64,000 bases of DNA, from assembly GCF_022814725.1 (NCBI RefSeq), contig NZ_CP093442.1, forward strand, positions 2,170,001 through 2,234,000, in the 5' to 3' direction. Each line of letters opens with the position of its first letter. The first letter of the stretch is position 1. The notes under the pieces are model-generated. The model was not told the origin of the DNA, made no database searches, and saw nothing but the letters and a program-made list of their open reading frames with translations. Made by a program: the position numbers and the translations under genes. This stretch comes from Bdellovibrio reynosensis (lineage in GTDB: Bacteria; Bdellovibrionota; Bdellovibrionia; Bdellovibrionales; Bdellovibrionaceae). Below, in pieces: positions 1 through 64,000 of the stretch.

Positions 1-577
1 TATTGAAAATGTCGTAATCACCATCAGCTTGGTCGATTAACTTGCTTTCAGTCTGAGTCACTTGTGAAGAAAGAAAATTCGCAGAGACTAAGGAAGCTTT
101 ATAACCCACACCCTTCGTGCCCAAACTGTTTTGCCCAACGGCTGCAATTAAACCCGCCACGGCTGTGCCATGACTGTCATCGCTAGCTTTTGGCGCGGCT
201 GTGGCTGAAAGATACGGAAAACCCGTTGTATAATCCTTAGAAACGCCTGTCCGAAGAAAGTTATCAGAAAGATCTTCGTGGGAATCTTCAAGGCCATCAT
301 CTGAAACTAAAACAGTGATGTTCTTTCCAGAATACCCCTCACTCCAAGTGTTTAATAAATTCAGATCGACACCTGCAGTACCAGCTTCTGCTGCAAATAC
401 ACTTTGCGCGCTATTACTTAGGTGCCACGCCAGAGAAATAAACGGATCATCGCCAACCTGACGCTGATTCTTACCTTTAAATCCGTTTTCAGCACAATTT
501 GTAAAGCCCACTGCGGTAACAATACCCATCAGAGACAATGACAATATGGCTTTAGTTTTACGACTAAAATTTATCAT
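1..577 (-). CDS. Kexin/subtilisin-like serine protease (S8), N-terminal part
   Basis: The first 192 residues of a secreted serine endopeptidase are visible; the gene runs off the window's left edge. An N-terminal basic-hydrophobic segment ends in GFTNC, so it may be a lipoprotein, although Asn before the Cys is unusual. A WHL...AGVDLN block is followed by VLVSDDGLEDSHEDL (catalytic Asp93) and DDSHGTAVAGLIAA (catalytic His136), the pattern of the kexin/furin branch of family S8. The catalytic Ser would lie outside the window. No prodomain fits between the signal segment and the catalytic domain. The start codon lies inside the end of the preceding gene (14-base overlap), so the two are probably translationally coupled. 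Family assignment is firm; substrate is unknown. Confidence 0.85.
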   Translation of the reverse strand, partial: MINFSRKTKAILSLSLMGIVTAVGFTNCAENGFKGKNQRQVGDDPFISLAWHLSNSAQSVFAAEAGTAGVDLNLLNTWSEGYSGKNITVLVSDDGLEDSHEDLSDNFLRTGVSKDYTTGFPYLSATAAPKASDDSHGTAVAGLIAAVGQNSLGTKGVGYKASLVSANFLSSQVTQTESKLIDQADGDYDIFN

Positions 578-1274
578 ATTGTCGACTCAATATTTCCAGG
601 CTTACTTGCTCAACGCCTTGATGATGTTTTAGTTCTTGATACAGCTCTGGAAGATCAAAAGGTTCCTGCAAAGCAGTGACGAAATAGGTGCGAATTTTGG
701 GAAAAGACCCAATGATTTTAATGCCGCTTTCTGCACTTAAAAAATCAGCCGACTGGCCTTCTCTAAGCACCACCGTGATTGTGCCTGTCAGGACTCCACC
801 AATATTCAATCGAGGATTCGCAACCACTACAGGAGCTGATGTAGTGAAATTTGTTAAATCCACATTAGCTTCTGATTGAACCAATACAAAACCGCTGATC
901 TCACTGACAATTACTTCATTTGGTGACGTTGCTGCTTTGGGTTTTGCGGTAACACCTTTCCACAGTTTCCACGGCGTATCTGCCAAAAGAGGTATTTTTT
1001 CCAACTCTGCTTTTCCTACTGAAAGCGAAGATACTTTTCTATGTGTTAAAGCTTTATCAATCGTACGGTTAGATACTACTGGTTCATTAGAACTGGTTGA
1101 TGCAGATTCTGTGATCTGAATGGGTTCAGGATTTTCTGCAGCTACAGATGTCACAGATTTAGTATCGCCATTTGAAGATTTTAAAGACGCAGACTTATCG
1201 TTTGTACGTGATAAATACAAAACGACAACTCCCAATAAAATTAGAAAGAAAACCACCGCAAATCGACGTGCCAT
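564..1274 (-). CDS. Membrane-anchored protein with protease-prodomain-like C-terminus
   Basis: A 236-residue protein with one N-terminal membrane segment (about residues 5-21), a Ser/Thr-rich low-complexity linker and a C-terminal globular region. The last ~70 residues run strand (VVLREGQ), helix, strand (KIIGSFPKIRTYFV), helix (DLPELYQELKHHQ), strand (VEQVSLEIL). That order and the hydrophobic pattern resemble the inhibitor I9/fervidolysin-type prodomain that folds and inhibits subtilases. It lies immediately upstream of, and overlaps by 14 bases, the kexin-like protease gene, which lacks its own prodomain. I infer a chaperone or inhibitor supplied in trans. No enzyme motif is seen. The gene is convincing; the prodomain call rests on pattern and context only. 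Confidence 0.7.
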   Translation of the reverse strand: MARRFAVVFFLILLGVVVLYLSRTNDKSASLKSSNGDTKSVTSVAAENPEPIQITESASTSSNEPVVSNRTIDKALTHRKVSSLSVGKAELEKIPLLADTPWKLWKGVTAKPKAATSPNEVIVSEISGFVLVQSEANVDLTNFTTSAPVVVANPRLNIGGVLTGTITVVLREGQSADFLSAESGIKIIGSFPKIRTYFVTALQEPFDLPELYQELKHHQGVEQVSLEILSRQYDKF

Positions 1275-1408
1275 GAGCCTTTAAGTTTAACCAATAAATG
1301 GGTCTACAGCTCACTATTTTCTTCTAGAAATGTTTGAAAAGTATGGAATAACGACGGCGTCCCATTTCGAGACAGACTTTTGTCGCGGAAGTAGCTTCGT
1401 ACCGCAAG

Positions 1409-1906
1409 CTACTCGTTTAATTTTAAAAGGGTGTGCACCGTTTTTTTAAGCTTATCAACATCAAACGGCTTTTTAATATAGTCATCGGCTCCGATCTCGA
1501 AAGCTTTTTTCATGTCTTCTTCAGAAGCTTTTCCAGAAACGAAAACCAACGGAATTTTTTTAAGATCTTTATGTTCTTTAAGAAGTTGGGCTAATTCAAA
1601 ACCATTCACCCACGGAAGACCCACGTCCATCAAAATCAAATCAACAGAGTGATCATCTAGAACCGTTGAAAGCTCCGTCGCATCAGCAGCAAGCTTGGTA
1701 ACGTAGCCTTCAGTTTCAAGAATGCGCTTCATTGCTAAACGCATTGTTTCGTCATCTTCGATAACAAGAATAATCTTAGGATCTAGTTTCTTTTTCGCTT
1801 CACGAAATTGATCTAAAGGAACGACATCTTGCCCAGCGATGCGGGCCTTGGTCATCTTTTCGATCTTATCTACTAAATCCTTGGTGTTAATTCTTTTATC
1901 CTTCAT
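1409..1906 (-). CDS. Single-domain response regulator
   Basis: A 165-residue protein. A basic, helical N-terminal extension of about 45 residues precedes one receiver domain. The acidic pair is in VIEDDE (residues 48-53), the phosphoacceptor is Asp94 in LILMDVGLP, the switch Ser is in FVSGK, and the conserved Lys is in YIKKPF. There is no output domain, so it should act as a phosphorylated adaptor or as part of a phosphorelay. It starts seven bases after the thioredoxin reductase gene, so the two are probably cotranscribed, which hints at a redox link but does not prove one. A short inverted repeat (1390-1413) spans its stop codon but is not followed by a T-run. Confidence 0.85.
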   Translation of the reverse strand: MKDKRINTKDLVDKIEKMTKARIAGQDVVPLDQFREAKKKLDPKIILVIEDDETMRLAMKRILETEGYVTKLAADATELSTVLDDHSVDLILMDVGLPWVNGFELAQLLKEHKDLKKIPLVFVSGKASEEDMKKAFEIGADDYIKKPFDVDKLKKTVHTLLKLNE

Positions 1907-1913
1907 AGCATCC

Positions 1914-2858
1914 TTAGTGTGAAGCTTGTGCCTCTAACCATCTTTCCGCATCAATGGCCGCCATGCAACCAGTACCTGCAGCAGTGATAGCTTGACGATA
2001 TACATGGTCCTGAACGTCCCCAGCCGCAAACACCCCTGGTACATTAGTATAAGTGGTATTTGGTTGAGTTACCAAATAGCCCGTCTCATTCATGTCCAAC
2101 ATACCTTTAAAAAGGTCTGTATTTGGCTTATGGCCGATAGCTAGGAATAAACCGGTCACAGGAAGGGTCTTTTCACCACCTTCAACAATGTTTCTGATTT
2201 TAGCACCTGTCATGCTTTTACCATCGCCCAAAACTTCAGTAACTTCCGTGTTCCAGATGACTTCCACTTTTGGATTTTTCATTGCTCTTTCAGCCATGAT
2301 TTTTGAAGCACGGAAATGATCGCGACGGTGAATTAAATAAACTTTGCTAGCAAAACGAGTCAGGAACTGGGCTTCTTCCATTGCCGTATCACCACCGCCA
2401 ACAACCGCGATTTCTTGATTACGGAAGAAAGCTCCGTCACAAGTCGCACAAGCCGATACACCTCGGTTAGCGTATTGTTTTTCAGATGGAAGACCCAAGT
2501 ACTTCGCACTAGCACCAGTCGAAATAATGATCGATTTTGCTAAGTATAATTTCTCGCCAACCCAAACCTTGAATGGACGTTGAGAGAAATCAACTTTCGT
2601 AACATTGCGAGTGATAAAACGAGTGCCAAAGCGCTCTGCTTGTTTTCGCATGACGGAAATCAAATCAGGACCTGTGATTCCGTGATCAAAGCCAGGGAAG
2701 TTTTCAACTTCAGTCGTGGTCATAAGCTGACCGCCGGCCTCTTCCCCTTCAATCATCAATGGCTCTAAATTAGCGCGAGAGGTATAAATAGCAGAAGTTA
2801 GACCTGCAGGGCCTGAACCGATAATGATTACGTTTTCAATTTTTTGATCTTCAGTCAT
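1914..2858 (-). CDS. trxB: Thioredoxin reductase
   Basis: A 314-residue flavoprotein of the usual length for bacterial low-molecular-weight thioredoxin reductase, which passes electrons from NADPH through FAD to thioredoxin in the cytoplasm. Seen: the FAD-binding GSGPAGLTSAIYTSRA near the N-terminus; the redox-active CATC (Cys137/Cys140) followed by DG; the NADPH-binding GGGDTAMEEA; and the C-terminal FAD motif GVFAAGDVQD. The downstream response regulator begins seven bases after its stop. It is divergent from the ferredoxin gene, with under 100 bases between the two starts, which must hold both promoters. Confidence 0.95.
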   Translation of the reverse strand: MTEDQKIENVIIIGSGPAGLTSAIYTSRANLEPLMIEGEEAGGQLMTTTEVENFPGFDHGITGPDLISVMRKQAERFGTRFITRNVTKVDFSQRPFKVWVGEKLYLAKSIIISTGASAKYLGLPSEKQYANRGVSACATCDGAFFRNQEIAVVGGGDTAMEEAQFLTRFASKVYLIHRRDHFRASKIMAERAMKNPKVEVIWNTEVTEVLGDGKSMTGAKIRNIVEGGEKTLPVTGLFLAIGHKPNTDLFKGMLDMNETGYLVTQPNTTYTNVPGVFAAGDVQDHVYRQAITAAGTGCMAAIDAERWLEAQASH

Positions 2859-2954
2859 AGAATCCTCGTTTTAAGCGGGCCTAGGCTACCAACAAACATG
2901 GGGCTTTTCATTAGTTCTTTGCACGTTTTGGACTGCGTCAGCTACAATGGCAGC

Positions 2955-3242
2955 ATGCCCCAAATCAGCTTTGCAAAAAACCGAGCCCCCCTTGACGTTT
3001 CCACCGGGGAAAACCTTATGGAAGCCCTCTTAAAAGCGGGTCTTCCGGTCGCCTCTAGTTGTAACGGTGATGGCGTTTGCGCAAAATGCAAGGTCATGAT
3101 TATCGAAGGAAACGAGAACCTTTCCCCTCCAAATGAAACTGAAGCGTTTTTACAAGAGAAAAACTCATTACCGAATACAACGCGCATCAGCTGCCAAGTT
3201 CAAATTCTTGGCCCCATCAAAGTGGATACAACTTACTGGTAG
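2955..3242 (+). CDS. [2Fe-2S] ferredoxin
   Basis: A 95-residue ferredoxin with the cluster ligands Cys-X5-Cys-X2-Cys (SSCNGDGVCAKC) and a fourth Cys near the C-terminus (RISCQV), matching the plant/vertebrate-type [2Fe-2S] fold. It should carry electrons in the cytoplasm; its partner is not evident. I start it at the ATG giving MPQISF, because the longer reading frame upstream would overlap the start of the divergent trxB and adds no conserved sequence. There is no clear ribosome binding site. The stop codon abuts the stop of the convergent gene that follows. Confidence 0.85.
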   Translation: MPQISFAKNRAPLDVSTGENLMEALLKAGLPVASSCNGDGVCAKCKVMIIEGNENLSPPNETEAFLQEKNSLPNTTRISCQVQILGPIKVDTTYW

Positions 3243-3542
3243 TTATAAATTGGTTTTTTGTTGAAACGGAATTCCAGGAGAGACGGACTCATCCTCAGGT
3301 TTATCTTTGCGCACCGGAGTCGCCACGCGCTTAGGACATTCCTCGCCCTCAAGATGGCGTAAATAGATGTTTCGGCCTGCACCTTTTTCTCTGTTGCCAT
3401 AGCAAGGCACCATGGAACCTCTAAGAACAGAATAAGGTTCCGCAGGCGCTATATATTCAGAACTTTCCATCGGAGGAGCTGCAACCGCAAAACTGGTTGC
3501 TGCAAAAACGAAAATCAGCAGGGGATTTTTCAGAGATTTCAT
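3243..3542 (-). CDS. Small secreted protein of unknown function
   Basis: A 99-residue protein with a signal peptide (MKSLKN then a hydrophobic core ending SFAVAA) and a mature part rich in Pro, Glu and Lys with two Cys. The start at MKSLKN is chosen because a GGAGG lies five bases before it (3548-3552); a start four codons further upstream would bury that site. It is convergent with and abuts the ferredoxin gene. I do not recognise a family. Confidence 0.65.
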   Translation of the reverse strand: MKSLKNPLLIFVFAATSFAVAAPPMESSEYIAPAEPYSVLRGSMVPCYGNREKGAGRNIYLRHLEGEECPKRVATPVRKDKPEDESVSPGIPFQQKTNL

Positions 3543-3617
3543 GGCAACCTCCACTTATCTATTCTAAACGAGATTGCCATTGTCGCGATGATTTGTGCTA
3601 AAGAACGCTAGACTGGA

Positions 3618-4316
3618 CTAAACCTTTTGCAAGCGAACCAAGTTGATCTTGATTCCTTCGCGCAAAAAGATTTTTTCAAATGCAGTTTCAAAATTTTCGC
3701 TCTTCATTTCAGAGTTATGAAGATCTTGAGTTTCAAAAATGATTTTATACGGAGACTGACGGATTTCATCCATCGCCCACAAGAAATAAACCAAAGAATC
3801 AGTTTTAAAATTGATGAATGAACCAGGCTTTTGCAGGCGGTGCAAGATTTCTAAGTTCTGTTTGCACACGAAGCGGTTTTTAGGTTTCTTTGGCGAAGTC
3901 CATGGATCCGGAAAGTGAATGTAGACATTGTCTAACTCACCTTCATTGAAAAGTTCTTCGATATTGAAAGCATGAAAGCGCGCGATCGCCGCGTTCTTAC
4001 AACCATCATTTAAGGCGCGACGGATAGATTGAACTAGCGGCTTATATTTTAACTCTAATCCAACCAACATGCGATTTGGGTTGGTTTTTGCGTGATGAGC
4101 AAAGTAAGTCCCGTTGCCTGTTCCTACTTCCAAATCCATCGGCAGGTTTTCTTCAACTTTGAAAATCTCTGAACGCCATTTGCCTTTGTTCAGAGGCGCT
4201 CTGACTTCGTCAAAAGCGACGTGGGAAAATTCACCGTTTAATGCCAGCGTGTAGGCATTTTGGTTTGGAAGGTCTTTAGTTACATTAATTCTTCTGCGAG
4301 GAATCGGGCTTGTCAT
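3618..4316 (-). CDS. trmB: tRNA (guanine-N7-)-methyltransferase
   Basis: A 232-residue SAM-dependent methyltransferase that modifies G46 in the variable loop of tRNAs. The SAM-binding region is EVGTGNGTYFAHHA, followed by GLELKYKPL, and the diagnostic TrmB motif IHFPDPW with following basic residues is present. Length fits the family. Its start lies 32 bases inside the end of the CDF exporter gene, so translation may be coupled despite unrelated functions. Confidence 0.93.
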   Translation of the reverse strand: MTSPIPRRRINVTKDLPNQNAYTLALNGEFSHVAFDEVRAPLNKGKWRSEIFKVEENLPMDLEVGTGNGTYFAHHAKTNPNRMLVGLELKYKPLVQSIRRALNDGCKNAAIARFHAFNIEELFNEGELDNVYIHFPDPWTSPKKPKNRFVCKQNLEILHRLQKPGSFINFKTDSLVYFLWAMDEIRQSPYKIIFETQDLHNSEMKSENFETAFEKIFLREGIKINLVRLQKV

Positions 4317-5325
4317 AGGGCCCTTGATTAGTCGGACGAGGGCCTCCGGTCAAGCTTTTCACCGTCGGAAGGCGCAACTCCTGAAACGGCAGCTGCCTTA
4401 TTGGGCAATTTGGCATGTCGCAAATCTGGCAGTAGGATTTTTTACAGGGGTCCAAGTGAAACGCCAACTCCCCGTCAAATTCATAATCCCGCACGACTTC
4501 ACTTTCATAGTTATGAGTGAAACTATGAACCTCTGCTACATCCCAATATTCCGGTACAACCAAGTGGGCATCGACGTGATGAAATCGTCCAGAACGAATG
4601 ATGCGCAGATTATGAATTTCAATAACACCGGGTTTGCGATTTTTTCGAATGGAAGTAGCAAGATCTTCAAGCACATTTTCATCTTGTTCGTCCATTAGCA
4701 CACCCAAAGATTCGCGACTGATTTTGTAGCCAGAATAAGCTAAGTGCGCACCCACTAAAATCGCAATCAATGGATCGATCCAAGTTTTGCCAGTCACTAA
4801 AACCAACACTAAGCCTACCATCACACCCACTGTCGTCAGTACGTCAGACATGACATGGGCTCCACTGGCTTTTAAAGCTTCTGACTTATGGGATTTACCG
4901 ACACGCTTAAGATAAAGTCCTAAGAATAAATTCACTAACGCTGCAGCACCGACGATCCATAAACCTGTTTCCAACTGACGTGGTGGTTCTTGGTAGAAAA
5001 GCGCTTTCGCACTTTCACCGATAATCATGATCGCGGCAAAAAAGATCAAACCACCTTCAAACGCAGAAGAAAAAGATTCAGCCTTGCCGTGTCCATAGGG
5101 ATGATTGTGATCTGCGGGAATTGCCGCAAAACGAATGACAAAAAGAGCCACCGCTGAAGCGATTACATTCACGATACTTTCTAAGGCATCTGACAAAACC
5201 GCAGTGGAGCCTGTAATGCGATAAGCACCAACCTTAAAAAGAAACACGAGGAGACTGACAATAACAGAAACCCACGCGGCACTTGTTCTAATTTTTTCGG
5301 CATCACTAGTAGAGGTATCAACCAT
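4285..5325 (-). CDS. Cation diffusion facilitator metal exporter
   Basis: A 346-residue inner-membrane transporter of the CDF family (FieF/ZitB type), exchanging Zn2+, Fe2+ or another divalent cation for protons. About six transmembrane helices are visible. Metal-site motifs are SDALESIVNV (helix 2) and DHNHPYGHGKAE (loop/helix 3), with HVMSDVLTT in helix 5. The cytoplasmic C-terminal domain (IEIHNLRIIRSGRFHHVDAHL) is typical. The tail is less usual: DPCKKSYCQICDMPNCP packs four Cys into about 14 residues, a likely extra metal site. It overlaps the start of trmB. Metal specificity cannot be read from the sequence. Confidence 0.88.
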   Translation of the reverse strand: MVDTSTSDAEKIRTSAAWVSVIVSLLVFLFKVGAYRITGSTAVLSDALESIVNVIASAVALFVIRFAAIPADHNHPYGHGKAESFSSAFEGGLIFFAAIMIIGESAKALFYQEPPRQLETGLWIVGAAALVNLFLGLYLKRVGKSHKSEALKASGAHVMSDVLTTVGVMVGLVLVLVTGKTWIDPLIAILVGAHLAYSGYKISRESLGVLMDEQDENVLEDLATSIRKNRKPGVIEIHNLRIIRSGRFHHVDAHLVVPEYWDVAEVHSFTHNYESEVVRDYEFDGELAFHLDPCKKSYCQICDMPNCPIRQLPFQELRLPTVKSLTGGPRPTNQGPYDKPDSSQKN

Positions 5326-5370
5326 GTACTAAGGGTTTCTGATCCCTCAGTCTTCGTCAATATTTAAGAA

Positions 5371-6372
5371 TTAACCTGCAGCTTTACGGCGTTTTTGTGG
5401 CGCGTTTTTAAGCTCAACCACAGGCGCAGCTTCGGGTTTGTAGGAACAAACTTTATTACGGCCACCACGTTTTGCTTCATACAAAGCATGGTCAGCTCTG
5501 CGAACTAATTCGCGGGCGCTGATATTTTCACCGGGAATAGTAATGGCAAAACCCAATGATGCCGTCAGCTTGATTGAATCATCACCGTTTTTAAATAAGG
5601 TTTTTTCGATATTTTCACGAAGGCGCTCACAGAAATGCTGTGCACCTTGAGCATTCGTTTCCGTTAAAACCATCAAGAATTCGTCACCACCATATCGGGC
5701 AGGAATATCAATGTTTCGGGTATTCGCACGAATAATTTTGCCCACTTCAGAAAGCACGTAACTTCCAAATAAATGATCATGACCGTCATTCACAGTTTTA
5801 AAATAATCCATGTCCATCATCACCACGCACACGTCACGACTAAAGCGACGTCCACGCTCCATCTCGAAATCCAGGCGATGATATAACGAGCGCATGTTGT
5901 ACAAACCCGTAAGGTCGTCAGTATCAACCAACTCTTTTAGTTTTTCATTGGCGTAAACAAGTTGCTCAGTCAAATCACGCAAACGCAATTGTGTGCGGAT
6001 ACGGGCCAGTAGTTCTAAGGGAACGAAAGGTTTTACGATGTAATCATCCGCTCCGGAATCAAGAGCCTCAATAATCGCTTCAGTACTGGAATTCTCAGAT
6101 ACGAAAACGCAGGAAATATGGGAAAGTCGAGATCGCATCGCCTTTAGTACGCGAAGTCCCGCCATTGAAGGCGCCATCCAATCCAAAATAACAACGTGCG
6201 GAATCCACGATTCCACAAGCTTATGGGCCTCGGCTTCGGAAGTGACACCACGGGCGTCATATCCTTCCCAGCGCAAAGGCTCCAAAAGGATCTCTAAGCT
6301 ATCCTTGTCGTCATCGATCACTAGGACACGACGACTTTTAGGTTGTTTAAAGCTGTTGCTATCAAAACTCAT
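5371..6372 (-). CDS. PleD-like response regulator with diguanylate cyclase (REC-GGDEF)
   Basis: A 333-residue signalling protein. Residues 15-130 form a receiver domain with acidic residues at 20-22, phosphoacceptor Asp64 (VILDWMAPS) and Lys114 (VKPF). Residues ~150-320 form a GGDEF domain with intact GGDEF at 228-232, so it should make cyclic di-GMP. An RxxD product-inhibition site (Arg219-Asp222) sits five residues before GGDEF, as in feedback-inhibited cyclases. It is monocistronic here with no adjacent kinase. Cyclic di-GMP controls the lifestyle switch in Bdellovibrio, but linking this protein to that is inference. Confidence 0.92.
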   Translation of the reverse strand: MSFDSNSFKQPKSRRVLVIDDDKDSLEILLEPLRWEGYDARGVTSEAEAHKLVESWIPHVVILDWMAPSMAGLRVLKAMRSRLSHISCVFVSENSSTEAIIEALDSGADDYIVKPFVPLELLARIRTQLRLRDLTEQLVYANEKLKELVDTDDLTGLYNMRSLYHRLDFEMERGRRFSRDVCVVMMDMDYFKTVNDGHDHLFGSYVLSEVGKIIRANTRNIDIPARYGGDEFLMVLTETNAQGAQHFCERLRENIEKTLFKNGDDSIKLTASLGFAITIPGENISARELVRRADHALYEAKRGGRNKVCSYKPEAAPVVELKNAPQKRRKAAG

Positions 6373-6575
6373 ACTACATACCAGTGTAACTTGAGCTTAT
6401 CTCATCGGTTAACGCTGGGATTTATTGAGTCTAAAATCTAATCAAAGGCCGTGGAGACATAATTTCCCGGACCTAAGGCGCGCCCCATACTGCGCTAGTA
6501 TATTCGTTGTATTAAAAAGCCTTTTTAGTTATCTAAATAGCAGTGAATTTTTTGTTCTAAATAAGGGATGTAACA

Positions 6576-8972
6576 ATGAGTTTGAACTTCACTGAAATCG
6601 AAGCAAAGTGGCAGAAGAAATGGGACGAAAGTAAGGCTTTCAAAGCTGAAGATAATAGTCAAAAACCTAAATATTATGCCCTCGATATGTTCCCCTACCC
6701 ATCGGGTTCAGGCCTGCACATTGGTCACATGGCCTCTTACACTCCTGGCGATATTATTTCACGCTATAAGCGCGTGAACGGATTCAACGTTCTTCACCCA
6801 ATGGGCTATGATGCTTTCGGTTTACCTGCTGAACAGTACGCGATTCAAACTGGCATTCATCCAGCTCTTACAACTCGCAAGGCGATTGAAAGCTTCCGCA
6901 AAACTTTGCAGTCTTTCGGTTTTAGTTTTGACTGGAGCCGCGAGATTTCCACATGTGAGCCTGAATACTACAAATGGACTCAATTTATTTTCTTAAAACT
7001 TTATGAGCGTGGACTTGCATACCAAAAAGAAGTTCCAGTGAACTGGTGCCCGGCTTTAAAAACTGTTTTAGCCAATGACGAAGTTATTGATGGTAAGTCA
7101 GAGCGCGGCGGTCACCCGGTTATCCGCGTTCCAATGAAACAGTGGATGCTTAAAATCACTGATTACGCTGAAAGATTATTAAACGACCTAGATAAACTTG
7201 ATTGGCCAGAACGCACTAAAGAGGGTCAACGCAACTGGATCGGAAAAAGTGAAGGCGCTAGAGTAACGTTCAAAGTAGATGGACATGGGGATTCATTTGA
7301 AGTCTTCACTACCCGCCCTGACACTTTATTTGGCGTCACTTTCATGGTGATGGCGCCAGAACATCCACTAGTGAAAAAGATTGCTTCATCAGCGCAAGCA
7401 AAAGCTGTTGAAGAATACATCTTTGCAACTTCTAAAAAATCTGAAGTGGATCGTAAAGCAACTACAGAAAAAACGGGTGTCTTCACTGGTGCCCACGCTG
7501 TTCACCCAATCACGGGCGAAAAAATTCAAATCTGGATTGCTGACTACGTATTAATGGATTACGGCACAGGCGCTATCATGGCTGTTCCGGGTCATGACGC
7601 TCGTGACTTTGAATTTGCGACGAAATTCCAAATTCAAATCAAACGCGTTCTTGAAGGTGGCGATACTTTGCCATTTGAAGGCGAAGGCACTTTGATCAAT
7701 TCAGATTTCCTTAATGGCCTTTCACAAAAAGACGCCATCAAACAAATGTTGTCCCACTTAGAAGCTAAAAAACTGGGTGTACGTGAAGTTCAGTACAAAC
7801 TTCGCGACTGGTTATTCAGCCGTCAACGTTACTGGGGCGAGCCGTTCCCGATCGTGCAGTTTGCTGATGGCAGCCGTGGCGTTCCTGTAAATGAACTTCC
7901 GGTGATTTTGCCAGAAGTGGCTGATTACGAACCAGCGGATACAGGTGAAGCTCCCCTAGCAAGAAACACAGACTGGGTTCGTTATATATCTGCTGACGGA
8001 AAAGAAGGTCGCCGCGAAACTGACACTATGCCAGGCGCTGCCGGATCTTCTTGGTATTTCCTAAGATACATTGATCCACACAACTCGGAAGCTCCATTCA
8101 GCCCTGAAGCTGAAAAATACTGGATGCCAGTGGATCTTTATGTTGGGGGACCAGAACATACGGTCGGCCACTTGCTATATTCAAGATTTTGGATGAAGGT
8201 TCTTTTTGACTGCGGTTTAGTGACCCATGATGAGCCATTTAAAAAACTGGCTCACCAAGGAATGATCCTCGGTCCTGATGGCGAAAAAATGTCGAAATCC
8301 CGCGGCAATGTAATTTCTCCGGAAGACATTGCAAAAACCCACGGCGCGGATGCGATGAGAACATTTATCAGCTTCATGGGGCCCGTTGATAAAGACAAAC
8401 CTTGGGCACCAACTGGCATTGACGGCGTGAAGCGCTTCTTGGATCGCGTTTCTCGTTTGGTGGTGAACGATGAAGGTCAGTATGTGGCAACGAAAGACGC
8501 CTTAACAGAAGACATTCAGAAATTAGTTCACAAAACGATTAAAAAAGTCACAGACGATATCGAGTCTATGGGCTTTAACACCGCCATCAGCGCCATGATG
8601 ATCTTGGTGAACGAGCTTTACAAAACGGAATGCCGTTCTGAGTTGGCTCTGAAACCGCTTGTGCAAATCCTGGCTCCTTTCGCGCCTCATTTGGCCGAAG
8701 AGCTTTGGGAAAAAATGGGTGGCGAGGGACTTTGCTCTTTGGCTCCATGGCCAAAATATGATAGTAACCTCGTCGCTGATGACACTGTGACAATGGGCGT
8801 GCAAGTTAACGGAAAAATGCGCGGCACTATTGAAATTGCGCTTACTGCTTCTGAACAAGAAGCCGTGGCAGCGGCCTTGGCCGTTTCGACAATTTCCTCA
8901 GTTTTGGCTGGAAAAAATCCCGACAAGGTGATTTATAAGGCCGGAAGAATTTTGAATTTGATCGTTAAGTAA
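6576..8972 (+). CDS. leuS: Leucyl-tRNA synthetase
   Basis: A 798-residue class I aminoacyl-tRNA synthetase charging tRNA-Leu. Seen: the ATP-binding HIGH (GLHIGHMASYTPGD) near residue 48, a CP1 editing domain (FTTRPDTLFGVTFMVMAPEHP, then AVPGHDARDFEFA), the Leu-specific ARRY-like block LFSRQRYWGEPFP, and KMSKSRGN. The C-terminal anticodon-binding and tail regions are present; total length is a little below the E. coli protein. The stop is followed within 12 bases by the structured repeat at 8984-9106, then by speA in the same direction. Confidence 0.97.
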   Translation: MSLNFTEIEAKWQKKWDESKAFKAEDNSQKPKYYALDMFPYPSGSGLHIGHMASYTPGDIISRYKRVNGFNVLHPMGYDAFGLPAEQYAIQTGIHPALTTRKAIESFRKTLQSFGFSFDWSREISTCEPEYYKWTQFIFLKLYERGLAYQKEVPVNWCPALKTVLANDEVIDGKSERGGHPVIRVPMKQWMLKITDYAERLLNDLDKLDWPERTKEGQRNWIGKSEGARVTFKVDGHGDSFEVFTTRPDTLFGVTFMVMAPEHPLVKKIASSAQAKAVEEYIFATSKKSEVDRKATTEKTGVFTGAHAVHPITGEKIQIWIADYVLMDYGTGAIMAVPGHDARDFEFATKFQIQIKRVLEGGDTLPFEGEGTLINSDFLNGLSQKDAIKQMLSHLEAKKLGVREVQYKLRDWLFSRQRYWGEPFPIVQFADGSRGVPVNELPVILPEVADYEPADTGEAPLARNTDWVRYISADGKEGRRETDTMPGAAGSSWYFLRYIDPHNSEAPFSPEAEKYWMPVDLYVGGPEHTVGHLLYSRFWMKVLFDCGLVTHDEPFKKLAHQGMILGPDGEKMSKSRGNVISPEDIAKTHGADAMRTFISFMGPVDKDKPWAPTGIDGVKRFLDRVSRLVVNDEGQYVATKDALTEDIQKLVHKTIKKVTDDIESMGFNTAISAMMILVNELYKTECRSELALKPLVQILAPFAPHLAEELWEKMGGEGLCSLAPWPKYDSNLVADDTVTMGVQVNGKMRGTIEIALTASEQEAVAAALAVSTISSVLAGKNPDKVIYKAGRILNLIVK

Positions 8973-8983
8973 ACAATTATCGA

Positions 8984-9106
8984 GGCCGATCAAAAAGGTT
9001 CAGATGCAAGGCGGAGGATCTTTCGCGAAACGCAGGCGTGCTGGTAGCACGTCGGAGAGAAGCGAAAGACCGCACAACGCAGTCAGATGGGCCTTTTTCA
9101 GCGGCC
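8984..9106 (+). repeat. Structured dispersed repeat, copy A
   Basis: One of three ~123-base elements in the window, all in the same orientation. It folds into one long interrupted hairpin: outer GGCCG/CGGCC (8984-8988 with 9102-9106), then an A-rich arm paired with GGGCCTTTTT, a CTTTCGC/GCGAAAG stem (9020-9026 with 9062-9068), and an apical GTGCT/AGCAC stem with a three-base loop (9038-9050). Unpaired conserved blocks include GCAAGGCGGAGG, TCGGAGAGAAG and ACAACGCAGTC. It fills the leuS-speA gap and ends just before the speA ribosome binding site, so it could act as a terminator, attenuator or leader. Repeat and fold are directly visible; function is unknown. Confidence 0.9.
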
Positions 9107-9120
9107 GGCGGAGTGAAGAG

Positions 9121-11025
9121 ATGTCAAATTGGTCTCCTGAAAAAAGCGCAGAGTTGTACGGCATTAACAACTGGGGTAACGGCTACTTCAGAATCAATAG
9201 CGCTGGAAATGTTTCAGTAACTCCGATGGGAGCTGAAGGCCCTGCTGTTGACCTTCACGAATTGACACAAGATCTTTTAGACCGCGGCATCCGCGTTCCT
9301 ATCATGATCCGCTTTCCTGACATTATTAAATCCCGCGTGGAGCTTTTAAACGGCTGCTTTAAAAAAGCATTCGCTGACCACGGTTACAAAGGGAACTACA
9401 ACGGCGTTTACCCAATTAAGGTGAACCAACAACGCCACCTTGTTCAAGAGCTTGTAAAATACGGTAAAGACTACAACATGGGTCTTGAGTGCGGTTCTAA
9501 ACCTGAACTTCTAGTGGTTCTGGCTTTGATGACTTCGCCAAACTCTTTGATCATCTGTAACGGCTTTAAAGATACTGAATACATTGAGACTGCGATTCTT
9601 TCTCAAAAGCTAGGCCGTAACACGATCATCGTTGTCGACCGTCGCGAAGAGCTTAAAATGATCGTCGATGCGGCGAAGAAGTTTAACACTCGTCCAAAAA
9701 TCGGTTTCCGCGCAAAACTTAATACGCAAGGTGCTGGTAAATGGGTTGATTCTTCAGGTGCCCGTTCTAAGTTCGGTTTGACGGCTCCAGAGATCGTTGA
9801 GGGTGTTGAATATCTTAAAGCTGAAGGCATGTTAGATTGCCTTGAGCTGATGCACTATCACATCGGTTCACAGGTTCCAGCTATCCAAAGCATTAAGTCT
9901 TCTTTAAAAGAAGGCGCACGCTTTTATACTGAGCTTTACAAAATGGGCGCGGGCCTTAAATACATCGACGTGGGTGGCGGTTTAGGTATCGACTACGACG
10001 GTTCTGGTCACTCTGACAGCTCTGTGAACTATTCAGCACAAGAATACGCAAACGACATCGTGTCTGTGTTGCAAACTCTTTGTGATGAAAAAGGCATTCC
10101 ACATCCAAACATCGTGACTGAGTCTGGCCGCTTCCTAGTAGCCCATCACTCAGTCCTTGTGTTTAACGTACTTGGTATTAACGATCTTCATCGTCATGAG
10201 CCGCCTCGTCCTGCGACGAAAAGCGATCCAGCGATCATGCAAGATCTTCAGTACATCTTTGAAAAAGTAAATAAAGATAACATCAACGAGTGTTTCAATG
10301 ACTTAGAACAAGCTAAGCAAGAAACCCTGCAGTTATTCACTTACGGCGTTCTTTCACTAGAACAACGCGCGTGGTGTGAAAGCATGTACTTCACTGTCGC
10401 AACTAAGATGGTGAAACTTGCTAAGACGGTTCCTGATACTGAAGATATCATCGCGGCCCTTTCTAAAGAGCTTTGCGATACCTTCTATTCAAACTTCTCT
10501 TTATTCCAGTCGCTTCCAGATTCTTGGGCGGTAGGACAACTATTCCCAGTGACTCCGATTCATCGCTTGGGCGAAGAGCCTGTGCGTGAAGGTACACTAG
10601 CTGACTTAACTTGTGACTCTGACGGTGTGATTGAAAAGTTCATCGATACAGAGACAGGCGAACCAAAAGAGACAGTTCGTTTGCATTCGTTTGTTGATGG
10701 CGAGCAGTACTACTTAGGCGTGTTCTTAACAGGCGCTTACCAAGAGATCCTAGGTGACCTTCATAACTTGTTCGGAGATACAGACGCCGTTCATATTTCT
10801 TTAAGCAACGTGGGCTACACTATTGATCACTACGTACCGGGCGATACAGTAACGGAAGTTCTATCTTATGTTCAGTACGGCCGCTCTGAAATGGTTGATA
10901 ACGTTCGCCAAGCAACTGAAGACAGCATCCAAAAGGGCTCAATCACAAAACAAGAAGCAAAACTTCTGATTAAGCACTACGAAGAAGGCTTATCTGGTTA
11001 CACATACCTGGAAGAAGCTGAGTAA
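9121..11025 (+). CDS. speA: Biosynthetic arginine decarboxylase
   Basis: A 634-residue PLP enzyme converting arginine to agmatine and CO2, the first step of the agmatine route to putrescine. The PLP-lysine motif is GVYPIKVNQQ near residue 95; the family blocks GLECGSKPEL, DVGGGLGIDYDG and TESGRFLVAHHS follow, and length matches SpeA. I start at the ATG at 9121, preceded by GGAG at 9110-9113. The open frame runs upstream to 9004, but that extension is only translated repeat copy A and is not protein-like. A strong terminator follows at 11046. An agmatinase-family gene lies 4.4 kb downstream on the same strand. Confidence 0.95.
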   Translation: MSNWSPEKSAELYGINNWGNGYFRINSAGNVSVTPMGAEGPAVDLHELTQDLLDRGIRVPIMIRFPDIIKSRVELLNGCFKKAFADHGYKGNYNGVYPIKVNQQRHLVQELVKYGKDYNMGLECGSKPELLVVLALMTSPNSLIICNGFKDTEYIETAILSQKLGRNTIIVVDRREELKMIVDAAKKFNTRPKIGFRAKLNTQGAGKWVDSSGARSKFGLTAPEIVEGVEYLKAEGMLDCLELMHYHIGSQVPAIQSIKSSLKEGARFYTELYKMGAGLKYIDVGGGLGIDYDGSGHSDSSVNYSAQEYANDIVSVLQTLCDEKGIPHPNIVTESGRFLVAHHSVLVFNVLGINDLHRHEPPRPATKSDPAIMQDLQYIFEKVNKDNINECFNDLEQAKQETLQLFTYGVLSLEQRAWCESMYFTVATKMVKLAKTVPDTEDIIAALSKELCDTFYSNFSLFQSLPDSWAVGQLFPVTPIHRLGEEPVREGTLADLTCDSDGVIEKFIDTETGEPKETVRLHSFVDGEQYYLGVFLTGAYQEILGDLHNLFGDTDAVHISLSNVGYTIDHYVPGDTVTEVLSYVQYGRSEMVDNVRQATEDSIQKGSITKQEAKLLIKHYEEGLSGYTYLEEAE

Positions 11026-11045
11026 TAATAGAAAGATTCAAAATA

Positions 11046-11083
11046 AAAAAAAGAGGATGGCCAAAACCATCCTCTTTTTTTTA
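11046..11083 (+). terminator. Rho-independent terminator of speA
   Basis: An AAGAGGATGG / CCATCCTCTT stem with a short CAAAA-type loop, flanked by an A-tract on the left and followed by eight Ts. It starts about 20 bases after the speA stop. The A-tract would let it work in reverse as well. Confidence 0.9.
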
Positions 11084-11474
11084 TCCATATAGAGCATGTA
11101 AGAGTAAGAGCTAAAGAAAAACATCACCTTCTTATAAAACCTCCCCAACCAACAACTTAGGCGAATCAAAAAGGTCCATATGCAAGGCGGAGGATCCTTC
11201 GCGAAGCGGAGGCGTGGCAGCGCCACGTCGGAGAGAAGCGAAGGACCGCACAACGCAGTCAGATGGGCCTTTTTCATTCGCCGCCGAAGCGTGTGAGGTG
11301 CAGCTTGAGAATGTATATAAGAATGACAAAAACATTCCTAGCTTCAAGCAACTCACAAAAGACCTAACCACAATCAACCTCCAGAACCTTTCCTTAAGAA
11401 AAATCTTACGAGGCAATTGTAAATCAATTGTGAAGAGACCAGAGACTTATCAAATTAGGACAGAAATTTTAGAT
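11084..11474. other. Intergenic stretch containing repeat copy B
   Basis: About 390 bases between the speA terminator and the terminator of the peptide permease operon. Apart from repeat copy B I see nothing supported. Several open frames cross it on both strands, but they begin or run inside the repeat and lack ribosome binding sites. A small CAATTG-TAAAT-CAATTG palindrome lies near 11417-11435. Confidence 0.5.
11160..11282 (+). repeat. Structured dispersed repeat, copy B
   Basis: Second copy of the element. Outer stem GGCGAA/TTCGCC (11160-11165 with 11277-11282); middle stem TCCTTCGC/GCGAAGGA (11195-11202 with 11238-11245); apical stem GTGGC/GCCAC (11214-11218 with 11222-11226). Each differs from copy A by paired changes that keep the stem, for example GTGCT/AGCAC becoming GTGGC/GCCAC. 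It lies downstream of the speA terminator, so it is not needed to end speA. No gene is obviously served by it. Confidence 0.9.
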
Positions 11475-11506
11475 AAAAAAAAGGGACCTTGATGGTCCCT
11501 TTTGCT
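11475..11506 (-). terminator. Terminator of the peptide permease operon
   Basis: On the minus strand a GGGACC / GGTCCC stem with a five-base loop is followed by a T-run. It lies 16 bases past the stop of the yejE-like gene. Confidence 0.85.
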
Positions 11507-11522
11507 TTGTAAGTCTTTACGA

Positions 11523-12551
11523 CTACATTTTCGCGTCGAAAGCGTCTCGAACTGCGATACCGATGTTGATTAATAAAATTAAAGTCACAAATAGCGCTGT
11601 CATCGGACCCCACACCAACCACTCAGCGATGGTGAACCATTTCTGAGCTTGGGACATCAATTCACCCCATGACGGAGTCGGAGGTGTTAAACCAAGACCC
11701 AAGTAATCAAGCATAGAAAGCGTGTACACGTTTCCAGAGATTACGAACGGAGAGAACGTGATGATCGGAGTTAAACCATTCGGCAAGATATGCTTAGCGA
11801 TAATACGTTTGTGATCAGCACCGATGGCTTTCGCCGCTTCCACGTATTCACGTTTACGCAAAGAAAGGAACTGCGCACGCATGTAAGCAGAAATCCCTGT
11901 CCAAGCAAAACACGCATAGAATGCAACTAGCATTGGTAATGACGGAGTAAAGATCGAAATCATAGTGATCAATACGAACATGATTGGCGTACTTTCAACG
12001 ATCTCTACGATACGTTGCCCAACAAGGTCCGTTTTACCACCCAAGTAACCCATCAAAGAACCAAGCATGATACCGATAGCGTAAGCTAGTAACCACGCAC
12101 CCAATGCAAAAAGCATTGTGTAACGGAATCCGTAAAGAAGACGGGTCATAACGTCACGACCACTTTCATCTGTACCGATCCAGTTTTGCTTCGTTGGCGG
12201 AGACGGATAAGTTTCAACGGTTTTATTGCTTTCGTAAGCGTCCCATTGAATCACTGGCCAGATAGCCCAGTCATCTTCGCCCAACTCAAGCTCACGATAA
12301 TCCATCACGTAGATATCATCGCGACCGAAATCAGTCGGGTGATAATCTTTAACTAGAGGGAAGTACAACTCCCCTTTGTATTTTAATACGTGCGGATGGT
12401 TGTTCGCCCATAATTCAGCGGTGAAGCTAAAGAAGAACATAACCAATAATACCCATACAGAGATAACTGCTGCGCGGTCTCTTTTGAAGCGGCGGTAACG
12501 CTTAAGGGTAAGTTCATTTTTAATAAGGTATTTTTGAATTGGATCCATCAT
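11523..12551 (-). CDS. yejE: Oligopeptide ABC transporter permease, YejE type
   Basis: A 342-residue inner-membrane permease. It matches the YejE branch of the OppC/DppC group by its long periplasmic loop after the first helix (ELWANNHP...ELYFPLVKDYHPTDFG), the PSPPTKQNWIGTDESGRDV block, the ATPase-contacting EAA loop (YVEAAKAIGADHKRIIAKHILPN) and the ending AVRDAFDAK. Its start overlaps the yejB-like stop by four bases (ATGA). With the yejB-like protein and the binding protein it imports peptides. The ATP-binding yejF gene is not adjacent, so the ATPase must be encoded elsewhere. Confidence 0.9.
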   Translation of the reverse strand: MMDPIQKYLIKNELTLKRYRRFKRDRAAVISVWVLLVMFFFSFTAELWANNHPHVLKYKGELYFPLVKDYHPTDFGRDDIYVMDYRELELGEDDWAIWPVIQWDAYESNKTVETYPSPPTKQNWIGTDESGRDVMTRLLYGFRYTMLFALGAWLLAYAIGIMLGSLMGYLGGKTDLVGQRIVEIVESTPIMFVLITMISIFTPSLPMLVAFYACFAWTGISAYMRAQFLSLRKREYVEAAKAIGADHKRIIAKHILPNGLTPIITFSPFVISGNVYTLSMLDYLGLGLTPPTPSWGELMSQAQKWFTIAEWLVWGPMTALFVTLILLINIGIAVRDAFDAKM

Positions 12552-13603
12552 TTGAAATCAATCCTTGGATCAATAAGAACGTAAATGATGTCGCTGAAAA
12601 TACGGCCGAACATCAAAAGCATTGAAGAAATAAATGTCAGACCCATGATCACGTTATAATCGCGGGAAAGAACTGATTGGTAACCAAGTAAGCCGATACC
12701 ATCCAAGTTAAACATTTGCTCGATAATCAAAGAACCCGCTAGGAAGGCACCGAAGAAGCCGCCCAAACCAGTAGCGATCGGAATCAAAGCATTACGAAGA
12801 GCATGTTTAAAGATAACGATTCTTTCAGATAAACCCTTCGCGCGTGCAGTGCGAACGAAGTCAGACTTAATCACGTCCAACATAGAGTTTCTCATAAGAA
12901 CAGAAAGCTCTGTGAAACCACCGATCATATAACAGATCAAAGGCAGTACGAAGTGATGCAAACGGTCTGTGATTTTTCCCCAGGTTGTGAAGGATTCATA
13001 ATCATCAGATTGCAAACCACCCAGTGGGAAAAGATTCAATTTACCCGCAAGCACAACGATTAGGAAGATACCTAAAATCAATGGCGGGATTGAATAAGTG
13101 AAGTTCAGAATTAATGTAGTAATACGATCATAAGCGCCACCCGCCTTGATCGCTTTTTGCACCCCAAGCGGGATACAAACCAGGTAAGTCAAAAGTAACG
13201 AAGCAATACCGAATTGCAAAGAGACTGGGAATTTACTTTTGATTACGTCAATAACCGGTTCTTGGTAAGTGAAAGATTCACCAAAATCCAAACGGCTTAG
13301 GTTTTTTAACCAGATGAAGTAACGCTCATGAAGTGGTTTATCAAAGCCATATTGCTTTTTTAAAGCTTCGATAACTTCTTCATTTACAGAGGTATCACCA
13401 CGGCTGTTCACACCGGCCGCTCCCCCACCGCCGCCACCGCCTGCAGAACCAAATCGGATGGCTTGCAGCTTTTGCTCGATAGGGCTTCCTGGAGCTAGGT
13501 TAATAAGCACAAAGGTAACAAGGGTGATCCCGAAGAAAGTGGGGATCATTAATAGCAGTCGGCGAATCAAATAAACGATCAAAGCCTTATCTCCCAATAA
13601 CAA
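12548..13603 (-). CDS. yejB: Oligopeptide ABC transporter permease, YejB type
   Basis: A 351-residue permease with about six transmembrane helices, beginning YLIRRLLLMIPTFFGITL and continuing VNLAPGSPIEQ, as in YejB/OppB. The EAA loop is VRTARAKGLSERIVIFKHALRNALIP. A run of glycines (about residues 54-61) and a following charged segment form a longer periplasmic loop of the kind seen in YejB. It is coupled to yejE by an ATGA overlap. A hairpin separates it from the binding-protein gene upstream, probably lowering permease expression relative to the binding protein. Confidence 0.9.
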   Translation of the reverse strand: MLLGDKALIVYLIRRLLLMIPTFFGITLVTFVLINLAPGSPIEQKLQAIRFGSAGGGGGGGAAGVNSRGDTSVNEEVIEALKKQYGFDKPLHERYFIWLKNLSRLDFGESFTYQEPVIDVIKSKFPVSLQFGIASLLLTYLVCIPLGVQKAIKAGGAYDRITTLILNFTYSIPPLILGIFLIVVLAGKLNLFPLGGLQSDDYESFTTWGKITDRLHHFVLPLICYMIGGFTELSVLMRNSMLDVIKSDFVRTARAKGLSERIVIFKHALRNALIPIATGLGGFFGAFLAGSLIIEQMFNLDGIGLLGYQSVLSRDYNVIMGLTFISSMLLMFGRIFSDIIYVLIDPRIDFK

Positions 13604-13629
13604 AAAACTGAGACACTATCCTGAAACGC

Positions 13630-13655
13630 AAAACAGCCGGGTGCCCGGCTGTTTT
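13630..13655 (-). terminator. Intercistronic hairpin (attenuator) within the peptide operon
   Basis: A near-perfect inverted repeat, AAAACAGCCGG / CCGGCTGTTTT with a four-base loop, lies between the binding-protein gene and the yejB-like permease. The last Ts sit in the stem. It could be a partial terminator, or a 3' stabiliser that keeps binding-protein mRNA abundant. Confidence 0.75.
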
Positions 13656-13676
13656 GAACAGTAAAAGAGGCACTCA

Positions 13677-15302
13677 CTATTGAGCTGGTTTCATCCACCA
13701 GTAGTCTGTACCAATTTCGTACTTAAATGTCTCGCCAGGAGTTCCGATGCGTGAAGAATTTGCATAGAATACATACCTGTCGTTGAATAGGAATGCATAT
13801 GGAGCGTCTTCAGCGATCTTTTTGTAAACTTCTTTCAGTTTCGCGATACGTTTAGCTTTGTTCGGCTCAACGCGAGCGTCGTCGATAAGTTTGTCTACTT
13901 CTGGGTTTTTGTAAGCGATGAAGTTAGATCCACCAGCTACCGCACCAGAAGAGTGCCAGATTTGTTTTGGATCTGGTTCAACAGAACCGCCACCCCACGC
14001 CATAGTCACAGCGTCGAAGTTACCTTCATCAACAAGTTTCAAGAATGAATTCCACTCTAGATACTTAAGTTCCATGTCGATACCGGCTTTTTTCAAGTCT
14101 TCGCGGTACATAGTCCAATATTTCTCTACGTCTTTATTTGGGTAGATCAATGTGAACTTGAATTCTTGTTTTTTGCCGCCAGCAGTTTTTTCTAGAACAC
14201 CATTTTTATCAGTGTCAGTCCAACCAGCTTTACCCAAAAGCTCTTGAGCTTTTTTCGGATTGAATTCTAAAGCCTTATTACCAGGATTGAATTCAGAACG
14301 GATGTAAACAGCACCGTTAGCAAGATCAGACATGCCGTAACGGAACTTTTTGTTCATCTCTTCGCGGTTTAGTAAGTGCGCCAAAGCAACACGTACGTTT
14401 TTGTCCTGGAAAAGTTCTTTACGGAAGTTCCAGCCGATGAAACCGTAAGACTTCGGAGCGCTGTTTTGAACTTTGTGTTTAAGAACTGTTTTGCCCCAAG
14501 GAGCGCCTTCAGTTTTCTTCATGAAAGCTTCGATACGTAGATCGATGTAATCCAATTCACCTTTTTTAGCGCGCTCAAGCTGAACGTTTTCATCTTTATA
14601 GAAACGCATAGTGATTGAATCAAAGTTGTAAGTCCCTTTGTAAACGGCGTCGTTGTTACCCCACCATTTGTCGTTTTTCTTCAATGTGATTAATTGACCA
14701 CGATCGAATTTTTGCAAAACGTAAGGACCAGAACAGATAAGCTGTCTGTTCATTTTTTTAGATTTTTCAACATCGCTGTAAACGTGTTTTGGAATTACAG
14801 TCAAAGTCGCAGCAGATTCGAAGTTTTTGAAATACAAATCTTTAGCTGTGAATTTGATAGTGTGAGCGTCGATAACTTCCGCTTTAGCCAAACCTTCGTA
14901 ATATGGACGAAGGTGAGCAGCTTCGTATTTTGGTTCAAAGATAGCGTCAAAAGAGAATTTAACGTCTTCAGCAGTTACAGGTTTGCCGTCATGGAAAACA
15001 GCATTTTTACGAAGGAAGAATGTGAAAGTTTTGTTGTCTTTGGAGATTTCCCATTTTTCAGCCAAACGTGGCTTCCAATCGTAGGTCTCAGAGTCACGAG
15101 TTACTAAGCCTTCGCACACGTAGTTTTGTACGTCACGGCTGTAAGCATCTGTGCTTGTGATCGGATGAACTGTCGGTGGCTCGCCACCTAAGTTGATTAC
15201 GAAATTTCCGCCTTTAGGTGCAGACGCATTTGGTGCAGTTGCAAAAGCGGGAGCGGTCAAAGCTGAGCTCAAGAGTAGAGCCAGGATTCCCTTCATATTC
15301 AT
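13677..15302 (-). CDS. Peptide ABC transporter substrate-binding protein
   Basis: A 541-residue periplasmic protein of the SBP_bac_5 (OppA/YejA) family. The signal peptide runs to about residue 22 (ends APAFA). Family blocks include GGEPPTVHPITSTDAYSRDV, WKPRLAEKWEISKDNKTFTF, FHDGKPVTAEDVKFSFDAI and a C-terminal DAPYAFLFNDRYVF. GGAGG six bases before the ATG supports the start. It is the first gene of a three-gene operon with two permeases and is separated from them by a hairpin. Peptide uptake suits an organism that digests prey protein. Confidence 0.92.
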   Translation of the reverse strand: MNMKGILALLLSSALTAPAFATAPNASAPKGGNFVINLGGEPPTVHPITSTDAYSRDVQNYVCEGLVTRDSETYDWKPRLAEKWEISKDNKTFTFFLRKNAVFHDGKPVTAEDVKFSFDAIFEPKYEAAHLRPYYEGLAKAEVIDAHTIKFTAKDLYFKNFESAATLTVIPKHVYSDVEKSKKMNRQLICSGPYVLQKFDRGQLITLKKNDKWWGNNDAVYKGTYNFDSITMRFYKDENVQLERAKKGELDYIDLRIEAFMKKTEGAPWGKTVLKHKVQNSAPKSYGFIGWNFRKELFQDKNVRVALAHLLNREEMNKKFRYGMSDLANGAVYIRSEFNPGNKALEFNPKKAQELLGKAGWTDTDKNGVLEKTAGGKKQEFKFTLIYPNKDVEKYWTMYREDLKKAGIDMELKYLEWNSFLKLVDEGNFDAVTMAWGGGSVEPDPKQIWHSSGAVAGGSNFIAYKNPEVDKLIDDARVEPNKAKRIAKLKEVYKKIAEDAPYAFLFNDRYVFYANSSRIGTPGETFKYEIGTDYWWMKPAQ

Positions 15303-15448
15303 TGTTATCCTCCAAAGAATTTCGCTGGGAATTTAAGTAGTTCCCAAAGTGGGGTTAAAATCGGTTATGGTTGAAAAATAATCAAGTTATTGCTCGATTG
15401 ACGCCACGCTTAAATGATATATACCCTAGGCTTTTCAAGGAGAAAACT

Positions 15449-16504
15449 ATGTCTGAAAAGACGGTGAAATTCGATCCCACAACAACCATTTCTGCCGAGT
15501 ACGGGATCTTCGGCATTCCCATGTCTGAAGAAGAATCAAAAGTGGTTCTTGTGCCTGTTCCTTGGGAGGTTACAACTTCTTACGGCGAGGGCGCTTCGAA
15601 TGGTCCTCAGATCATCCGCCAAGCCAGTGAACAGATTGACCTTTTTGATATCGAAGTTGGTAAGGCCTACGAAGTCGGCTACCATATGCGCGACTTCCCA
15701 GAAGACCTTAAGCGCATGAACGATAAATACAAAGCAGTTGCGCAAGAAATTATCGAAATGAAAACTAATTTGAGCGAAGACGAAGCCAAGATGAAAACCT
15801 TGTCTGCTCAAGTGAACGAAGCTTGTGAAGAAATGACTCAATGGGTTTATGACCAATGTTCTGATGTACTTAAAAAAGGCAAACTTTTAGGCCTGGTTGG
15901 TGGCGACCACTCGACCCCGCTTGGCGCCATCCGCGCAGTAAGTGAAAAGTACAAGGGCGAGTTCGGCGTATTGCACATTGATGCCCATGCAGATTTGCGT
16001 GTTGCTTATCAAGGCTTTAAACAATCCCACGCATCGATCATGTACAACGTCATGACGGATGCTAAGAAACCTAAGAAGTTGGTTCAAGTCGGTATCCGTG
16101 ATTTCTGCGAAGAAGAATATGACTTCAGCGAATCACGCGAAGACATCAAAACTTTTTATGATCTAGAACTTAAGCGCCGCCTGCTTAAAGGTGAAACGTG
16201 GGAAAAAGTTTGCCAAGACATCATCAAAGAACTTCCACAAAATGTTTATATCTCTTTTGATATCGATGGTCTTGATCCAGTTTACTGCCCGCACACTGGA
16301 ACTCCAGTGCCAGGTGGTTTGACAGTTGATCAGATCTTCTTCTTATTCCGCGAAGTGCATAATTCAGGTCGCAAGATCATTGCTTTTGACTTGAACGAAG
16401 TATCAACCGGCGGACTTGATCCACATGAAGTGGAATGGGATGGAAACGTCGGCGCGCGCATTCTTTATAAAATGTGCGGATGGTTGGTAAAAAGCCATGC
16501 TTAA
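15449..16504 (+). CDS. Agmatinase/arginase-family ureohydrolase
   Basis: A 351-residue binuclear manganese hydrolase. Metal-ligand motifs are GGDHSTPLGAI, HIDAHADLR and SFDIDGLDP. AAGGAG at 15437-15442 fixes the ATG at 15449; the frame is open further upstream without a start signal. A helical, Lys/Glu-rich insertion (about residues 85-135) makes it longer than typical SpeB. The nearby arginine decarboxylase makes agmatine, so agmatinase (agmatine to putrescine plus urea) is the best guess. Formiminoglutamase and guanidinobutyrase are alternatives that sequence alone cannot exclude. Its stop overlaps the start of the next gene. Confidence 0.85.
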   Translation: MSEKTVKFDPTTTISAEYGIFGIPMSEEESKVVLVPVPWEVTTSYGEGASNGPQIIRQASEQIDLFDIEVGKAYEVGYHMRDFPEDLKRMNDKYKAVAQEIIEMKTNLSEDEAKMKTLSAQVNEACEEMTQWVYDQCSDVLKKGKLLGLVGGDHSTPLGAIRAVSEKYKGEFGVLHIDAHADLRVAYQGFKQSHASIMYNVMTDAKKPKKLVQVGIRDFCEEEYDFSESREDIKTFYDLELKRRLLKGETWEKVCQDIIKELPQNVYISFDIDGLDPVYCPHTGTPVPGGLTVDQIFFLFREVHNSGRKIIAFDLNEVSTGGLDPHEVEWDGNVGARILYKMCGWLVKSHA

Positions 16505-16856
16505 GGTTTACGAGTACGCGAAGTGTTCTACTTGTGTGAAGGCGCTTAAATATTTAGACGCAAAAAAAGTGAAGTACGAAAAACTTCCGATCGTCGATAA
16601 GGCACCATCACAAAAAGAATTAAAAGAAATGCTTGCCGCTTTAAAAGATAAAGGTGGCAGCATTAAAAATCTTTTTAATACTTCTGGTGTTATGTACAAA
16701 GAACTGAAGATGAGCGAAAAGCTGCCGTCTATGTCAGAGGCAGAAGCTATCAAACTTTTGTCTGAGCATGGAAAGTTAGTGAAGCGTCCGTTTGTGATTG
16801 GAGATAACACTCACCTTGTGGGTTTTAAAGAAGATGAATGGAAAAAGGTTTTCTAA
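16497..16856 (+). CDS. ArsC/Spx-family protein (YffB-like)
   Basis: A 119-residue thioredoxin-fold protein starting LKVYEYAKCSTCVKALKYL, with the CxxC at the ArsC active-site position, and a C-terminal KRPFVIGDN block where the family has RP(V/I). It could be an arsenate-reductase-like or glutathione-dependent thiol reductase, or a regulator. It overlaps the agmatinase-family gene by eight bases, so the two are translationally coupled. Its stop overlaps the convergent membrane-protein gene by four bases. Confidence 0.8.
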   Translation: MLKVYEYAKCSTCVKALKYLDAKKVKYEKLPIVDKAPSQKELKEMLAALKDKGGSIKNLFNTSGVMYKELKMSEKLPSMSEAEAIKLLSEHGKLVKRPFVIGDNTHLVGFKEDEWKKVF

Positions 16857-17212
16857 ATTAATCCTTGCGGGCTTTGAATAAAAACAAAGCCCCAAGCTAG
16901 TACCAAAAGAAATTCAACGACAGCATCCCCCAAGTAAACCTTAGAAATAACTTTTTTTGAGACATAGTACACATCGATAATTCCTAAGATAAAAGCATCC
17001 AGCACCGCTAGTGCGATAATTTCTTTTGTGATACTACCAAAGGCTGCCATCAGCATAACAATCGCACTGATTGTGATAAGCCATCCTACAGTGACCACCA
17101 GCCACTTATCAGTTTTAGAGCCAGTGAGTTTCAAAAATGATTTCAGGTGAATAACGGGCCAAAGACCCGTTATCAAATAAAATACCGATTGAAAAACCAG
17201 CAGGCTTTTCAT
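16853..17212 (-). CDS. Small inner-membrane protein, four predicted helices
   Basis: A 119-residue hydrophobic protein with about four transmembrane segments (around residues 4-22, 37-57, 63-82, 95-113). No family is recognised. It overlaps the upstream small gene by four bases (ATGA), indicating translational coupling, and it is convergent with the ArsC-like gene. Confidence 0.7.
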   Translation of the reverse strand: MKSLLVFQSVFYLITGLWPVIHLKSFLKLTGSKTDKWLVVTVGWLITISAIVMLMAAFGSITKEIIALAVLDAFILGIIDVYYVSKKVISKVYLGDAVVEFLLVLAWGFVFIQSPQGLI

Positions 17213-17412
17213 AGCTGTCGGTTGTTTTCAGGATTTCTAGGACGACCTTGGTTTTCACTATTACTGGTGTAAGGACGACGTTGGGTGGCTTGAGCATGTT
17301 GTTGAGTGCGTGCTCCACGATGTAATGCACGTTCTCGATTCATCCTGTAAACGAAGTACAGCCCTGCAAAGACCAAAGCAAATATTAGGATGGTTACGGT
17401 TAAACTGACCAT
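17209..17412 (-). CDS. Small single-span membrane protein
   Basis: A 67-residue protein with one N-terminal transmembrane helix (about residues 3-22) and a basic, Gln/Asn/Arg-rich tail. GGAGG lies just upstream of the ATG, and the stop overlaps the start of the following membrane-protein gene. The two small genes probably form a unit. Function unknown. Confidence 0.65.
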   Translation of the reverse strand: MVSLTVTILIFALVFAGLYFVYRMNRERALHRGARTQQHAQATQRRPYTSNSENQGRPRNPENNRQL

Positions 17413-17544
17413 AAAAGCCTCCTGTCACCAGTTATTTTACTCTAGATTATTCGCCTCCCCTATTGCGATTTCTCACCGCTTGCCAGGCGGCAAAGTCTAT
17501 GAATGTAACTGGGATTAATATCAGAGCTGATTCAAAATCTAAGA

Positions 17545-18384
17545 ATGCTTAAAGGTCTTGTATCGATTTTCCTCATTATAGGTCTAGCCAGCCCTGAGAC
17601 TGCTGAAGCGAAAAAAAAGCAGACTTGCAGTCGTGTTTATCAAATAGGTGTTAGCAACTTTCCTCCTCTTTTTAGTCGCGACCAATATGGCAAACCCATT
17701 GGCATTGATAATGACCTAATTACGGCGATATTGAAAAACTCAGGATGTCGTTTTTCCATGCGATCGTTGACCCGTCCCGAATTAGCAAGTCTTTTAAATC
17801 GTGGTCGCATTGATATTGCGCTTACCGTTTCAAAGCAGCCAGTCTATGAAGTGAATGGCGAGTTTGTTTTATTGTTCGAGATCTATCGCGAAATCGCCGT
17901 TAGAAAAGAAAAAGTAAAAAATCCCTTCGCCTCTTTTAAAGAAGTTTATAACCAAAAAGATCTAAAGTTTGGAAATCTTATCGGCAGCACAGCCATGATG
18001 AAACCCGAGGACGAAGCAATTCTTATTAAAGAAAAACGTCTAGTCAAAATGCCTGACGCTGAAGGAATTTTTAAACTGATGGCTGAAAAAAGAATTGATG
18101 CCGTTGTCGCAACCCCACTTATCACTCGTTTTTTTAGAGATAAGTTTAAACTTGAAAATGAAATCGTTTTCTTTAGGGAAGATGTGAATCCAGCACCTAT
18201 CGGAATTATTTTGTCTACTAAGACCCTTTCAGCTGAAGAACGTAAGCAGCTCAAGGATTCCATCAAACAGTTGCGCGCAAACAGAACGGTCATAGAAATT
18301 TTGAAAAAAAATTTAAAGACTGACGATTTTGCACCGTCAGTCATTTCTGATCTTCGCCCACCATTGAATCAACCGAGTTTTTAA
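17545..18384 (+). CDS. Periplasmic solute-binding protein, family 3
   Basis: A 279-residue secreted protein: signal peptide to about residue 22, then a SBP_bac_3 fold (YQIGVSNFPPLFSRDQYGKPIGIDNDLITAIL, RIDIALTVSKQP, KRIDAVVATPLITRFF). It resembles the amino-acid-binding components of ABC importers but stands alone, without permease or ATPase genes nearby. It may be a sensor-type or orphan binding protein. No good ribosome binding site is visible upstream of the ATG. Confidence 0.8.
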   Translation: MLKGLVSIFLIIGLASPETAEAKKKQTCSRVYQIGVSNFPPLFSRDQYGKPIGIDNDLITAILKNSGCRFSMRSLTRPELASLLNRGRIDIALTVSKQPVYEVNGEFVLLFEIYREIAVRKEKVKNPFASFKEVYNQKDLKFGNLIGSTAMMKPEDEAILIKEKRLVKMPDAEGIFKLMAEKRIDAVVATPLITRFFRDKFKLENEIVFFREDVNPAPIGIILSTKTLSAEERKQLKDSIKQLRANRTVIEILKKNLKTDDFAPSVISDLRPPLNQPSF

Positions 18385-18694
18385 AATTTTGAAAGAACAA
18401 GGCTTCGCACAGATATCGTCGGAATTAACAACGAATTGCAAAACCACGATCATGATAGTTAAAAACGCCATGCCAGTAGGGGCCAATGCCATTGCTGGAG
18501 GAAGTCTTCCTAATTCCCCTTTTTGCAGTAAACTAATGACAACTGCTTGTATTACGAAACAATGTTGCGATCAGAAGACCTGTTAGAACAGTTTTCTTCA
18601 TAGCGTTCCTTTCCCAAAAGCGGTCATCTTTGACACCACGTTTGTTCCCGTAAAGATAAAGAGCAATGTTAATGCCAGGACAAAAAAGGACCAT
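18337..18694 (-). pseudogene. Frameshifted small membrane protein
   Basis: Reading the minus strand, one frame gives a hydrophobic segment (MVLFCPGINIALYLYG), a charged loop (KRGVKDDRFWERN), and the start of a second helix (VLTGLLIATLF), ending at a stop near 18540. Shifting one base around 18555-18570 continues as VIQAVVISLLQKGELG and a third helix (MAFLTIMIVVLQFVV). The joined product is a plausible three-helix membrane protein. An internal ATG at 18601 has AAAGGA before it and could be the true start. The 3' end overlaps the convergent solute-binding gene. I infer a decayed gene or a sequencing frameshift. Confidence 0.4.
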
Positions 18695-18726
18695 GGGCAG
18701 GAAACTCAATGTAGGAAAGGATTTGC

Positions 18727-19797
18727 TTAAATTGCGAAGCGCAATTGTGAATCGTCTTTGTTCCTAGATTCCTTATTTTGTGTAGCCAGACGAACACCAA
18801 GTCCAATCAAACGCACGGGAACGCCGCGACGTTCCCAGGCACGGCTTAACAGTCTTTGAAAATCCTGAATTTTTGGAATGCCGTGAATAACTTCTTCATG
18901 GGTGGTTTGTTTAAAGTCATGGAACTTTAATTTCACCACGATACCTTTTACGCGATCCTGATACTGACCTTTTTCAAGACGGCGCATGAAATCTTCATAG
19001 AGTGCTGGAATTTCTTTAAGACACTCATCCAAACTTTGGCGATCCTTGTTAAAGGTTTCTTCGACGGTTAAAGATTTTCTTTCCCATTCAGTAACGACTT
19101 GGCGATCATCCTTACCCACAGAGAAATCCGAAAGCTCTTGAGCCCTTGAACCAAACCAATGATGCAACTCTAAGACACTGTATTTTTGAATGTCACCGCA
19201 CGTATGTAATCCCAAATCATGCATCTTTTGAGCAGTGACTTTGCCAACCCCGAAGATTTTTTCCACCGGCAGGTCTTTGACGAAGCCAGCAACGTCTTGA
19301 GGACGAATTACAAACTGCCCGTTAGGCTTTTTCCAATCACTTGCTACCTTGGCTAAGAACTTATTTGGCGCAATTCCGGCTGAAGCCGTTAATTGAAGTT
19401 CGGTGAAAATAAGTCGACGGATTTCTTGTGCGATCAACGTAGCACTGCCACCGAATTGTTCGCATTCAGTCACGTCAAGGTAAGCTTCGTCCAACGACAA
19501 TGGTTCGATTTTGTTTGTGAATCTTTCAAATATTTCGCGCACTTTTCGACTTTCAAGTTTGTATAAGTCGAAATTTGGAGGAACTAAAATAAGCTGAGGA
19601 CATAACCGCACGGCTTGTGAAGACGGCATTGCCGACCGCACACCGAACTTACGAGCTTCATAACTAGCAGTACACAGAACACTTCGTGAATTTGGAGGTC
19701 CACCGATACCTAATGGTTTGCCTCGCAGCTCTGGGTGGTATTTCACCTCTACGGCCGCATAAAAACAATCCATGTCTATGTGGATAATCTTCCTCAT
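18727..19797 (-). CDS. dinB: DNA polymerase IV
   Basis: A 356-residue Y-family translesion polymerase. Seen: the N-terminal HIDMDCFYAAVEV catalytic block, the ASYEARKFGVRSAMP motif, SLDEAYLDVTE with the second and third acidic residues, an HhH region (KIFGVGKVTAQKMHDLG), and a little-finger domain. Length is normal. No LexA-type operator was recognised upstream. It is about 30 bases downstream of the acyltransferase gene in the same direction. Confidence 0.95.
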   Translation of the reverse strand: MRKIIHIDMDCFYAAVEVKYHPELRGKPLGIGGPPNSRSVLCTASYEARKFGVRSAMPSSQAVRLCPQLILVPPNFDLYKLESRKVREIFERFTNKIEPLSLDEAYLDVTECEQFGGSATLIAQEIRRLIFTELQLTASAGIAPNKFLAKVASDWKKPNGQFVIRPQDVAGFVKDLPVEKIFGVGKVTAQKMHDLGLHTCGDIQKYSVLELHHWFGSRAQELSDFSVGKDDRQVVTEWERKSLTVEETFNKDRQSLDECLKEIPALYEDFMRRLEKGQYQDRVKGIVVKLKFHDFKQTTHEEVIHGIPKIQDFQRLLSRAWERRGVPVRLIGLGVRLATQNKESRNKDDSQLRFAI

Positions 19798-19829
19798 TTA
19801 CATATTATTTACATATCAACTAAGGCAAA

Positions 19830-20666
19830 TCAAGTAGATTCTGTTTCAAACTCGATGGCTGCGGAGTCCTCTTGGGGAGCGCCTTTTACGGGAACAAATT
19901 TAGCCGAAATCAAAGCGTGAGCCTTGTCAGCAATCAGGCCACGGTCATCTTCAGTTGTGCAGAAGATTTTTTCCAAGAATTCAACTTCAGCATCCACCGA
20001 TTTTAACGTGAGAGATTTCCACATCGCTGTCACAAACGGAATATCGCCGTACCAACAAACATGGTCACGCCACTTTAAGGAAAACTCTTCGTCATTAATC
20101 TTACGGAAATTAATAACGATGGGTTGAATTGGAACTCCCGCGTAAGCGGCAGCCATGATCAATGTTTTCTTAAACGGCAAAACCTTTTCGCCATTAGTTG
20201 ATGTCGCTTCGGGATAAAGCACAACTCGGTAGCCACGCTTTAAAACGGCGCCGATGGATTTCATTTCTTCTAAAATCTTCGTGCGACTGCGGCGCTCGAC
20301 GTACATGCAGCCTGCCATTTCGGTCAATAATCCTAGGAATGGCGTTTCTTTCATTTCATTTGAAGTTACAAAGACCACCGGAAAACAGGAAGCCAACATC
20401 AAGATATCAACAAATCCCATGTGATTACTTACGGCTAAGAATTTTTCTGAATCACCTGGACGGTTGGTGTACTTAACTCTGCAGTTAAAGACTTTAAGCA
20501 TGATTCCGCTAGTAAAACGGCTGTTGTTTGAAAATGTACGAATTCTTTTATCGGGATCGCGAATAAAGAGATGGCAAAAGAACGACCAAATCAGAAAGCT
20601 AGAAATGATTAAAACAAATAATATAAGTCTATAGCCGCCGCGCAGCCCGGTACGGATTTCTTCCAC
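19830..20666 (-). CDS. 1-acyl-sn-glycerol-3-phosphate acyltransferase family protein
   Basis: A 278-residue PlsC-family acyltransferase, which transfers acyl chains to lysophosphatidic acid or a related acceptor at the inner membrane. One N-terminal transmembrane helix (about residues 13-34). Motif I is SNHMGFVDILML (His-X4-Asp), an FLGLLTEMAGCMYVERR block follows, and YPEATSTNGE stands where PEGTRS is usual. It lies upstream of dinB in the same direction. PlsC itself or an ornithine-lipid second acyltransferase (OlsA) are both possible; an OlsB-like protein is encoded at 29237-30112. Confidence 0.85.
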   Translation of the reverse strand: MEEIRTGLRGGYRLILFVLIISSFLIWSFFCHLFIRDPDKRIRTFSNNSRFTSGIMLKVFNCRVKYTNRPGDSEKFLAVSNHMGFVDILMLASCFPVVFVTSNEMKETPFLGLLTEMAGCMYVERRSRTKILEEMKSIGAVLKRGYRVVLYPEATSTNGEKVLPFKKTLIMAAAYAGVPIQPIVINFRKINDEEFSLKWRDHVCWYGDIPFVTAMWKSLTLKSVDAEVEFLEKIFCTTEDDRGLIADKAHALISAKFVPVKGAPQEDSAAIEFETEST

Positions 20667-20706
20667 ACCTTATTAGAATCCAGCAACCGGGCTTTGACAA
20701 TGAACT

Positions 20707-21264
20707 TTAATTACAATCGACTTCGACGATATCTAAATAAAGGCTTCGCGTATATGCGCGCGCTTTGCCAGTACCAATTAGTGTGGCAGCCAAATTTCCT
20801 CTTAAGATAGCCGAACCACCGCACTCAGTTTCAAGAATCGCTGCTTGCTGCAAAGACTTGCTGATTCGTGACGTACGATCGGTTGATTCGGTCTCAACAA
20901 CTTGTCGCTCACCTTGCTCACCGGCTTTGAAAAGTTCTAAATCAACACGAGCCTTTGTTTGGGAGGGGTATGCTCGTAAACTTGTAAGCTGATGGCTGTT
21001 TGCAACGATGATTTTCTTTCCGGCGGCTGCTTGAAGAGTCACTGCAAAGGTGCAGGCTCCGCGTGCTACTTTTTTATCTTCTTCTTTTTTCACATATATG
21101 CTGTTTGGAATTAAATAACGATTTTGTCCCACTTCAGTCAGCTCGTGGGTTCCCACTGATGCTTGACAGGCACTGCCTGCGATTTCTACATAACCAAGTT
21201 GAGCTGCCTCGGCTTGTAAAACAAAGAGAACACTAGCTGCTAAAATCATAACGCTCTTACCCAT
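20707..21264 (-). CDS. Secreted protein of unknown function
   Basis: A 185-residue protein with a clear signal peptide (cleavage near AEAA, residue 21) and a probably all-beta mature domain with four Cys that could form two disulfides. The pattern of a GSAC near the start of the mature part, an RGACTF, and a C-terminal strand reminded me of the DUF4360 secreted family, but I cannot verify this. A GGGGG-containing ribosome binding site precedes the ATG. Confidence 0.65.
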   Translation of the reverse strand: MGKSVMILAASVLFVLQAEAAQLGYVEIAGSACQASVGTHELTEVGQNRYLIPNSIYVKKEEDKKVARGACTFAVTLQAAAGKKIIVANSHQLTSLRAYPSQTKARVDLELFKAGEQGERQVVETESTDRTSRISKSLQQAAILETECGGSAILRGNLAATLIGTGKARAYTRSLYLDIVEVDCN

Positions 21265-21344
21265 AACTCCCCCTTGTGGTTTTCTGGAAGCTTTTTGCCA
21301 CCAGATTCTTCGATATATTTTTCAGTTTCAAAAAAAGTGCCAAT

Positions 21345-21372
21345 AAAAAACCAGGCGATTTGCACCGCCTGG
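21345..21372 (-). terminator. Terminator of the ku-ligD operon
   Basis: On the minus strand, a CCAGGCG / CGCCTGG stem with an eight-base loop is followed by TTTTTTATT. It lies 60 bases past the ligD stop. Confidence 0.85.
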
Positions 21373-21431
21373 AAAGATAGTAATATCGAAATTTTTTTTC
21401 AATCACATCACAAGTAATCTGCAACACAACA

Positions 21432-23924
21432 CTATGCTGCCGATGAAACTACGGGCTTAAGAATATTGATTCGCTGCTCTTTTTTGAAGAAGTCCTTCCA
21501 TGGGTCCACTTTTCTTTTACTTAAATGTTTAATAGCGTTTTCCAAAGTGAAGACGTCAGGCCCTTCAATGGTTTTCAGCTCTTCCCAAGTGATCGGCATC
21601 GCCACTGCTGACTTCGCCCGTGCCCGCAAGGAATAAGGCACGACAGCTGTTGCCCCGCGACCGTTTCGCAAATAGTCCACAAAGATTCTTTTCCCGCGAA
21701 CTTTCTTAGCCATGTTCACTGTATAACGGTCAGGATTGCGCGAAGCCATTTCCTTACCTAATGTGTGCGAAAAAGTTTTAATCTGATCCCAGGAATATAT
21801 CGGCGCCACAGGAATGTGAACATGGACCCCTTTTCCGCCAGACACCTTAACAAAGCTTTTCAACTGCAGACCATCTAAAATTTCTTTTAAAGAAAATGCA
21901 GCTTCAATAACTTGCTTCCAATGCACACCAGGACCCGGGTCGAAATCCATCACGATCTGATCTGGATTTTCGATGGCATCACTGTGACAGTTCCAAGCGT
22001 GAAGTTCAAAAGCATTCATTTGCGACAAAGACAACAACCCTTCTTTAGAATCAATAGTCAAATACGCCTTCGGCCCGCTTCTTTCGACGATGGTGACGGG
22101 AATAAATTCTAAAGGAACTTTTCCAGCGATGTGCTTTTGGAAGAAACAAGTTTTCTCTGAACCTTCCGGGCATCGCAACAATGCCAAGGGGCGATTCGCA
22201 ATATGCGGCAAAATTACTTCAGCAAAATCTTGATAATATCTAGCAATCTGCAGTTTCGTTATTTTTTCTTTTCTATATAAAATTTTATCCGGATTAGTGA
22301 GCGCTAATTTCTCGTTATCAGCTTTCTGTTTTGGCGAGACTTTCTTTTTCGGAACTATTACTGACTTTAACGATTTTTTATTCTCAATATGAATTTCTTT
22401 AGCAGGTTTATCTTCACGCAGACCATGAAACACGGCGGTCCGTAAAATCTTATCTGAAGTCCACTGCCCAAAACTTACTTCCGCAACAAGTCCCGGCTTA
22501 ATGTAATGAACGCCGCGCCCTTTTGGCGAAGCTATATCAAACGGGCTTTTTGTCATTTCCCGAGGCTTTAATTTCTTATGTATGTCCATTAAAGAACGTT
22601 CTGTAAAACCCGTCCCGACTTTTCCGACATAACGAAGCTTTCCATCCTCGTAAGCTCCTAACAAAAGGGCACCAAATCCCCCATTGCGCGAGCCTTCACC
22701 CACCGTATAACCACCGATCACAAACTCCTGATGAAGTTTGCATTTTGTTTTTACCCAGCCACTGTTTCTGCTGCTGCGGTAAGGAGCATCAAGATCTTTA
22801 GATACAAGACCTTCCAGTTGATAATTACATGCAGCTTCGAAAAGATCAGCACCACTTCCGTCGACGTGCTCACTATATCGAATGATCCTGTTGTCAAACT
22901 CTGCCAGGATTTTTTCCAGTCGATGTTTTCTTTCTTTAAGTGGAAAGGACCTACAATCGACGCCATCCACGTATAACAAATCAAAAACATAGTAAATCAA
23001 ACGTCTTGATTCTTTGGCCTTCAAAGAATTCTGCAATTTTTGAAAATCACTTCGCCCTTGATCGTCTAACCATACGACTTCACCATCTAGGATGGCATTG
23101 CTCACGGGCAGATCCTTTAATTCAGATGCGATGGTTGGATATTTTTGACTCCAGTTAAGACCATTACGGGTGTAAAGAGTTACCTTTCCACCTTCGATGT
23201 GAGCTTGCGTACGATAACCATCAAACTTAGTTTCATGCACCCAACTTTCTCCTTCAGGCGGCTCTTTGACGAGCTCTGCTAGCTGAGGAGATATGAATCC
23301 TGGAAGCTTTTTTACGCGGGCTTTTTTTTTTGAAGTCACCTTTTTCGCGGCAGCAGCGGGTTCAGCGGTTTTTCGGCGCTTACTTACTTTTCCAGTATTA
23401 GGATCTTCAATGGGGACTAACGGTTCTGTGTTGGCATAAGCATCGGTCCTTTTAACAAGCAACCACTGCGACTTGTCGCCGGAAGCTGGGCGACTTGTTT
23501 TGATAAGCATCCACTGACCATGCAGATGCTTACCTTTAAGTTTAAATTCCAAATGCCCTTTCTTTAAACCCTCACGGGGATTCCCTATCGGCTCCCAAGT
23601 GCCAGTGTCCCAAATGTAAACTCGGCCCGCACCGTAGTTGCCTTCAGGAATCACGCCTTCAAAATTTCCATAGGATAAGGGGTGATCTTCTGTTTCAACG
23701 GCCAAACGTTTTACTGTCGGGTCATTGGAAGGACCTTTGGGCACAGCCCAGCTTTTTAAAACACCGTTGTATTCAAGGCGAAAATCATAATGCAACCTAG
23801 AGGCATGATGTTCTTGCACCACAAACATCAAAGGATGATCCTTGGATTTTGATTTCTTAGGAGCATGTTTTGGTTCTGGCGTTTCCCTAAAATTTCTTTT
23901 TTTATTATACTCGCGCAACGGCAT
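21432..23924 (-). CDS. ligD: ATP-dependent DNA ligase D (PE-LIG-POL)
   Basis: An 830-residue multidomain enzyme of bacterial non-homologous end joining. Order: N-terminal 3'-phosphoesterase (FVVQEHHASRLHYDFRLE, residues ~33-50), a linker rich in Lys/Ala, a ligase domain with the adenylation motif HETKFDGYRTQAH (near residue 230) and DGEVVWLD, an OB fold, then a C-terminal polymerase/primase domain (residues ~545-800) with MDFDPGPGVHW and SGGKGVHVHIPV. All three activities look intact. It is coupled to ku: the ku stop and the ligD start overlap as TAATG. Confidence 0.96.
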   Translation of the reverse strand: MPLREYNKKRNFRETPEPKHAPKKSKSKDHPLMFVVQEHHASRLHYDFRLEYNGVLKSWAVPKGPSNDPTVKRLAVETEDHPLSYGNFEGVIPEGNYGAGRVYIWDTGTWEPIGNPREGLKKGHLEFKLKGKHLHGQWMLIKTSRPASGDKSQWLLVKRTDAYANTEPLVPIEDPNTGKVSKRRKTAEPAAAAKKVTSKKKARVKKLPGFISPQLAELVKEPPEGESWVHETKFDGYRTQAHIEGGKVTLYTRNGLNWSQKYPTIASELKDLPVSNAILDGEVVWLDDQGRSDFQKLQNSLKAKESRRLIYYVFDLLYVDGVDCRSFPLKERKHRLEKILAEFDNRIIRYSEHVDGSGADLFEAACNYQLEGLVSKDLDAPYRSSRNSGWVKTKCKLHQEFVIGGYTVGEGSRNGGFGALLLGAYEDGKLRYVGKVGTGFTERSLMDIHKKLKPREMTKSPFDIASPKGRGVHYIKPGLVAEVSFGQWTSDKILRTAVFHGLREDKPAKEIHIENKKSLKSVIVPKKKVSPKQKADNEKLALTNPDKILYRKEKITKLQIARYYQDFAEVILPHIANRPLALLRCPEGSEKTCFFQKHIAGKVPLEFIPVTIVERSGPKAYLTIDSKEGLLSLSQMNAFELHAWNCHSDAIENPDQIVMDFDPGPGVHWKQVIEAAFSLKEILDGLQLKSFVKVSGGKGVHVHIPVAPIYSWDQIKTFSHTLGKEMASRNPDRYTVNMAKKVRGKRIFVDYLRNGRGATAVVPYSLRARAKSAVAMPITWEELKTIEGPDVFTLENAIKHLSKRKVDPWKDFFKKEQRINILKPVVSSAA

Positions 23925-24823
23925 TAGTGATGTCTCCTAGAAGCAGATCGACCATTGGCCGCTTTCTTTGTTGGCGGTCTAGACATTTTTGGTATTTTCT
24001 CTTCTTTGGGCTCTTTGGTTTTCTTGCCTTTTGCTTCTAAGCTTTTTCTTAATAGTGGCAAAAGATCGACCACGTTAGATGATTCTTCGACGCGTTCTTC
24101 TTTAACTGGTTCTTCGACAAATTTGCCTTTGCCGGCTTTAACCTTAGCTTCGATTCTTTTCATGATGTCGTCATAAAAAGTATCTTTGTATTTTTCTGGT
24201 TTCCATTTCGCTGACATACCCTTGATAAGGTCTTCGGCCATCTTTAATTCTCGGTCAGAGAATTTGACGTTGGGGTTTACTTCTTCAAGATAATTAACTT
24301 CATCGATTTCTTTGACCTCGTGGGCAAAGCGAAGAATTTCTAAAATAAGGTAATCTGATTTGGGCATTATCATGCAAAGATGTTGTTTAGTGCGAATCAC
24401 GATTTTTGCAATTGCTACTTTACCTGTATTTTCTAAGGCTTGTTTAAGTAAGAAATATCCTTTTTCAGCACCCTTTTGCGGAGCCAGATAATACGGCTTT
24501 TCAAACAGCATCGTATCAAGATCTTCTTGTGGGACGAAATCTTCGATATCAATGGTTTTTGTAGCTTTAACATTCGCACGTTCGAAATCTTTATCTTCCA
24601 TGATAACAAACTGGCCGGGTTTGTATTGAAACCCTTTTACGATGCGATCATAGGGAACCTCTTTACCGGTTTTAGCATTTATTTTTTTGTATTTGATATG
24701 CGCTAAATCTTTTTCATCCAACATTGAAAAACTAAGGTCTTTGGATTGTTGGGCGCTTTGTAAAGATACGGGAATGTTCAAAAGGCCAAAACTGATGCTC
24801 CCTTTCCAAATATTTGATCGCAT
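23924..24823 (-). CDS. ku: Ku protein, non-homologous end joining
   Basis: A 299-residue bacterial Ku homologue, which binds DNA ends as a homodimer and recruits LigD. The N-terminus IWKGSISFGLLNIPVSL and the core IVKGFQYKPGQFVIMEDKDFE, YYLAPQKGAEKGYFLL and CMIMPKSDYLILEILR blocks are diagnostic. The C-terminal tail is Lys/Arg-rich, as in longer Ku proteins that thread onto or loop DNA. I start at the ATG at 24823, preceded by AGGGGGG; the frame is open 14 codons further, without such a site. It forms an operon with ligD. Confidence 0.95.
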   Translation of the reverse strand: MRSNIWKGSISFGLLNIPVSLQSAQQSKDLSFSMLDEKDLAHIKYKKINAKTGKEVPYDRIVKGFQYKPGQFVIMEDKDFERANVKATKTIDIEDFVPQEDLDTMLFEKPYYLAPQKGAEKGYFLLKQALENTGKVAIAKIVIRTKQHLCMIMPKSDYLILEILRFAHEVKEIDEVNYLEEVNPNVKFSDRELKMAEDLIKGMSAKWKPEKYKDTFYDDIMKRIEAKVKAGKGKFVEEPVKEERVEESSNVVDLLPLLRKSLEAKGKKTKEPKEEKIPKMSRPPTKKAANGRSASRRHH

Positions 24824-24999
24824 ATTCCCCCCTACCACTAAGGTAATCGCGTTCACCGGGGACATAAATGAAAAGGCAATGTCTTGGTAAAACTCAGGAT
24901 GAAAAAATGACCCAGCACATACCCTCAGTACTTGGGTCGGTTCCTAGATTTAAAATGTGAAATCCAAAATGCTGGAATTTCATATTCATTAATCGGACT

Positions 25000-25019
25000 A
25001 AGTCGAATTAAACCGACTT
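25000..25019. promoter_or_regulatory. Inverted repeat between ku and the lipoprotein operon
   Basis: AAGTCG and CGACTT half-sites separated by an AT-rich eight-base spacer, placed about 60 bases before the lipoprotein start in the divergent intergenic region. It could be an operator. There is no evidence beyond symmetry and position. Confidence 0.25.
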
Positions 25020-25077
25020 TAAGCCTGGCAATGGGATTGCTTATTGCCCTGATGGATTATTAGAAAAGGAGATTTTC

Positions 25078-26409
25078 ATGTCCAAAAATATGTACCGTTT
25101 GACACTTATATTGGTTTCGCTTTTTCTAGCCATGAATTTGGGATGCCAAGGAAGTTCATCCGGCGAAAAAAAAGAAGCACCCACTGGTGGCGCCCCTGAA
25201 GGACAAACCACCAAAGTGTTCCCGAATGGAATCATGATCGATATCGCAAAACTCGTTGAGCTGCGAGAAGATCAATCGAATTTTCCAGAGTTCAAAGAAA
25301 ATCTCAATGTTTTTCAGGCGCGAATTTCTATTCCTGAAACTCTTTATAAAGCTTCCACTGAAATTAGACGATCCCACAAAGCAGATGCTGTAAACCCAGG
25401 CTATGAAGTAGTGCCAAAAGCTTCCGCTGAATATAAGGATGGTTATTACGTTGTTACTGACACCTTTCGTTTATTCGAAAGAAGTTTAGTAAAGTCTTCG
25501 GTCGCCTATAAGGTCTACGTCGATGAAAAGGCTGCTGCCGGGAACACTGTCATCTTGCTGCCGGACCTTGTAGTTCCAAAAGTGACAGATAAAGCGCTGA
25601 CCCTTGATGCGCTTGGAATGGCAAGCGGCAAGTACGAATTTGGCAACCTTATTTTAGAACGGGATGCTGTTCTTTTCACTCAAGGCGCAGAAATCCAATT
25701 ATTCACTAATCGCCTTATTTCTGATCAAGCAAGAATAGAAACGTTCAGCCATGAAGAAGCTATTAAAGCCGCAGATGATCTTGATAACGGTCGCAGTGGC
25801 GGCGCAATTTACCTTCAAGCTAAAACTGGAACGGGCTCTTTACATGTAGAAATGCGTGGAACTAAAGGTGGAAAAGGCGCCATTGGTGATAATGCTTCGG
25901 GCACGGGCACAACTGGAGGTACGGGAGCTGATGGAGTTGCTTACACTGAATGTGAACCTCATCCAAGATTCGCCGTTTCAGTTCCTCGCGAGTCTGATGT
26001 TCTTATGATGGTGAATAGACCTATCGAGACTCAACGCTGTTATAGTTGGTGCGAACGTAATCCTGGTTCCGGTGGCCAAGGTGGCAAAGGTCCAACAGGT
26101 GGCAAAGGAAAAAAAGGCGGTACGGGAGGAAGCTCTGGAACTATCAACATTCTAGTTAATAAAGCCCAACCCAATGTTCAGATCACTGTGAACCGCATCC
26201 CTGGCGAAGGCGGCGAAGGTGGCGAAGGTGGTAAAGGCGGTAGTGGTGGCGCTGGAGGTGCTGCAGGATCTCAGCCGAGAAGCTGTAAAGCTGCTTCGGC
26301 TGGAGCTACAGGACCAACCGGGGATCAAGGACCTAAAGGCGACAGTGGTGACGTCATTGAACTAGATAACACTAGCAGCGTCATTGTTGATGGAAAAGAA
26401 ATTCTGTAG
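25078..26409 (+). CDS. Collagen-like glycine-repeat lipoprotein
   Basis: A 443-residue predicted lipoprotein: signal peptide with lipobox ending NLGC (Cys at about residue 23). Residues ~50-250 are beta-rich and without a recognised family. The C-terminal ~190 residues carry three glycine-rich tracts (around GGKGAIGDNASGTGTTGG, GSGGQGGKGPTGGKGKKGG, GEGGEGGEGGKGGSGG), the last ending in true Gly-X-Y triplets (GATGPTGDQGPKGDSGD). Four to six Cys between the tracts may crosslink. AAAGGAG precedes the ATG. It is followed after nine bases by another lipoprotein gene. A surface-exposed or stalk-like role is inference. Confidence 0.85.
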   Translation: MSKNMYRLTLILVSLFLAMNLGCQGSSSGEKKEAPTGGAPEGQTTKVFPNGIMIDIAKLVELREDQSNFPEFKENLNVFQARISIPETLYKASTEIRRSHKADAVNPGYEVVPKASAEYKDGYYVVTDTFRLFERSLVKSSVAYKVYVDEKAAAGNTVILLPDLVVPKVTDKALTLDALGMASGKYEFGNLILERDAVLFTQGAEIQLFTNRLISDQARIETFSHEEAIKAADDLDNGRSGGAIYLQAKTGTGSLHVEMRGTKGGKGAIGDNASGTGTTGGTGADGVAYTECEPHPRFAVSVPRESDVLMMVNRPIETQRCYSWCERNPGSGGQGGKGPTGGKGKKGGTGGSSGTINILVNKAQPNVQITVNRIPGEGGEGGEGGKGGSGGAGGAAGSQPRSCKAASAGATGPTGDQGPKGDSGDVIELDNTSSVIVDGKEIL

Positions 26410-26418
26410 GAGACGAAA

Positions 26419-29199
26419 ATGAAAAAACAGCTAATAACATATTCGACAATTCTGGCAATGGTTACTTCGGCTTGTTCTCCGCAAAACAGTCGCGAAGGAA
26501 AAGTTGCGAAAGCTAACGCCGCAAGCTTTGAATCGAAAGACTGGATTCAATTTCAATCTTTGATTAAATCAGAAAATCCAAATATCGCCCTGGCTGAAGC
26601 CTTAACCATTCTAATGCAGGAACAAAATTCCGAGCTTGCTGTTGCCCTCCGCAAAAAAGTTGCTGAAGGTGATCTGTTAATTCCAAAAGAAGTGAACGAT
26701 GAATGGATTATAGCCAAACAAAGCATGATCACAGAAGGCGCCACAGCCATTGCTGATGGCGAACTTTTAGCTAATTCATTGAACTTAAATTTGGATGAGG
26801 TTCAGCGTAGCAACGCTTTTAATAATCAAATTAATATTAAGGTCGCAGGCATTGCGCAATCGTTGGCGATGCAACACCTGCTGCAAACATTTGACGAACA
26901 GATCAAGAAAGATGGCGGCGATATCGCTTCTGACATGATTGATCAGATCGCAAAAAAAGATCCTAAAGTTCTTGAGAAGATTAATTCAACCCAATCTGAA
27001 GAAGACTATTCGAATAAAATTCAGGACATTATTAAATATCTAAAACAAGCAGATTATGTCCTGCTAAAGTATGACTTTGCCAAAGACGATCAAACGAAGA
27101 TGGTCATTTATACAGCAGCTGCTGGAGCCATCGCTTTACATTTATCCAAACATCCCACCGTTCAGAATATGATTAAGGTGGGAAAAGACTTACAAGAGCT
27201 GCATGAAAAAGCAAAAAAAGTTATCTCTTTAGCTAAGTCTATTGAAGAGTACGGCAAACAACTTAAAAAAGATGCCGATGACATGGGTAAGTCTGCCAAA
27301 GGTGTTTTTGATCAACTTTCTAAACTGAACGTAGAAATTAATACTTCTTTAAGTGCTGACGGCAAACAGAAAGCACGCCAAGTGCTTGATGATATTTTAA
27401 ATGGTCGCGCTCCTACTGACATTCCTAAAGATCTCCCTCCGGAAGTGGAAGAACAGCTGAAAAAAACGGGCTTCTTTCAGCGCAGCCGTGAAATCGAGAC
27501 TAACGTAAACACTTTCATTAACAGCGCTAGCAGCGCCTCGAAGTCATTAGAAAACATCGTGACTGCAACATTCAACATCACCAATGCACTTGGTGTTAAA
27601 CTTGATCCGGGCGTTCAAAAAGCGATGAATACGGCTGTTAAAATCAGTCAAGGTATTCAAGTCGTAGGTGCTGTCGCTAACGCGTTTAAATCAGGTGGTT
27701 TTGTTGGCGCATTGACAGCATTCTCTGGCGGACCAGCAACCATGGCACTAGCGGCCTTCGGTGGCGGCCTTGGCGGTGGTGGGCCCGATCCTGCGATCAT
27801 GGCGGAACTTGCAGCTATTAAGCAAAGCCTTGAAGAAATCAAAGCCATGCAACGAGAAATTTTGGAAAATCAAAAAAGAACGATGGTCATGATTAAAGAC
27901 TTGGCACTCATGATTGAGCAATACCATCGCGAAGAAATGATGGCCTTAGTGGATATTCGTGAAGAAGTCTTAAATGTAAGAGACGGTATTTCTGAAATTA
28001 ATGAAGAAGCTTTCCGTTCTTGCCAGGCGATGACTTCATTTGCTCTTAAAAAGTCGCCGCAGTTTACATTGTTAAATAAAAAGAAGTACGAACAGTTCAA
28101 TGCTTCGAACATGGATTTAATTAAGTCTACTATTCGTGAGGTGAATACAAGTCCTCGTGCTCTTACAGCATTTATTAAAAACGGTTCAAGTGAACATTTT
28201 AGAACCTGCCAGCGTGAAATCAGTATGGTTTTCATGACGACAGAAAATGGAAAGTTCAACCGTGCTCTATGGAGCGATAGGGCAACCAAGGGCAGTTCTA
28301 GAAACGGCGGAACCATCGCCACCAATTACTATATGCCAGCCTTAGAATATTTATCTTCCATTGTTGAAGAAAAAGAAGGGCGCTGGCAGGAACTAGCATT
28401 GCATCTTCCGGTACTAGACATGAAGACACTTTCTGGCAAAAAGGCTTTCTATCTTAATCAATCCGGCGATGAAAGTAATCTTGAAGAGCTAAACCAATTA
28501 ACTGCGACCCATAAACTTGAACACTATGTGACAGGTTTATTGATTCTATATCCCTTCCTTACTATCGATATGGAAGATTGGACTTCGGGTCTTGATAAAG
28601 TGTATGTGTCGGCAGTCTCTGATGAAACCCATGAAAGGGCTCGCCAATGGCTAAGTAATGCGTTTGAGCGCGTGCGTATGGCAATTGCTCAGGAAGCTTT
28701 ATTGGCAGGTGAACCGTTGTTGCCGAATCTTTATGAAAATTGGCAAAACATCACTGCAGAAAAAGGCGAATGTGATGTAGAGCAAAAGCCGAAATTCTGT
28801 TTTGTGAAAATGAACAACTTAATGATGGATAACTTGATTAGCTATGTTCTATTTAAGCGTTTAGAAACTCCGCTTGCTAAAGGGCAAGAGGCGCGTAAAT
28901 CAGAGCTTAAAGCGATTTATGACGATCAAAAACGCTTGGCACAAGTATTAGGCGTTGCTGCTGAAAAGGTAACCAAAGATCAAAACGGACGTTATATTTT
29001 AAGCTTCGGCGAAAGAACTAAAGTACTACTGCCTGATTTTGAAACAGTGGCATCAGGAAAAATTCAGTATACAGAGGCGATGGCGCGAATGGTGCGTTTA
29101 GAGCATAAAGTTGCTGATGAACTTCTGAAAATTTCACCGAACAGTTACCAAAAAAGTCTGCAAGACAAACTTGCGATCAGTTTATTCCTTAAAAATTAA
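26419..29199 (+). CDS. Large helical lipoprotein with Gly-rich hydrophobic segment
   Basis: A 926-residue predicted lipoprotein (Cys at about residue 19 after VTSA). The N-terminal ~400 residues are almost entirely helical. Residues ~415-460 form a hydrophobic Ala/Gly-rich hairpin-like segment (GGFVGALTAFSGGPATMALAAFGGGLGGGG) followed at once by a long coiled coil (MAELAAIKQSLEEIKAMQREI and onward to ~530). The C-terminal ~390 residues are alpha-helical with few Cys. A helical bundle, a buried hydrophobic hairpin and a coiled coil are the general layout of alpha-pore-forming proteins, but no family is recognised. AGGAG precedes the ATG; it is the second gene of an operon. Confidence 0.85.
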   Translation: MKKQLITYSTILAMVTSACSPQNSREGKVAKANAASFESKDWIQFQSLIKSENPNIALAEALTILMQEQNSELAVALRKKVAEGDLLIPKEVNDEWIIAKQSMITEGATAIADGELLANSLNLNLDEVQRSNAFNNQINIKVAGIAQSLAMQHLLQTFDEQIKKDGGDIASDMIDQIAKKDPKVLEKINSTQSEEDYSNKIQDIIKYLKQADYVLLKYDFAKDDQTKMVIYTAAAGAIALHLSKHPTVQNMIKVGKDLQELHEKAKKVISLAKSIEEYGKQLKKDADDMGKSAKGVFDQLSKLNVEINTSLSADGKQKARQVLDDILNGRAPTDIPKDLPPEVEEQLKKTGFFQRSREIETNVNTFINSASSASKSLENIVTATFNITNALGVKLDPGVQKAMNTAVKISQGIQVVGAVANAFKSGGFVGALTAFSGGPATMALAAFGGGLGGGGPDPAIMAELAAIKQSLEEIKAMQREILENQKRTMVMIKDLALMIEQYHREEMMALVDIREEVLNVRDGISEINEEAFRSCQAMTSFALKKSPQFTLLNKKKYEQFNASNMDLIKSTIREVNTSPRALTAFIKNGSSEHFRTCQREISMVFMTTENGKFNRALWSDRATKGSSRNGGTIATNYYMPALEYLSSIVEEKEGRWQELALHLPVLDMKTLSGKKAFYLNQSGDESNLEELNQLTATHKLEHYVTGLLILYPFLTIDMEDWTSGLDKVYVSAVSDETHERARQWLSNAFERVRMAIAQEALLAGEPLLPNLYENWQNITAEKGECDVEQKPKFCFVKMNNLMMDNLISYVLFKRLETPLAKGQEARKSELKAIYDDQKRLAQVLGVAAEKVTKDQNGRYILSFGERTKVLLPDFETVASGKIQYTEAMARMVRLEHKVADELLKISPNSYQKSLQDKLAISLFLKN

Positions 29200-29206
29200 C
29201 AAAATT

Positions 29207-29238
29207 AAAAAGGCCAAGTTAAAACTTGGCCTTTTTTT
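29207..29238. terminator. Bidirectional terminator
   Basis: AAGGCCAAGTT / AACTTGGCCTT with flanking A- and T-tracts between the convergent lipoprotein and acyltransferase genes. The T-tract contains the stop codon of the acyltransferase gene on the other strand. Confidence 0.9.
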
Positions 29239-30112
29239 ATTGGTTTTCATCCATTTTATATTTTCGCCATAAACTGCGATTCAAATCATCTCTTTGCAAG
29301 ATGGTTAAGAAATCGATGCAGTTAAATTCTTGGTCCCAAGCTGGTTCCCCGCTGATGGAAGCACCCGCTTTCAAATAAGCGCGACATAAAGGCGGGACAA
29401 GACTTTCCGCTTCCGCTCTCTGAGTCTCCGTGAGAGGGTCGCGTATTTCGTCCATAAACTGATGTAATAAAGGCATTGTAAATAAAAGTGTTGGCCTTGT
29501 TCTGAACTCTTGCAGAATACGACCTTCTTCTTCAAAGTAACGTGTTAACAGTGCGGCCTTGCGCGGATCTGCTGTCATGACCGTCGCACAACCGAAAACA
29601 AGTTTCGCATCTGAAGCTGCCATATATTCAGCAATTCCACGCCATAGTAAAGAAATCAGAATACCACGGCGGAAATCCTTATGAATACAAGCTCTGCCAA
29701 GTTCTAATTTGACCCCTGGTTGAGCGAAAAGTTTACCGATCATAAACTCTTTTCCAGAATAAAACTTTTCTGTGAATAAAGAACAGTTCAAACGATAAGT
29801 ACCGACGATGCGGTTACTGCGCTTTTCTTTGATGACTAAGTGGTCGCAGGCAAAATCGAACTCGTCGACATCAATACCTTCTGGATTTGTTTTTCCCATC
29901 ATCTCGCGATGAAAAACTTCGTACCTTAAGGCTAAAGCTTCTTTTAGTTCTTCGCTGTCAGAAACAGTTTTTAGTTCAAAGGGGCCGACCTCAAGCTTTA
30001 TATCAATCTTCGCTTTAAACTTATGGATGCGGTTAAGACGAAGTTGATAGAAAGACTGAAGGTTCATTGAAACTCGTTCAAGACTTACAGCGGCTGCTAA
30101 GGAGCTAATCAT
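29237..30112 (-). CDS. OlsB-like GNAT acyltransferase
   Basis: A 291-residue protein of the GNAT/hemolysin-like acyltransferase group, which includes OlsB (acyl-ACP to ornithine, first step of ornithine-lipid synthesis). Seen: LRYEVFHREMM, DEFDFACDHLVI, VGTYRL, the GNAT core KLELGRACIHKDFRRGILI, and the C-terminal RAYLKAGASISGEPAWDQEFNCIDFLTIL that marks this subfamily. It is monocistronic. A PlsC-type acyltransferase that could play OlsA is at 19830-20666, but the two are not linked. Exact substrate is not certain. Confidence 0.82.
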   Translation of the reverse strand: MISSLAAAVSLERVSMNLQSFYQLRLNRIHKFKAKIDIKLEVGPFELKTVSDSEELKEALALRYEVFHREMMGKTNPEGIDVDEFDFACDHLVIKEKRSNRIVGTYRLNCSLFTEKFYSGKEFMIGKLFAQPGVKLELGRACIHKDFRRGILISLLWRGIAEYMAASDAKLVFGCATVMTADPRKAALLTRYFEEEGRILQEFRTRPTLLFTMPLLHQFMDEIRDPLTETQRAEAESLVPPLCRAYLKAGASISGEPAWDQEFNCIDFLTILQRDDLNRSLWRKYKMDENQ

Positions 30113-30214
30113 AAGCGGTCCCCCCTTGATAGTTAAGATTCTATCGGGAACCCCGTGTTAAGGTTGTTAGAAGCTTCTTAAGATATTGTTTTGCCGTCTT
30201 AACAAAAAACGAAC

Positions 30215-31228
30215 TTAAACGATTAAAGAGGCCGCTTTATTCAAGCGATCAAATAAAGATTCCCAGCGTTCGCCCACTTGCTGGGAGGTGCGGTAAAATA
30301 AGATGCAGTCTTTTCCTTGCAAGGCAACTTCGCGAAGTTTTCCATAAAACTCGCGGGTCGCTAATAAAGGATCGTTTGAAAGCTTGAGAACAGAATGGCT
30401 ATGAATGCCCCCGGCAGGTTTGATAATTTTGATACTTTCAATTTCATCTGGAAGCTCGCCAAGCTTTTCATTTACTTCTTTAAGAATGCTTTCAGCAGAA
30501 CGGTGTTCTTCTGTACAAACGATCAATGGGACCGGTGGCATATAATGATGTTTCATATGGCCTGGAGATTCGCGTTTATCTATCTTTTCGATAAATTCAA
30601 ACGTGAAACCCTTATCTGAAAGGACTCTTTCGATATCAGACTTAAGAACGAAGCCGCGTCTTAGGATTGATAGCTCGACCTTTTCTGGGCGGTGACGAAC
30701 CAACAACACAGTTGATTCAATACCAATATCACAGTCCCCACCATCAACCACAAACACATCTTCTTTTTTAAATTCGGTGCGCACGTGGGAAGCTGAAGTT
30801 GGCGAGGTTCTTCCGAACTTGTTAGCACTTGGTGCTGCTAGTGGAACCCCAACTTGCTGAAGGATTTCTAATGCCAACGGATGATTGGGCATCCTGATTC
30901 CCACATTGTCTAATCCTGAGGTGATCATCAAATTTATTGAGGGATCTCTTGGTAAGATCAAAGTCAATGGGCCTGGCCAGAATGTTTCTGCTAAAGCTTG
31001 GGACGCCGGTCCCCAGTACGCAGTGACTTTCTTAGCTTGTTCAATAGAAGCCACATGGACAATCAATGGATCAAAGAACGGGCGTTCTTTAGTGATAAAA
31101 ATCTTTTCAATGGCTGCGGGTATATCGATACGAGCCGCCAGGCCATAAACTGTTTCTGTAGGGAAGCCAATGACTCCCCCTTCATCCAGAATGTTTTTGG
31201 CTTTTGTTAAGGCCTCGTTCACCGTCAT
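30215..31228 (-). CDS. sua5: L-threonylcarbamoyladenylate synthase, Sua5 type
   Basis: A 337-residue enzyme forming threonylcarbamoyl-AMP for the t6A modification of ANN-decoding tRNAs. An N-terminal YrdC domain (GGVIGFPTETVYGLAA, KERPFFDPLIVHV, GPLTLIL, GIRMPNHP, APSANKFGRTSPTSASHV) is joined by a linker to the C-terminal Sua5 domain (SPGMKHHYMPPVPL). This is the longer Sua5 form rather than the short TsaC. Its start overlaps the end of the YbbP-like permease gene, so it is the last gene of the tesA-ybbA-ybbP unit. Confidence 0.92.
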   Translation of the reverse strand: MTVNEALTKAKNILDEGGVIGFPTETVYGLAARIDIPAAIEKIFITKERPFFDPLIVHVASIEQAKKVTAYWGPASQALAETFWPGPLTLILPRDPSINLMITSGLDNVGIRMPNHPLALEILQQVGVPLAAPSANKFGRTSPTSASHVRTEFKKEDVFVVDGGDCDIGIESTVLLVRHRPEKVELSILRRGFVLKSDIERVLSDKGFTFEFIEKIDKRESPGHMKHHYMPPVPLIVCTEEHRSAESILKEVNEKLGELPDEIESIKIIKPAGGIHSHSVLKLSNDPLLATREFYGKLREVALQGKDCILFYRTSQQVGERWESLFDRLNKAASLIV

Positions 31229-33771
31229 TATTTTTCCTCGCGCAGAACACCCAATGCACTTTCTTTTACAATATCCAGGCTTGCAAGGAAAGAAATCAAT
31301 AAACTAAATGCAGTGATGATAAGAACTGATACCAGTGGTTGAGCCCAAGAAAGCTTAAAGTCACTTTCAAAAATAAAGGTATTCAGCGAAAAACTCACAA
31401 TAATGCTAAGTAACGACCCGGTTAAAGCAGCTAAAAAAGCTAAGAAAGCGAATTCAGCAAGAATGAAGCTTGCGACTTCACTCCAAGATGCACCCAGGAT
31501 TTTTAGCATGTTCAGTTCCCAACGACGCAACTTAATCTGACTGCGCACGATCGAAAACAGCACGATATAGCCAGTCACCAAAGCTAACGCTGCCATTAAT
31601 TCAAGGGACCAACTCATTTTTTCTGCAGTTTTTAGAACTTCATCCACAGTTCGAACTACATCGACAACAGATATGTTTGAAAACTGTGATGCGATTTCGT
31701 TCTGTAACTGGGTTCTTTTAGCATCCGGTAAGGATGGAATAGCTGTGATAAATGTTTTCGGCGCTTCGTCCAAGACGCCCGGCTGAACCAAGATAAAGAA
31801 ATTGGGCTGAAAGCTTGTCCACTTTACTTTACGAAGGTTCACGATCTCGCCTTCAACTTCAACACCTTGCACATCAAACACAATGCGATCGCCGATCTTA
31901 AATCCCATGCGTTCAGCAAATCTGTATTCAACTGAAAGTTCGGCAGGCTTATCGGGATCGGCGTAAGGACCGCTGATCGGCCTGCCATCGGTGATTGTTT
32001 CTGAAGTCGAAAGATCCGTACGGTACGAAAGATTCACACCGCGATTGCGGAAGCGCGCTTCGCGTTCTTCTTCACGGGTTTTGAAGCCTTGAGTTTCAAT
32101 CTTTCTTTCATAGTCCATGCCGTTCACTTTTAAAATTCGCGCACGAATCAAAGGCGAAACTGCTAAAGGTTGAACCTGGTTTTTCGCAAGGGTTTGCTGG
32201 ACCCCATCCATCTGCTCGCTTTGAATATCAAACATAAATAGCGATGGAATTTTACTTCTGCCTTCGGTTTGGAATTCCGCCTGCAGGGAATTTTTTAATT
32301 GCGGAAGGATATTGATTAATAGCGCTCCCAAGCCTAAGGCAACAAAAATGGCAAGACTTGCCCCGGCTCTGCGGGAAAGACTTAAGAAGCTAAATTTAAA
32401 AAACCAGCGGTTAAACCCTTTTATCAATCCAGCCAACTTCACGGTTAAATATCCAATCGCCAGAAGACTTAAGATCACAGCGATCATTGATGCTGTGAAG
32501 ATGCTTCCTGTCTTAATGGAATTAGCCTGATTGATAGCTAAGAAGTAAAATAGAAGTAATGAGGGAAGGAATGGCCAAATACGTTTTGGTCCCTCACCCA
32601 CTGAAAACTTTTCTTCGCTAAATAGTTTTGCCGCTTTTAAGTCGAATATCTTAACCAGGAACGGAAGACTAACCACGAAGCTGCCGAACACTGCGGTGAT
32701 GATACAAATTAATAAAGCTTCTGCGCTGATCTGTGGTTGCAAATCAAATGGTGTGAAAGAATTTAGAAGTTTGCTTAAAAACGGCAGTAACAAATAGCTA
32801 AACACCACTGTAGGAATTGTGGCTAACAAACCTAAAAGCGATGCTTGAATAATATAGACACTTACTGCCTGCACACTTTGCAGGCCTAACGTACGAAGGA
32901 TCGCAATTTCTTTCATCCGGGTTGATAAGAACAATCTATATAGGTAAGCAGCCCCCAAAGCCGACATGAATAACGCAATGATAGCCACTAAACCTAAATA
33001 GTCAGATAGATAACCTAGCTGGCGGCCCGAGTCCTCTCCTGCTGAAGATGGGGTATCAATATTGATCGCAGGATCAGGCAACACCTTATAAAGGTCTTCG
33101 CGAACTACATCTGATTGGCCTTGTTCTGGAAGTTTGAATAAGTGAGCCGCCGTAAAGGTACTGCCAAATTGAATTAGACCTGACTGGGGCAATAGCTCGC
33201 GGTTCACAAATACTCGCGGAGCCAGGGTCAAAGCACGGAAAGTTTGCGTGGCATCCTTTTTTACCAGATCCGCAACTTTTAAATTCAGGTTTCCAATTTT
33301 AATTTCATCGCCTACATCGATTCCAACTTGGGATTTTAATTCTGGATAAATCCATGCTGTTTCAGAAGTCAGAATTTCTTTTTCAGATTGTGCATGAATG
33401 GTTTTTCCGGATTGCAGCTCCATTTCGCCATAAAAGGGATAACCCTTATCAATGGCCTTCACTAAAACAAGTCGCGACCCTTTGCTAGAATTCATCATCG
33501 CAAAGAATTCATAGACCTTAGAATCTTGAGTTCCAGCAGGAACGGCCGCCTTCATCTTAGCCACTTCATCTTCATTCAGCTCACGTCGCGCCGACACGGC
33601 TAAATCCGCTGATAAGATGGCCTGGGCATTTGCTTTAATCTGATTTTCTAAAGCCTGATTAAAAGCCTCTAAAGTAACAAAGCCAGTTAAACCCAAGCTT
33701 AAGTTAAATATAAAAAATAAACCAAAACTCCAGCTGCGGCGAAGTTCACGTAAGGCCAGTCGCAATAGCAT
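31228..33771 (-). CDS. ybbP: ABC transporter permease, FtsX/YbbP family
   Basis: An 847-residue inner-membrane protein with about ten transmembrane helices in the YbbP layout: one N-terminal helix (residues ~16-36), a large periplasmic domain, a cluster near residues 245-390 with the FtsX core MKEIAILRTLGLQ, and a C-terminal cluster with RRWELNMLKILGASWSEV. It forms a type VII (mechanotransmission-type) exporter with the adjacent ATPase. The last gene in the unit, sua5, overlaps its stop. In E. coli ybbP, ybbA and tesA are also neighbours. Confidence 0.88.
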   Translation of the reverse strand: MLLRLALRELRRSWSFGLFFIFNLSLGLTGFVTLEAFNQALENQIKANAQAILSADLAVSARRELNEDEVAKMKAAVPAGTQDSKVYEFFAMMNSSKGSRLVLVKAIDKGYPFYGEMELQSGKTIHAQSEKEILTSETAWIYPELKSQVGIDVGDEIKIGNLNLKVADLVKKDATQTFRALTLAPRVFVNRELLPQSGLIQFGSTFTAAHLFKLPEQGQSDVVREDLYKVLPDPAINIDTPSSAGEDSGRQLGYLSDYLGLVAIIALFMSALGAAYLYRLFLSTRMKEIAILRTLGLQSVQAVSVYIIQASLLGLLATIPTVVFSYLLLPFLSKLLNSFTPFDLQPQISAEALLICIITAVFGSFVVSLPFLVKIFDLKAAKLFSEEKFSVGEGPKRIWPFLPSLLLFYFLAINQANSIKTGSIFTASMIAVILSLLAIGYLTVKLAGLIKGFNRWFFKFSFLSLSRRAGASLAIFVALGLGALLINILPQLKNSLQAEFQTEGRSKIPSLFMFDIQSEQMDGVQQTLAKNQVQPLAVSPLIRARILKVNGMDYERKIETQGFKTREEEREARFRNRGVNLSYRTDLSTSETITDGRPISGPYADPDKPAELSVEYRFAERMGFKIGDRIVFDVQGVEVEGEIVNLRKVKWTSFQPNFFILVQPGVLDEAPKTFITAIPSLPDAKRTQLQNEIASQFSNISVVDVVRTVDEVLKTAEKMSWSLELMAALALVTGYIVLFSIVRSQIKLRRWELNMLKILGASWSEVASFILAEFAFLAFLAALTGSLLSIIVSFSLNTFIFESDFKLSWAQPLVSVLIITAFSLLISFLASLDIVKESALGVLREEK

Positions 33772-34436
33772 TAGATTTCCCTCAACTGACCTTCTTCAAG
33801 GCGTAAGTTTCGTTGGCAACGTTGCGCTAAAGCTTCACTATGGGTCACAAGAATGGTGGTGATTTCATGTTTGCGCACGATCTCGAAAAACACATCCATC
33901 ACTTTATCACCGGTGTGTGTATCTAAGTTCCCACTTGGTTCATCGGCTAAAAGAATTTTAGGTTTTACCACTAAAGCTCTAGCAATAGCGACACGCTGAC
34001 ATTCCCCGCCGCTTAATTGGCTTGGAAAATGATCCAAGCGATGTCCTAAGCCTAATTCTTTTAATGCGGCTTCAGCTTTTTCCCGTGTGTCATCCATCTT
34101 TAGAATTTCTAAAGACAGCATGACGTTTTCAAGCGCGGTTAAATGCGCAATCAGATGGTACTGTTGAAAAACGATGGCGATGTTTTGCGCTCTGAAGCTT
34201 GTGATTTCTTTTTCACTTAAGCCCACAAGATTTACGTTATCCACAAGAATTTCCCCAGAGTCAGCACGCTCTAATCCCGCTAAAAGCGATAGCAGCGTGG
34301 ATTTCCCGCTGCCTGACTGACCGACGATCGCGACAATTTGTCCTGGTTCAATATTGGTTTGCAGTCCCTTTAGAACTTCAATTTGCGAATCACCTTGCTG
34401 AAAACTTTTACGAACATTTTTTAGGATTAAACTCAT
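33771..34436 (-). CDS. ybbA: ABC transporter ATP-binding protein, YbbA/LolD type
   Basis: A 221-residue ATPase with Walker A GQSGSGKSTLL, Q-loop VFQQYHLI, signature LSGGECQRVAIARAL, Walker B ILLADEPSGNLD and H-loop VTHSEAL. It belongs to the MacB/LolD group that pairs with FtsX-family permeases. It overlaps both neighbours, with its stop at the start of the permease gene and its start at the end of tesA, which supports a single complex. Confidence 0.93.
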   Translation of the reverse strand: MSLILKNVRKSFQQGDSQIEVLKGLQTNIEPGQIVAIVGQSGSGKSTLLSLLAGLERADSGEILVDNVNLVGLSEKEITSFRAQNIAIVFQQYHLIAHLTALENVMLSLEILKMDDTREKAEAALKELGLGHRLDHFPSQLSGGECQRVAIARALVVKPKILLADEPSGNLDTHTGDKVMDVFFEIVRKHEITTILVTHSEALAQRCQRNLRLEEGQLREI

Positions 34437-35032
34437 AGGGCACTCTTCAAGGTTGAAAAAATAGTTTCAGCGATGATCTTATGGCCTTCTTCATTGGGAT
34501 GAATGCCATCAGCCAAATTGTATTTTGGATTGCCACCGACTTTTTCTAAAATGAATGGAATGAAAACAAGCTTGTACTTGGACGCCAAAGATTCATACAT
34601 CTTTTTGAATTGATCAGTATAAGCTTTTCCATAATTCGGTGGCATATACAGACCGCAAAGAATCACACGAACCTTTTCTTTTTGTGCGTATTCAATCGCC
34701 GCTGCCAGATTTTTCTGACTGTCTTCGATCTTTAAACCGCGCAGTCCGTCGTTGGCACCTAACGCTAAAAGCACGACATCAGGTTTCGATTTAAACAGCC
34801 ACTTCATTCGCGTAACGCCAGATGCAGTGGTTGAACCGCTAACGCCAGAGTTCACGACTTTCCATTCTTTTTTGCCGATTTCATGAAGCTTTTTTTCTAA
34901 AAGTGATGGGTAGGCAGCATCCTTGGCGACACCGTAGCCCTCCGTAATGGAATCACCCAACACGATCAATTTTTTTTCAGCGAATGCTAATGAGGAGAAA
35001 GTAAGAAGTATGAAAAATAAAAAAGGTCTCAT
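34433..35032 (-). CDS. tesA: SGNH-fold esterase/thioesterase, TesA-like
   Basis: A 199-residue periplasmic hydrolase. After a signal peptide (residues 1-18) come the SGNH blocks: LGDSITEGYG (Ser28), VNSGVSGSTT, LALGANDGLRG, and DGIHPNEEGH (Asp-His). It matches TesA/arylesterase. It heads the ybbA-ybbP-sua5 unit and overlaps ybbA by four bases. Its ATG lies inside the 3' arm of the terminator hairpin of the upstream RRM gene, and no ribosome binding site is visible, so translation may be limited or structure-controlled. I found no better start downstream. Confidence 0.9.
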   Translation of the reverse strand: MRPFLFFILLTFSSLAFAEKKLIVLGDSITEGYGVAKDAAYPSLLEKKLHEIGKKEWKVVNSGVSGSTTASGVTRMKWLFKSKPDVVLLALGANDGLRGLKIEDSQKNLAAAIEYAQKEKVRVILCGLYMPPNYGKAYTDQFKKMYESLASKYKLVFIPFILEKVGGNPKYNLADGIHPNEEGHKIIAETIFSTLKSAL

Positions 35033-35053
35033 AGGGTTACTATGAGACCTTTT
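35019..35053 (-). terminator. RRM-gene terminator overlapping the tesA start
   Basis: On the minus strand a perfect 13-base-pair stem, AAAAGGTCTCATA / TATGAGACCTTTT with a seven-base loop, is followed by more Ts. The 3' arm holds the tesA ATG and its next codons. It would end most transcripts from the RRM gene and would hide the tesA start in any read-through RNA. Confidence 0.85.
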
Positions 35054-35113
35054 GTTGTTTTCTAAAACAAGTCTGAACTCGTCACAAAAATCTGCGGAGT
35101 CCGAACAATGTAA

Positions 35114-35470
35114 TTAGCGCGGGCCGCGAGGACCACGATCGCCGCCGAAACCACCGCGACGAGGACCACCGCCATTGCGATCGCCACCGAAACCACCACG
35201 ACGTGGGCCACCTTCACGAGGAGCCTGTGGGCGAGCTTCAGATACATTGATTGGACGACCGTTCAATTCAACGCCGTTAGCTCTTTCGATAGCTTGATCA
35301 GCCGCAGAATCATCAGCCATTTCTACAAAGCCGAAGCCTTTAGAACGACCTGTTTCTCTGTCCATGATTACTTTCGCAGAGTCTACCGCTCCGAATTGAG
35401 CGAAGTGTTGATGAAGAGCTTCATCGTCTACTGAATAAGGCAAGTTGCCTACGTATAATTTCTTTGCCAC
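35114..35470 (-). CDS. RRM-domain RNA-binding protein
   Basis: A 118-residue protein with one RNA recognition motif: RNP2 KLYVGNLPYSV and RNP1 KGFGFVEM, followed by an Arg/Gly-rich tail with FGGDR repeats. Such small glycine-rich RRM proteins are often cold-induced RNA chaperones. I place the start at the GTG (35468-35470), five bases after a GGAGG (35476-35480); an upstream ATG at 35524 would put this strong site inside the gene and adds no conserved sequence. A terminator hairpin follows 60 bases downstream. Confidence 0.9.
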   Translation of the reverse strand: MAKKLYVGNLPYSVDDEALHQHFAQFGAVDSAKVIMDRETGRSKGFGFVEMADDSAADQAIERANGVELNGRPINVSEARPQAPREGGPRRGGFGGDRNGGGPRRGGFGGDRGPRGPR

Positions 35471-35603
35471 AAAGACCTCCTGTGGAATTTCTTTTAAAAA
35501 CCCGAGGAAGCCTTCGAACAACATAAAATCGAGAACACTCGCACGGGAAAACTTTTTACTGAATTTAGGCTAGCAACGGCCTAAATAGTGTGCAAGCCCA
35601 TTT

Positions 35604-36089
35604 TTACGGGCGCATATTATTATATTGTAAAGGAATAGAAAAGTTCCCACCACGTACAAGGCTGATACATTCCTGCAGCTCATCAATGCTTTTTGAGGAC
35701 ACTTTGATTTTATCGTCCGCAATTGCAGGCTGTACCTTTAGCTTAGAATCTTTAATTAATTTAATGATGTCTTTCGCGACTTCTTTCTCAATACCTTGAA
35801 CTAAAAGAACTTTTTGGCGCAGCATTCTGCCGCCGGCCTCTTCTTTTTTCTCAAATTTGATGGCTTTGATATCGATGCCGCGACGATGAAGTTTCGTTTG
35901 TAGAATCCCACCCATCGCTTCAACTTTATAATCATCTTCAGCTGTTAGGATAATTTCTTTTTTATCCCATTGAATTTCAGCTTTGCTGCCTTTGAAGTCA
36001 TAACGCCCTTCAACCTCTTTGCGGGCTTGGTTAACGGCATTATCAACTTCTTGAACATCAATCTCAGAAACAATATCAAACGATGGCAT
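35604..36089 (-). CDS. yajQ: YajQ-family nucleotide-binding protein
   Basis: A 161-residue protein of the YajQ (UPF0234) family: SFDIVSEIDVQEVDNAVNQA, YDFKGSKAEIQWD, and a C-terminal VSSKSIDELQECI. Members bind nucleic acids or, in Xanthomonas and Pseudomonas, cyclic di-GMP. The 48 bases beyond its start lead into repeat copy C, which separates it from the SlyD-like gene. Confidence 0.92.
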   Translation of the reverse strand: MPSFDIVSEIDVQEVDNAVNQARKEVEGRYDFKGSKAEIQWDKKEIILTAEDDYKVEAMGGILQTKLHRRGIDIKAIKFEKKEEAGGRMLRQKVLLVQGIEKEVAKDIIKLIKDSKLKVQPAIADDKIKVSSKSIDELQECISLVRGGNFSIPLQYNNMRP

Positions 36090-36136
36090 ATCAAAAAATC
36101 CTAAATATTTTTGAGAAAAAATAAACCGAAAATCAA

Positions 36137-36261
36137 GGGTGAGTCAAAAAGGTTCGGATGCAAGGCGGAGGGTTTTTTCCGCAACGGAGGCGTGCTGCTA
36201 GCACGTCGGAGAGAAGGAAAAAGCCCGACAACGCAGTCAGCCGGGCCTTTTTCACTCGCCC
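36137..36261 (+). repeat. Structured dispersed repeat, copy C
   Basis: Third copy. Outer stem GGGTGAG/CTCGCCC (36137-36143 with 36255-36261); middle stem GGGTTTTTTCC/GGAAAAAGCCC (36170-36180 with 36216-36226), quite different in sequence from copies A and B but fully paired; apical GTGCT/AGCAC (36192-36204). The conserved single-stranded blocks are kept. It begins two bases past the slyD-like stop and is antisense to both flanking genes (slyD-like, yajQ), unlike copy A, which is sense to its neighbours. Confidence 0.9.
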
Positions 36262-36263
36262 GC

Positions 36264-36737
36264 TTAGTGACCAGAGTTACCGTGTAGGCCGTGTGGATGC
36301 CCATGCAACACTTCTTCAGTAGTTGCTTCACGAATCAACGCCATCTCAACGCTGAACTCAAGATCTTGACCAGCAAGAGGATGATTTCCATCTAAAGTTA
36401 CATGGGAGTCTGTGATTTTAGTTACGCGAACGATGTGCGCGCCTTGGCCCAATTCCAAACGCAAGTGGCTGCCGATTTCAAGTTGCGGCAAGTGAGCTAG
36501 CTCTTCTTTAGGAACATCCATGAACATATTGTCGCGAACTTCGCCGTAAGCATCCTTCGCAGCAATCTTAACTGTTTTTTTATCACCCTCTTTAAGGTCT
36601 TTAATTTCTTCTTCCAATTTTGGGATGATTTGACCAGCACCTTCTAAGAAAGGAAGTGGTTGTCCACGCTCAGAAGCATCCAAAACATTTCCATCAGGTC
36701 CTTTTAAAACGTAGTTAAACGCCAATACTCTTCTCAT
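36264..36737 (-). CDS. slyD: FKBP-type peptidyl-prolyl isomerase, SlyD-like
   Basis: A 157-residue protein with the SlyD arrangement: an FKBP half-domain (VLAFNYVLKGPDGNVLDASE, PLPFLEGAGQIIPKLEEEI), the insert-in-flap chaperone domain (AAKDAYGEVRDNMF to GSHLRL), the returning strand DGNHPLAGQDLEFSVEM, and a short His-rich tail (HGHPHGLHGNSGH) for metal binding. Start at 36737 is supported by AGGAGG eight bases upstream; the frame is open to 36935 without a signal. Confidence 0.93.
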   Translation of the reverse strand: MRRVLAFNYVLKGPDGNVLDASERGQPLPFLEGAGQIIPKLEEEIKDLKEGDKKTVKIAAKDAYGEVRDNMFMDVPKEELAHLPQLEIGSHLRLELGQGAHIVRVTKITDSHVTLDGNHPLAGQDLEFSVEMALIREATTEEVLHGHPHGLHGNSGH

Positions 36738-36897
36738 TGTGATACCTCCTAAAGTGGCTATGGGGGCGGGTATCCCATTATTAATTGCGTTTAGCAAATA
36801 AAAAGGCCTGTTCTTTTCAATATTTAAGACGGGGGCTTGAAATCGTCCTCGGCTTTTCGCTATAATTATTAGTAGATCGCACCTTTGAGGGGGAAGC

Positions 36898-37437
36898 ATG
36901 ATGCAGATGTCCTCGATACGGTCTTTATTGCTCAACTCAAGTTATGAACCTATGCGGGTTGTGAGTTGGCAGAAGGCCTTGGTTCTGTGGTTTCAAAACA
37001 AGGTAGAGATACTTGAGTATCATTCTGCCTTTGCCCGATCAGTACATCATCGGTTTCAGCTGCCGAGTGTTCTGAGGTTAAAGAGCTATGTTAAGCCTCG
37101 AACCTCGCACGCCATACGGTTTTGCCGAGAAAATGTTTATATCCGCGATAATTATACCTGCCAATACTGCGCCACCAAACTTCCTGCCAAAGCACTTACT
37201 CTTGATCACGTCGTGCCGGCATCTCATAACGGACCTAAAAATTGGACAAATGTTGTTTCTGCCTGCAGAGACTGCAATCAACGAAAAGCCAATCGCACAC
37301 CACGAACTGCAAATATGCCTTTACTCACAGAGCCGCGCGCTCCATCATGGTTACCAACATTAGCACTGGAGATCAGCGCAGATCATGTTCCACCTGACTG
37401 GGCTCCGTATTTAAATTTAAGGCTTAACACGGGATGA
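36898..37437 (+). CDS. HNH endonuclease
   Basis: A 179-residue protein with a C-terminal HNH nuclease domain: RDNYTCQYCATKLPA, LDHVVPASHNGPKNWTNVV, and CRDCNQRKANRTP, with the four structural Cys as two CxxC pairs. The N-terminal ~75 residues (LLLNSSYEPMRVVSWQKAL) match the common bacterial stand-alone HNH family found in many genomes, of unknown role. GAGGGGGAAG precedes the ATG. It overlaps the following GNAT gene as ATGA. Confidence 0.9.
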   Translation: MMQMSSIRSLLLNSSYEPMRVVSWQKALVLWFQNKVEILEYHSAFARSVHHRFQLPSVLRLKSYVKPRTSHAIRFCRENVYIRDNYTCQYCATKLPAKALTLDHVVPASHNGPKNWTNVVSACRDCNQRKANRTPRTANMPLLTEPRAPSWLPTLALEISADHVPPDWAPYLNLRLNTG

Positions 37438-37889
37438 GTTTACAGTACGACATTCGAAAGATTTCCACCGCTGAAACTTTAGATTTACGTCAGCGCGTTC
37501 TGAAACCTTTTCTTTCCAAAGATGAATGTATTAATCCGGGCGATGATTTAATAACCACCAAACATTTTGGCCTGTTTCACGAATGCAAACTTGTTTGCAT
37601 CGCCACTTTTATTTTAGAACCTCATCCTTCGTTAAGTTCCGGATTTCCCTATCGCTTGCGTGGCATGGCTACTGACGAAAAATATCGCGGCCAGGGCTTT
37701 GGCCAAATTCTTTTACGCTATGGTGTCGAGTATCTTCGCCAAAAACGTTGTGACCTTGTTTGGTTTAATGCGCGCATCAAAGCTTTTCCGTTTTATGAAA
37801 AACAGGGTTATCAATATTTCGGTCCACTGTTTGAGATGAAAGACATCGGCCCCCATAAAGTCATGTACAAGCCTTTGATTCCTAGATAA
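37434..37889 (+). CDS. GNAT-family N-acetyltransferase
   Basis: A 151-residue acetyltransferase. The acetyl-CoA loop is RGMATDEKYRGQGFGQILLRYG (motif A) and the C-terminal KAFPFYEKQGYQYFG is motif B. The family includes enzymes that acetylate small molecules or protein N-termini; the substrate is not readable. It is translationally coupled to the HNH gene and followed closely by the deaminase gene. Confidence 0.87.
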   Translation: MSLQYDIRKISTAETLDLRQRVLKPFLSKDECINPGDDLITTKHFGLFHECKLVCIATFILEPHPSLSSGFPYRLRGMATDEKYRGQGFGQILLRYGVEYLRQKRCDLVWFNARIKAFPFYEKQGYQYFGPLFEMKDIGPHKVMYKPLIPR

Positions 37890-37910
37890 CCTCTGCTGAC
37901 AGGAGGACTG

Positions 37911-39548
37911 GTGAATACGGCAGTTCACTCTCAACTCACGTCAGCATTGACAAAAGTTATCAGCGAAACAAATGGCATTTCGCTGTCAGATACTATCGAC
38001 CTGTTATTATCCTCTGATCTTCAGCAACGACACCCAGAAGCTTACCAGCAAGTTGCAAACTTTCGTGAATTGTTAAATCAGTTTCAGATCAATCAAGTCA
38101 CAATCAGTTCTTTGCTAAAACATCCTTTATCAGCGGCTTTAGCTGAATTCTTCAGTCACTTTCCGCTGAAATACAATGAAGAACACATCCACTTAACGGG
38201 TGCCATCAACGCTGAATTTATTTACCCCCGCCTGAAAAAACTTTTAGAAGGTCCCCACAAAGCCATCTATGAAGAAAAAATCAAAGAAGTGTATGGGGAA
38301 AATGCTTTACCAATCCGATCAGTTGCTGACGTTGATAAACTAATTCGCCTGCAGGAAAACGAAGGCTTTTCGCGCTATCTTAAAATTTTATATTTACCAA
38401 AGTTGATCTTTATTTCCCGTGAGGCCCATGAGGAAGCCGCCTATCACATGGCTGAAGAGCTTTATCACAAATACAACGTTGGGAAAATCCGTCTTAAGTT
38501 TTCATTGTCGCGTTCGACGGCAAGTTCTTCAGAACAAATTCCTGGCATTGATGATGTGACTTCTGAAGATGTCGTGTTGGGATTATATGATGGCTTTAAA
38601 AAGTTTCAGGTAAAACATCCTGACTTTGATTTTATTTTATCCCCGTCATTCCGTAAGGAATCAAATCACTTTGATGCAGAAAAGTTTCCGAATCGCCAGG
38701 CGCATTTCATTGAGCAGATTAACCAGATCATCGCCCTTTTAGATCAGTACCCGTTTTTAATCAGACATCTTACGGATGTAGATACCGTGGGTGATGAGCG
38801 TGAACTTTACCGCAAAGAGCATTTCAATGAAATGCAAGGCGGCTTTAGAAAACTGCAATACCGCGGCTTCAAAATCAGATCCCATCATGGTGAAACTTGG
38901 TACACTTTGAAAAAAGGAATTCAAGCTGTGGATAATGCTATGAATATTTGGCATATCGATACGCTTGAACATGGAATCAGTTTAGGGATTAATCCAAATA
39001 AATATTTTCACCGCATTTACCAGGACATCCACGCTAAGAACCAAAAAGGTTTAGCAATCACCGAAAAGGATCCTCTTTACCGTGAACTTTCCGAACTTGA
39101 TTGGGGCTTTAACCGCCACGTTCTAGAAAAGATCAAAGCAGGTACTGTTCTTAGTGCGGAAGAAGATATTTTGTTCGTTAAGGCAAAGTTCCACACCGCT
39201 CGCGAAGTTGAACATTATCAGCACGACGTTTTGAATCGCATGATTCAAAAAGGTGTGACATTGGTGTCCTTGCCCTCTTCAAATAATAAGCTTACGGGTA
39301 AGTTTGAAGATTACAAAGATCATCCTTTTTCGTGGTGGGAAAAAAAGGGAGTGCAACTTGGTGTCGGCACTGATAACTACGTGACATTGAACACCAATTT
39401 TATTTATGAAATGTTAATCTTGCTTTACACTGATTGTGTAAACCTTAAGATCACAAAATTATTAATGGTAACAACTGGGGAAACCCGCCGTCCGTACATT
39501 AGCCATCTATTGTGGACGATGAGAAAGAAACTTGGAAAGAGCAACTAG
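37911..39548 (+). CDS. Adenosine/AMP deaminase-family protein
   Basis: A 545-residue metal-dependent hydrolase related to adenosine deaminases. Zn ligands would be His92/His94 in EEHIHLTGAIN; the catalytic block HHGET follows, then DTLEHGISLGINP, and VSLPSSNNKL with GVGTDNYVTL. It is longer than typical Add (about 340 residues) because of an N-terminal helical region of ~85 residues and insertions. GTG start preceded by AGGAGG. It is the third gene of an HNH-GNAT-deaminase-AmpG run. Purine-nucleotide or adenosine salvage is likely; the exact substrate is not clear. Confidence 0.8.
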   Translation: MNTAVHSQLTSALTKVISETNGISLSDTIDLLLSSDLQQRHPEAYQQVANFRELLNQFQINQVTISSLLKHPLSAALAEFFSHFPLKYNEEHIHLTGAINAEFIYPRLKKLLEGPHKAIYEEKIKEVYGENALPIRSVADVDKLIRLQENEGFSRYLKILYLPKLIFISREAHEEAAYHMAEELYHKYNVGKIRLKFSLSRSTASSSEQIPGIDDVTSEDVVLGLYDGFKKFQVKHPDFDFILSPSFRKESNHFDAEKFPNRQAHFIEQINQIIALLDQYPFLIRHLTDVDTVGDERELYRKEHFNEMQGGFRKLQYRGFKIRSHHGETWYTLKKGIQAVDNAMNIWHIDTLEHGISLGINPNKYFHRIYQDIHAKNQKGLAITEKDPLYRELSELDWGFNRHVLEKIKAGTVLSAEEDILFVKAKFHTAREVEHYQHDVLNRMIQKGVTLVSLPSSNNKLTGKFEDYKDHPFSWWEKKGVQLGVGTDNYVTLNTNFIYEMLILLYTDCVNLKITKLLMVTTGETRRPYISHLLWTMRKKLGKSN

Positions 39549-40891
39549 TGACCACATCTGCTAAAAAATCGAAGCCTTCTTGGATGCAAACTCTTCGTGC
39601 TGTAACCCGCCCTAAAGTAGCCATCATGTTAGCTTTAGGTTTCTCTTCGGGCCTTCCTTTCATGCTGGTCGGAAACACTTTGGGATTCTGGCTTCGCGAA
39701 GCAGGGATTACTTTAGCTACTATCGGCTTTCTTTCTTGGGTGGGACTTGCTTACTCCTTAAAATTTTTGTGGGCGCCACTGATTGATAAAGTGAATGCTC
39801 CGATTTTAGGAAAGATGTTAGGGCGTCGCCGCGGTTGGATGGTGGTATCGCAAGTTCTAATTGCAGGTGCTTTGATCGGCATGTCCATCGTCAAACCCGA
39901 AGGTGGTTTGATGCTCTTTACAGGTCTTGCTGCTTTAGCGGCTTTTGCTTCTGCGACCCAAGATATCGTTGTTGATGCTTGGAGGATTGAAGTCTCTGAT
40001 GCCAGTGAAGATATGGCCTTACTTTCTTCAGCTTACCAACTGGGTTACCGTGCTTCCTTGTTAGTTACTGATGCCTTGATCTTGATCGTTGCAGCTTCTG
40101 TGGGCTGGGCCGTTTCATACAGCGTGATGGGTGCTTTAATGGCTGTGGGTCTTGTGGCAACGTTCTTAGCCGTGGAACCAGGTCGCAACCTAGCTGCACA
40201 AGTCACTGAACACAAATGGAGCGCTCGCGCTGTCTTTGATGCGGTTGCTGGACCATTCATTGCCTTTTTTAAACAACATGGTTCGAAAGCTTTATTGATT
40301 TTAGCAGCTGTTAGTTTGTATCGCCTTTCAGATTTCATGATGGGCCCCATGGCTAATCCGTTTTATGCAGATATTGGCATCACCAAGGAAACTGTCGGAG
40401 CTGTGCGCGGTTCTGTGGGGTTGATTGCCTCTGTGGTGGGAATCGCAGCTGGCGGTCTATCAGCTGTGCGCTTTGGTTTTATCACGACTCTTTTAGTCGG
40501 TGCGGTGATCGGACCCGCTTCTAATTTAGGTTTTTCGCTTTTGGCAATCGTCGGTCCGAGCAATGAAGTTTTCACGACAGCGATGATCATTGATAACTTT
40601 GCTTCTGGTTTTGCTGGAACTGCGCTTGTGGGTTACATGTCGAGCTTAACTACATTTGGTTATACCGCTACCCAGTACGCATTATTAAGTTCCTTCTACG
40701 CTCTTCTTGGAAAAGTTCTTAAAGGTTTTTCCGGCGTTATGGTTCAGAATTTCTCTGAAGGTCGCACGCTAATGGAAGGGTACGCTTTATTCTTCATAAG
40801 CACCGCCCTCGTTGGTATACCAGCTTTGCTCCTGTGTATTCTTTTAGTTCGCAGCTACAAATCCGTTGGTACAACAGCAGCTGTTAATTAA
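39548..40891 (+). CDS. ampG: AmpG-like muropeptide permease (MFS)
   Basis: A 447-residue major-facilitator protein with about 12 transmembrane helices and the AmpG N-terminal block LALGFSSGLPFMLVGNTLGFWLREAG, then SLKFLWAPLIDKV and RRRGWMV. AmpG imports anhydromuropeptides for peptidoglycan recycling. I start at the GTG sharing a base with the upstream stop (TAGTG); another GTG at 39512 is in frame and possible. A weak hairpin (40896-40919) follows. Uptake of cell-wall fragments fits a wall-degrading predator, as inference. Confidence 0.85.
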   Translation: MTTSAKKSKPSWMQTLRAVTRPKVAIMLALGFSSGLPFMLVGNTLGFWLREAGITLATIGFLSWVGLAYSLKFLWAPLIDKVNAPILGKMLGRRRGWMVVSQVLIAGALIGMSIVKPEGGLMLFTGLAALAAFASATQDIVVDAWRIEVSDASEDMALLSSAYQLGYRASLLVTDALILIVAASVGWAVSYSVMGALMAVGLVATFLAVEPGRNLAAQVTEHKWSARAVFDAVAGPFIAFFKQHGSKALLILAAVSLYRLSDFMMGPMANPFYADIGITKETVGAVRGSVGLIASVVGIAAGGLSAVRFGFITTLLVGAVIGPASNLGFSLLAIVGPSNEVFTTAMIIDNFASGFAGTALVGYMSSLTTFGYTATQYALLSSFYALLGKVLKGFSGVMVQNFSEGRTLMEGYALFFISTALVGIPALLLCILLVRSYKSVGTTAAVN

Positions 40892-40895
40892 CCCT

Positions 40896-40919
40896 GGACC
40901 GGAAAACTTTATCCGGTCC
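40896..40919 (+). terminator. Possible terminator after ampG
   Basis: A GGACCGGA / TCCGGTCC stem with an eight-base loop starts five bases after the ampG stop codon. There is no T-run, so it may be Rho-assisted or only a 3' stabiliser. Confidence 0.4.
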
Positions 40920-41005
40920 CACTTTCCTGTCGGATGCTTTGAATACCTGATGATTCATAACACTGGATCTACTCAGGGACATGATAGGGCCTTTAGCCTT
41001 TTTTC

Positions 41006-42115
41006 ATGTACTTAGAAAACTTTAATTCAATACAACCGCCGTTTCATAATAACCAGTCTGAGGGCCTTAAGTGGCTCGCTGCCGCTTACAAAGTTGCGCA
41101 GAAGGATCAAAACTACTCTGAAGAAGACTACGCAAAACTTCTGCAAAGAGTGGCTTGTTCTGAATCGCAAATAGCGACCCGCAGATTTTTCCTGCCAGAT
41201 TCGCAACACACCGAATGGGAAAAGCACGAGATCTATCCGATCAAGGATAGTCCCCGTGGCGCGACGATGTTGCAAAGGCATGAGTTCTATCACAAGACCG
41301 TCAGGGAAATTTTTGATAACCTTTATGAAACAAGAAAGTTTCCTGATGACATCATTCACGTCAGCTGCACAGGTTATATTTCCCCAAGTGCTGCACAACG
41401 TGTGGCGGTTAAAGCGCCTAAGACCGTAACCGTCACCCATTCTTATCACATGGGATGTTACGGTGCCTTTCCTGCCCTGCGCATGGCCTCGGGCTTTTTA
41501 AGCAGTCACGACGTCTTAGGTAAAAAGAAGTCGGTGGACCTAGTGCACACCGAACTATGCAGCCTGCATTTAAATCCGCAGGATCCAACCCTAGAACAAA
41601 TGGTTATTCAAAGTCTTTTTGCCGATGGCGTGATTGCTTATTCGATGACTGCGGAAAAACCTAAGAAGGGTTTCAAACTGATTTCTTTACACGAGGAATT
41701 AGTCCCAGACACAACTGAAGCCATGGAATGGATGGTTGCGGATTGGGGCATGAAGATGACCCTTTCTAAAGATGTGCCCATGATGGTTGGCAAGAAAATT
41801 AAAGACTTTACTTATCGTTGGCTCAGTGGTCGCGACATCGACATGAACTACATCAGAAAACATGCGATCTTTGCCGTGCACCCAGGTGGACCAAAAATCA
41901 TCGACCAGGTCGTAGCGCAACTTGAGCTTAATGAAGATCAAGTCAAAGGCAGCAGATCTATTCTTAAAGAGCGTGGCAACATGTCTTCAGCGACACTTCC
42001 GCATCTTTGGGAAAAACTGCTTAACGATGACAGTATTCCATCGGGCACACCGATTATCAGTTATGCATTCGGACCAGGTCTAACAATCTGTGGTGGGTTG
42101 ATGGAGAAGGTATGA
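41006..42115 (+). CDS. Type III polyketide synthase (chalcone synthase-like)
   Basis: A 369-residue ketosynthase of the chalcone/stilbene synthase superfamily, which builds polyketides from CoA or acyl starters and malonyl-CoA. The Cys-His-Asn triad is visible: Cys151 in YHMGCYGAFPALRM, His292 in AVHPGGPKI and Asn325 in ERGNMSSAT; the C-terminal YAFGPGLTICGGL is the GFGPG loop. Its stop overlaps the next gene as ATGA, a membrane protein that may modify the product. Alkylresorcinol or alkylpyrone lipids are plausible products but unproven. No clear ribosome binding site. Confidence 0.88.
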   Translation: MYLENFNSIQPPFHNNQSEGLKWLAAAYKVAQKDQNYSEEDYAKLLQRVACSESQIATRRFFLPDSQHTEWEKHEIYPIKDSPRGATMLQRHEFYHKTVREIFDNLYETRKFPDDIIHVSCTGYISPSAAQRVAVKAPKTVTVTHSYHMGCYGAFPALRMASGFLSSHDVLGKKKSVDLVHTELCSLHLNPQDPTLEQMVIQSLFADGVIAYSMTAEKPKKGFKLISLHEELVPDTTEAMEWMVADWGMKMTLSKDVPMMVGKKIKDFTYRWLSGRDIDMNYIRKHAIFAVHPGGPKIIDQVVAQLELNEDQVKGSRSILKERGNMSSATLPHLWEKLLNDDSIPSGTPIISYAFGPGLTICGGLMEKV

Positions 42116-42612
42116 GCCTTTTTATTGTGGCCTCTGCGATTCAAGGGGCAGCCATTTTGTTTGATGAATTCTTTTTTCATCGCAAACGTGGGCTGCCTAA
42201 GTGGGAAGTCATTGGCCACCCCATCGACACGATGACCGTGATAGCTTGTTTGCTATTCTTAGCATTCGCCGATAAAACCCCAACAAATGAAAAAATATTT
42301 TTTGCCATGGCTGTGGGCTCAAGCATCTGTGTGACTAAGGATGAATGGATTCATCGCAAGTACTGCAGTGCTGAGGAAATGTGGCTGCATGCGGTTTTAT
42401 TTATGATGCATCCCCTAGCTCTGTATTTAGGCTATCGTGAGTGGGAAGATTTACGTCCGACATTCCTAGCGGTTGCCGGTGGTATTTTTTGTTTCTTAAT
42501 TTACCAACTCGTCTATTGGAATTTTAGATATTACCGCGTAAAAAAGGCCGCAGAAGAAGCGGCCCTTATGAAACGACAATCTGATGAAATGTATGAATAC
42601 TTAAGTGAATGA
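42112..42612 (+). CDS. Membrane protein coupled to the type III PKS
   Basis: A 166-residue protein with about four transmembrane segments (around residues 2-18, 38-53, 60-75, 92-110, 118-140). Conserved-looking polar motifs lie at the membrane edges: FDEFFFHRKRGLPKWEVIGHP and KDEWIHRKYCSAEEMWLHAVLFMMHP. The spaced Asp/Glu and His residues suggest a metal site or an active site facing a lipid substrate. ATGA overlap with the PKS indicates one pathway. I do not recognise the family. It ends 12 bases inside the convergent helicase gene. Confidence 0.75.
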   Translation: MSLFIVASAIQGAAILFDEFFFHRKRGLPKWEVIGHPIDTMTVIACLLFLAFADKTPTNEKIFFAMAVGSSICVTKDEWIHRKYCSAEEMWLHAVLFMMHPLALYLGYREWEDLRPTFLAVAGGIFCFLIYQLVYWNFRYYRVKKAAEEAALMKRQSDEMYEYLSE

Positions 42613-43896
42613 ACGGGCTTGGCTTTTTGGTTTAAACTTTGGTTTAAAACCAGGTTTGGCCTTTGCGCCATTTTCCTGTGCAGGTTTAGCGGACTTTGTC
42701 TTAGCTTTGGCTACTTTTGGCTTTCGCAGTTCTTCGGGTGCATGCAGGCGCTTGCCGTTTTTATCCTTAAAACGCGTTTTTAATTCCTTTACGCCTTTAC
42801 CTTCAAGCTTTGCGATTAAGTTCAGATCTCGCTCTGTTACCAAATTTACGACTAAACCTTCTTTGCCCGCACGCGCCGTACGACCTGCACGGTGAAGATA
42901 GTTTTCCATGTCTTGTGGTAAATGGAAGTTAATAACTCGTCCCACATGATCCAAATCTAGACCGCGGGCGGCAAGATCTGTGGATACAAGAAGATTCACT
43001 TCACCTTTTCTGAAACTATTTAAGTTGCTGCGACGCTGTCCCTTGTCCATTTCGCCGCGATAAACTACGCAAGCAAAACCCTTTTTTTCAATTTCAGCGG
43101 CAAGTTTATCGCATTGCTCACGGGTGTTTGTGAACACGATCGTCCCGCCTTCTGGTTTTTGCTTTAGAAGCTTTTCAAAAATAGGCCAGCGAAGACCGTC
43201 GATCACAGTTTCATTTTTTGTTTTTAAAGTTTTAACAACTTTACCAGCTCCGCTAGAGCGAACCACTTCCGCCTTTTCAAAAAGAGAAGTCATAAGCTCT
43301 TGCACACGTTTAGAAACAGTTGCAGAAAAAAGAGCTAGAGGGATGTCGTCTGGACAAGCTTTTACGATCATTTCTGATTCGGTTAAAAACCCGTCGTCCA
43401 GCATCTGATCGGCTTCATCAAATACGATCATGCGCACGTCAGAAAAGTTAATCAGGTCCTTTTCCATTAACTGGGTAAGGCGGCCTGGGGTAGCTAATAG
43501 AATTTCAAAGGCACCCTCGATACTGCGGCGACTTTGTTCAAAGGTTGTTCCACCCAGTACCGGGCGAACTCTTAAACGGGTGTCGTGGGTATATTGCTTA
43601 AATACTTTAGAAACTTGTTCACCCAAATCTCTTGAAGGTACAAGAACTATCGCGCGTGGCATGGCCGCTTCTGTTACCGAATTACCTTCGTTTTCGAACG
43701 ATTTTAAAAGATGTAAGATCGGAAGAGCATAAGTCAGGGTTTTACCACTGCCTGTTTCAGAAACCCCAACTACGGACTGGCCTGACATCAACAACGGGAT
43801 AGCGTTTCGTTGAATCTCGGTAGGAGTATAAATTTTAAGGGTTTTTAAGGTCTTAATTAGGGATGGCAATAAGCCAAAATCAGGAAATGTATTCAT
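42601..43896 (-). CDS. DEAD-box RNA helicase
   Basis: A 431-residue ATP-dependent RNA helicase. Motifs in order: Q motif (YTPTEIQRNAIP), I SETGSGKT, Ia VPSRDLGEQ, Ib TPGR, II FDEADQM, III FSATV, IV IVFTNTREQ, V STDLAARGLD, VI HRAGRTARAG. Motif II reads DEAD. The C-terminal ~65 residues are Lys/Ala/Pro-rich and basic, an RNA-binding tail. It is divergent from another DEAD-box gene and convergent with the PKS operon. Confidence 0.93.
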   Translation of the reverse strand: MNTFPDFGLLPSLIKTLKTLKIYTPTEIQRNAIPLLMSGQSVVGVSETGSGKTLTYALPILHLLKSFENEGNSVTEAAMPRAIVLVPSRDLGEQVSKVFKQYTHDTRLRVRPVLGGTTFEQSRRSIEGAFEILLATPGRLTQLMEKDLINFSDVRMIVFDEADQMLDDGFLTESEMIVKACPDDIPLALFSATVSKRVQELMTSLFEKAEVVRSSGAGKVVKTLKTKNETVIDGLRWPIFEKLLKQKPEGGTIVFTNTREQCDKLAAEIEKKGFACVVYRGEMDKGQRRSNLNSFRKGEVNLLVSTDLAARGLDLDHVGRVINFHLPQDMENYLHRAGRTARAGKEGLVVNLVTERDLNLIAKLEGKGVKELKTRFKDKNGKRLHAPEELRKPKVAKAKTKSAKPAQENGAKAKPGFKPKFKPKSQARSFT

Positions 43897-44079
43897 AGGC
43901 CCGGAGTATATCTGATTTCACCTCCCCAGCACCCACTTACCCTTCAGGGTGTAAAAAAGGCAGGTAGTGACCAATCTCAAGACAGCCCCGATAGGCATTT
44001 TTTTCTTTCTAGTTTCGCTCGAAGGGCCCCCATGGTAAACCTGCTCATCCATTTTTCCCAAAAAACGAAGAGGTTCGCC

Positions 44080-45309
44080 GTGAAGTTCGAAAAATTCCAT
44101 CTATCTGAAGATTTAGTCCGTAACCTCAACGACAATGGTTTTTTTAGAACAACGGATATTCAGTACAAGGCAATTCCATCGATCATGAAGGGCGAAGATG
44201 TTCTCGCGATCGCCCAAACCGGTACTGGTAAAACTGCAGCCTTTGCGATTCCGATTATTAATGAAATTCATAGCAACAAAAGCAGCAAGCGGTCTTTAGG
44301 AATTAAGTGCCTAGTGATGGTGCCAACCCGTGAGCTAGCTCAGCAAATTGGTGAAGTATTTAATCGCCTTTCTAAACACACAAAAGTAAAACCCTTCGCT
44401 GTATTCGGCGGGGTTGAACAAGATGCGCAAATCAAAAAACTGGAAGACGGTATTGATATTCTTATCGCCACCCCAGGGCGTATGTTTGATTTGATCAGCC
44501 AGGGTTTCATCGATATCAGCCATATTGAAACCTTGGTTCTTGATGAAGCCGATCACATGTTGGATTTGGGATTCATTGAAGACATCGAATCTATTAAGCG
44601 TAAAATCACTCGTCGCCATCAGACTTTATTCTTTTCTGCGACGATCAATCCTGAAATTAAAAAATTAGCTTTTTCCCAAGTACGCAGTAATGCCATTCGT
44701 ATTCAGGTTTCCCCTGAAGATCCAGTTTCTAAAAATGTCGCGCACTTTGTGATGTTTGTGGAAATGGATGATAAGCGCTTTTTCTTGGCGGAATATCTTA
44801 AGCAAAACGAAGAAGGAAAGTTTATCATCTTCGTTCGCACCAGAGTCCGCGCTGAACGCGTCGCTAAGGCATTAGAACGTGCAGAGATTCAAAGTCTGAC
44901 AATTCACGGAGGCAATGATCAAGCAGACCGCGCTGAAGTTATGAAGGCCTTCCGCAATGGTGACTGCAAAGTTTTGATTGCTACTGACGTGAGTGCTCGC
45001 GGTATCGATATTCCTGATGTTACGCATGTGATTAACTATGACCTTCCTGAAAAGCCAGAAAACTATGTTCATCGCATCGGACGAACGGGACGCGGTTTCA
45101 ACAAAGGGATTGCTGTGTCCTTCTGCAGCCAAGAAGAAAAACCTTTGCTAGAGGATGTTGAGACTTTGCTTACGAAAAAAATTGAAGAAATCAAAGTTAG
45201 CAAAAATTCTTATCAAGCCATTGTAGCTCAACCCGATTTAGGATTAAGCTTACAAGAAATGGTGTTAGCGGAAGAGGCTCGTTTTTCGAAGGGTAAGAAA
45301 AAGAAGTAA
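44080..45309 (+). CDS. DEAD-box RNA helicase
   Basis: A 409-residue helicase core: FRTTDIQYKAIPSIM (Q motif), AQTGTGKT (I), VPTRELAQQIG (Ia), TPGRM (Ib), LDEADHM (II), FSATI (III), FVRTRVRAE (IV), ATDVSARGIDIPDV (V), HRIGRTGRG (VI), and a short basic end. I start at the GTG at 44080, six bases after AAGAGG; the open frame back to 44032 adds a basic stretch unlike the family. It is followed after six bases by a solute-binding-protein gene. Confidence 0.92.
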   Translation: MKFEKFHLSEDLVRNLNDNGFFRTTDIQYKAIPSIMKGEDVLAIAQTGTGKTAAFAIPIINEIHSNKSSKRSLGIKCLVMVPTRELAQQIGEVFNRLSKHTKVKPFAVFGGVEQDAQIKKLEDGIDILIATPGRMFDLISQGFIDISHIETLVLDEADHMLDLGFIEDIESIKRKITRRHQTLFFSATINPEIKKLAFSQVRSNAIRIQVSPEDPVSKNVAHFVMFVEMDDKRFFLAEYLKQNEEGKFIIFVRTRVRAERVAKALERAEIQSLTIHGGNDQADRAEVMKAFRNGDCKVLIATDVSARGIDIPDVTHVINYDLPEKPENYVHRIGRTGRGFNKGIAVSFCSQEEKPLLEDVETLLTKKIEEIKVSKNSYQAIVAQPDLGLSLQEMVLAEEARFSKGKKKK

Positions 45310-45315
45310 CATCCT

Positions 45316-46071
45316 ATGTTGCAGTTAGCTTTATTCTTAATTGCAAATTTAATTCTATGTTCAGCATTCGCCAGAACGGTTGTTATAAATGGCGAGGACG
45401 ACTGGGCTCCGTATTCGTTTGCCTCAAAGGATTATAAAAGCGTTGAAGGTCTGGCTCCTCAAATAGTGCGAGCAGCCTTTAAAGCCCAAGGTGTCACTGC
45501 AGTGATTCGTCCCGTTCCTTTTGCTCGATGCCTACATGAAGTCGACCAAGGAAAAGCCGTCGGTTGTTTTGACACTGTTATTAGTAGTGAAACCAAGGAT
45601 AAATTCATCTTTCATCCGACTCCGCTTTTTAAGGCCGACATTGTCGTTTATGGCCCGTTAAGCGAAAATCCTCGGTCCTTCACTTACAAAGATCTTGAAG
45701 GAAAAACTGTTGGGATTACTAACGGCTACACTTATCCTACGGAACTCATCACCAACAAAAAAATCATTCATGCTCCCGGTCCTACCGAAAAGTCACAGGT
45801 AGAAAAAGTAGCGAACGGCAGAATCCAATATGCGGTTTTATGGGGCCTTACTGGCATGCATCTATTAAAAGAACGTCCTGATTTAGCTTTGAAAGTAAAA
45901 CCTTTGGGAGTCATCTCTTCCACGAATCTGTATTTAAGTTTCTCTAAAAAACATAAAGACGGCGCAAAATACGCAGACATTTTAGAAAAAGGTCTGGGGA
46001 AAATTATTGCAGACGGCACCTACGAGCGAATCCTGAAGGATTTCAACGCTCGCTATAACCTACAAGATTAA
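45316..46071 (+). CDS. Periplasmic solute-binding protein, family 3
   Basis: A 251-residue secreted protein: signal peptide to about residue 19 (ends SAFA), then a SBP_bac_3 fold (VINGEDDWAPYSF, GLAPQIVRAAF, GKAVGCFDTVISSETKDKF, LEGKTVGITNGYTYP, ADGTYERILKDF). No transporter genes are adjacent. It follows the helicase gene by six bases, so it is probably cotranscribed, which is an odd pairing. It ends overlapping the convergent ArsC-like gene. Confidence 0.85.
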   Translation: MLQLALFLIANLILCSAFARTVVINGEDDWAPYSFASKDYKSVEGLAPQIVRAAFKAQGVTAVIRPVPFARCLHEVDQGKAVGCFDTVISSETKDKFIFHPTPLFKADIVVYGPLSENPRSFTYKDLEGKTVGITNGYTYPTELITNKKIIHAPGPTEKSQVEKVANGRIQYAVLWGLTGMHLLKERPDLALKVKPLGVISSTNLYLSFSKKHKDGAKYADILEKGLGKIIADGTYERILKDFNARYNLQD

Positions 46072-46421
46072 TTGTTATCTAAAAGCACTTTGAAGTTCTC
46101 TAATGGACGTCCTATAACTGCCACGCCCTTTCCTTGCAGAATGGGACGTTCCATTAAATGCGGTTCTTTAGAGAGTCTATATGCCACTTCTTCTGCAGAA
46201 TTAACATCAAACGGAGCTTCAGTAAAATCATGTTCCTTTGTTCGCACTAACGAAGATAGCGAGCAATTCAGTTCGGAAATTAATCCTGTAAGCTCTTCTT
46301 GTGTAAGTGGATTTTTAATATAGTTGATGATGTGAAAGTTCACTCCTGTTGTTTCTAACAGAGTTAAAGCTTCGCGACTCTTGCTACAATTGGGGTTGTG
46401 GTAAAGCTTCCATTGATTCAT
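46068..46421 (-). CDS. Arsenate reductase family protein (ArsC)
   Basis: A 117-residue thioredoxin-fold protein with the ArsC signature LYHNPNCSKSREAL (catalytic Cys and following Ser/Arg) and the C-terminal MERPILQGKGVAVIGRP with the conserved Arg. It looks closer to true glutaredoxin-dependent arsenate reductases than the CxxC relative at 16497-16856. GAGG seven bases before the ATG at 46421 decides the start; a GTG four codons upstream is the alternative. There is no arsenic operon around it. Confidence 0.85.
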   Translation of the reverse strand: MNQWKLYHNPNCSKSREALTLLETTGVNFHIINYIKNPLTQEELTGLISELNCSLSSLVRTKEHDFTEAPFDVNSAEEVAYRLSKEPHLMERPILQGKGVAVIGRPLENFKVLLDNN

Positions 46422-46593
46422 TTTGTACCTCACGACATCCTATTTATGATCGTATTTTACTAGACCGATGTCGACTTTTCATTCGCGATGTTAAAGCGAA
46501 GGTCTTTATTTAGTCGAGTTTAAAGTTCATCTGAACCTTGTTCAGTTCCGCCCTTGCTAAGGTGTTTTTTTTAAAACCCATGGAGGGCTTCAC

Positions 46594-47967
46594 ATGTCAA
46601 AATGGTCGAAGAAATATTTTACGGCACTAATGCTGTTTGGATTCTTATCGCCTGCATTAGTAAATGCTGGTGTAACTTCAGTGAGCGGCACGACAAACTA
46701 CGGTCAGGTCACCATCGGCCAGTCAAAGACCACAACTTTCACTATTAAAAATATCGGCAGTCAGAATGTGCGTTTGGATAGCCACTGGTTTTCGGGCTCA
46801 ACTGAATTTTCTAAAGTTGGCGGTACTTGCGGGTTCAACACGACAAGTGGATGGACTTTAAAGCGCGGCAAATCGTGCACTGTTTTAATTAAATATGCTC
46901 CGCAGGTTGCAGGAGCAGTTTCTGGAAAGTTCACTTTCGGTTACTACTTAGGATCTGGATGGACTTGGGAAGAAAACTCAATTTCCTACACTGGTACTGG
47001 CGCAAATCCTGTCGTTGTTAATCCAACACCAACACCAACACCGACACCGACTCCTGTTCCCGCAACAGGCTGGTTGAATGTTGTTGGCAACAAAATCGTA
47101 AATGCAAATGGACAGACAGTGATTCTGAAAGGTGTGAACATCGCCGATCCAGAGCACTTAAATTTAAAAACGTGGGAGCGTCCTGGAGTTTCTGCTCGCA
47201 GTGTTGCGAACTTAGCTACAGACACATACAAAGCTAAAGTTATTCGTTTGCCGATTCTTCCTGGGGATCCAGCGTATCCAAACGAAGGTTTCTTCAGTGC
47301 TACGAATGGTTGGGATAAATACTTCAATAACCATATCGCGCCGTTGGTGACTGAGCTTACTAACAAAGGCATCTACGTTATCATCGACCTTCACTATGTT
47401 AGCAACTACGACACGCTTTATTCCAAAGTGGAAGCATTCTGGAAATACATGGCGCCGAAGTTTGCGAACAATCCTTACGTGATTTACGAAATGTTCAATG
47501 AGCCAATCTATCCAGACAACTGGTCTACTTGGCGTACAACGATTGCTCAGCCAATCGCGAACTTGATCCGCAGTTATGCACCAAACAACTTGTTACTTGT
47601 TGGTGGTCCATACTGGTCATCACACATCGCAGGAGCTGCTACTGATCCGGTTCTAGGTAAAAACATTGTTTACGTAGCGCACGTGTATGCGAATCAAACA
47701 ATTTCGATGTGGGATTCTCGTTACGGTGCCGTTGCTGATAAATATCCTTTATTCATCACAGAGTGGGGATTTGAATCAGGCGGTACAGAAGGTGGCGACA
47801 TCACTTACGGTCAAAACTTCGAAACGTGGATGAGAAACCGTGGATTAAGTTGGACAGTATGGAGCTTCGATATCCTGTGGGGCCCGCGAATGTTCAATTC
47901 CGATTGGACACTAAAACCCGGCCCTGGCGGCATGGGTGTATTTGTTAGGGATTTGCTAGCTCAGTAA
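46594..47967 (+). CDS. Secreted GH5-family glycoside hydrolase with ASH-like domain
   Basis: A 457-residue secreted enzyme. Signal peptide (cleavage near residue 25, VNAG); a beta-sandwich of the ASH/choice-of-anchor type (residues ~27-137: TNYGQVTIGQSKTTTFTIKNIG); a Pro-Thr linker made of five PT units (about 144-153, from a six-base tandem repeat); and a GH5 catalytic domain. The acid/base Glu303 is in YEMFNEP and the nucleophile Glu390 in FITEWGFE; other GH5 blocks are GVNIADPE, IDLHYV and HVYA. Endoglucanase-type cellulase is likely; mannanase or another beta-glycanase is possible. GGAGG precedes the start and a strong terminator follows. Confidence 0.92.
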   Translation: MSKWSKKYFTALMLFGFLSPALVNAGVTSVSGTTNYGQVTIGQSKTTTFTIKNIGSQNVRLDSHWFSGSTEFSKVGGTCGFNTTSGWTLKRGKSCTVLIKYAPQVAGAVSGKFTFGYYLGSGWTWEENSISYTGTGANPVVVNPTPTPTPTPTPVPATGWLNVVGNKIVNANGQTVILKGVNIADPEHLNLKTWERPGVSARSVANLATDTYKAKVIRLPILPGDPAYPNEGFFSATNGWDKYFNNHIAPLVTELTNKGIYVIIDLHYVSNYDTLYSKVEAFWKYMAPKFANNPYVIYEMFNEPIYPDNWSTWRTTIAQPIANLIRSYAPNNLLLVGGPYWSSHIAGAATDPVLGKNIVYVAHVYANQTISMWDSRYGAVADKYPLFITEWGFESGGTEGGDITYGQNFETWMRNRGLSWTVWSFDILWGPRMFNSDWTLKPGPGGMGVFVRDLLAQ

Positions 47968-47995
47968 ATTAAGTTAATCAGAGACAATCAACTAG

Positions 47996-48028
47996 GTGCC
48001 AAGGCGAAAGCTTTGGCACTTTTTTTTG
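47996..48028 (+). terminator. Terminator of the GH5 gene
   Basis: GTGCCAAGGC / GCTTTGGCAC stem (one G-T wobble) closed by a GAAA tetraloop and followed by eight Ts. It directly precedes the 3' end of the oppositely oriented tRNA-Ser gene. Confidence 0.92.
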
Positions 48029-48033
48029 GAAAT

Positions 48034-48123
48034 TGGCGGAGAGAGAGAGATTCGAACTCTCGTTAGGGATTAACCTAAACACGCTTTCCAAGCGTGCGCC
48101 ATCAGCCACTCGGCCACCTCTCC
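48034..48123 (-). tRNA. tRNA-Ser (anticodon GGA)
   Basis: Read on the minus strand: acceptor GGAGAGG pairing with TCTCTCC, discriminator G and an encoded CCA; D-arm with GGCCGAGTGGCTGATGGC; anticodon arm ACGCTTGGAAAGCGT with GGA in the loop; a long class II variable arm (TAGGTTAATCCCTA); and a TTCGAAT T-loop. It reads UCC and UCU. The long variable arm and 90-base length are typical for Ser. Confidence 0.97.
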
Positions 48124-48189
48124 GCAAACAGGAACGTTTTAAAGAACAGCCAACATAGCATAGTGCATTGTGGCAAATCAAGCAGTCCT

Positions 48190-48816
48190 TCAGTAACGGA
48201 CCGTGGAGGCGTTTCCAGTGATGTTTCGCAGTTTGAATTCCATTTTTGGGAAGACGACTCCGCCGCCGAAACCTAATTTAATGGCGATGTGGAAAAGATC
48301 GTGGGGACGATTCTTTGCTGGTAACCATGAGCCTTCAAGACCTAAGAAGGCTTCTGCCACTAACCCCAGTCCCCGTCCATACAAGGCGCCGTGCAGTTCA
48401 TTCACGGTTACGCCACTAGGGATGAATGAAAACATCCACTTGTAGGCAACTTCGAACTTAAGACCGCCGTTATGAAAATCACATAGGAAAAGTTCTGGAA
48501 CTTTTACGGGCTCGCTGACTCCAGGAATGGACAAGACCGCATCGAAAAGCCAGACGTCGTGATCGAATAATAAAGCTCCGTTCATTCCGGCAGCGTAAAG
48601 ATAACCTCTTACGGGAATTTTTTCGCCAGGTTCAACTTTGAAAGCTTGTTGCAAAGATAGAATGAGTTGATCGATTTGTTCCTGATTCAAGCTGGTGTTC
48701 TTTTTTAAAGAATCAACAAGTGTTTCGCGGCTCATACCCTCATCAGAAAAATTGGCGCTACTTACACTTTGAAAAAGCAAAACTAAAATAAAAACGAAGC
48801 TGATCAATTTTTTCAC
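48190..48816 (-). CDS. Secreted protein of unknown function
   Basis: A 208-residue protein with a signal peptide (residues 1-20) and a mature part that is first helical (residues ~25-70) and then beta-rich with Gly/aromatic residues (VPELFLCDFHNGGLKFE, LHGALYGRGLGLVAEA, IKLGFGGGVVFPKMEF), perhaps a lipid-facing or barrel-like sheet. I do not recognise a family. It lies downstream of no other gene and is transcribed toward the tRNA. Confidence 0.6.
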   Translation of the reverse strand: MKKLISFVFILVLLFQSVSSANFSDEGMSRETLVDSLKKNTSLNQEQIDQLILSLQQAFKVEPGEKIPVRGYLYAAGMNGALLFDHDVWLFDAVLSIPGVSEPVKVPELFLCDFHNGGLKFEVAYKWMFSFIPSGVTVNELHGALYGRGLGLVAEAFLGLEGSWLPAKNRPHDLFHIAIKLGFGGGVVFPKMEFKLRNITGNASTVRY

Positions 48817-48947
48817 TTACGTACTCCCGTTTTTTTGATGATACACAGATTTGCCGATAGCAATAATCCAATTTCAACAGATCAATGAAAAGACAACAGA
48901 ACACGCGCCACCTTGACTGAATCTTCAAAACACTCCAGCCTCATGCT

Positions 48948-49422
48948 GTGAAATCATTTTTAATCTTACCTTTCTTAATACTGTTTAACTTGGCCGGTGC
49001 CTCTGCGCGCAAAGGACAGACTATGACTTACCCTTCCCGGCAAATCACAACTTCCATCAACCGCTCGCCAAGCGAAGTTTATGAATTCACTGCCAATCCT
49101 GAAAACATGCCGAAATGGGCTGAGGGCTTAAGCAAATCTAAAAATGACCAAATCTGGTGATTACTGGATAGCAGATTCACCGATGGGAAGTGTTAAAGTA
49201 AAGTTCACAGAGAAAAATAAGTTCGGCGTGCTTGATCACGATGTGACTCTTCCAAATGGCGACGTAAATCACAACCCCCTACGGGTCGTAAAAAATGGCG
49301 ATGGTAGCGAAGTTATCTTTACACTTTACCGCCTGCCAAAAGTTTCTGATATCGATTATGAAAAAGATGCCTCGGCAGTGAAAGCAGACTTGCAGAAGCT
49401 AAAATCAATTCTAGAAAAATAA
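48948..49422 (+). pseudogene. SRPBCC-family protein, frameshifted
   Basis: Two overlapping frames make one START/SRPBCC-like protein. The first (48948-49160) has a signal-like N-terminus and ...INRSPSEVYEFTANPENMPKWAEGL; the second (49144-49422) continues ...DYWIADSPMGSVKVKF, FGVLDHDVTLPNGDVNHNP and GDGSEVIFTLYR. Removing one A from the run of five at 49140-49144 joins them into a normal-length domain. It is a recent pseudogene, a sequencing error, or a slippage-controlled gene. The domain binds small hydrophobic ligands in other proteins; the role here is unknown. Confidence 0.75.
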
Positions 49423-49443
49423 AGCTCTCAGCCAAAAAAGGCG

Positions 49444-49472
49444 AAAGCCCCGGCGGGACGGCACGGGGCTTT
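49444..49472. terminator. Bidirectional terminator
   Basis: AAAGCCCCG / CGGGGCTTT with an 11-base loop between the convergent SRPBCC and Hsp20 genes. On the minus side a further T-run lies nearby. Confidence 0.8.
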
Positions 49473-49506
49473 CTGGAGGAGAGTCACAATTTTAGGACGG
49501 GAAAGG

Positions 49507-49935
49507 TTAGGCAGTTTGAATTTCAATTTGGCGGGGTTTTGCGGAAGCAGCTTTTGGAATAAATAGTTCTAACACTCCATCTTCATAACGGGCTTCGACT
49601 TTTTCTGCGTCTACTGAAGACGGAATTGTGAAGCTGCGTTTGAAGAAGCCATAGGATTTTTCGTAACGTTGTACTGTTTCTTTTTTTTCAGAAACTTCGC
49701 GCTTACGTTCTCCTGAGATGGTTAAAAGTTTATCTACCAACTCAATTTTAATGTCGCTTTTTTTCATTCCCGGCAAATCAACACTTAATAAATAGTGCTC
49801 TTCTGCTTCGGAAATTTCACAAACCGGAGAGAATGATCTTTCATCATAGACCGGCTGTGTGAAGAGTCTGTCCATTTCTCCTAAAAGATTAGAAGACAGA
49901 GTTCTTGTTGGCCAATAGGTTGCTAATGTTCTCAT
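49507..49935 (-). CDS. Small heat shock protein, Hsp20 family
   Basis: A 142-residue alpha-crystallin-type holdase chaperone. The core alpha-crystallin domain covers residues ~38-135 (HYLLSVDLPGMKKSDIKIEL, LTISGERK, SYGFFKRSFTIPSSVDAEKVEARYEDGVLELFIPK), with the GVLEL/I-like strand and a short C-terminal IEI motif for oligomer contact. GGAGG precedes the start. A CIRCE element was not found; heat-shock promoter sequences could not be assigned with confidence. Confidence 0.93.
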   Translation of the reverse strand: MRTLATYWPTRTLSSNLLGEMDRLFTQPVYDERSFSPVCEISEAEEHYLLSVDLPGMKKSDIKIELVDKLLTISGERKREVSEKKETVQRYEKSYGFFKRSFTIPSSVDAEKVEARYEDGVLELFIPKAASAKPRQIEIQTA

Positions 49936-50008
49936 TTCAAACCTCCTTCAATGAGATTTCATAATTGAACTTGTTATCTTTATTTAAATTGTCAATGTTA
50001 CTTCTGAT

Positions 50009-50116
50009 TTAACTTCTTATGAACAGAGTGAAAAGAGCCATAAAACCCATCATAACGATGAACCTATGAAGAGTATTGGCAACTTTTGATTGCAGTGAAT
50101 TACGCCTGTACTTCAT
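50009..50116 (-). CDS. Candidate 35-residue single-span membrane protein
   Basis: A small open frame in the 337-base gap between hsp20 and the RibD-type gene. It encodes a basic N-terminus (MKYRRNSLQSKVANTLHR) and one hydrophobic helix (FIVMMGFMALFTLFI) ending in RS. AAGGGG lies eight bases before the ATG (50125-50130), and a TTGACA hexamer is about 50 bases upstream on the same strand (50163-50168), although no good -10 follows. It is transcribed toward hsp20. Coding potential is suggested by composition and the ribosome binding site only. Confidence 0.4.
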   Translation of the reverse strand: MKYRRNSLQSKVANTLHRFIVMMGFMALFTLFIRS

Positions 50117-50272
50117 ATGTACGTCCCCTTTCATGATCTAAAGATCTGTTCGAAATAAAAAGTGTCAAGGCGACGTCAAAAATTTTTTTTAAAAATTTTC
50201 TTCTTTGCTTTTTTTGCAGAGCGTGGACAACGGTCCGTTTAAATTTGATACTAACCCCATAGGAAGGTCCTG

Positions 50273-50836
50273 ATGCGCAAAGTCTCTGCTTTCAATTCAA
50301 TTTCTTTAGATGGCTATTTTACTGACAAAAATTCGGACATGAGTTGGGCCCACTGTGCACCCCCTGATGAAGACTTTGATAACTTTGTAAAAGGGAATGC
50401 TGGAGGCGGTGGCACACTATTATTCGGAAGAAAAACTTTTCAGATGATGGAAAGTTTTTGGCCTACAGAAGAAGCAAAAAAAATGATGCCGGAAATAGCT
50501 GATGGAATGAATAGAATGGAGAAAATAGTTTTCTCTAAAACTCTTTCTGATGTCACATGGAATAACAGCCGACTTGTAAAAGGTGATTTGGTTGAGGAAG
50601 TTCGCAAACTTAAAAACCAAGATGGAATTGATATAACAATTCTAGGAAGCGGCTCGATTATTTCCCAACTTTCTGAAGCTGGCTTAATCGATGACTACTC
50701 AGTCGTAGTTATACCCGTTGTTTTAGGCTCAGGAAGAACTCAGTTTGAAGGTTTACAAAAAATCCTTAATCTAAAGCTGACAAACTCGCGCACATTCAAG
50801 AATGGGAATGTTTTTCTGTCTTATTCCCCATCGTAA
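50273..50836 (+). CDS. Dihydrofolate reductase/RibD C-terminal domain protein
   Basis: A 187-residue protein of the RibD C-terminal (DHFR-like) family: AFNSISLDGYFTDKNSDMSW, LLFGRKTFQMMESFWPT, VFSKTL and ITILGSGSIISQLSEAGLIDDYSVVVIPVVLGSGRTQF. Members are NADPH-dependent reductases of unclear substrate, often stand-alone. AGGAAGG precedes the ATG. Confidence 0.87.
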   Translation: MRKVSAFNSISLDGYFTDKNSDMSWAHCAPPDEDFDNFVKGNAGGGGTLLFGRKTFQMMESFWPTEEAKKMMPEIADGMNRMEKIVFSKTLSDVTWNNSRLVKGDLVEEVRKLKNQDGIDITILGSGSIISQLSEAGLIDDYSVVVIPVVLGSGRTQFEGLQKILNLKLTNSRTFKNGNVFLSYSPS

Positions 50837-50945
50837 ACGCCAACCCGGACTTAGGGCTTGGCCCAAAATCCGGCTCTTTTGACAGAATTTTTAAAGTTAG
50901 CAGCCCAGAGTTTTCTTGTTATCAAATTCTAGTTATCCTTTCTTT

Positions 50946-51932
50946 GTGATTCACCATAAAAAATCCATTCTTGGGCTGGCGGTGCTGGCTTTCTTTTTTT
51001 CTATCACTCCGTTATCGGCAAAAGCTGGTATTCCAGATGTACGTTGTCAGTTGATCAATCAATGTGACAGCTCATCTCGCGGAAGCAGTGGCGGAGACGG
51101 TGGAGCCCCAAGCACTGGATCGAAAGTTAAGATCAATCCTGCGGCAGTTCCCACGGAAAAAGGTTATGGTATCGAATCGATTTTTTTTAAAAGCGAAGGG
51201 GACCTTTCGTTCGTTCGCGGGACAGGGCGCTTCGGTGCTGCAATTTCCCCGTCAAACAGTGAAGATACCTTTTTCGGCCAACCGGGTTTTGAATATTCCT
51301 TTCAAACTCAAGACCGCAAAACAGAGCGTGAAAAGTTCCCAAATAACAAGATCACTTTGGCAACAGCCTTCAATCTTTTAGAAAAAACGGGTTCAGGTCT
51401 TAACAATTACTCTGTAAACCTTGGTGTGATGGCTCGCTACAATAAGATCAGCTACGGTACTACGGGCGGTGGTGGTCTGAATGGTTCGCTTGGGGCTTTC
51501 TCGTTTGGATATTCAGTTTATAACGATCAAAGTGCAATGTCCTATGATGATGGCTTTGGCGGAAATGCTTATGACGTCGTCAAGTACCAGGTTCACACTT
51601 ACAATCTGGGTTTATTCCTGCATTCATTGTCTTTAGATTATTCAAATCTAAAAGTCCTAGTTCCAGATTATGTCGAACCGGCGTTTGCAACAGTGCAAAC
51701 TTACACTGCGACTTTATCTACGAAAAGAGCCATCTTCACTCTGTCTCAACGAGTGGAGGAATCTCCAACCATGGCTTATAACTATGAAACCAAACAGATG
51801 GAGAATAAAAGCGTCAAAATTGAATACTTTGGCGGAGTCCGTTTCGGCGTTACGAAGAACATCATGCTTGGCGCACTTTACAATTACTACCTGTTACGAG
51901 AGTTTTCTCTTTCAACGACGCTGTACTTTTAA
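50946..51932 (+). CDS. Predicted outer-membrane beta-barrel protein
   Basis: A ~328-residue secreted protein. After a signal peptide (hydrophobic core ending TPLSAKA) comes a short Ser/Gly-rich stretch, then repeated amphipathic beta-strands with alternating aromatic residues (for example NYSVNLGVMARYNKISYG, HTYNLGLFLHSLSLDYS), ending in a terminal strand FSLSTTLYF with the C-terminal Phe typical of BamA-inserted barrels. Start is uncertain: GTG at 50946 gives a normal signal peptide, TTG at 50916 is open too. No family recognised. Confidence 0.7.
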   Translation: MIHHKKSILGLAVLAFFFSITPLSAKAGIPDVRCQLINQCDSSSRGSSGGDGGAPSTGSKVKINPAAVPTEKGYGIESIFFKSEGDLSFVRGTGRFGAAISPSNSEDTFFGQPGFEYSFQTQDRKTEREKFPNNKITLATAFNLLEKTGSGLNNYSVNLGVMARYNKISYGTTGGGGLNGSLGAFSFGYSVYNDQSAMSYDDGFGGNAYDVVKYQVHTYNLGLFLHSLSLDYSNLKVLVPDYVEPAFATVQTYTATLSTKRAIFTLSQRVEESPTMAYNYETKQMENKSVKIEYFGGVRFGVTKNIMLGALYNYYLLREFSLSTTLYF

Positions 51933-52012
51933 TACCGTATTCCGCGACAGTTCATGAATCCTGAGCCGGTTAACCACTTTGCGATTAACACACAGGCACC
52001 GATTTTTATGTC

Positions 52013-52060
52013 AATTTTACAGTGATTTCGCTGTCTTTTTTGAATTTTACGGTAATTCGC
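52013..52060 (+). promoter_or_regulatory. Paired direct repeats upstream of the di-iron operon
   Basis: AATTTTACAGTGATTTCGC and AATTTTACGGTAATTCGC begin 30 bases apart, close to three helical turns, 45-90 bases before the start of the di-iron gene. The spacing suggests two sites for one regulator on the same DNA face. No regulator is assigned. Confidence 0.35.
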
Positions 52061-52104
52061 AGGCCCTTCTTTGAGGACCTATTTAGGCGTGCTAGGTATA
52101 TGCC

Positions 52105-53442
52105 ATGGCAAGCTTTACTGATTCAATCGCAAATCTTATTTCGCTCGTAGTTCAAACTCCCCACTTGGAATCTGCATGGTTAAATACGCTTTCACATATG
52201 GAGCATTTAGCGGCAGAACAAATCATGGGTAACATCTCTAAGTCGACCCCAAAAGAATACATTCCAGAGATTCAAAACCACGCTGATGATGAATACCGTC
52301 ACCGTGATGTGATCTTAAACTTACGTCCCCATGCAGAGCCGTTAAACGAATCTTATCGCCTGCTTCGCCAAAGACTTAGCAACATCGCTGAGTCCTTCGT
52401 GATGGGATATTTCGCCAATCCAGTATTGGTTCAAGCTTCATCTCGATTCACAGCTTATGTTCACGGCGCTATCACTATCGAACAGTTCCCTTTCCAAATT
52501 TATTCAGTGTATATCGATGGCACCCGCGATCCAAAAATCCGCGAGGCCATGAAACAAGTTTTGTCTGAAGAAAATGCCCATATCGCTTTAGGAAGAAAGT
52601 TCCGCGATTCTTTACCAGCTGAAGATCAAATTTCTTTGCAACAGCTTCAAGCCATTGAAAAAGACATGTGCTTAAAAATGGTTCTTAGAATGACTGACTT
52701 GGTACAAGAATTCATCGACGCCGATGAAAAGAACTTAGCTGATCTAAAACCAAGTTCGCAGCTAGTAGCGATGATCTCGGACCGTCCTTATGCAACATAC
52801 GCTTGGACTTATGCTTTAGCTAACGGCGAAGAAACCGCTGCACGACACATGCAAAGAATCTTCAACGATCGCAACATCCCGCAACCGCCTTCTATGCAAG
52901 AACACGTTGATGATGAAATCCGTCATACACAGATGTTACAACGTTGCATCCTTTTGGATCGCCGCGTGTATTCAAAAACGGACGTCTATAAACAGCTTGA
53001 AAAGTCGATGATCCGCGCTTCCAACAGATATCTGCTAGGTTATTTCAGTGCGCTTATGAAAGAAATCAAAGAGCCTGAAATGCTTTATCTTTACGGCGCT
53101 TGGGGCTTAGAGATGAGAGTATTTAAACACTACTCTGAAATTCAACGCACTACTGATAACATGAGCCTAGCCCACACCATCGCTGTCATCCTTAACGATG
53201 AAGCTGAACATACAAAAATGGTGAATAACAACCTGACAGAGAAAAACTACTTCGATCCTGAAATTCTGAAGTTCGTAAAACAGATCGAAGAAGAACAGTT
53301 TGAAAAATTCTGCGCGCAAGGCGTTCATTTAATTGTTGAAGCCGAGGCAGCAGGAAGTTTCGTTCCTCCATATAAAGTTGTAGAAAACCAAGTAAACTCA
53401 ACACCGACTTTGGCATCTTCCCCAGTTATGGAGCTGCAATAA
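52105..53442 (+). CDS. Tandem di-iron ferritin-like protein
   Basis: A 445-residue soluble protein made of two ferritin-like halves, each with a full set of di-iron ligands in the E..ExxH..E..ExxH order. First half: Glu33, Glu63-His66 (DDEYRH), Glu126, Glu156-His159 (EENAH). Second half: Glu242/243, Glu271-His274 (DDEIRH), Glu336, Glu366-His369 (DEAEH). Both sites look intact. Such sites serve oxygenases, N-oxygenases, desaturases or ferroxidases. Its stop overlaps the start of a FabD-like acyltransferase (TAATG), suggesting a biosynthetic rather than storage role. No named family recognised. Confidence 0.82.
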   Translation: MASFTDSIANLISLVVQTPHLESAWLNTLSHMEHLAAEQIMGNISKSTPKEYIPEIQNHADDEYRHRDVILNLRPHAEPLNESYRLLRQRLSNIAESFVMGYFANPVLVQASSRFTAYVHGAITIEQFPFQIYSVYIDGTRDPKIREAMKQVLSEENAHIALGRKFRDSLPAEDQISLQQLQAIEKDMCLKMVLRMTDLVQEFIDADEKNLADLKPSSQLVAMISDRPYATYAWTYALANGEETAARHMQRIFNDRNIPQPPSMQEHVDDEIRHTQMLQRCILLDRRVYSKTDVYKQLEKSMIRASNRYLLGYFSALMKEIKEPEMLYLYGAWGLEMRVFKHYSEIQRTTDNMSLAHTIAVILNDEAEHTKMVNNNLTEKNYFDPEILKFVKQIEEEQFEKFCAQGVHLIVEAEAAGSFVPPYKVVENQVNSTPTLASSPVMELQ

Positions 53443-54356
53443 TGTCCGTTGCTTTTATTTTTCCTGGGTTAAATTCGTTGATGCGAAAATCAGATCGCGC
53501 GCGATTCCTTCACCTTCCAGAGGTGCAGGATTACTTTGCCCGCGCTGAAAACGTCATTAGTGACCGCTTTAATAAGAAATTTGATTTTAAAGAATTCCTA
53601 GAGCTGCCCGCTGAAGAAATCTATTCTTTAAAAAACATCAGTTTAGCTGCTGTGGCTATCTGTTCTATTCAGTCAGGCGTAGCGCAAAGATTAAAAGATA
53701 AAGTCGGTGAACCTGATTGGGTTATGGGTTGTTCACTGGGTGACCTAGCTCGCGCTGTATTCGCAGGAGCATATGCTTTTGAAGACGCCGTTTTTAATCA
53801 CATCTGGTTCACGCAAAGAATCGATGGTATCGACCAAATCGGTAAAAACATCGGTGTTCTAGCACCAAAGGGCGAAGTTTTCGGTGCAGAGGACTTTGCG
53901 TGGTTTGATGAAACCGCTGTGGATGTTTCTTGTCTTACACCAAGATTTTTAAACATTGGTGGCCGCTATGCTGACCTTAACAAGGTTGAAGAGCGCGCGA
54001 AGGAAAAGAACTGGAATGTTATCACTATTCTAGAATACCCTGCGCACTCTCGTTACATCTTGCCTTACGTGCAAGCGGTTGAAAGTGATTTTCATGAAGT
54101 GAAAGCGTTTAAACCGAAGATTTCGGTTTTCTCAAGCCTAAGCACCCAACCATTGGAAGATCCCGAACTTATTAAGCAGGAATTCCTATTAAGCATCACT
54201 CGCCCTATTCATTGGTCACAAGCGGTGCAACAGTTAGTAAATGATAAGAACATTAAACAGTTCATTAACATCGGCCCTTGCCGAAGTTTGTCGGGCTTAA
54301 TGCGCGATATTCCTGTGCAAGTTGAAACAAAAGAAGCTTTTGAAATTTTAGCGTAA
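53442..54356 (+). CDS. FabD-like acyltransferase
   Basis: A 304-residue protein of the malonyl/acyl-CoA:ACP transacylase fold. It starts FIFPGLNS as FabD does with FPGQGS; the nucleophile is Ser98 in MGCSLGDLA, and His202 in EYPAHSRYI is the partner. A C-terminal block, FINIGPCRSLSGLMR, matches the FabD end. The Arg that holds the malonyl carboxylate in FabD (in a LRG motif) is not at the matching place here (FEDAVFNHIWFTQR), so the acyl group may be another one. It overlaps the di-iron gene and a terminator follows at once. Confidence 0.82.
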   Translation: MSVAFIFPGLNSLMRKSDRARFLHLPEVQDYFARAENVISDRFNKKFDFKEFLELPAEEIYSLKNISLAAVAICSIQSGVAQRLKDKVGEPDWVMGCSLGDLARAVFAGAYAFEDAVFNHIWFTQRIDGIDQIGKNIGVLAPKGEVFGAEDFAWFDETAVDVSCLTPRFLNIGGRYADLNKVEERAKEKNWNVITILEYPAHSRYILPYVQAVESDFHEVKAFKPKISVFSSLSTQPLEDPELIKQEFLLSITRPIHWSQAVQQLVNDKNIKQFINIGPCRSLSGLMRDIPVQVETKEAFEILA

Positions 54357-54357
54357 T

Positions 54358-54390
54358 AAAAAAGGCTCTAGTTTCGCTAGAGCCTTTTCT
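54358..54390. terminator. Bidirectional terminator
   Basis: AAAAGGCTCTAG / CTAGAGCCTTTT with a five-base TTTCG loop, between the convergent FabD-like and helicase genes. Confidence 0.92.
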
Positions 54391-55743
54391 TTATCTTTTC
54401 TTTAAAAACCCAGATCCGGATTTACCGTGCCCACTCGATTTTTTGTGGGGACTATTTTTAGCGAATGTCTTTCCTGCTAACGGAGATTTACCAGATTTGG
54501 GTTTGTATTCTGGCTTACCCGCTTTAGGAGCAGAACCTTTTCGAAAGTCTTTTTTATCTTCAGGTTTACCACCACGAGCAAACTTCTTTGAACGATCAAT
54601 AAAGGTGAACTTAGCATCAAGCTTAACTTCATCAGCGCCTTGCAAATAAGCTTTAATCTTTTGATACATGCGATGATCAGAAGGAGTTACAAATGTAATT
54701 GCCTGGCCTGAACGGCCCGCGCGCGCTGTTCTTCCGATTCTGTGAAGGAAGTCTTCTGACTGAAAAGGTAAATCAAAGTTAATAACGTGATCAACGTGAG
54801 GCACATCAAGTCCCCGAGCTAAAAGATCCGTCGCAACTAAGACGCGAATATCGCCTTCGCGAAACTCACGCACCACGCGGTTGCGTTGTCCTTGCGAAAG
54901 TCCGCCATGAATCAAATCAGTTTCATAACCGTATTCTTTTAAATGAGCCCCAAGACCTTCACAACTTTCCTGGCTTCCAGTGAAAACGATAACTCCACCT
55001 TTAGTAGCATTAAGCTCATCTAGGATGTGATCGTTTTTCATCGTCCGATCTAGGAACACTACTTTTTGCTTAAGACTCGTAACTGGCTCTTCTGCTTTTC
55101 CTGAACGAATCATAAAAGCATTGGATTTCATAAATAACTGGGCAATAGATTCGACAGCCTGGCCGAAACTTGCTGAAAACATCAATGTCTGAGTATTCCC
55201 ACGCAAAGTATTTTGAATGAATTTAAGTTGTGGGGCAAAACCCATATCCAACATACGGTCTGCTTCATCGATCACAACGATCTCAACACCTTGAAGTAAA
55301 AGTTTATTTCCTGTCAGGTGATCATTCAGACGACCGGGAGTTGCTACAATAAGACGAGGATTTTTCTTAAGCTGATTTGCTTGTTTTGAACCCGTACTAC
55401 CGCCAATAGCAAGACAAACTGAAACCGGCATCTCAACACAAAGCTCTAGGAAAACCTTATAGATCTGCTGAGCCATCTCGCGACTAGGTGCTAGCACCAA
55501 AGCGCGTGCCTCAGGCTTTTTATGAAGTGTGGTAAGCAACGAAAGCGCAAAAGCCAACGTCTTGCCACTTCCCGTTTGCGCAACAGCCACTAGGTCAGAT
55601 CCTTGTAAGCTGACGGGAATAACCTCTGCCTGAACCGGCGTTGGTTTTTTTATAGCCATTTTTCCAAGAGCTGTTAACAGCACCGGAGCTAATGACATTT
55701 CCTGAAAGCTATTCTGACGTAAAGTAGAGGTTTGAAATTTCAT
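54391..55743 (-). CDS. DEAD-box RNA helicase, RhlE-like
   Basis: A 450-residue helicase: KPTPVQAEVIP (Q motif), AQTGSGKT (I), APSREMAQQI (Ia), TPGRL (Ib), IDEADRM (II), FSASF (III; SAS instead of SAT), VFTGSQESCEG (IV), ATDLLARGLD (V), HRIGRTARAG (VI). The C-terminal ~80 residues are Lys/Gly/Ser-rich and disordered. This is the third DEAD-box gene in the window; each is most like RhlE/CsdA-type cold or ribosome-assembly helicases. Confidence 0.93.
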   Translation of the reverse strand: MKFQTSTLRQNSFQEMSLAPVLLTALGKMAIKKPTPVQAEVIPVSLQGSDLVAVAQTGSGKTLAFALSLLTTLHKKPEARALVLAPSREMAQQIYKVFLELCVEMPVSVCLAIGGSTGSKQANQLKKNPRLIVATPGRLNDHLTGNKLLLQGVEIVVIDEADRMLDMGFAPQLKFIQNTLRGNTQTLMFSASFGQAVESIAQLFMKSNAFMIRSGKAEEPVTSLKQKVVFLDRTMKNDHILDELNATKGGVIVFTGSQESCEGLGAHLKEYGYETDLIHGGLSQGQRNRVVREFREGDIRVLVATDLLARGLDVPHVDHVINFDLPFQSEDFLHRIGRTARAGRSGQAITFVTPSDHRMYQKIKAYLQGADEVKLDAKFTFIDRSKKFARGGKPEDKKDFRKGSAPKAGKPEYKPKSGKSPLAGKTFAKNSPHKKSSGHGKSGSGFLKKR

Positions 55744-55784
55744 AGGGAAGGATCTAACACATCCACCCTATCGAGGTAAGCCTT

Positions 55785-55871
55785 TTACGAACGAATGATA
55801 AGAAATATCGCTAAAGCAAACGTGGAAATCAAAAACAACCAGCGCCAGGATTCTGCTATAAATCGGTTCAT
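55785..55871 (-). CDS. Candidate 28-residue single-span membrane protein
   Basis: A tiny open frame 41 bases upstream of the helicase gene, same strand: MNRFIAESWRW then a hydrophobic helix ending IFLIIRS. Composition is that of a membrane micropeptide and the ending resembles the 35-residue candidate at 50009-50116, but no ribosome binding site is visible. It could be a leader peptide for the helicase or a chance frame. Confidence 0.25.
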   Translation of the reverse strand: MNRFIAESWRWLFLISTFALAIFLIIRS

Positions 55872-55916
55872 ATTTACATAATCTAGTGAGGAATCTTTTG
55901 GTTGTCATGCAGAAAT

Positions 55917-55945
55917 AAAAAAGCCCCGCCATAGGCAGGGCTTTT
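55917..55945 (-). terminator. Terminator of the secreted-protein gene
   Basis: On the minus strand, AAAAGCCCTGCC / GGCGGGGCTTTT followed by more Ts, 20 bases after the stop of the gene at 55965-56657. Confidence 0.88.
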
Positions 55946-55964
55946 CGCTAGAACAAGGGTAATT

Positions 55965-56657
55965 CTAGTTGCGAAGTTCTACGACCGTCTCGCACACTTG
56001 TACGTCTTCTTTAACAGTGTACTTAACGCCGTAATCATCCGTGTACGGAGTTTTCAAAGTCGTCGTCGTCACTGTCACGCCGTCTTTACGTTTTTCTTCA
56101 ACAGTCACGTAATCACGGATCGGCAGGTAAGAGTTATTATGTTTTACTGATACTTCGCGGGACTCTTTACCTTTAACTTCTTCAATTTTTACGTTTGAAA
56201 ATTCACTGGTGCGAGTGTCACTTTTTCCGTCGGCACTTTCAAATTGATAGCCGTCTTTACCGGTTTGAATGGTTTTTACTTTCACAGAAGTTTTCTTATA
56301 GCCTTCACCCAACTTGGAAACTTTTTTATCCGTTAAACTTGTGTAGCTATAAGCGTACTTACCACTCAGTTCCTTGTTTTCTCCTTGGGCTTTATAAATC
56401 ACAACAGTCGTTTCACCCGAAGTCGAAACCTTTTCTTTACCTTCACCAAGCTCTACAACTGTTCTGCGAACCGTGGTTTTACTGTCATTGATTTCTGTAT
56501 AAGAAGTGCCGTCTTCAAGAACGATATCGCTGGTAGTTTTAAACGAACAATTTACTTTTTCAGTGCGGGTTTTTACCGCTTTGGCGTTAGCCACTGTACC
56601 TAAAGAAAGAACCGCCACACAAACCGCTAAAGCAAGAGCCGACTTATTCGCTTTCAT
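55965..56657 (-). CDS. Secreted Thr/Lys-rich beta protein
   Basis: A 230-residue protein with a signal peptide (residues 1-25, ends NAKA) and a mature region rich in Thr, Lys, Val and Glu, made of many short strands. One Cys near each end (NCSF and QVCET) could close the fold by a disulfide. No family recognised. It is monocistronic with its own terminator. Confidence 0.65.
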   Translation of the reverse strand: MKANKSALALAVCVAVLSLGTVANAKAVKTRTEKVNCSFKTTSDIVLEDGTSYTEINDSKTTVRRTVVELGEGKEKVSTSGETTVVIYKAQGENKELSGKYAYSYTSLTDKKVSKLGEGYKKTSVKVKTIQTGKDGYQFESADGKSDTRTSEFSNVKIEEVKGKESREVSVKHNNSYLPIRDYVTVEEKRKDGVTVTTTTLKTPYTDDYGVKYTVKEDVQVCETVVELRN

Positions 56658-56785
56658 ACCCGTTCCTTGTTAAGTTAAATCTGAATGAAACCAGGTATAA
56701 CAGATTTTGTTCGGACGCCGTTGAACAAATCACACGGCTCGAAAAGGTTTTCATGGATGTCAAAAAGATCGACAGCACGGATGTG

Positions 56786-57328
56786 CTAAAAATGCTTTCT
56801 TCTGGATGTCTGCATCAGCTCTTCTGCAGCTAATACGAGCTCATGATGGTTGGTGGGATGGTCAAACCAGTCACCATTTAAAAATAGCGTGGGCGTATTG
56901 ATGACTCCGCTTTTTACGCCGTCCCTGTAATCACGTTCAATTCGTTTCATTAAATCAGGGTTGGCCATGTCCCCTTGAAACAGTTCCATATCAAGGCCAA
57001 TCATTTGCGCGAATTTATTTATACTTTGTTCATCAATGGTATCGAAGTTTTGAAACAACATATGGTGCATTGGCCAAAACATTCCTTGGCGGCTAGCCGC
57101 TTCAGCAGCCATAGCCCCGATGATTGCGTGACGATGTAAACCTTGAACCGGAAAATACCGAAACGAATAACAAATGCTGCCCTTAAGTTCCTTTAAAACA
57201 TTTTCAATTTCATAAAAGGCTTTAGCACTATAGGGACATTGGAAATCACCATATTCGACCAAGATAATAGGAGCATGAAGGGGGCCGCGATAATGATCTT
57301 TTTCGCTCACTGAAGAATTCAATCTCAT
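56786..57328 (-). CDS. DsbA-like thioredoxin-fold protein, monothiol active site
   Basis: A 180-residue protein of the Thioredoxin_4/DsbA group: VEYGDFQCPYSAKAF at the active site, a helical insert (HAIIGAMAAEAASRQGMFWPMHHMLFQ), and the cis-Pro INTPTLFLNG. The second Cys of CxxC is Ser34, leaving only Cys31, so it cannot form the usual intramolecular disulfide. No signal peptide is seen, so it may act in the cytoplasm. GGAG precedes the start. It follows the peroxiredoxin gene by 17 bases and may be its reductase or a glutathionylation partner. Confidence 0.82.
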   Translation of the reverse strand: MRLNSSVSEKDHYRGPLHAPIILVEYGDFQCPYSAKAFYEIENVLKELKGSICYSFRYFPVQGLHRHAIIGAMAAEAASRQGMFWPMHHMLFQNFDTIDEQSINKFAQMIGLDMELFQGDMANPDLMKRIERDYRDGVKSGVINTPTLFLNGDWFDHPTNHHELVLAAEELMQTSRRKHF

Positions 57329-57345
57329 GAGTTTCTCCTTCGAAT

Positions 57346-57846
57346 TTAATCTCGACGGTTCAGGGCATCCACCGCATTCAAAATTGCATCAGCTTTGATT
57401 TTAATGCCTTCAGGTGCCAAATAGCTCCACGAAATCACACCTTCTTGATCAATCACAAAGATTGCCCGGTCACAAACGCCATTATTCTCGTCGTAAATCC
57501 CGTATTTTCTCGCAACCTCTCCTTTAGGCTGAAAATCAGCCAGTAGCGGAAAGTGTAGTTTCCTTTCATTACTAAATGCTAAGTGGGACCAAGGTGCATC
57601 GAGTGAAATAGCCACCAGTGCAGAGTCGCACTCTTGAAGTTGCTGAAGAATGTTTTCACATACATCCAAGTCCTCGCACTGAGGACTCCAATCTGCGGGA
57701 TAAAAAACCAACACCAAAGGTTTGCCTAAAAGATCTTTCAAGCAGAGCTTCTGATCCGGAGCAGAGGCTAAACAGAAATCCGGTGCCTGATTTCCTGGAG
57801 AAAGAATAGTGGTATATCCGTGACCGTATCTTTCGGCGGTATGCAT
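57346..57846 (-). CDS. Peroxiredoxin, AhpC/TSA (Bcp-like)
   Basis: A 166-residue thiol peroxidase: PDFCLAS, KPLVLVFYPADWSPQCEDLDVCE with the peroxidatic Cys at about residue 57 in a PxxxSxxC motif (Ser in place of Thr) and other Cys nearby that may resolve it, then SLDAPWSHLAFS, and RAIFVIDQEGVISW. I start at the ATG at 57846; a GTG two codons upstream is also in frame. It is the first gene of a two-gene unit with the monothiol DsbA-like protein. Confidence 0.86.
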   Translation of the reverse strand: MHTAERYGHGYTTILSPGNQAPDFCLASAPDQKLCLKDLLGKPLVLVFYPADWSPQCEDLDVCENILQQLQECDSALVAISLDAPWSHLAFSNERKLHFPLLADFQPKGEVARKYGIYDENNGVCDRAIFVIDQEGVISWSYLAPEGIKIKADAILNAVDALNRRD

Positions 57847-57923
57847 GTGCACATTCCAGTTTTAGATTTTTGTGAACCGATGTTGGAAGTTTAAATGTTC
57901 ATTACAGAGCGAAGAATAAGAAA

Positions 57924-58907
57924 TTATTTCTTCACTAATAATACAATCTTTCCAGTGTGTGCACTGGATTCCATCAGTTCATGGGCCTCTTTTACCTGAC
58001 TAAGGGGAAAGGTTTTGTATATCACTGGTTGTAATCTTCCATCATTTAACAGGGGCCACACTCTTTGCAGAAGTGAATCCGCGATTTTTGTTTTTTCTTC
58101 GGAAGATCGTGGGCGCAAAGTTGAACCCATCAAGGTCAAACGCTTTGCCATCATCACTCTTAAATCAAGTTCCACCGCAGCGCCTTGAATCGTTGCAATT
58201 TGCACCAGGCGACCCTTAAGACTTAAACAAGTTAGGTTGCGGCGAAAGTATTCCCCACCCACCATATCAAGGATAACGTCGACCCCTTTACCGGCAGTTT
58301 GGTCTTTAATAACGGTGACGAAATCTTCTTTTTTGTATTCGATGACGACATTGGCGCCCAACTCTTTACATTGCGCCACAGACTCTTCTTTTCCTACCGT
58401 CGTAAAAACTTTTGCACCAAAAGCATGGGCAAGTTGAATCGCCGTAGTGCCAATTCCTCCAGAACCACCATGAATCAAAATGCTTTCTCCGTTTTTTAAT
58501 CCGGCACTTTCAAAAACATTGGTCCACACAGTGAAAAAAGTTTCCGGCAAGGCAGCTGCTTGCACAAGATCCATATCATCAGGAATCGGCAAACATTGTC
58601 CCTCAGGAACGGCGACGTATTCGGCATAACCTCCGCCATTTACTAATGCACAAATGAAATCGCCGACCTTCCAGCGCTTCACTTCTTTTCCTATCGCCAC
58701 AATCCTTCCTGAAACTTCTAAGCCAAGAATGTCTGAAGCGCCCGGTGGCGGAGGATAAGTACCTTGCCTTTGCGCGCAGTCAGGACGGTTAACGCCAGCA
58801 GCATGAACTTCAATCACAACTTCTTTAGGACCGGGTTCGGGACGAGGACGTTCGACGATTTTTAAAACCTCGGGTCCTCCGGGCGAACTGACTTCAACTG
58901 CTAACAT
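57924..58907 (-). CDS. NAD(P)H:quinone oxidoreductase, PIG3 type
   Basis: A 327-residue zinc-free medium-chain dehydrogenase/reductase. Blocks: AAGVNRPDCAQRQGTYPPPPGASDILGLEVSG, WKVGDFICALVNGGGYAEYV, AAALPETFFTVWTNVFE, the nucleotide loop ILIHGGSGGIGTTAIQLA, and STLRPRSSEEK as in the human PIG3/TP53I3 group. It reduces quinones with NADPH. GGAG precedes the start. It is close downstream-facing to the peroxiredoxin unit, a plausible oxidative-stress cluster. Confidence 0.9.
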   Translation of the reverse strand: MLAVEVSSPGGPEVLKIVERPRPEPGPKEVVIEVHAAGVNRPDCAQRQGTYPPPPGASDILGLEVSGRIVAIGKEVKRWKVGDFICALVNGGGYAEYVAVPEGQCLPIPDDMDLVQAAALPETFFTVWTNVFESAGLKNGESILIHGGSGGIGTTAIQLAHAFGAKVFTTVGKEESVAQCKELGANVVIEYKKEDFVTVIKDQTAGKGVDVILDMVGGEYFRRNLTCLSLKGRLVQIATIQGAAVELDLRVMMAKRLTLMGSTLRPRSSEEKTKIADSLLQRVWPLLNDGRLQPVIYKTFPLSQVKEAHELMESSAHTGKIVLLVKK

Positions 58908-59040
58908 ACTGACTCCTTCACGACGAGACTTTATGGTTCATGGAACCCTTGGGTCATTCAACGAATACTTCTACATAGTTCTAGTCCAATGACCAGCAAG
59001 AAAACCTTAAGTCTCTGTGCTAATCAGCGATAAGGAATAG

Positions 59041-59424
59041 ATGGCACTGTGGAGACGTTTAAGTATTTCAATTTTATTTTTTGCCGTAAATGCATGGAGT
59101 GATGAAAGCTCTGTCTACACCTGCCGTTTTGCCAATGACAGCCATGGTTTTTCATCGGTGCGCATGAAAAAGTTTTTTAGTCCCACCGACAATATGGAGT
59201 TAGGCAAAGTTGATCTAATCCAAAACTTTATTGTCGTCGAAAGCACCGCAACCAAGATTTACCAAATTCCCTTATGGGAACGAGATACTTTTATTCAGAT
59301 GTGGTATTCCCCCACAGTGCGGGTTGATGCCCAGCTTTCCCATTCGCAAGGCCTGGCGGAGTTTTCTGCCACCTATAGCAAAGGGTCCGATAAATTTGCC
59401 CTAGTGTGTGTCGAACTTAAATAG
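59041..59424 (+). CDS. Small secreted protein of unknown function
   Basis: A 127-residue protein with a short signal peptide (residues 1-20, ends NAWS) and a beta-rich mature domain containing two Cys (VYTCRF and LVCVE) that could bridge the first and last strands. No family recognised, and no clear ribosome binding site before the ATG. Confidence 0.6.
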   Translation: MALWRRLSISILFFAVNAWSDESSVYTCRFANDSHGFSSVRMKKFFSPTDNMELGKVDLIQNFIVVESTATKIYQIPLWERDTFIQMWYSPTVRVDAQLSHSQGLAEFSATYSKGSDKFALVCVELK

Positions 59425-59601
59425 CTGATCTTTTCCACGGTTTTTAAGAACATTTAAGCTTCAGGTTTGTTAAAAATAAGTGAAAAAAACCAAAAAATGA
59501 CGAGGACTTCCCAGTCCGATTAAAAGTATGCAATAAATACTTCAATAAACTAAAATGAATTGTAAACTCCAGTAGATTTCAAGCATAAGGAGTGCATGGA
59601 A

Positions 59602-59907
59602 ATGTCTAGAGTGAAAGTTGAAATCGATGCTGACTTGCAGGATCTAATTCCCCAGTTCGTCGAGAATCGCAAAAAAGATATCGCGACCCTTGAAGAACTC
59701 GTTGAGAAGAACGACCTGACCGCTATTTCTCAACTAGCACACAAGATTAAAGGCGCAGCGGCTGGCTACGGTTTTAACGAGCTTAGCGACCTTGCTGCGC
59801 AAATGGAACAGTCTGCGAAAGCTGGCGACAGCTCTCCTCTAAAAGACCTAGTGAAAAAGATGCGCATTCACTTTTTAAGTGTCGATATTCACTACGTTAC
59901 TATGTAA
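59602..59907 (+). CDS. Histidine phosphotransfer (HPt) protein
   Basis: A 101-residue all-helical HPt domain with the phosphorylated His47 in ISQLAHKIKGAAAGYGFNEL (HxxKG motif). It relays phosphate between a hybrid kinase and a receiver. I start at 59602, nine bases after AAGGAG; the ATG at 59596 is only three bases from it. The hybrid kinase follows within ten bases and a response regulator comes after that, so the three form a phosphorelay operon. Confidence 0.9.
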   Translation: MSRVKVEIDADLQDLIPQFVENRKKDIATLEELVEKNDLTAISQLAHKIKGAAAGYGFNELSDLAAQMEQSAKAGDSSPLKDLVKKMRIHFLSVDIHYVTM

Positions 59908-59917
59908 ATAACTGTTC

Positions 59918-62900
59918 ATGTCACAACGGAGCCGCCTTTTTCTATTTACTGCCACATTGGTGCTAGGCACGCTCCTCCTAGCTTCAGCAATTGGATTCCA
60001 GATCGGTGCTTCGACCCTCGAAGAAAACTCCATTGAACGTCTGCGCCGCGCCAGAAATATTAAAGCTCAAGAGATTCTTAAAGACGTTGATTACCTAAAT
60101 TCGACTTTAATCACCTTCACTGAATCCCCAGTCATCAAGAATTTTTTAGAAAGATATCCTTCTGCTCAGTTGGAAATTAAGAACTGGTTAAGCAAACACA
60201 GCCGTGAAAGTGACTGGCGCGCGAATGTTTTAAATAACTATCAAGCCTTGAATTATGCCGAGCTTAATAAAGCGACGGCGCAAATGTCGAACCTTTCGCT
60301 TTTCCTGCAGTCCCAATACATCCGTGCGGCAACGGTGGAAAGTATTCCGATCAATAAAGTTTCACTCCCTAAAGGCGCTCCGGCGCTTTCTTATTTTAGA
60401 AATGTGGCTGACATCCAAGGTTTTCTAAACGGCCTGACTGAAAAAACTAAAATTTCTGATCTGATTCTTTTAGACCGTGAAGGCAATGTCGCGTTCACCG
60501 TAAAGAAGTCTTTGAATCTGGGTGCTCATCTTGGGGCTGGCTTGTTTGCAAATACCAGAATGGCGCAGGCCTACCGTTGGTCGCTGGCTGCACAACCAGG
60601 TGAAACTAAGTTTTTTGATTTTGCTCCGCTGGTTTATTTCTGGCCAAAGCCTGAAGCATTTCTTGCGGCACCCATATTTTCTTCCAATCGATTTTTGGGA
60701 ACACTTCTTTTTCAAATCTCTGTCAGCCGCATTGATGGAGTTCTTAGCAACGAAGAAGTTTGGAAAACTTTAGGCCTGCAAAAAAGCGGAGAGGTTGTTG
60801 TCTACGGCCCAGAAGGTTTGATGCGAAACACTTCGCGCCTGTTCATAGAAAACTCCCAAAGTTTCTTTAAAAAATATCCGAAGCTTTCTGACCAAACAGC
60901 GTCTGCGGCTGCAATTCGTAAAGCGAAAACAACAGCGCTGCTTATGAGTCATCCCCGTCAGAAAATCGACCGCTACCTAAGCAAAGGCAGCGCTGAAGAA
61001 ATCGACAACGATTATTTGAATAACCGCGTAGAGCTTTCAGCCAAGAAAATTGATCTTCCCGGCGGCACCTCTTGGGTGGTTATTGCCAAGATCAACCAAA
61101 GTGAATATTTAAATCCCGTGCGCGAAAAAATCTATCCGGTCATGGCTCTGGGAATCGCCTTGCTGGGTATTTCAGTAGTGGTCGCGGTGCAAATGTCGCG
61201 CAGAATGTTTGCGCCGATGCTAAGCCTTAATGAAGCTTTAGAAAAATTTAAAAACAAAGACTTTAGTGCTCGCCTTGAAGTTCCTAAAAAAGGCAGATTC
61301 AAGAATATCATTTCCAACTACAACACGTCCCTTGAAGATTTTAAAAACACCCACCAAACAATGGAATTCCTGCGCACCGTGTTTCAAAATGTCGACGTGC
61401 CAGTATTGATTGTGACTGCGGCACAATCGGATGTTGAATCTTCAGGTGAGCCGTTATTGCAGATCTCTGAAGTGAATTCTTCGGCGGCAAAAGTTTTAGA
61501 AATGCCCCAGAACCTTTTGAAAAATTCAGATTTGAAATTATGGATCGATGCTGATTTTGTTTCTTTCATTTCAGCCTTAAAAGGCGAAGAAGTAAGTTCG
61601 CAACCCTTCGAAGGTGAATTCAAAAAACTTTCTGGGGAAAGACTTCCCTTTGAGATTCACTGGTCGATGATCGGCGATAAGAATTCTAAATACATTGTTA
61701 TTGCCGGCCGCGATGTGACTTGGAAAAAGCAGTTAGAACATACTATTGAGCTTAATGAACAATTGCTTAAACAATCCCAGGAACTTTCTAAGACGGGTTC
61801 TTTCCGCTGGAATATTATGGCGGATAAATCCTTCTGGACCGAAGAGACTTATAACATTTTAGGTGTAAATCAAAACAAGCAGGCCACCTACGATTTATTC
61901 CGCAGCTTAGTTTATTCTGATGATCTTCCTTTACTAGATATTGCATTTAAGGAGGCCCAGAAAAATCGCACGCACATGAGTTTAGACTTCCGAATTCGCC
62001 GTAAAGCCAACGGTGAAGTGATCTGGGTGCGAATGCTGGCGCGTACTGAATATGATGAATACGGAAATCCGATTTCAACTTACGGTACCATTCAAAATAT
62101 CAACGACATTCGCCGCGTGGAACAAGCCCTGGTAGCAGCGAAGAATGATGCATTGAAATCATCGCAAGCGAAGTCTGAATTCCTGGCTCGCATGAGTCAC
62201 GAAATCAGAACGCCGATGAATGCCATCATGGGTATGGCGGAACTTTTAAAAGAAACAAAGCTAGACGCCGACCAACAGTATTACGTCACCATTTTCTGTA
62301 AAGCTGGTGAAGTACTGATGGCGCTTATCAATGACATTTTGGACCTATCAAAAATTGAGGCCGGCGAAGTATCTATTGAAAACATTCCATTCGATCTTAA
62401 GAAACTTATGTTCGATGTGGAAGAAATGATGAAACCTAGAGCGCTAGAAAAAGGACTCAATTATTCTTTCTCTATCGCGCCGAATTTAACTCCTTTCCTA
62501 ATGGGTGACCCTACAAAACTGCGTCAGGTTTTAATTAATATCGTCGGAAACTCGTTAAAATTCACGGAAAGCGGCTATATTCGCGTGGCCGTGGAAAAAA
62601 GCCCATCACGCAAAGACAGTCTGCTTATCAGCGTGAGCGATTCGGGCGTGGGTATCCCGGCAAATAAACAGCAGTTGATCTTCCAGAAATTCAGTCAGGC
62701 CGACAGTTCCATTACACGTCGCTTTGGCGGAACAGGCTTGGGGTTGGCGATTTCTAAGAGCCTCGTGGAACTTATGGGTGGCCAGATCTGGTTTAAAAGC
62801 CAAGAGAGCGCCGGAACGACGTTCTTCCTGACTATTCCATACCGCGAACAAGTTTATCACCCTGTGACTAATAAGCCTCTGCATCAGGAAAAGCCAGAAA

Positions 62901-63310
62901 CGGAAACTCCACCGCCTAAAAAAATCCGTACCCCAGGCAAAAAAATTCGCATCCTTGTGGCAGACGATACCGAGGACAACCGCACTCTTTTCATTCATTA
63001 TTTAAAGAACGAGCCGTTTGAAATAGTTGAAGCAGAAAATGGACTTATGGCGGTTGATAAGGTAAAGTCAGAGCAGTTTGATATTGTCTTTATGGACGTA
63101 CAAATGCCTGAAATGGACGGTTATGCGGCAACGGAAGCGATCCGCAATTGGGAAAAAGCAAATAACAAACCGCCGATTCCAATTGTTGCCCTTACTGCCC
63201 ATGCACTTTCTGAAGATCGACAAAAATCTTTAAGAGCAGGCTGTGACGATCATATTGCGAAGCCTTTTAAAAAGGATACACTGTTAAAAGTGATCAATAA
63301 TTTTGCCTAA
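59918..63310 (+). CDS. Hybrid sensor histidine kinase
   Basis: A 1130-residue membrane kinase. Transmembrane helix at ~7-27, a periplasmic sensor region to ~405 with a Cache-like fold (ILLDREGNVAFTV), second helix ~407-425, a HAMP-like linker (PMLSLNEALEKFKNKDFSARL), a coiled coil, two PAS regions (the second ending YGTIQNINDIRRVEQ), HisKA with His761 in ARMSHEIRTPMNAIMGM, HATPase_c (NIVGNSLKFTESG, DSGVGIP, GGTGLGLAISKSLVELMGG), and a C-terminal receiver with Asp1060 in VFMDVQMPEMDG and Lys in AKPF. No ribosome binding site is obvious. Ligand unknown. Confidence 0.92.
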   Translation: MSQRSRLFLFTATLVLGTLLLASAIGFQIGASTLEENSIERLRRARNIKAQEILKDVDYLNSTLITFTESPVIKNFLERYPSAQLEIKNWLSKHSRESDWRANVLNNYQALNYAELNKATAQMSNLSLFLQSQYIRAATVESIPINKVSLPKGAPALSYFRNVADIQGFLNGLTEKTKISDLILLDREGNVAFTVKKSLNLGAHLGAGLFANTRMAQAYRWSLAAQPGETKFFDFAPLVYFWPKPEAFLAAPIFSSNRFLGTLLFQISVSRIDGVLSNEEVWKTLGLQKSGEVVVYGPEGLMRNTSRLFIENSQSFFKKYPKLSDQTASAAAIRKAKTTALLMSHPRQKIDRYLSKGSAEEIDNDYLNNRVELSAKKIDLPGGTSWVVIAKINQSEYLNPVREKIYPVMALGIALLGISVVVAVQMSRRMFAPMLSLNEALEKFKNKDFSARLEVPKKGRFKNIISNYNTSLEDFKNTHQTMEFLRTVFQNVDVPVLIVTAAQSDVESSGEPLLQISEVNSSAAKVLEMPQNLLKNSDLKLWIDADFVSFISALKGEEVSSQPFEGEFKKLSGERLPFEIHWSMIGDKNSKYIVIAGRDVTWKKQLEHTIELNEQLLKQSQELSKTGSFRWNIMADKSFWTEETYNILGVNQNKQATYDLFRSLVYSDDLPLLDIAFKEAQKNRTHMSLDFRIRRKANGEVIWVRMLARTEYDEYGNPISTYGTIQNINDIRRVEQALVAAKNDALKSSQAKSEFLARMSHEIRTPMNAIMGMAELLKETKLDADQQYYVTIFCKAGEVLMALINDILDLSKIEAGEVSIENIPFDLKKLMFDVEEMMKPRALEKGLNYSFSIAPNLTPFLMGDPTKLRQVLINIVGNSLKFTESGYIRVAVEKSPSRKDSLLISVSDSGVGIPANKQQLIFQKFSQADSSITRRFGGTGLGLAISKSLVELMGGQIWFKSQESAGTTFFLTIPYREQVYHPVTNKPLHQEKPETETPPPKKIRTPGKKIRILVADDTEDNRTLFIHYLKNEPFEIVEAENGLMAVDKVKSEQFDIVFMDVQMPEMDGYAATEAIRNWEKANNKPPIPIVALTAHALSEDRQKSLRAGCDDHIAKPFKKDTLLKVINNFA

Positions 63311-63324
63311 CCCTAAGGAGTTTT

Positions 63325-63825
63325 ATGGCAGCCCCAGAAGAGAAAAGCCGACTACTTATCGTAGAAGACGATTCTGATATCCGCGAGCTGTTAAAACATT
63401 TCCTAAAAGAGTTCGTAGACGAAATCGTTGAAGCCGAAAACGGAGCCGCCGCACTTGAGATCGTAAAGAATCAAGAATTTGATACCATCTTATCTGACAT
63501 TGAAATGCCACAAATGAATGGACTTAAGTTTTTAGCTTACGTTCGCTCTTTGGGGCAGATGACTCCGTTTGTGGTGTTAACGGCCCATGGTGACCACTCT
63601 AGAGCATTAGAAGCTCTTTCTCTTGGCGCCTTTGACTTCATCACTAAAGACTCAAAAAGAAAGTTAGTTATTGAAAGCGTTTGTGCGGCTTTGAAATTTG
63701 GTCGCGAAATGAAAGCTTCCAAAAACGATCCTGTTCGATCCACTCACTTACGTAAAATCTATGCGGATATGTCTAAATCTTCCGAGATGAGATTACGTAA
63801 AATCATCGAGGAAATGTCCTCTTAG
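63325..63825 (+). CDS. Response regulator, receiver with short C-terminal helix
   Basis: A 166-residue protein: receiver domain with LLIVEDDSDIREL, phosphoacceptor Asp58 in TILSDIEMP, switch Thr in VVLTAHG, and Lys in FITKDSKRK. A ~45-residue helical, basic tail follows instead of a known output domain. AAGGAG precedes the ATG, 14 bases after the kinase stop. It is the likely end point of the HPt/hybrid-kinase relay; partner is unknown. Confidence 0.9.
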   Translation: MAAPEEKSRLLIVEDDSDIRELLKHFLKEFVDEIVEAENGAAALEIVKNQEFDTILSDIEMPQMNGLKFLAYVRSLGQMTPFVVLTAHGDHSRALEALSLGAFDFITKDSKRKLVIESVCAALKFGREMKASKNDPVRSTHLRKIYADMSKSSEMRLRKIIEEMSS

Positions 63826-63841
63826 TCTCCGGAGCTAATTA

Positions 63842-64000
63842 ATGGTTAAAATGACTGCAGTATATCAGGGTGAAAAGCACTGCGAACTCACCCATGGCCC
63901 TTCTAATGCGCAAATCTCAACAGATGCACCTAAAGATAATAATGGTAAGGGTGAAGCGTTTTCTCCGACAGATCTTTTAGGGGCTGCTACTGGCAGTTGT
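63842..64000 (+). CDS. OsmC-family protein, N-terminal part
   Basis: The first 53 residues of an OsmC/Ohr-superfamily thiol peroxidase, cut by the right edge. The N-terminal strand region (VYQGEKHCELTHGPSNAQIS) and the family block GKGEAFSPTDLLGAATGSC, ending at the first active-site Cys, are present. GGAG lies eight bases before the ATG. It follows the response regulator by 16 bases, so may be cotranscribed. Confidence 0.85.
   Translation, partial: MVKMTAVYQGEKHCELTHGPSNAQISTDAPKDNNGKGEAFSPTDLLGAATGSC

Follow-up and report, generated by a model that had tools for sequence, protein, structure and literature searches.

Known families of short palindromic elements

Bacterial MITEs are small, non-coding, multicopy elements with inverted ends, and integron attC sites are imperfect hairpins that are used as one DNA strand, sit behind stop codons, and for which orientation relative to replication matters. 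The hairpin family that we describe here resembles MITEs in being small, non-coding and multicopy, in having inverted ends and 4-bp direct repeats in other phyla, and in one recent burst. It differs from them by a conserved, long internal hairpin located at one of its ends, by strand-specific pairing, and by its orientation relative to replication. With attC sites, likened by description, it shares the imperfect hairpin, the adjacency to stop codons and the replication orientation. It is set apart from them by gene neighborhood, as the three copies described below lie beside leuS, arginine decarboxylase, oppC, FKBP and DUF520 genes, with no cassette array.

The REP, BIME and REPIN sequences that go with RAYT (TnpA-REP) are, in the available text of two sources (PMC2817692, PMC6006769), short, extragenic, high-copy palindromes, likely non-autonomous, with a single-strand hairpin, features that are all shared with the present family. 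In contrast, the elements here are 120-190 bp long with five helices and no constant GTAG foot, their copy number is unlinked to Y1 genes, and in other phyla they have inverted ends and 4-bp repeats.

A Geobacter family of 24 intergenic copies, with GRCGTAGCGCTGCTACGCC as the palindrome at their center, appeared in 2009 under the label "predicted short RNA elements", and relatives were noted in other Geobacter and in Desulfotalea, according to the part of that paper available to us (PMC2700814). Like it, our elements are intergenic and multicopy and can carry the same central palindrome. An exact GRCGTAGCGCTGCTACGCC is found in 8 of the 77 copies of our genome (on the other strand), at 3 of 23 loci in G057, a Geobacteraceae genome, and in 1 of 59 rows of the pan-alignment; in our copies that lack it, the two sides of the apical stem vary together. 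A preliminary description of this DNA knew of no account of the elements, a statement that has to be narrowed in view of the 24-copy family. What stands is that covarying nested stems, inverted ends, 4-bp repeats, docking at stop codons, replication orientation, and spread over phyla are not among the features described in the available text (PMC2700814). A literature survey, mostly at the level of titles, found nothing beyond the Geobacter papers on the present hairpin family.

Three hairpins in a 64-kb window

The window, by which we mean the whole 64-kb stretch of DNA that was analyzed, has three elements on the + strand, at the positions and with the outer, middle and apical stems that the preliminary description gave them. 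Element A (8984-9106) lies in the gap between leuS and the arginine decarboxylase gene, beside the stop codon of the leucyl-tRNA synthetase gene (8970-8972), and its outer stem pairs GGCCG (8984-8988) with CGGCC (9102-9106). Element B (11160-11282), in which GGCGAA (11160-11165) pairs with TTCGCC (11277-11282), has as neighbors the arginine decarboxylase gene on the + strand (stop codon at 11023-11025) and an OppC-type permease gene on the - strand (stop at 11523). Element C (36137-36261) pairs GGGTGAG (36137-36143) with CTCGCCC (36255-36261) and has an FKBP-type isomerase gene and a DUF520 gene as neighbors, both on the - strand; the TAA stop codon of the FKBP gene (36264-36266, - strand) is two bases past its 3′ end. 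Using R1, which was built from 26 copies, A scores 140.3 bits, C 140.5 bits, and B 149.0 bits, the top score genome-wide.

Folding also bears out one nested hairpin per element. The z-scores for A, B and C are -5.4, -7.5 and -6.8 on the + strand, where none of 200 shuffles equals the native fold, and they are weaker for each element on the - strand (-4.4, -5.3 and -3.3). In the whole window, a tRNA is the sole Rfam match above gathering score, no sub-threshold match spans element A or element B, and 8 family loci produce zero Rfam matches. Consensus scans report no promoter-like + strand sites in the 84 nt before A, in the 137 nt before C, or in the final 1.2 kb before B. A terminator scan that accepts loops of 3-8 only, and cannot judge such hairpins, flags only small stems within A and C.

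Covariation and the strand of pairing

R1 matches the genome 80 times at E ≤ 1; we leave out a reverse-strand shadow and two short, weak matches and retain 77 as family copies. Both partners change in 28 of the 35 pairs across the 69 distinct copies, and 95.7% of the cells are paired. None of 500 shuffles reaches 28 of 35, and slid structures give 14-21. The paired changes reported for the three elements are part of a very strong genome-wide covariation. Internal loops are constant among the copies of this genome. The constant blocks had been taken as unpaired, which has to be amended, since they pair in part: in helix 3, the GCG of GCAAGGCGG pairs with the CGC of CAACGC (94% paired).

The pairing is also specific to one strand. 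On the + (named) strand, we count 223 G-U versus 11 A-C wobble cells in this genome, and 166 versus 29 in other phyla. The preliminary description had staked its claim on excess covariation and on an uneven split of the wobbles, and both are what the computations return. Its proposal of a selected RNA of the named orientation survives as a structured family with pairing upheld on the named strand; RNA as the selected molecule is not established, because a G-T wobble also pairs in single-stranded DNA, and using DNA parameters the named-strand hairpin is the more stable one in 67 of 69 copies (and in 55 of 59 copies from other phyla). We reject the idea that the wobble skew stems from a mutational strand bias, which, as we infer, would act in the wrong direction.

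Spread and signs of mobility

The same architecture is present in at least nine phylum-level groups (assigned by record title), which include Proteobacteria, 'Deltaproteobacteria', Nitrospirae, Firmicutes and Bacteroidetes. The family behaves as mobile DNA: it is multicopy and dispersed, it has near-identical copies in a Firmicute, it has inverted ends with 4-bp repeats, and its sites can be found filled or empty. As an example, a Peptococcaceae (Firmicute) genome has 28 copies; the unit measures about 185 bp, with TAG at either limit, and 16 of the 20 copies compared share an identical 107-nt core. A candidate for the left (inverted) end is present in 46 of the 112 matches that we examined in other phyla, and in 23 of those 46 loci there is a direct repeat of 4 bp close to the boundary, compared to a mean of 3.0 and a maximum of 8 when flanks are swapped. 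In a Geobacter relative, five copies are flanked by duplicated terminator-like hairpins.

While the Peptococcaceae unit and those 23 loci have both a left end and a target repeat, as MITEs would, the copies in our genome do not. A left inverted end appears in 3 of 77 copies, and only weakly, and 4-bp repeats at any fixed offset are not above chance (best 6 of 67; null maximum 8). These copies presumably derive from units that had inverted ends and 4-bp repeats. A limited search for an autonomous partner (family loci scanned for one end type, and the PF05598 loci of genomes G046 and G041) found none, a plasmid collection has no match to one element from another phylum, and a phage collection has no match to element B.

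Position relative to genes and to replication

In 48 of 77 copies, the stop codon of an opposite-strand open frame abuts the element, the named strand being antisense to that frame. Out of 75 classified copies, 42 have an upstream same-strand open frame that could read in and 33 have none; 30 of the 75 are between convergent frames. The A-tract and T-tract at the stem (AAAAAGG..CCTTTTT) are uninterrupted in 43 of 77 copies, and the tract is broken (GAGAA) in 28.

Taking the replication frame from dnaA at 2.535 Mb and from the change of skew at around 0.70 Mb, 70 of 77 copies have the same orientation relative to replication (the best of 2000 permutations is 61), and + strand transcription would run head-on to replication in those 70. 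The same orientation is followed by 137 of 141 copies in four congeners, whose genomes all begin at dnaA or close to it, and by 22 of the 23 copies listed (27 found) in a Geobacteraceae genome, where five near-identical, and therefore presumably recent, copies all conform. In these six single-contig genomes, nearly all copies share one orientation with respect to replication. Weaker tests in nine other genomes report no significant bias: same-contig pairs agree in 40 of 64 cases for Geothermobacter (377/5000), in 19 of 24 for a Selenomonadales genome (525/5000), and in 49 of 81 for six other Geobacteraceae genomes pooled (317/3000). Similarly, the recent Peptococcaceae copies (n = 23) have no bias by gene strand, in a weaker test with 45% of the flanking coding on the bottom strand. 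The orientation bias may point to some process linked with the replication fork.

Proposed explanation

We favor, with a probability of about 0.57, the reading that a mobile hairpin family left these copies long ago and that they have been retained since, and that the hairpin matters on one strand only, acting or being counter-selected as single-stranded DNA at the fork. The family would be one of non-autonomous mobile DNA elements, small (about 120-190 bp) and very broadly distributed, in which the conserved part would be an imperfect hairpin of some length, its outer arm making one end of the unit. Insertions would persist where they do little harm, chiefly right behind stop codons, which would be why one end so often abuts an opposite-strand stop codon. 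Pairing is upheld on a single strand, which in this genus lies on the leading-strand template, and the lagging-strand template exposes the strand with the weaker hairpin. Single-stranded DNA would then be the selected form, probably coupled to replication, and the orientation could be set either by replication-coupled transposition or by the loss of copies in the opposite orientation. Several results speak against this reading: our genome shows neither clear left ends nor 4-bp repeats above chance, the limited search gave no autonomous partner, the orientation tests in nine other genomes show no significant bias, and the compensatory change described below for one locus suits a retained function better than debris.

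A broader proposal, which we make only tentatively and hold to be doubtful, is that of a pan-bacterial class of mobile hairpins with replication-coupled machinery of its own. In such a class the single-stranded hairpin would be recognized, the fork would set how elements enter gene ends (stop codons, or terminator hairpins that are then duplicated), and some hosts would retain copies long-term by selection on strand-specific pairing. Small repeats of this kind are usually overlooked in annotation. The family could serve as a natural gauge of the interplay between the fork and mobile or hairpin DNA (137 of 141 copies oriented in four species), and it makes a case where strong covariation need not imply RNA.

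Alternative explanations

That the elements are two-way terminators or gene-end insulators is unlikely in our view, although it deserves consideration. An A-tract, hairpin and T-tract would halt RNA polymerase from either side, and both the adjacency to stop codons and the upkeep of the stems would follow. This agrees with the intact tracts in 43 of 77 copies, with copies behind stop codons (30 of 75 between convergent frames), and with the duplicated terminator-like hairpins beside the five copies of the Geobacter relative. But the tract is broken in 28 of 77 copies, the two same-strand genes that element C separates are spaced by just 5 to about 50 nt in congeners lacking it, and termination needs neither constant internal loops nor a replication orientation. 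A structured non-coding RNA, transcribed from the + strand and binding a protein or another RNA by its paired stems and constant loops, would account for the covariation, for wobbles mostly on the named strand, and for the constant loops in our genome, and it could be read from an upstream same-strand frame in 42 of 75 copies. We find it quite unlikely, given that it would be antisense to the abutting frame in 48 of 77 copies, that its transcription would oppose replication in 70 of 77, that 33 of 75 copies have no upstream same-strand frame, that Rfam has no match, and that the inverted ends and 4-bp repeats of other phyla mark mobility as DNA.

It is improbable that a Y1 (RAYT-type) transposase moves these elements as single-stranded DNA in the manner of REP sequences, even if they too are high-copy extragenic hairpins. 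The available text of one source connects Y1 enzymes with the lagging strand (PMC6006769), and the E. coli REP strand GATAAGgCG..CGcCGCATC, tabulated in another (PMC2817692), resembles GATGCAAGGCG..CAACGCCGCAGATG. An element lies just downstream, on the same strand, at 5 of 48 Y1 loci of the genus, which because of orthology amount to about three independent loci. However, PF01797 finds nothing at E ≤ 0.001 in three genomes that carry 45, 19 and 6 copies, there is no constant GTAG at the foot (one of 26 rows starts with GTAG), and the 4-bp repeats of other phyla are unexpected, as target repeats are not a known product of Y1 transposition. With copy number unlinked to Y1 genes and a weak local link, we reject a Y1 transposase as the mobilizer. 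Finally, the elements could have no function at all, if replication copies one arm of the palindrome from the other in a strand-dependent templated correction that keeps the arms complementary. Arms that covary even among orthologous copies and an orientation that tracks replication in six genomes are both expected from it. Yet such correction would perfect all stems, whereas the stems still have wobbles at fixed places and mismatched blocks that stay constant; it leaves 223 G-U versus 11 A-C unexplained; and the C-to-T bias expected on the lagging-strand template would, by our reasoning, skew the wobbles in the opposite direction, all of which makes it very improbable.

An orthologous site behind the FKBP gene

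Evidence for the mobility part of the reading that we favor comes from the site of element C. Among 23 same-genus loci behind the FKBP gene, 10 are filled by element C, 11 are empty, and 2 have another small hairpin. In congeners without element C, its two same-strand flanking genes are 5 to about 50 nt apart, as read by eye. Compensatory change is observed in orthologous copies at one locus over ten species, where the two arms change together, and this points to a retained function rather than mere debris.

Covariation and strand-specific pairing

The preliminary description placed three nested hairpins on the + strand, at 8984-9106 (element A), 11160-11282 (element B) and 36137-36261 (element C). 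Read from the sequence, their positions, orientation and stems are all as claimed, and the + strand folding of each beats all 200 of its shuffles. A search of the genome with the 3′ part of the three elements, allowing up to 3 mismatches, hit 31 sites, 30 of which were fetched; 26 copies were aligned to build a model of the family (R1), and 4 with the middle part missing or replaced were omitted. Run on the 3.58 Mb genome, R1 yields 80 matches; a reverse-strand shadow and two short, weak ones were discarded, leaving 77.

The covariation analysis used 69 distinct copies, taken from 69 supplied loci that contain 74 matches at E ≤ 1e-12. Standard pairs fill 95.7% of the cells. The covarying stems of the preliminary description hold up: 28 of 35 pairs show both-sided changes in this alignment, which is fitted to the model and thus biased toward the structure, and 25 of 35 in the first MAFFT alignment. 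The covariation score is 0.558, versus 0.199 for shuffled and at most 0.119 for slid structures, and in the outer stem all seven pairs covary. The one-strand wobble also recurs among the own-genome copies, with 223 G-U cells against 11 A-C, or 67 against 11 when four G-U-rich pairs are excluded. Stability favours the + strand hairpin in 66 of the 69 copies using RNA parameters, and in 67 using DNA parameters.

Relatives and the element C site

Of 23 other genomes in the genus, 20 carry R1 copies, with 3 to 45 apiece; so do 4 of 14 other genomes of the order, and the one genome searched from another genus of the family has none. Behind the FKBP gene, 23 loci of the genus can be compared: element C is there in 10, absent in 11 and replaced by another small hairpin in 2. 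Among the 11 loci without it, the one in G001 contains what may be the remains of an element end.

The ten orthologous copies have 29 pair types, no more than shuffles (30.6), and both-sided changes in 15 pairs (shuffled mean 8.5), and their outer stem is 100% paired. Because of those both-sided changes and the fully paired outer stem, we conclude that pairing has been maintained at this one location, the comparison across species being that of the element C site alone.

Two side observations concern this site. On the gene strand of four FKBP orthologs (L172, L173, L178, L179), the second outer arm has a possible alternative partner in a third arm that a T-rich run follows (GACCAAC..GTTGGTC); by eye, this alternative looks terminator-like and excludes the outer stem. 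And a promoter-like site (9/12) on the - strand at 36118-36147 starts within element C (TTGACT); it could serve the DUF520 gene, which the insertion of element C parts from the FKBP gene.

Spread and mobility

The pattern of constant blocks finds at least 121 matches in at least 119 stretches, the constancy of the blocks in this set being by construction. The match span is 80-86 nt in 118 of the 121 listed matches, though 69-100 was permitted. Among 80 titles we find Deltaproteobacteria, Nitrospirae, Pseudomonas, Betaproteobacteria and Methylomirabilota, together with Selenomonadales, Peptococcaceae, Bacteroidetes (Cryptobacteroides, Porphyromonadaceae), Chlorobiota, Chloroflexi and Gemmatimonadetes; many of the records are metagenome bins, some groups are a single record, and mis-binning is possible. 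The 59 non-redundant rows have the same fold, with both-sided changes in 24 of 31 pairs and 166 G-U versus 29 A-C cells, and a model of these rows finds from 1 to at least 150 copies in each of ten genomes.

That this hairpin family is mobile DNA is the firmest part of our interpretation. Of the 28 copies found in a Peptococcaceae genome, 20 were fetched, and 16 of those share an identical 107-nt core. Counted from TAG to TAG, the unit measures about 185 bp; its inverted ends are related, most copies are flanked by CTAG, and 10 of 20 targets hold the TAG stop of a frame of at least 70 codons on one side. In the other phyla (112 matches, three further Peptococcaceae copies excluded), a left-end candidate lies at a set distance in 46, and a 4-bp direct repeat (CTAG, TTAG, CTAA, AAAT, AGAT and others) is present in 23 of those 46, versus 3.0 with swapped flanks. 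For the host genome's own copies we found neither left end nor target repeat.

Five near-identical copies (L394, L395, L397, L398, L404) out of 23 in G057, a Geobacteraceae genome, have a copy of a terminator-like hairpin on each side (exact repeats of 14-30 nt), and L236 and L283 show the same arrangement. It is as if the whole target hairpin of the five had been duplicated, which is unusual for a transposon. In G013, a congener, many copies stand in same-orientation tandem pairs or trios, repeating every 125-138 bp or so (L379-L388).

Placement beside genes and stop codons

Using open reading frames called in this analysis ("frames", not annotated genes), an other-strand frame lies to the right of 54 of 75 classified copies (2 of the 77 are unclassified), and 30 of those 54 sit between convergent frames. 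In 48 of the 77, the stop of a bottom-strand frame open for at least 60 codons falls -20 to +12 nt from the right edge (24 TAA, 15 TAG, 9 TGA). Elsewhere, 94 of the 121 listed matches from other phyla have enough flank; a bottom-strand frame lies within 200 nt in 76, with its stop 15-29 nt from the core in 44 of these, while left-side distances are scattered.

The end of purH abuts the element in 8 loci from at least two phyla: L193, L222, L241 and L250 (Pseudomonas), L198 (Pseudomonadaceae), L196 (Bacteroidetes), L284 and L301; NCBIfam TIGR00355 confirms 4 of the 8 assignments, the others being made by a like C-terminus. In the window, at 9004-9123, taking the longest frame of the arginine decarboxylase gene puts its start (ATG 9004) inside element A; the likelier start is the ATG at 9121, which is in frame and has GGAG at 9110-9113.

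Orientation, replication and what keeps the pairing

The host dnaA is at 2.535 Mb, and in 20 sampled stretches the sign of the skew reverses near 0.70 Mb and again at about 2.4-2.54 Mb, being weak and not uniform beyond 2.54 Mb. Of the 77 elements, 70 follow the rule of lying on + between about 0.70 and 2.55 Mb and on - in the rest of the genome (best of 2000 permutations, 61). A single mid-genome switch accounts for 137 of 141 copies in four single-contig congeners (G013 45/45, G006 32/32, G012 29/31, G023 31/33, with two reverse-strand shadows removed from each of G012 and G006); dnaA is at the start of these genomes, at 28 kb in G023. In G057, 22 of 23 listed copies (27 found) fit a switch located at 2.6-2.7 Mb of the 4.3 Mb genome, which none of 5000 permutations matched. 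All six genomes agree in sense: the strand named in the preliminary description is the leading-strand template. In other phyla, flanking coding is mostly on the bottom strand in 73 of 103 matches, a sense that agrees with this rule.

Same-contig agreement, a weaker test of orientation applied to listed copies only, is not significant in Geothermobacter (57 copies listed of 146), in a Selenomonadales genome (33 listed of at least 150) or in six other Geobacteraceae genomes pooled (49 of 81 pairs, 317/3000; 127 copies listed), and 23 Peptococcaceae copies show no gene-strand bias. These null results count against the generality of the orientation.

What then keeps the pairing? The preliminary description proposed an RNA of the + strand. 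We consider it unlikely that such an RNA accounts for the pairing kept in the genus: relative to most abutting frames that strand is antisense, and it runs head-on to replication, so many copies would not be expected to yield a transcript. The one-strand wobble and the link to the replication fork would both be explained by single-stranded DNA: the weaker hairpin is the one borne by the strand that the lagging-strand template exposes. As for the orientation itself, the five oriented G057 copies suggest that it is fixed at insertion, and the unbiased Peptococcaceae copies suggest that it arises by loss of opposite copies. IS200/IS605 elements are known to insert in a replication-linked manner (PMC6006769).

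Prior description

In the portions of the literature covered by our search, Geobacter papers included, we did not find the orientation, ends, stop-codon docking or spread of the family described. A 2009 paper on Geobacter metallireducens lists 24 "predicted short RNA elements" (PMC2700814), and a later one treats multicopy sequences generally (PMC2996986). Since the elements of 2009 share a central palindrome with the family here, the family appears to have been seen already in part.

What the first reader, a model, noticed from the sequence alone, without database searches (positions are those of the whole stretch)
52105..54356. Double di-iron protein coupled to a FabD-like acyltransferase without the malonyl Arg
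Seen: one protein with two complete E/ExxH di-iron sites in tandem, its stop overlapping the start of an acyltransferase with Ser98/His202 but no Arg at the malonyl-binding place. Paired regulatory repeats precede and a terminator follows. Known: di-iron proteins of this kind oxidise acyl or amine groups, and FabD folds load carriers. Inference: an undescribed pathway in which an acyl group other than malonyl is loaded and then oxidised. No carrier protein is adjacent.
Basis: partly seen in the sequence, partly recalled or inferred. Interest (0 to 1): 0.65.

Follow-up and report, generated by a model that had tools for sequence, protein, structure and literature searches.

The report
Tandem di-iron oxygenase with FabD-like acyltransferase
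Two overlapping genes in Bdellovibrio-type bacteria encode a doubled iron enzyme, related to enzymes that oxidise fatty chains, and a partner that handles an acyl group other than malonyl; they are always found together, so they probably form an undescribed two-step fatty-acyl modification.

Summary
Window 52105-53442 encodes a 445-aa protein with two homologous ferritin-like domains, each with a complete E..ExxH..E..ExxH site. Its stop overlaps by one base an acyltransferase (AT; 53442-54356) with Ser98 and His202 but Phe123 at the FabD Arg117 place and no oxyanion Gln.

In 369 genomes of the phylum the pair occurs in 21, in seven genera of three families. The genes are adjacent in 20; in the 21st both are cut by contig ends. 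Neighbouring genes change, so the pair is the unit.

Site 1 is invariant in all 16 proteins compared. Site 2 is kept in Bdellovibrio and one distant relative, and lost in at least three other lineages. The nearest folds are aldehyde deformylating oxygenase and MiaE. Single-domain cousins sit beside bioA/bioD in 26 of 30 loci, the context and ligand spacing of the acyl-cleaving oxygenase BioE. Bdellovibrio genomes lack bioB, so the pair is not for biotin. Several encode only one ACP (the FAS-II one).

Best reading: domain 1 oxidises a fatty-acyl chain on AcpP or CoA, and the AT transfers or hydrolyses it. Substrate and product are unknown. The 'regulatory repeats' are not conserved; the terminator is real.

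The parts
52105..53442 (+). Tandem ferritin-like di-iron protein, 445 aa (P0001)
52105..52719 (+). Domain 1 (residues 1-205), di-iron site E33/E63/H66/E126/E156/H159, plus domain-1-specific invariant His120
   Evidence: Site invariant in 16 of 16 pair-associated proteins; VIA-align Z 16.7 to an ADO-activity protein, 16.4 to MiaE
52720..53358 (+). Domain 2 (residues 206-418), di-iron site E242/E271/H274/E336/E366/H369
   Evidence: Complete in the Bdellovibrio proteins and L067; lost in L068-L074
53442..54356 (+). FabD-like acyltransferase, 304 aa (P0002): Ser98, His202, Phe123 in place of the malonyl Arg
   Evidence: PF00698 1.2e-12; TIGR00128 71.8 bits, cut-off 260.9; VIA-align Z 31 to FabD; residue table
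54360..54388 (+). Intrinsic-terminator-like hairpin after the pair, between it and a convergent DEAD-box helicase-like gene
52006..52057 (+). Two copies of a 22-nt direct repeat (52006-52027, 52036-52057); first copy overlaps a terminator-like hairpin (52019-52034)
   Evidence: not conserved in relatives

Best explanation
The pair is a two-protein fatty-acyl modification module. Domain 1 of the tandem protein is a ferritin-like di-iron oxygenase of the ADO/BioE kind: a long acyl chain, held as a thioester on the FAS-II acyl carrier protein or on CoA, enters a hydrophobic bundle and is oxidised (hydroxylated, desaturated or cleaved) with O2 and electrons. Domain 2 is an ancient duplicate that keeps its own site in Bdellovibrio but is dispensable elsewhere. 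The co-translated FabD-fold protein forms an acyl-Ser98 enzyme with the non-malonyl acyl group and moves it to or from the carrier. Shown by computation: anatomy, conservation, co-inheritance, fold, absence of malonyl-specific residues, absence of bioB in the genus, a single ACP in some carriers. Inferred: acyl substrate, carrier, order of steps, chemistry.
For: Pair present in 21 of 369 genomes: adjacent in 20, and in G338 both genes run off contig ends; stop and start overlap or nearly abut; mirror-tree r 0.88 between domain 1 and AT. Site 1 invariant in 16 of 16. Best structural matches are ADO and MiaE, Z 15-17 over about 175 residues, above Dps/bacterioferritin at about 13; ADO is also the top profile hit, weak at E 0.002. 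Single-domain homologues lie beside bioA and/or bioD in 26 of 30 loci (bioA and bioD over curated cut-offs), and nearly all have the 27/3/../30/3 ligand spacing published for BioE (PMC12915131). Pair genomes G006, G018, G009 and G351 have a single PF00550 hit. A true FabD with Arg exists separately in all ten genomes tested. In G198/G207 a Coq4 gene follows the AT, and in G075 a FabA/FabZ-like gene precedes the pair.
Against: No assay exists. The link to ADO/BioE is remote: about 15% identity in structure alignments, Foldseek E-values above 0.1, and no BioE sequence could be compared directly. The AT has also lost the oxyanion-hole and other active-site Gln residues of FabD, so it might not transfer at all. 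Middling Z values are common for helical bundles.
Confidence: 0.55

Rival explanations
1. The AT-like protein is an acyl hydrolase: it cleaves the oxidised (or mis-oxidised) acyl group off the carrier instead of transferring it, so the pair releases a free oxidised fatty acid or edits the carrier.
For: Absence of the malonyl Arg is called diagnostic of acyl hydrolases within trans-AT PKS systems (PMC11775670). PksD aligns at Z 28.8, rmsd 2.8, against 31.1 for FabD. The residue before the catalytic Ser is Cys or Val, not the conserved His.
Against: Acyl hydrolases usually carry Gln or His at the Arg place and keep the oxyanion Gln/His (PMC11775670); here the residues are Phe and Leu. There is no PKS next to the pair.
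Confidence: 0.25
2. The tandem protein is a stress protein (ferroxidase, rubrerythrin-like peroxidase or iron store) and the AT is only a passenger.
For: Pfam Rubrerythrin passes its cut-off (27 against 22.8 bits); ferritin-like fold.
Against: Strict pairing with the AT across three families; Dps and bacterioferritin match less well than ADO and MiaE; no rubredoxin domain; one site is lost while the AT is kept.
Confidence: 0.1
3. The protein is an amine or amino-acid N-oxygenase in a small natural-product pathway, with the AT acylating the product.
For: A YcgG gene and a DUF1989 gene adjoin the pair in four Bdellovibrio genomes, in two different gene orders. YcgG is in 9 of 12 pair-bearing and 1 of 12 pair-less genomes (p 0.003), DUF1989 in 7 of 12 and 0 of 12 (p 0.005), not corrected for relatedness.
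Against: The pair exists without either in three Bdellovibrio genomes (G006, G010, G011). AetD, PolF and HrmI match at lower Z (12-13) than ADO.
Confidence: 0.08
4. The pair makes pimeloyl-ACP for biotin, as BioE does.
For: Homology to single-domain proteins in biotin operons.
Against: No bioB over the cut-off in any of 24 Bdellovibrio genomes or in most other pair carriers. G072 has both the pair and a biotin operon with its own single-domain protein, though that genome is scored 9% contaminated.
Confidence: 0.02

Closest known systems
Aldehyde deformylating oxygenase (ADO, TIGR04059/PF11266)
   Same: Ferritin-like bundle with E/ExxH/E/ExxH site; best structural match of domain 1 (Z about 15-17); weak profile similarity over helices 3-4
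   Different: Single domain, works with an acyl-ACP reductase; sequence far below the family cut-off; here tandem and paired with an AT
BioE (ferritin-like di-iron oxygenase of biotin synthesis, PMC12915131)
   Same: Ligand set with 30 residues between the third and fourth Glu; single-domain cousins in this phylum lie in biotin operons; BioE acts on acyl-ACP/CoA
   Different: BioE is single-domain and serves biotin; the pair's carriers mostly lack bioB; first spacing is 30 or 29 rather than 27
FabD / malonyl-CoA:ACP transacylase (TIGR00128)
   Same: Fold (Z 31), Ser nucleophile, catalytic His, C-terminal GP..L motif
   Different: No Arg117, no oxyanion Gln, no TQPA motif, no Gln at the FabD Gln250 place; a true FabD is encoded elsewhere in the same genome
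PksD-type trans-acting acyl hydrolase; VinK non-malonyl AT
   Same: FabD fold handling acyl groups other than malonyl
   Different: No PKS context; active-site residues differ from those reported for PksD
MiaE tRNA hydroxylase
   Same: Structural match of domain 1, Z 16.4
   Different: 15% identity; unrelated context

Membership tests
Ferritin-like di-iron carboxylate proteins (superfamily) | Four-helix bundle with E, ExxH, E, ExxH ligands | tested here: met
   metal content itself not testable here
Aldehyde deformylating oxygenase | Score over the curated TIGR04059 or PF11266 cut-off | tested here: not met
   15 against 222.65 bits; PF11266 only in distant homologues and below cut-off
BioE | Place in a biotin operon / genome able to finish biotin synthesis | tested here: not met
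   No bioB over cut-off in the genus; no bio genes seen beside the pair
BioE | Over 40% identity to E. meningoseptica BioE (criterion in PMC12915131) | not tested
   No BioE sequence was at hand
FabD (malonyl transacylase) | Arg at the malonyl-carboxylate position | tested here: not met
   Phe123 or Tyr in all pair-linked ATs examined; Arg in ten FabDs
FabD (malonyl transacylase) | Score over TIGR00128 cut-off | tested here: not met
   71.8 against 260.9 bits
Acyl_transf_1 superfamily (PF00698) | Fold, GxSxG Ser, catalytic His | tested here: met
   PF00698 48.4 against 32.7 bits; Z 31 to FabD; Ser98, His202
trans-AT acyl hydrolase (PksD type) | Gln/His at the Arg place and Gln/His in the oxyanion hole | tested here: not met
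   Phe123 and Leu10 (criterion from PMC11775670)
trans-AT acyl hydrolase (PksD type) | Thioester hydrolysis | not testable with these tools
   Needs an assay
Rubrerythrin | Rubrerythrin domain with a rubredoxin domain | tested here: not met
   Pfam Rubrerythrin 27 bits against 22.8, but no rubredoxin family hit

The most novel reading that the evidence does not exclude
A previously undescribed oxygen-dependent fatty-acyl tailoring route in predatory bacteria and relatives: a tandem-duplicated BioE/ADO-type oxygenase modifies FAS-II acyl-ACP, and a dedicated non-malonyl FabD-fold enzyme moves the modified chain to a new acceptor, giving an oxidised lipid or metabolite.
Probability: 0.4. Interest if true: 0.7.

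Novelty: new variant of a known kind. Interest (0 to 1): 0.52.

Why it matters
Both parts belong to known superfamilies, but the strictly co-inherited combination and the doubled site were not described in the papers searched. If the pair oxidises FAS-II acyl chains, it would add a second branch, beside biotin synthesis, to the BioE-like enzymes, and an example of a FabD-fold enzyme working outside malonyl loading in genomes with a single ACP. The pattern of second-site loss gives natural variants for asking what a duplicated di-iron domain is for. It can be tested directly in genetically tractable B. bacteriovorus.

Tried and rejected
Biotin role: no bioB in the genus. Dedicated carrier: several carriers have only one ACP. 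Upstream repeats as a conserved operator: not found in relatives or before the second AT copy. Upstream outer-membrane-protein-like gene as a partner: 9 of 12 against 4 of 12 genomes, p 0.10, mostly unlinked. Mobile-element carriage: no plasmid or viral relatives. Sequence search of solved structures with the single protein gave only a chance hit. Foldseek with the two-domain model gave no match below E 0.17, so the fold assignment rests on VIA-align and profile hits. Papers: no description of the pair or of the HD100 genes.

Full report
CHECKING THE OBSERVATION. The first (52105-53442, 445 aa) and second (53442-54356, 304 aa) overlap by one base. Each half of the first protein carries E, ExxH, E, ExxH: E33, E63, H66, E126, E156, H159 and E242, E271, H274, E336, E366, H369. 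The two halves are homologous to each other (score 130 against 32 +/- 5 for shuffles), so this is an internal duplication, not chance motifs. The second protein keeps Ser98 and His202, but the column of FabD Arg117 holds Phe123. Housekeeping FabDs from ten genomes, the window's own among them, have Arg, FPGQGSQ and NTQP in the same alignment, while the pair's ATs have Phe (Tyr once), FPGLN and N-I/V/L-S. One caution: several relatives have Arg, Lys or His one residue earlier (position 122), which is Trp in the window, so a shifted basic residue is present in some members but not conserved.

REGULATORY CLAIMS. A 13-pair terminator-like hairpin lies at 54360-54388. The upstream repeat is a single 22-nt direct repeat, 77% identical. 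It is not found before the pair in the other genomes nor before the second AT copy, and its first copy overlaps a terminator-like hairpin. It should not be counted as evidence of regulation.

IS THE PAIR REAL? In 369 genomes of the phylum the tandem di-iron protein is found in 21 (a 22nd hit, G238, is a single-domain protein). All 21 also have the strong AT match, in seven genera of three families. The genes are adjacent in 20; in G338 both genes are cut by contig ends. Overlap or near-abutment of stop and start is the rule. Flanking genes differ between lineages, so the two genes are the conserved unit. Within the genus, 12 of 24 genomes have it. Distances in the two proteins correlate (r 0.88).

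ONE SITE MATTERS MORE. Site 1 and an additional His120 are invariant in all 16 proteins compared. Site 2 is complete in the Bdellovibrio proteins and in L067 (an Oligoflexia MAG, G351), but its ligands are gone in L068, L069, L071-L073 and L070/L074. Because the retained second domains of Bdellovibrio and L067 group together (98% bootstrap), the simplest reading is an ancient duplication followed by at least three losses of site 2; transfer between lineages is not excluded.

WHAT THE DI-IRON PROTEIN IS. Pfam gives Rubrerythrin just over its cut-off and COQ7 and DUF455 below theirs. A profile of the family finds aldehyde deformylating oxygenases as its best solved structures, weakly (E 0.002). 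The AlphaFold2 model (pLDDT 83.8, pTM 0.80) aligns domain 1 best to ADO-activity proteins (Z 16.7, rmsd 2.8, 178 residues) and MiaE (Z 16.4), ahead of Dps and bacterioferritin (about 13). Foldseek alone gave nothing significant. So domain 1 looks like a substrate-oxidising member, not a store, with moderate confidence.

THE BIOTIN COUSINS. A weak single-domain match (G238) led to about 30 single-domain homologues across the phylum. In 26 of 30 loci a bioA- and/or bioD-like gene is adjacent (bioA and bioD confirmed over curated cut-offs in two loci). Nearly all show ligand spacings of about 27/3/52-66/30/3, against 27/3/69/30/3 for the published BioE residues E26, E53, H56, E125, E155, H158 (PMC12915131). 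BioE is reported to cleave long-chain acyl-ACP or acyl-CoA to the pimeloyl thioester. These cousins are therefore probable BioE-type enzymes, though no BioE sequence was compared. The pair is a separate branch, and its carriers mostly lack bioB, so it does not serve biotin. G072 has both, but is scored 9% contaminated.

THE CARRIER. PF00550 finds only one ACP in G006, G018, G009 and G351, all pair-bearing; it lies about 1 kb from fabD. If a carrier protein is used there, it must be AcpP, unless the substrate rides on CoA. The window's genome has a second, weak PF00550 hit and a second, solitary AT copy, 64% identical, at G000:C1:9183-10085.

THE AT. The model (pLDDT 82.3) is a full FabD fold (Z 31.1), with VinK (29.8) and the acyl hydrolase PksD (28.8) close behind. 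PMC11775670 states that lack of the Arg is diagnostic of acyl hydrolases in trans-AT PKS systems, but these usually have Gln/His there and a Gln/His oxyanion residue; this protein has Phe and Leu. Transfer and hydrolysis both remain open.

ACCESSORY LINKS. YqcI_YcgG and DUF1989 genes adjoin the pair in four genomes in two gene orders and are enriched in pair-bearing Bdellovibrio, but three pair-bearing genomes lack both and relatedness was not corrected. A Coq4 gene follows the AT in G198 and G207, and a FabA-like gene precedes the pair in G075.

VERDICT. The best-supported mechanism is oxidation of a fatty-acyl thioester by domain 1, with the AT handling the non-malonyl acyl group before or after. 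Substrate, product and order are not shown. Both proteins are members of known superfamilies in a combination not found in the papers searched.

Noticed in passing
L096-L125 (for example L096:1501-2178, L114:1486-2034): Single-domain di-iron homologues beside bioA/bioD in about 30 Bdellovibrionota genomes; probable BioE-type pimeloyl-forming enzymes, outside the families listed in PMC12915131.
   Followed up: partly
L030:9132-10088 (G000:C1:9183-10085): A second, solitary copy of the AT (64% identical) in the window's own genome, without a di-iron partner.
   Followed up: partly
L040:10675-11671 (G001): The AT of this genome is split into two overlapping frames, a broken gene or an assembly error; the di-iron gene is intact.
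   Followed up: no
L032:8232-9532; L039:11585-12890: YqcI_YcgG and DUF1989 genes next to the pair in two gene orders, enriched in pair-bearing Bdellovibrio genomes.
   Followed up: partly
L074:10966-11631; L070:7505-8194: A Coq4-family gene overlaps the end of the AT gene in two genomes of another genus.
   Followed up: partly
L042:8618-9613; L043:8668-9630: A second type of solitary FabD-like protein (GCSLGD motif, no malonyl Arg) in Bdellovibrio genomes without the pair.
   Followed up: no
window 50916-51932: Outer-membrane-protein-like gene without a Pfam match, next to the pair here and (in another orientation) in three relatives, elsewhere in others.
   Followed up: yes
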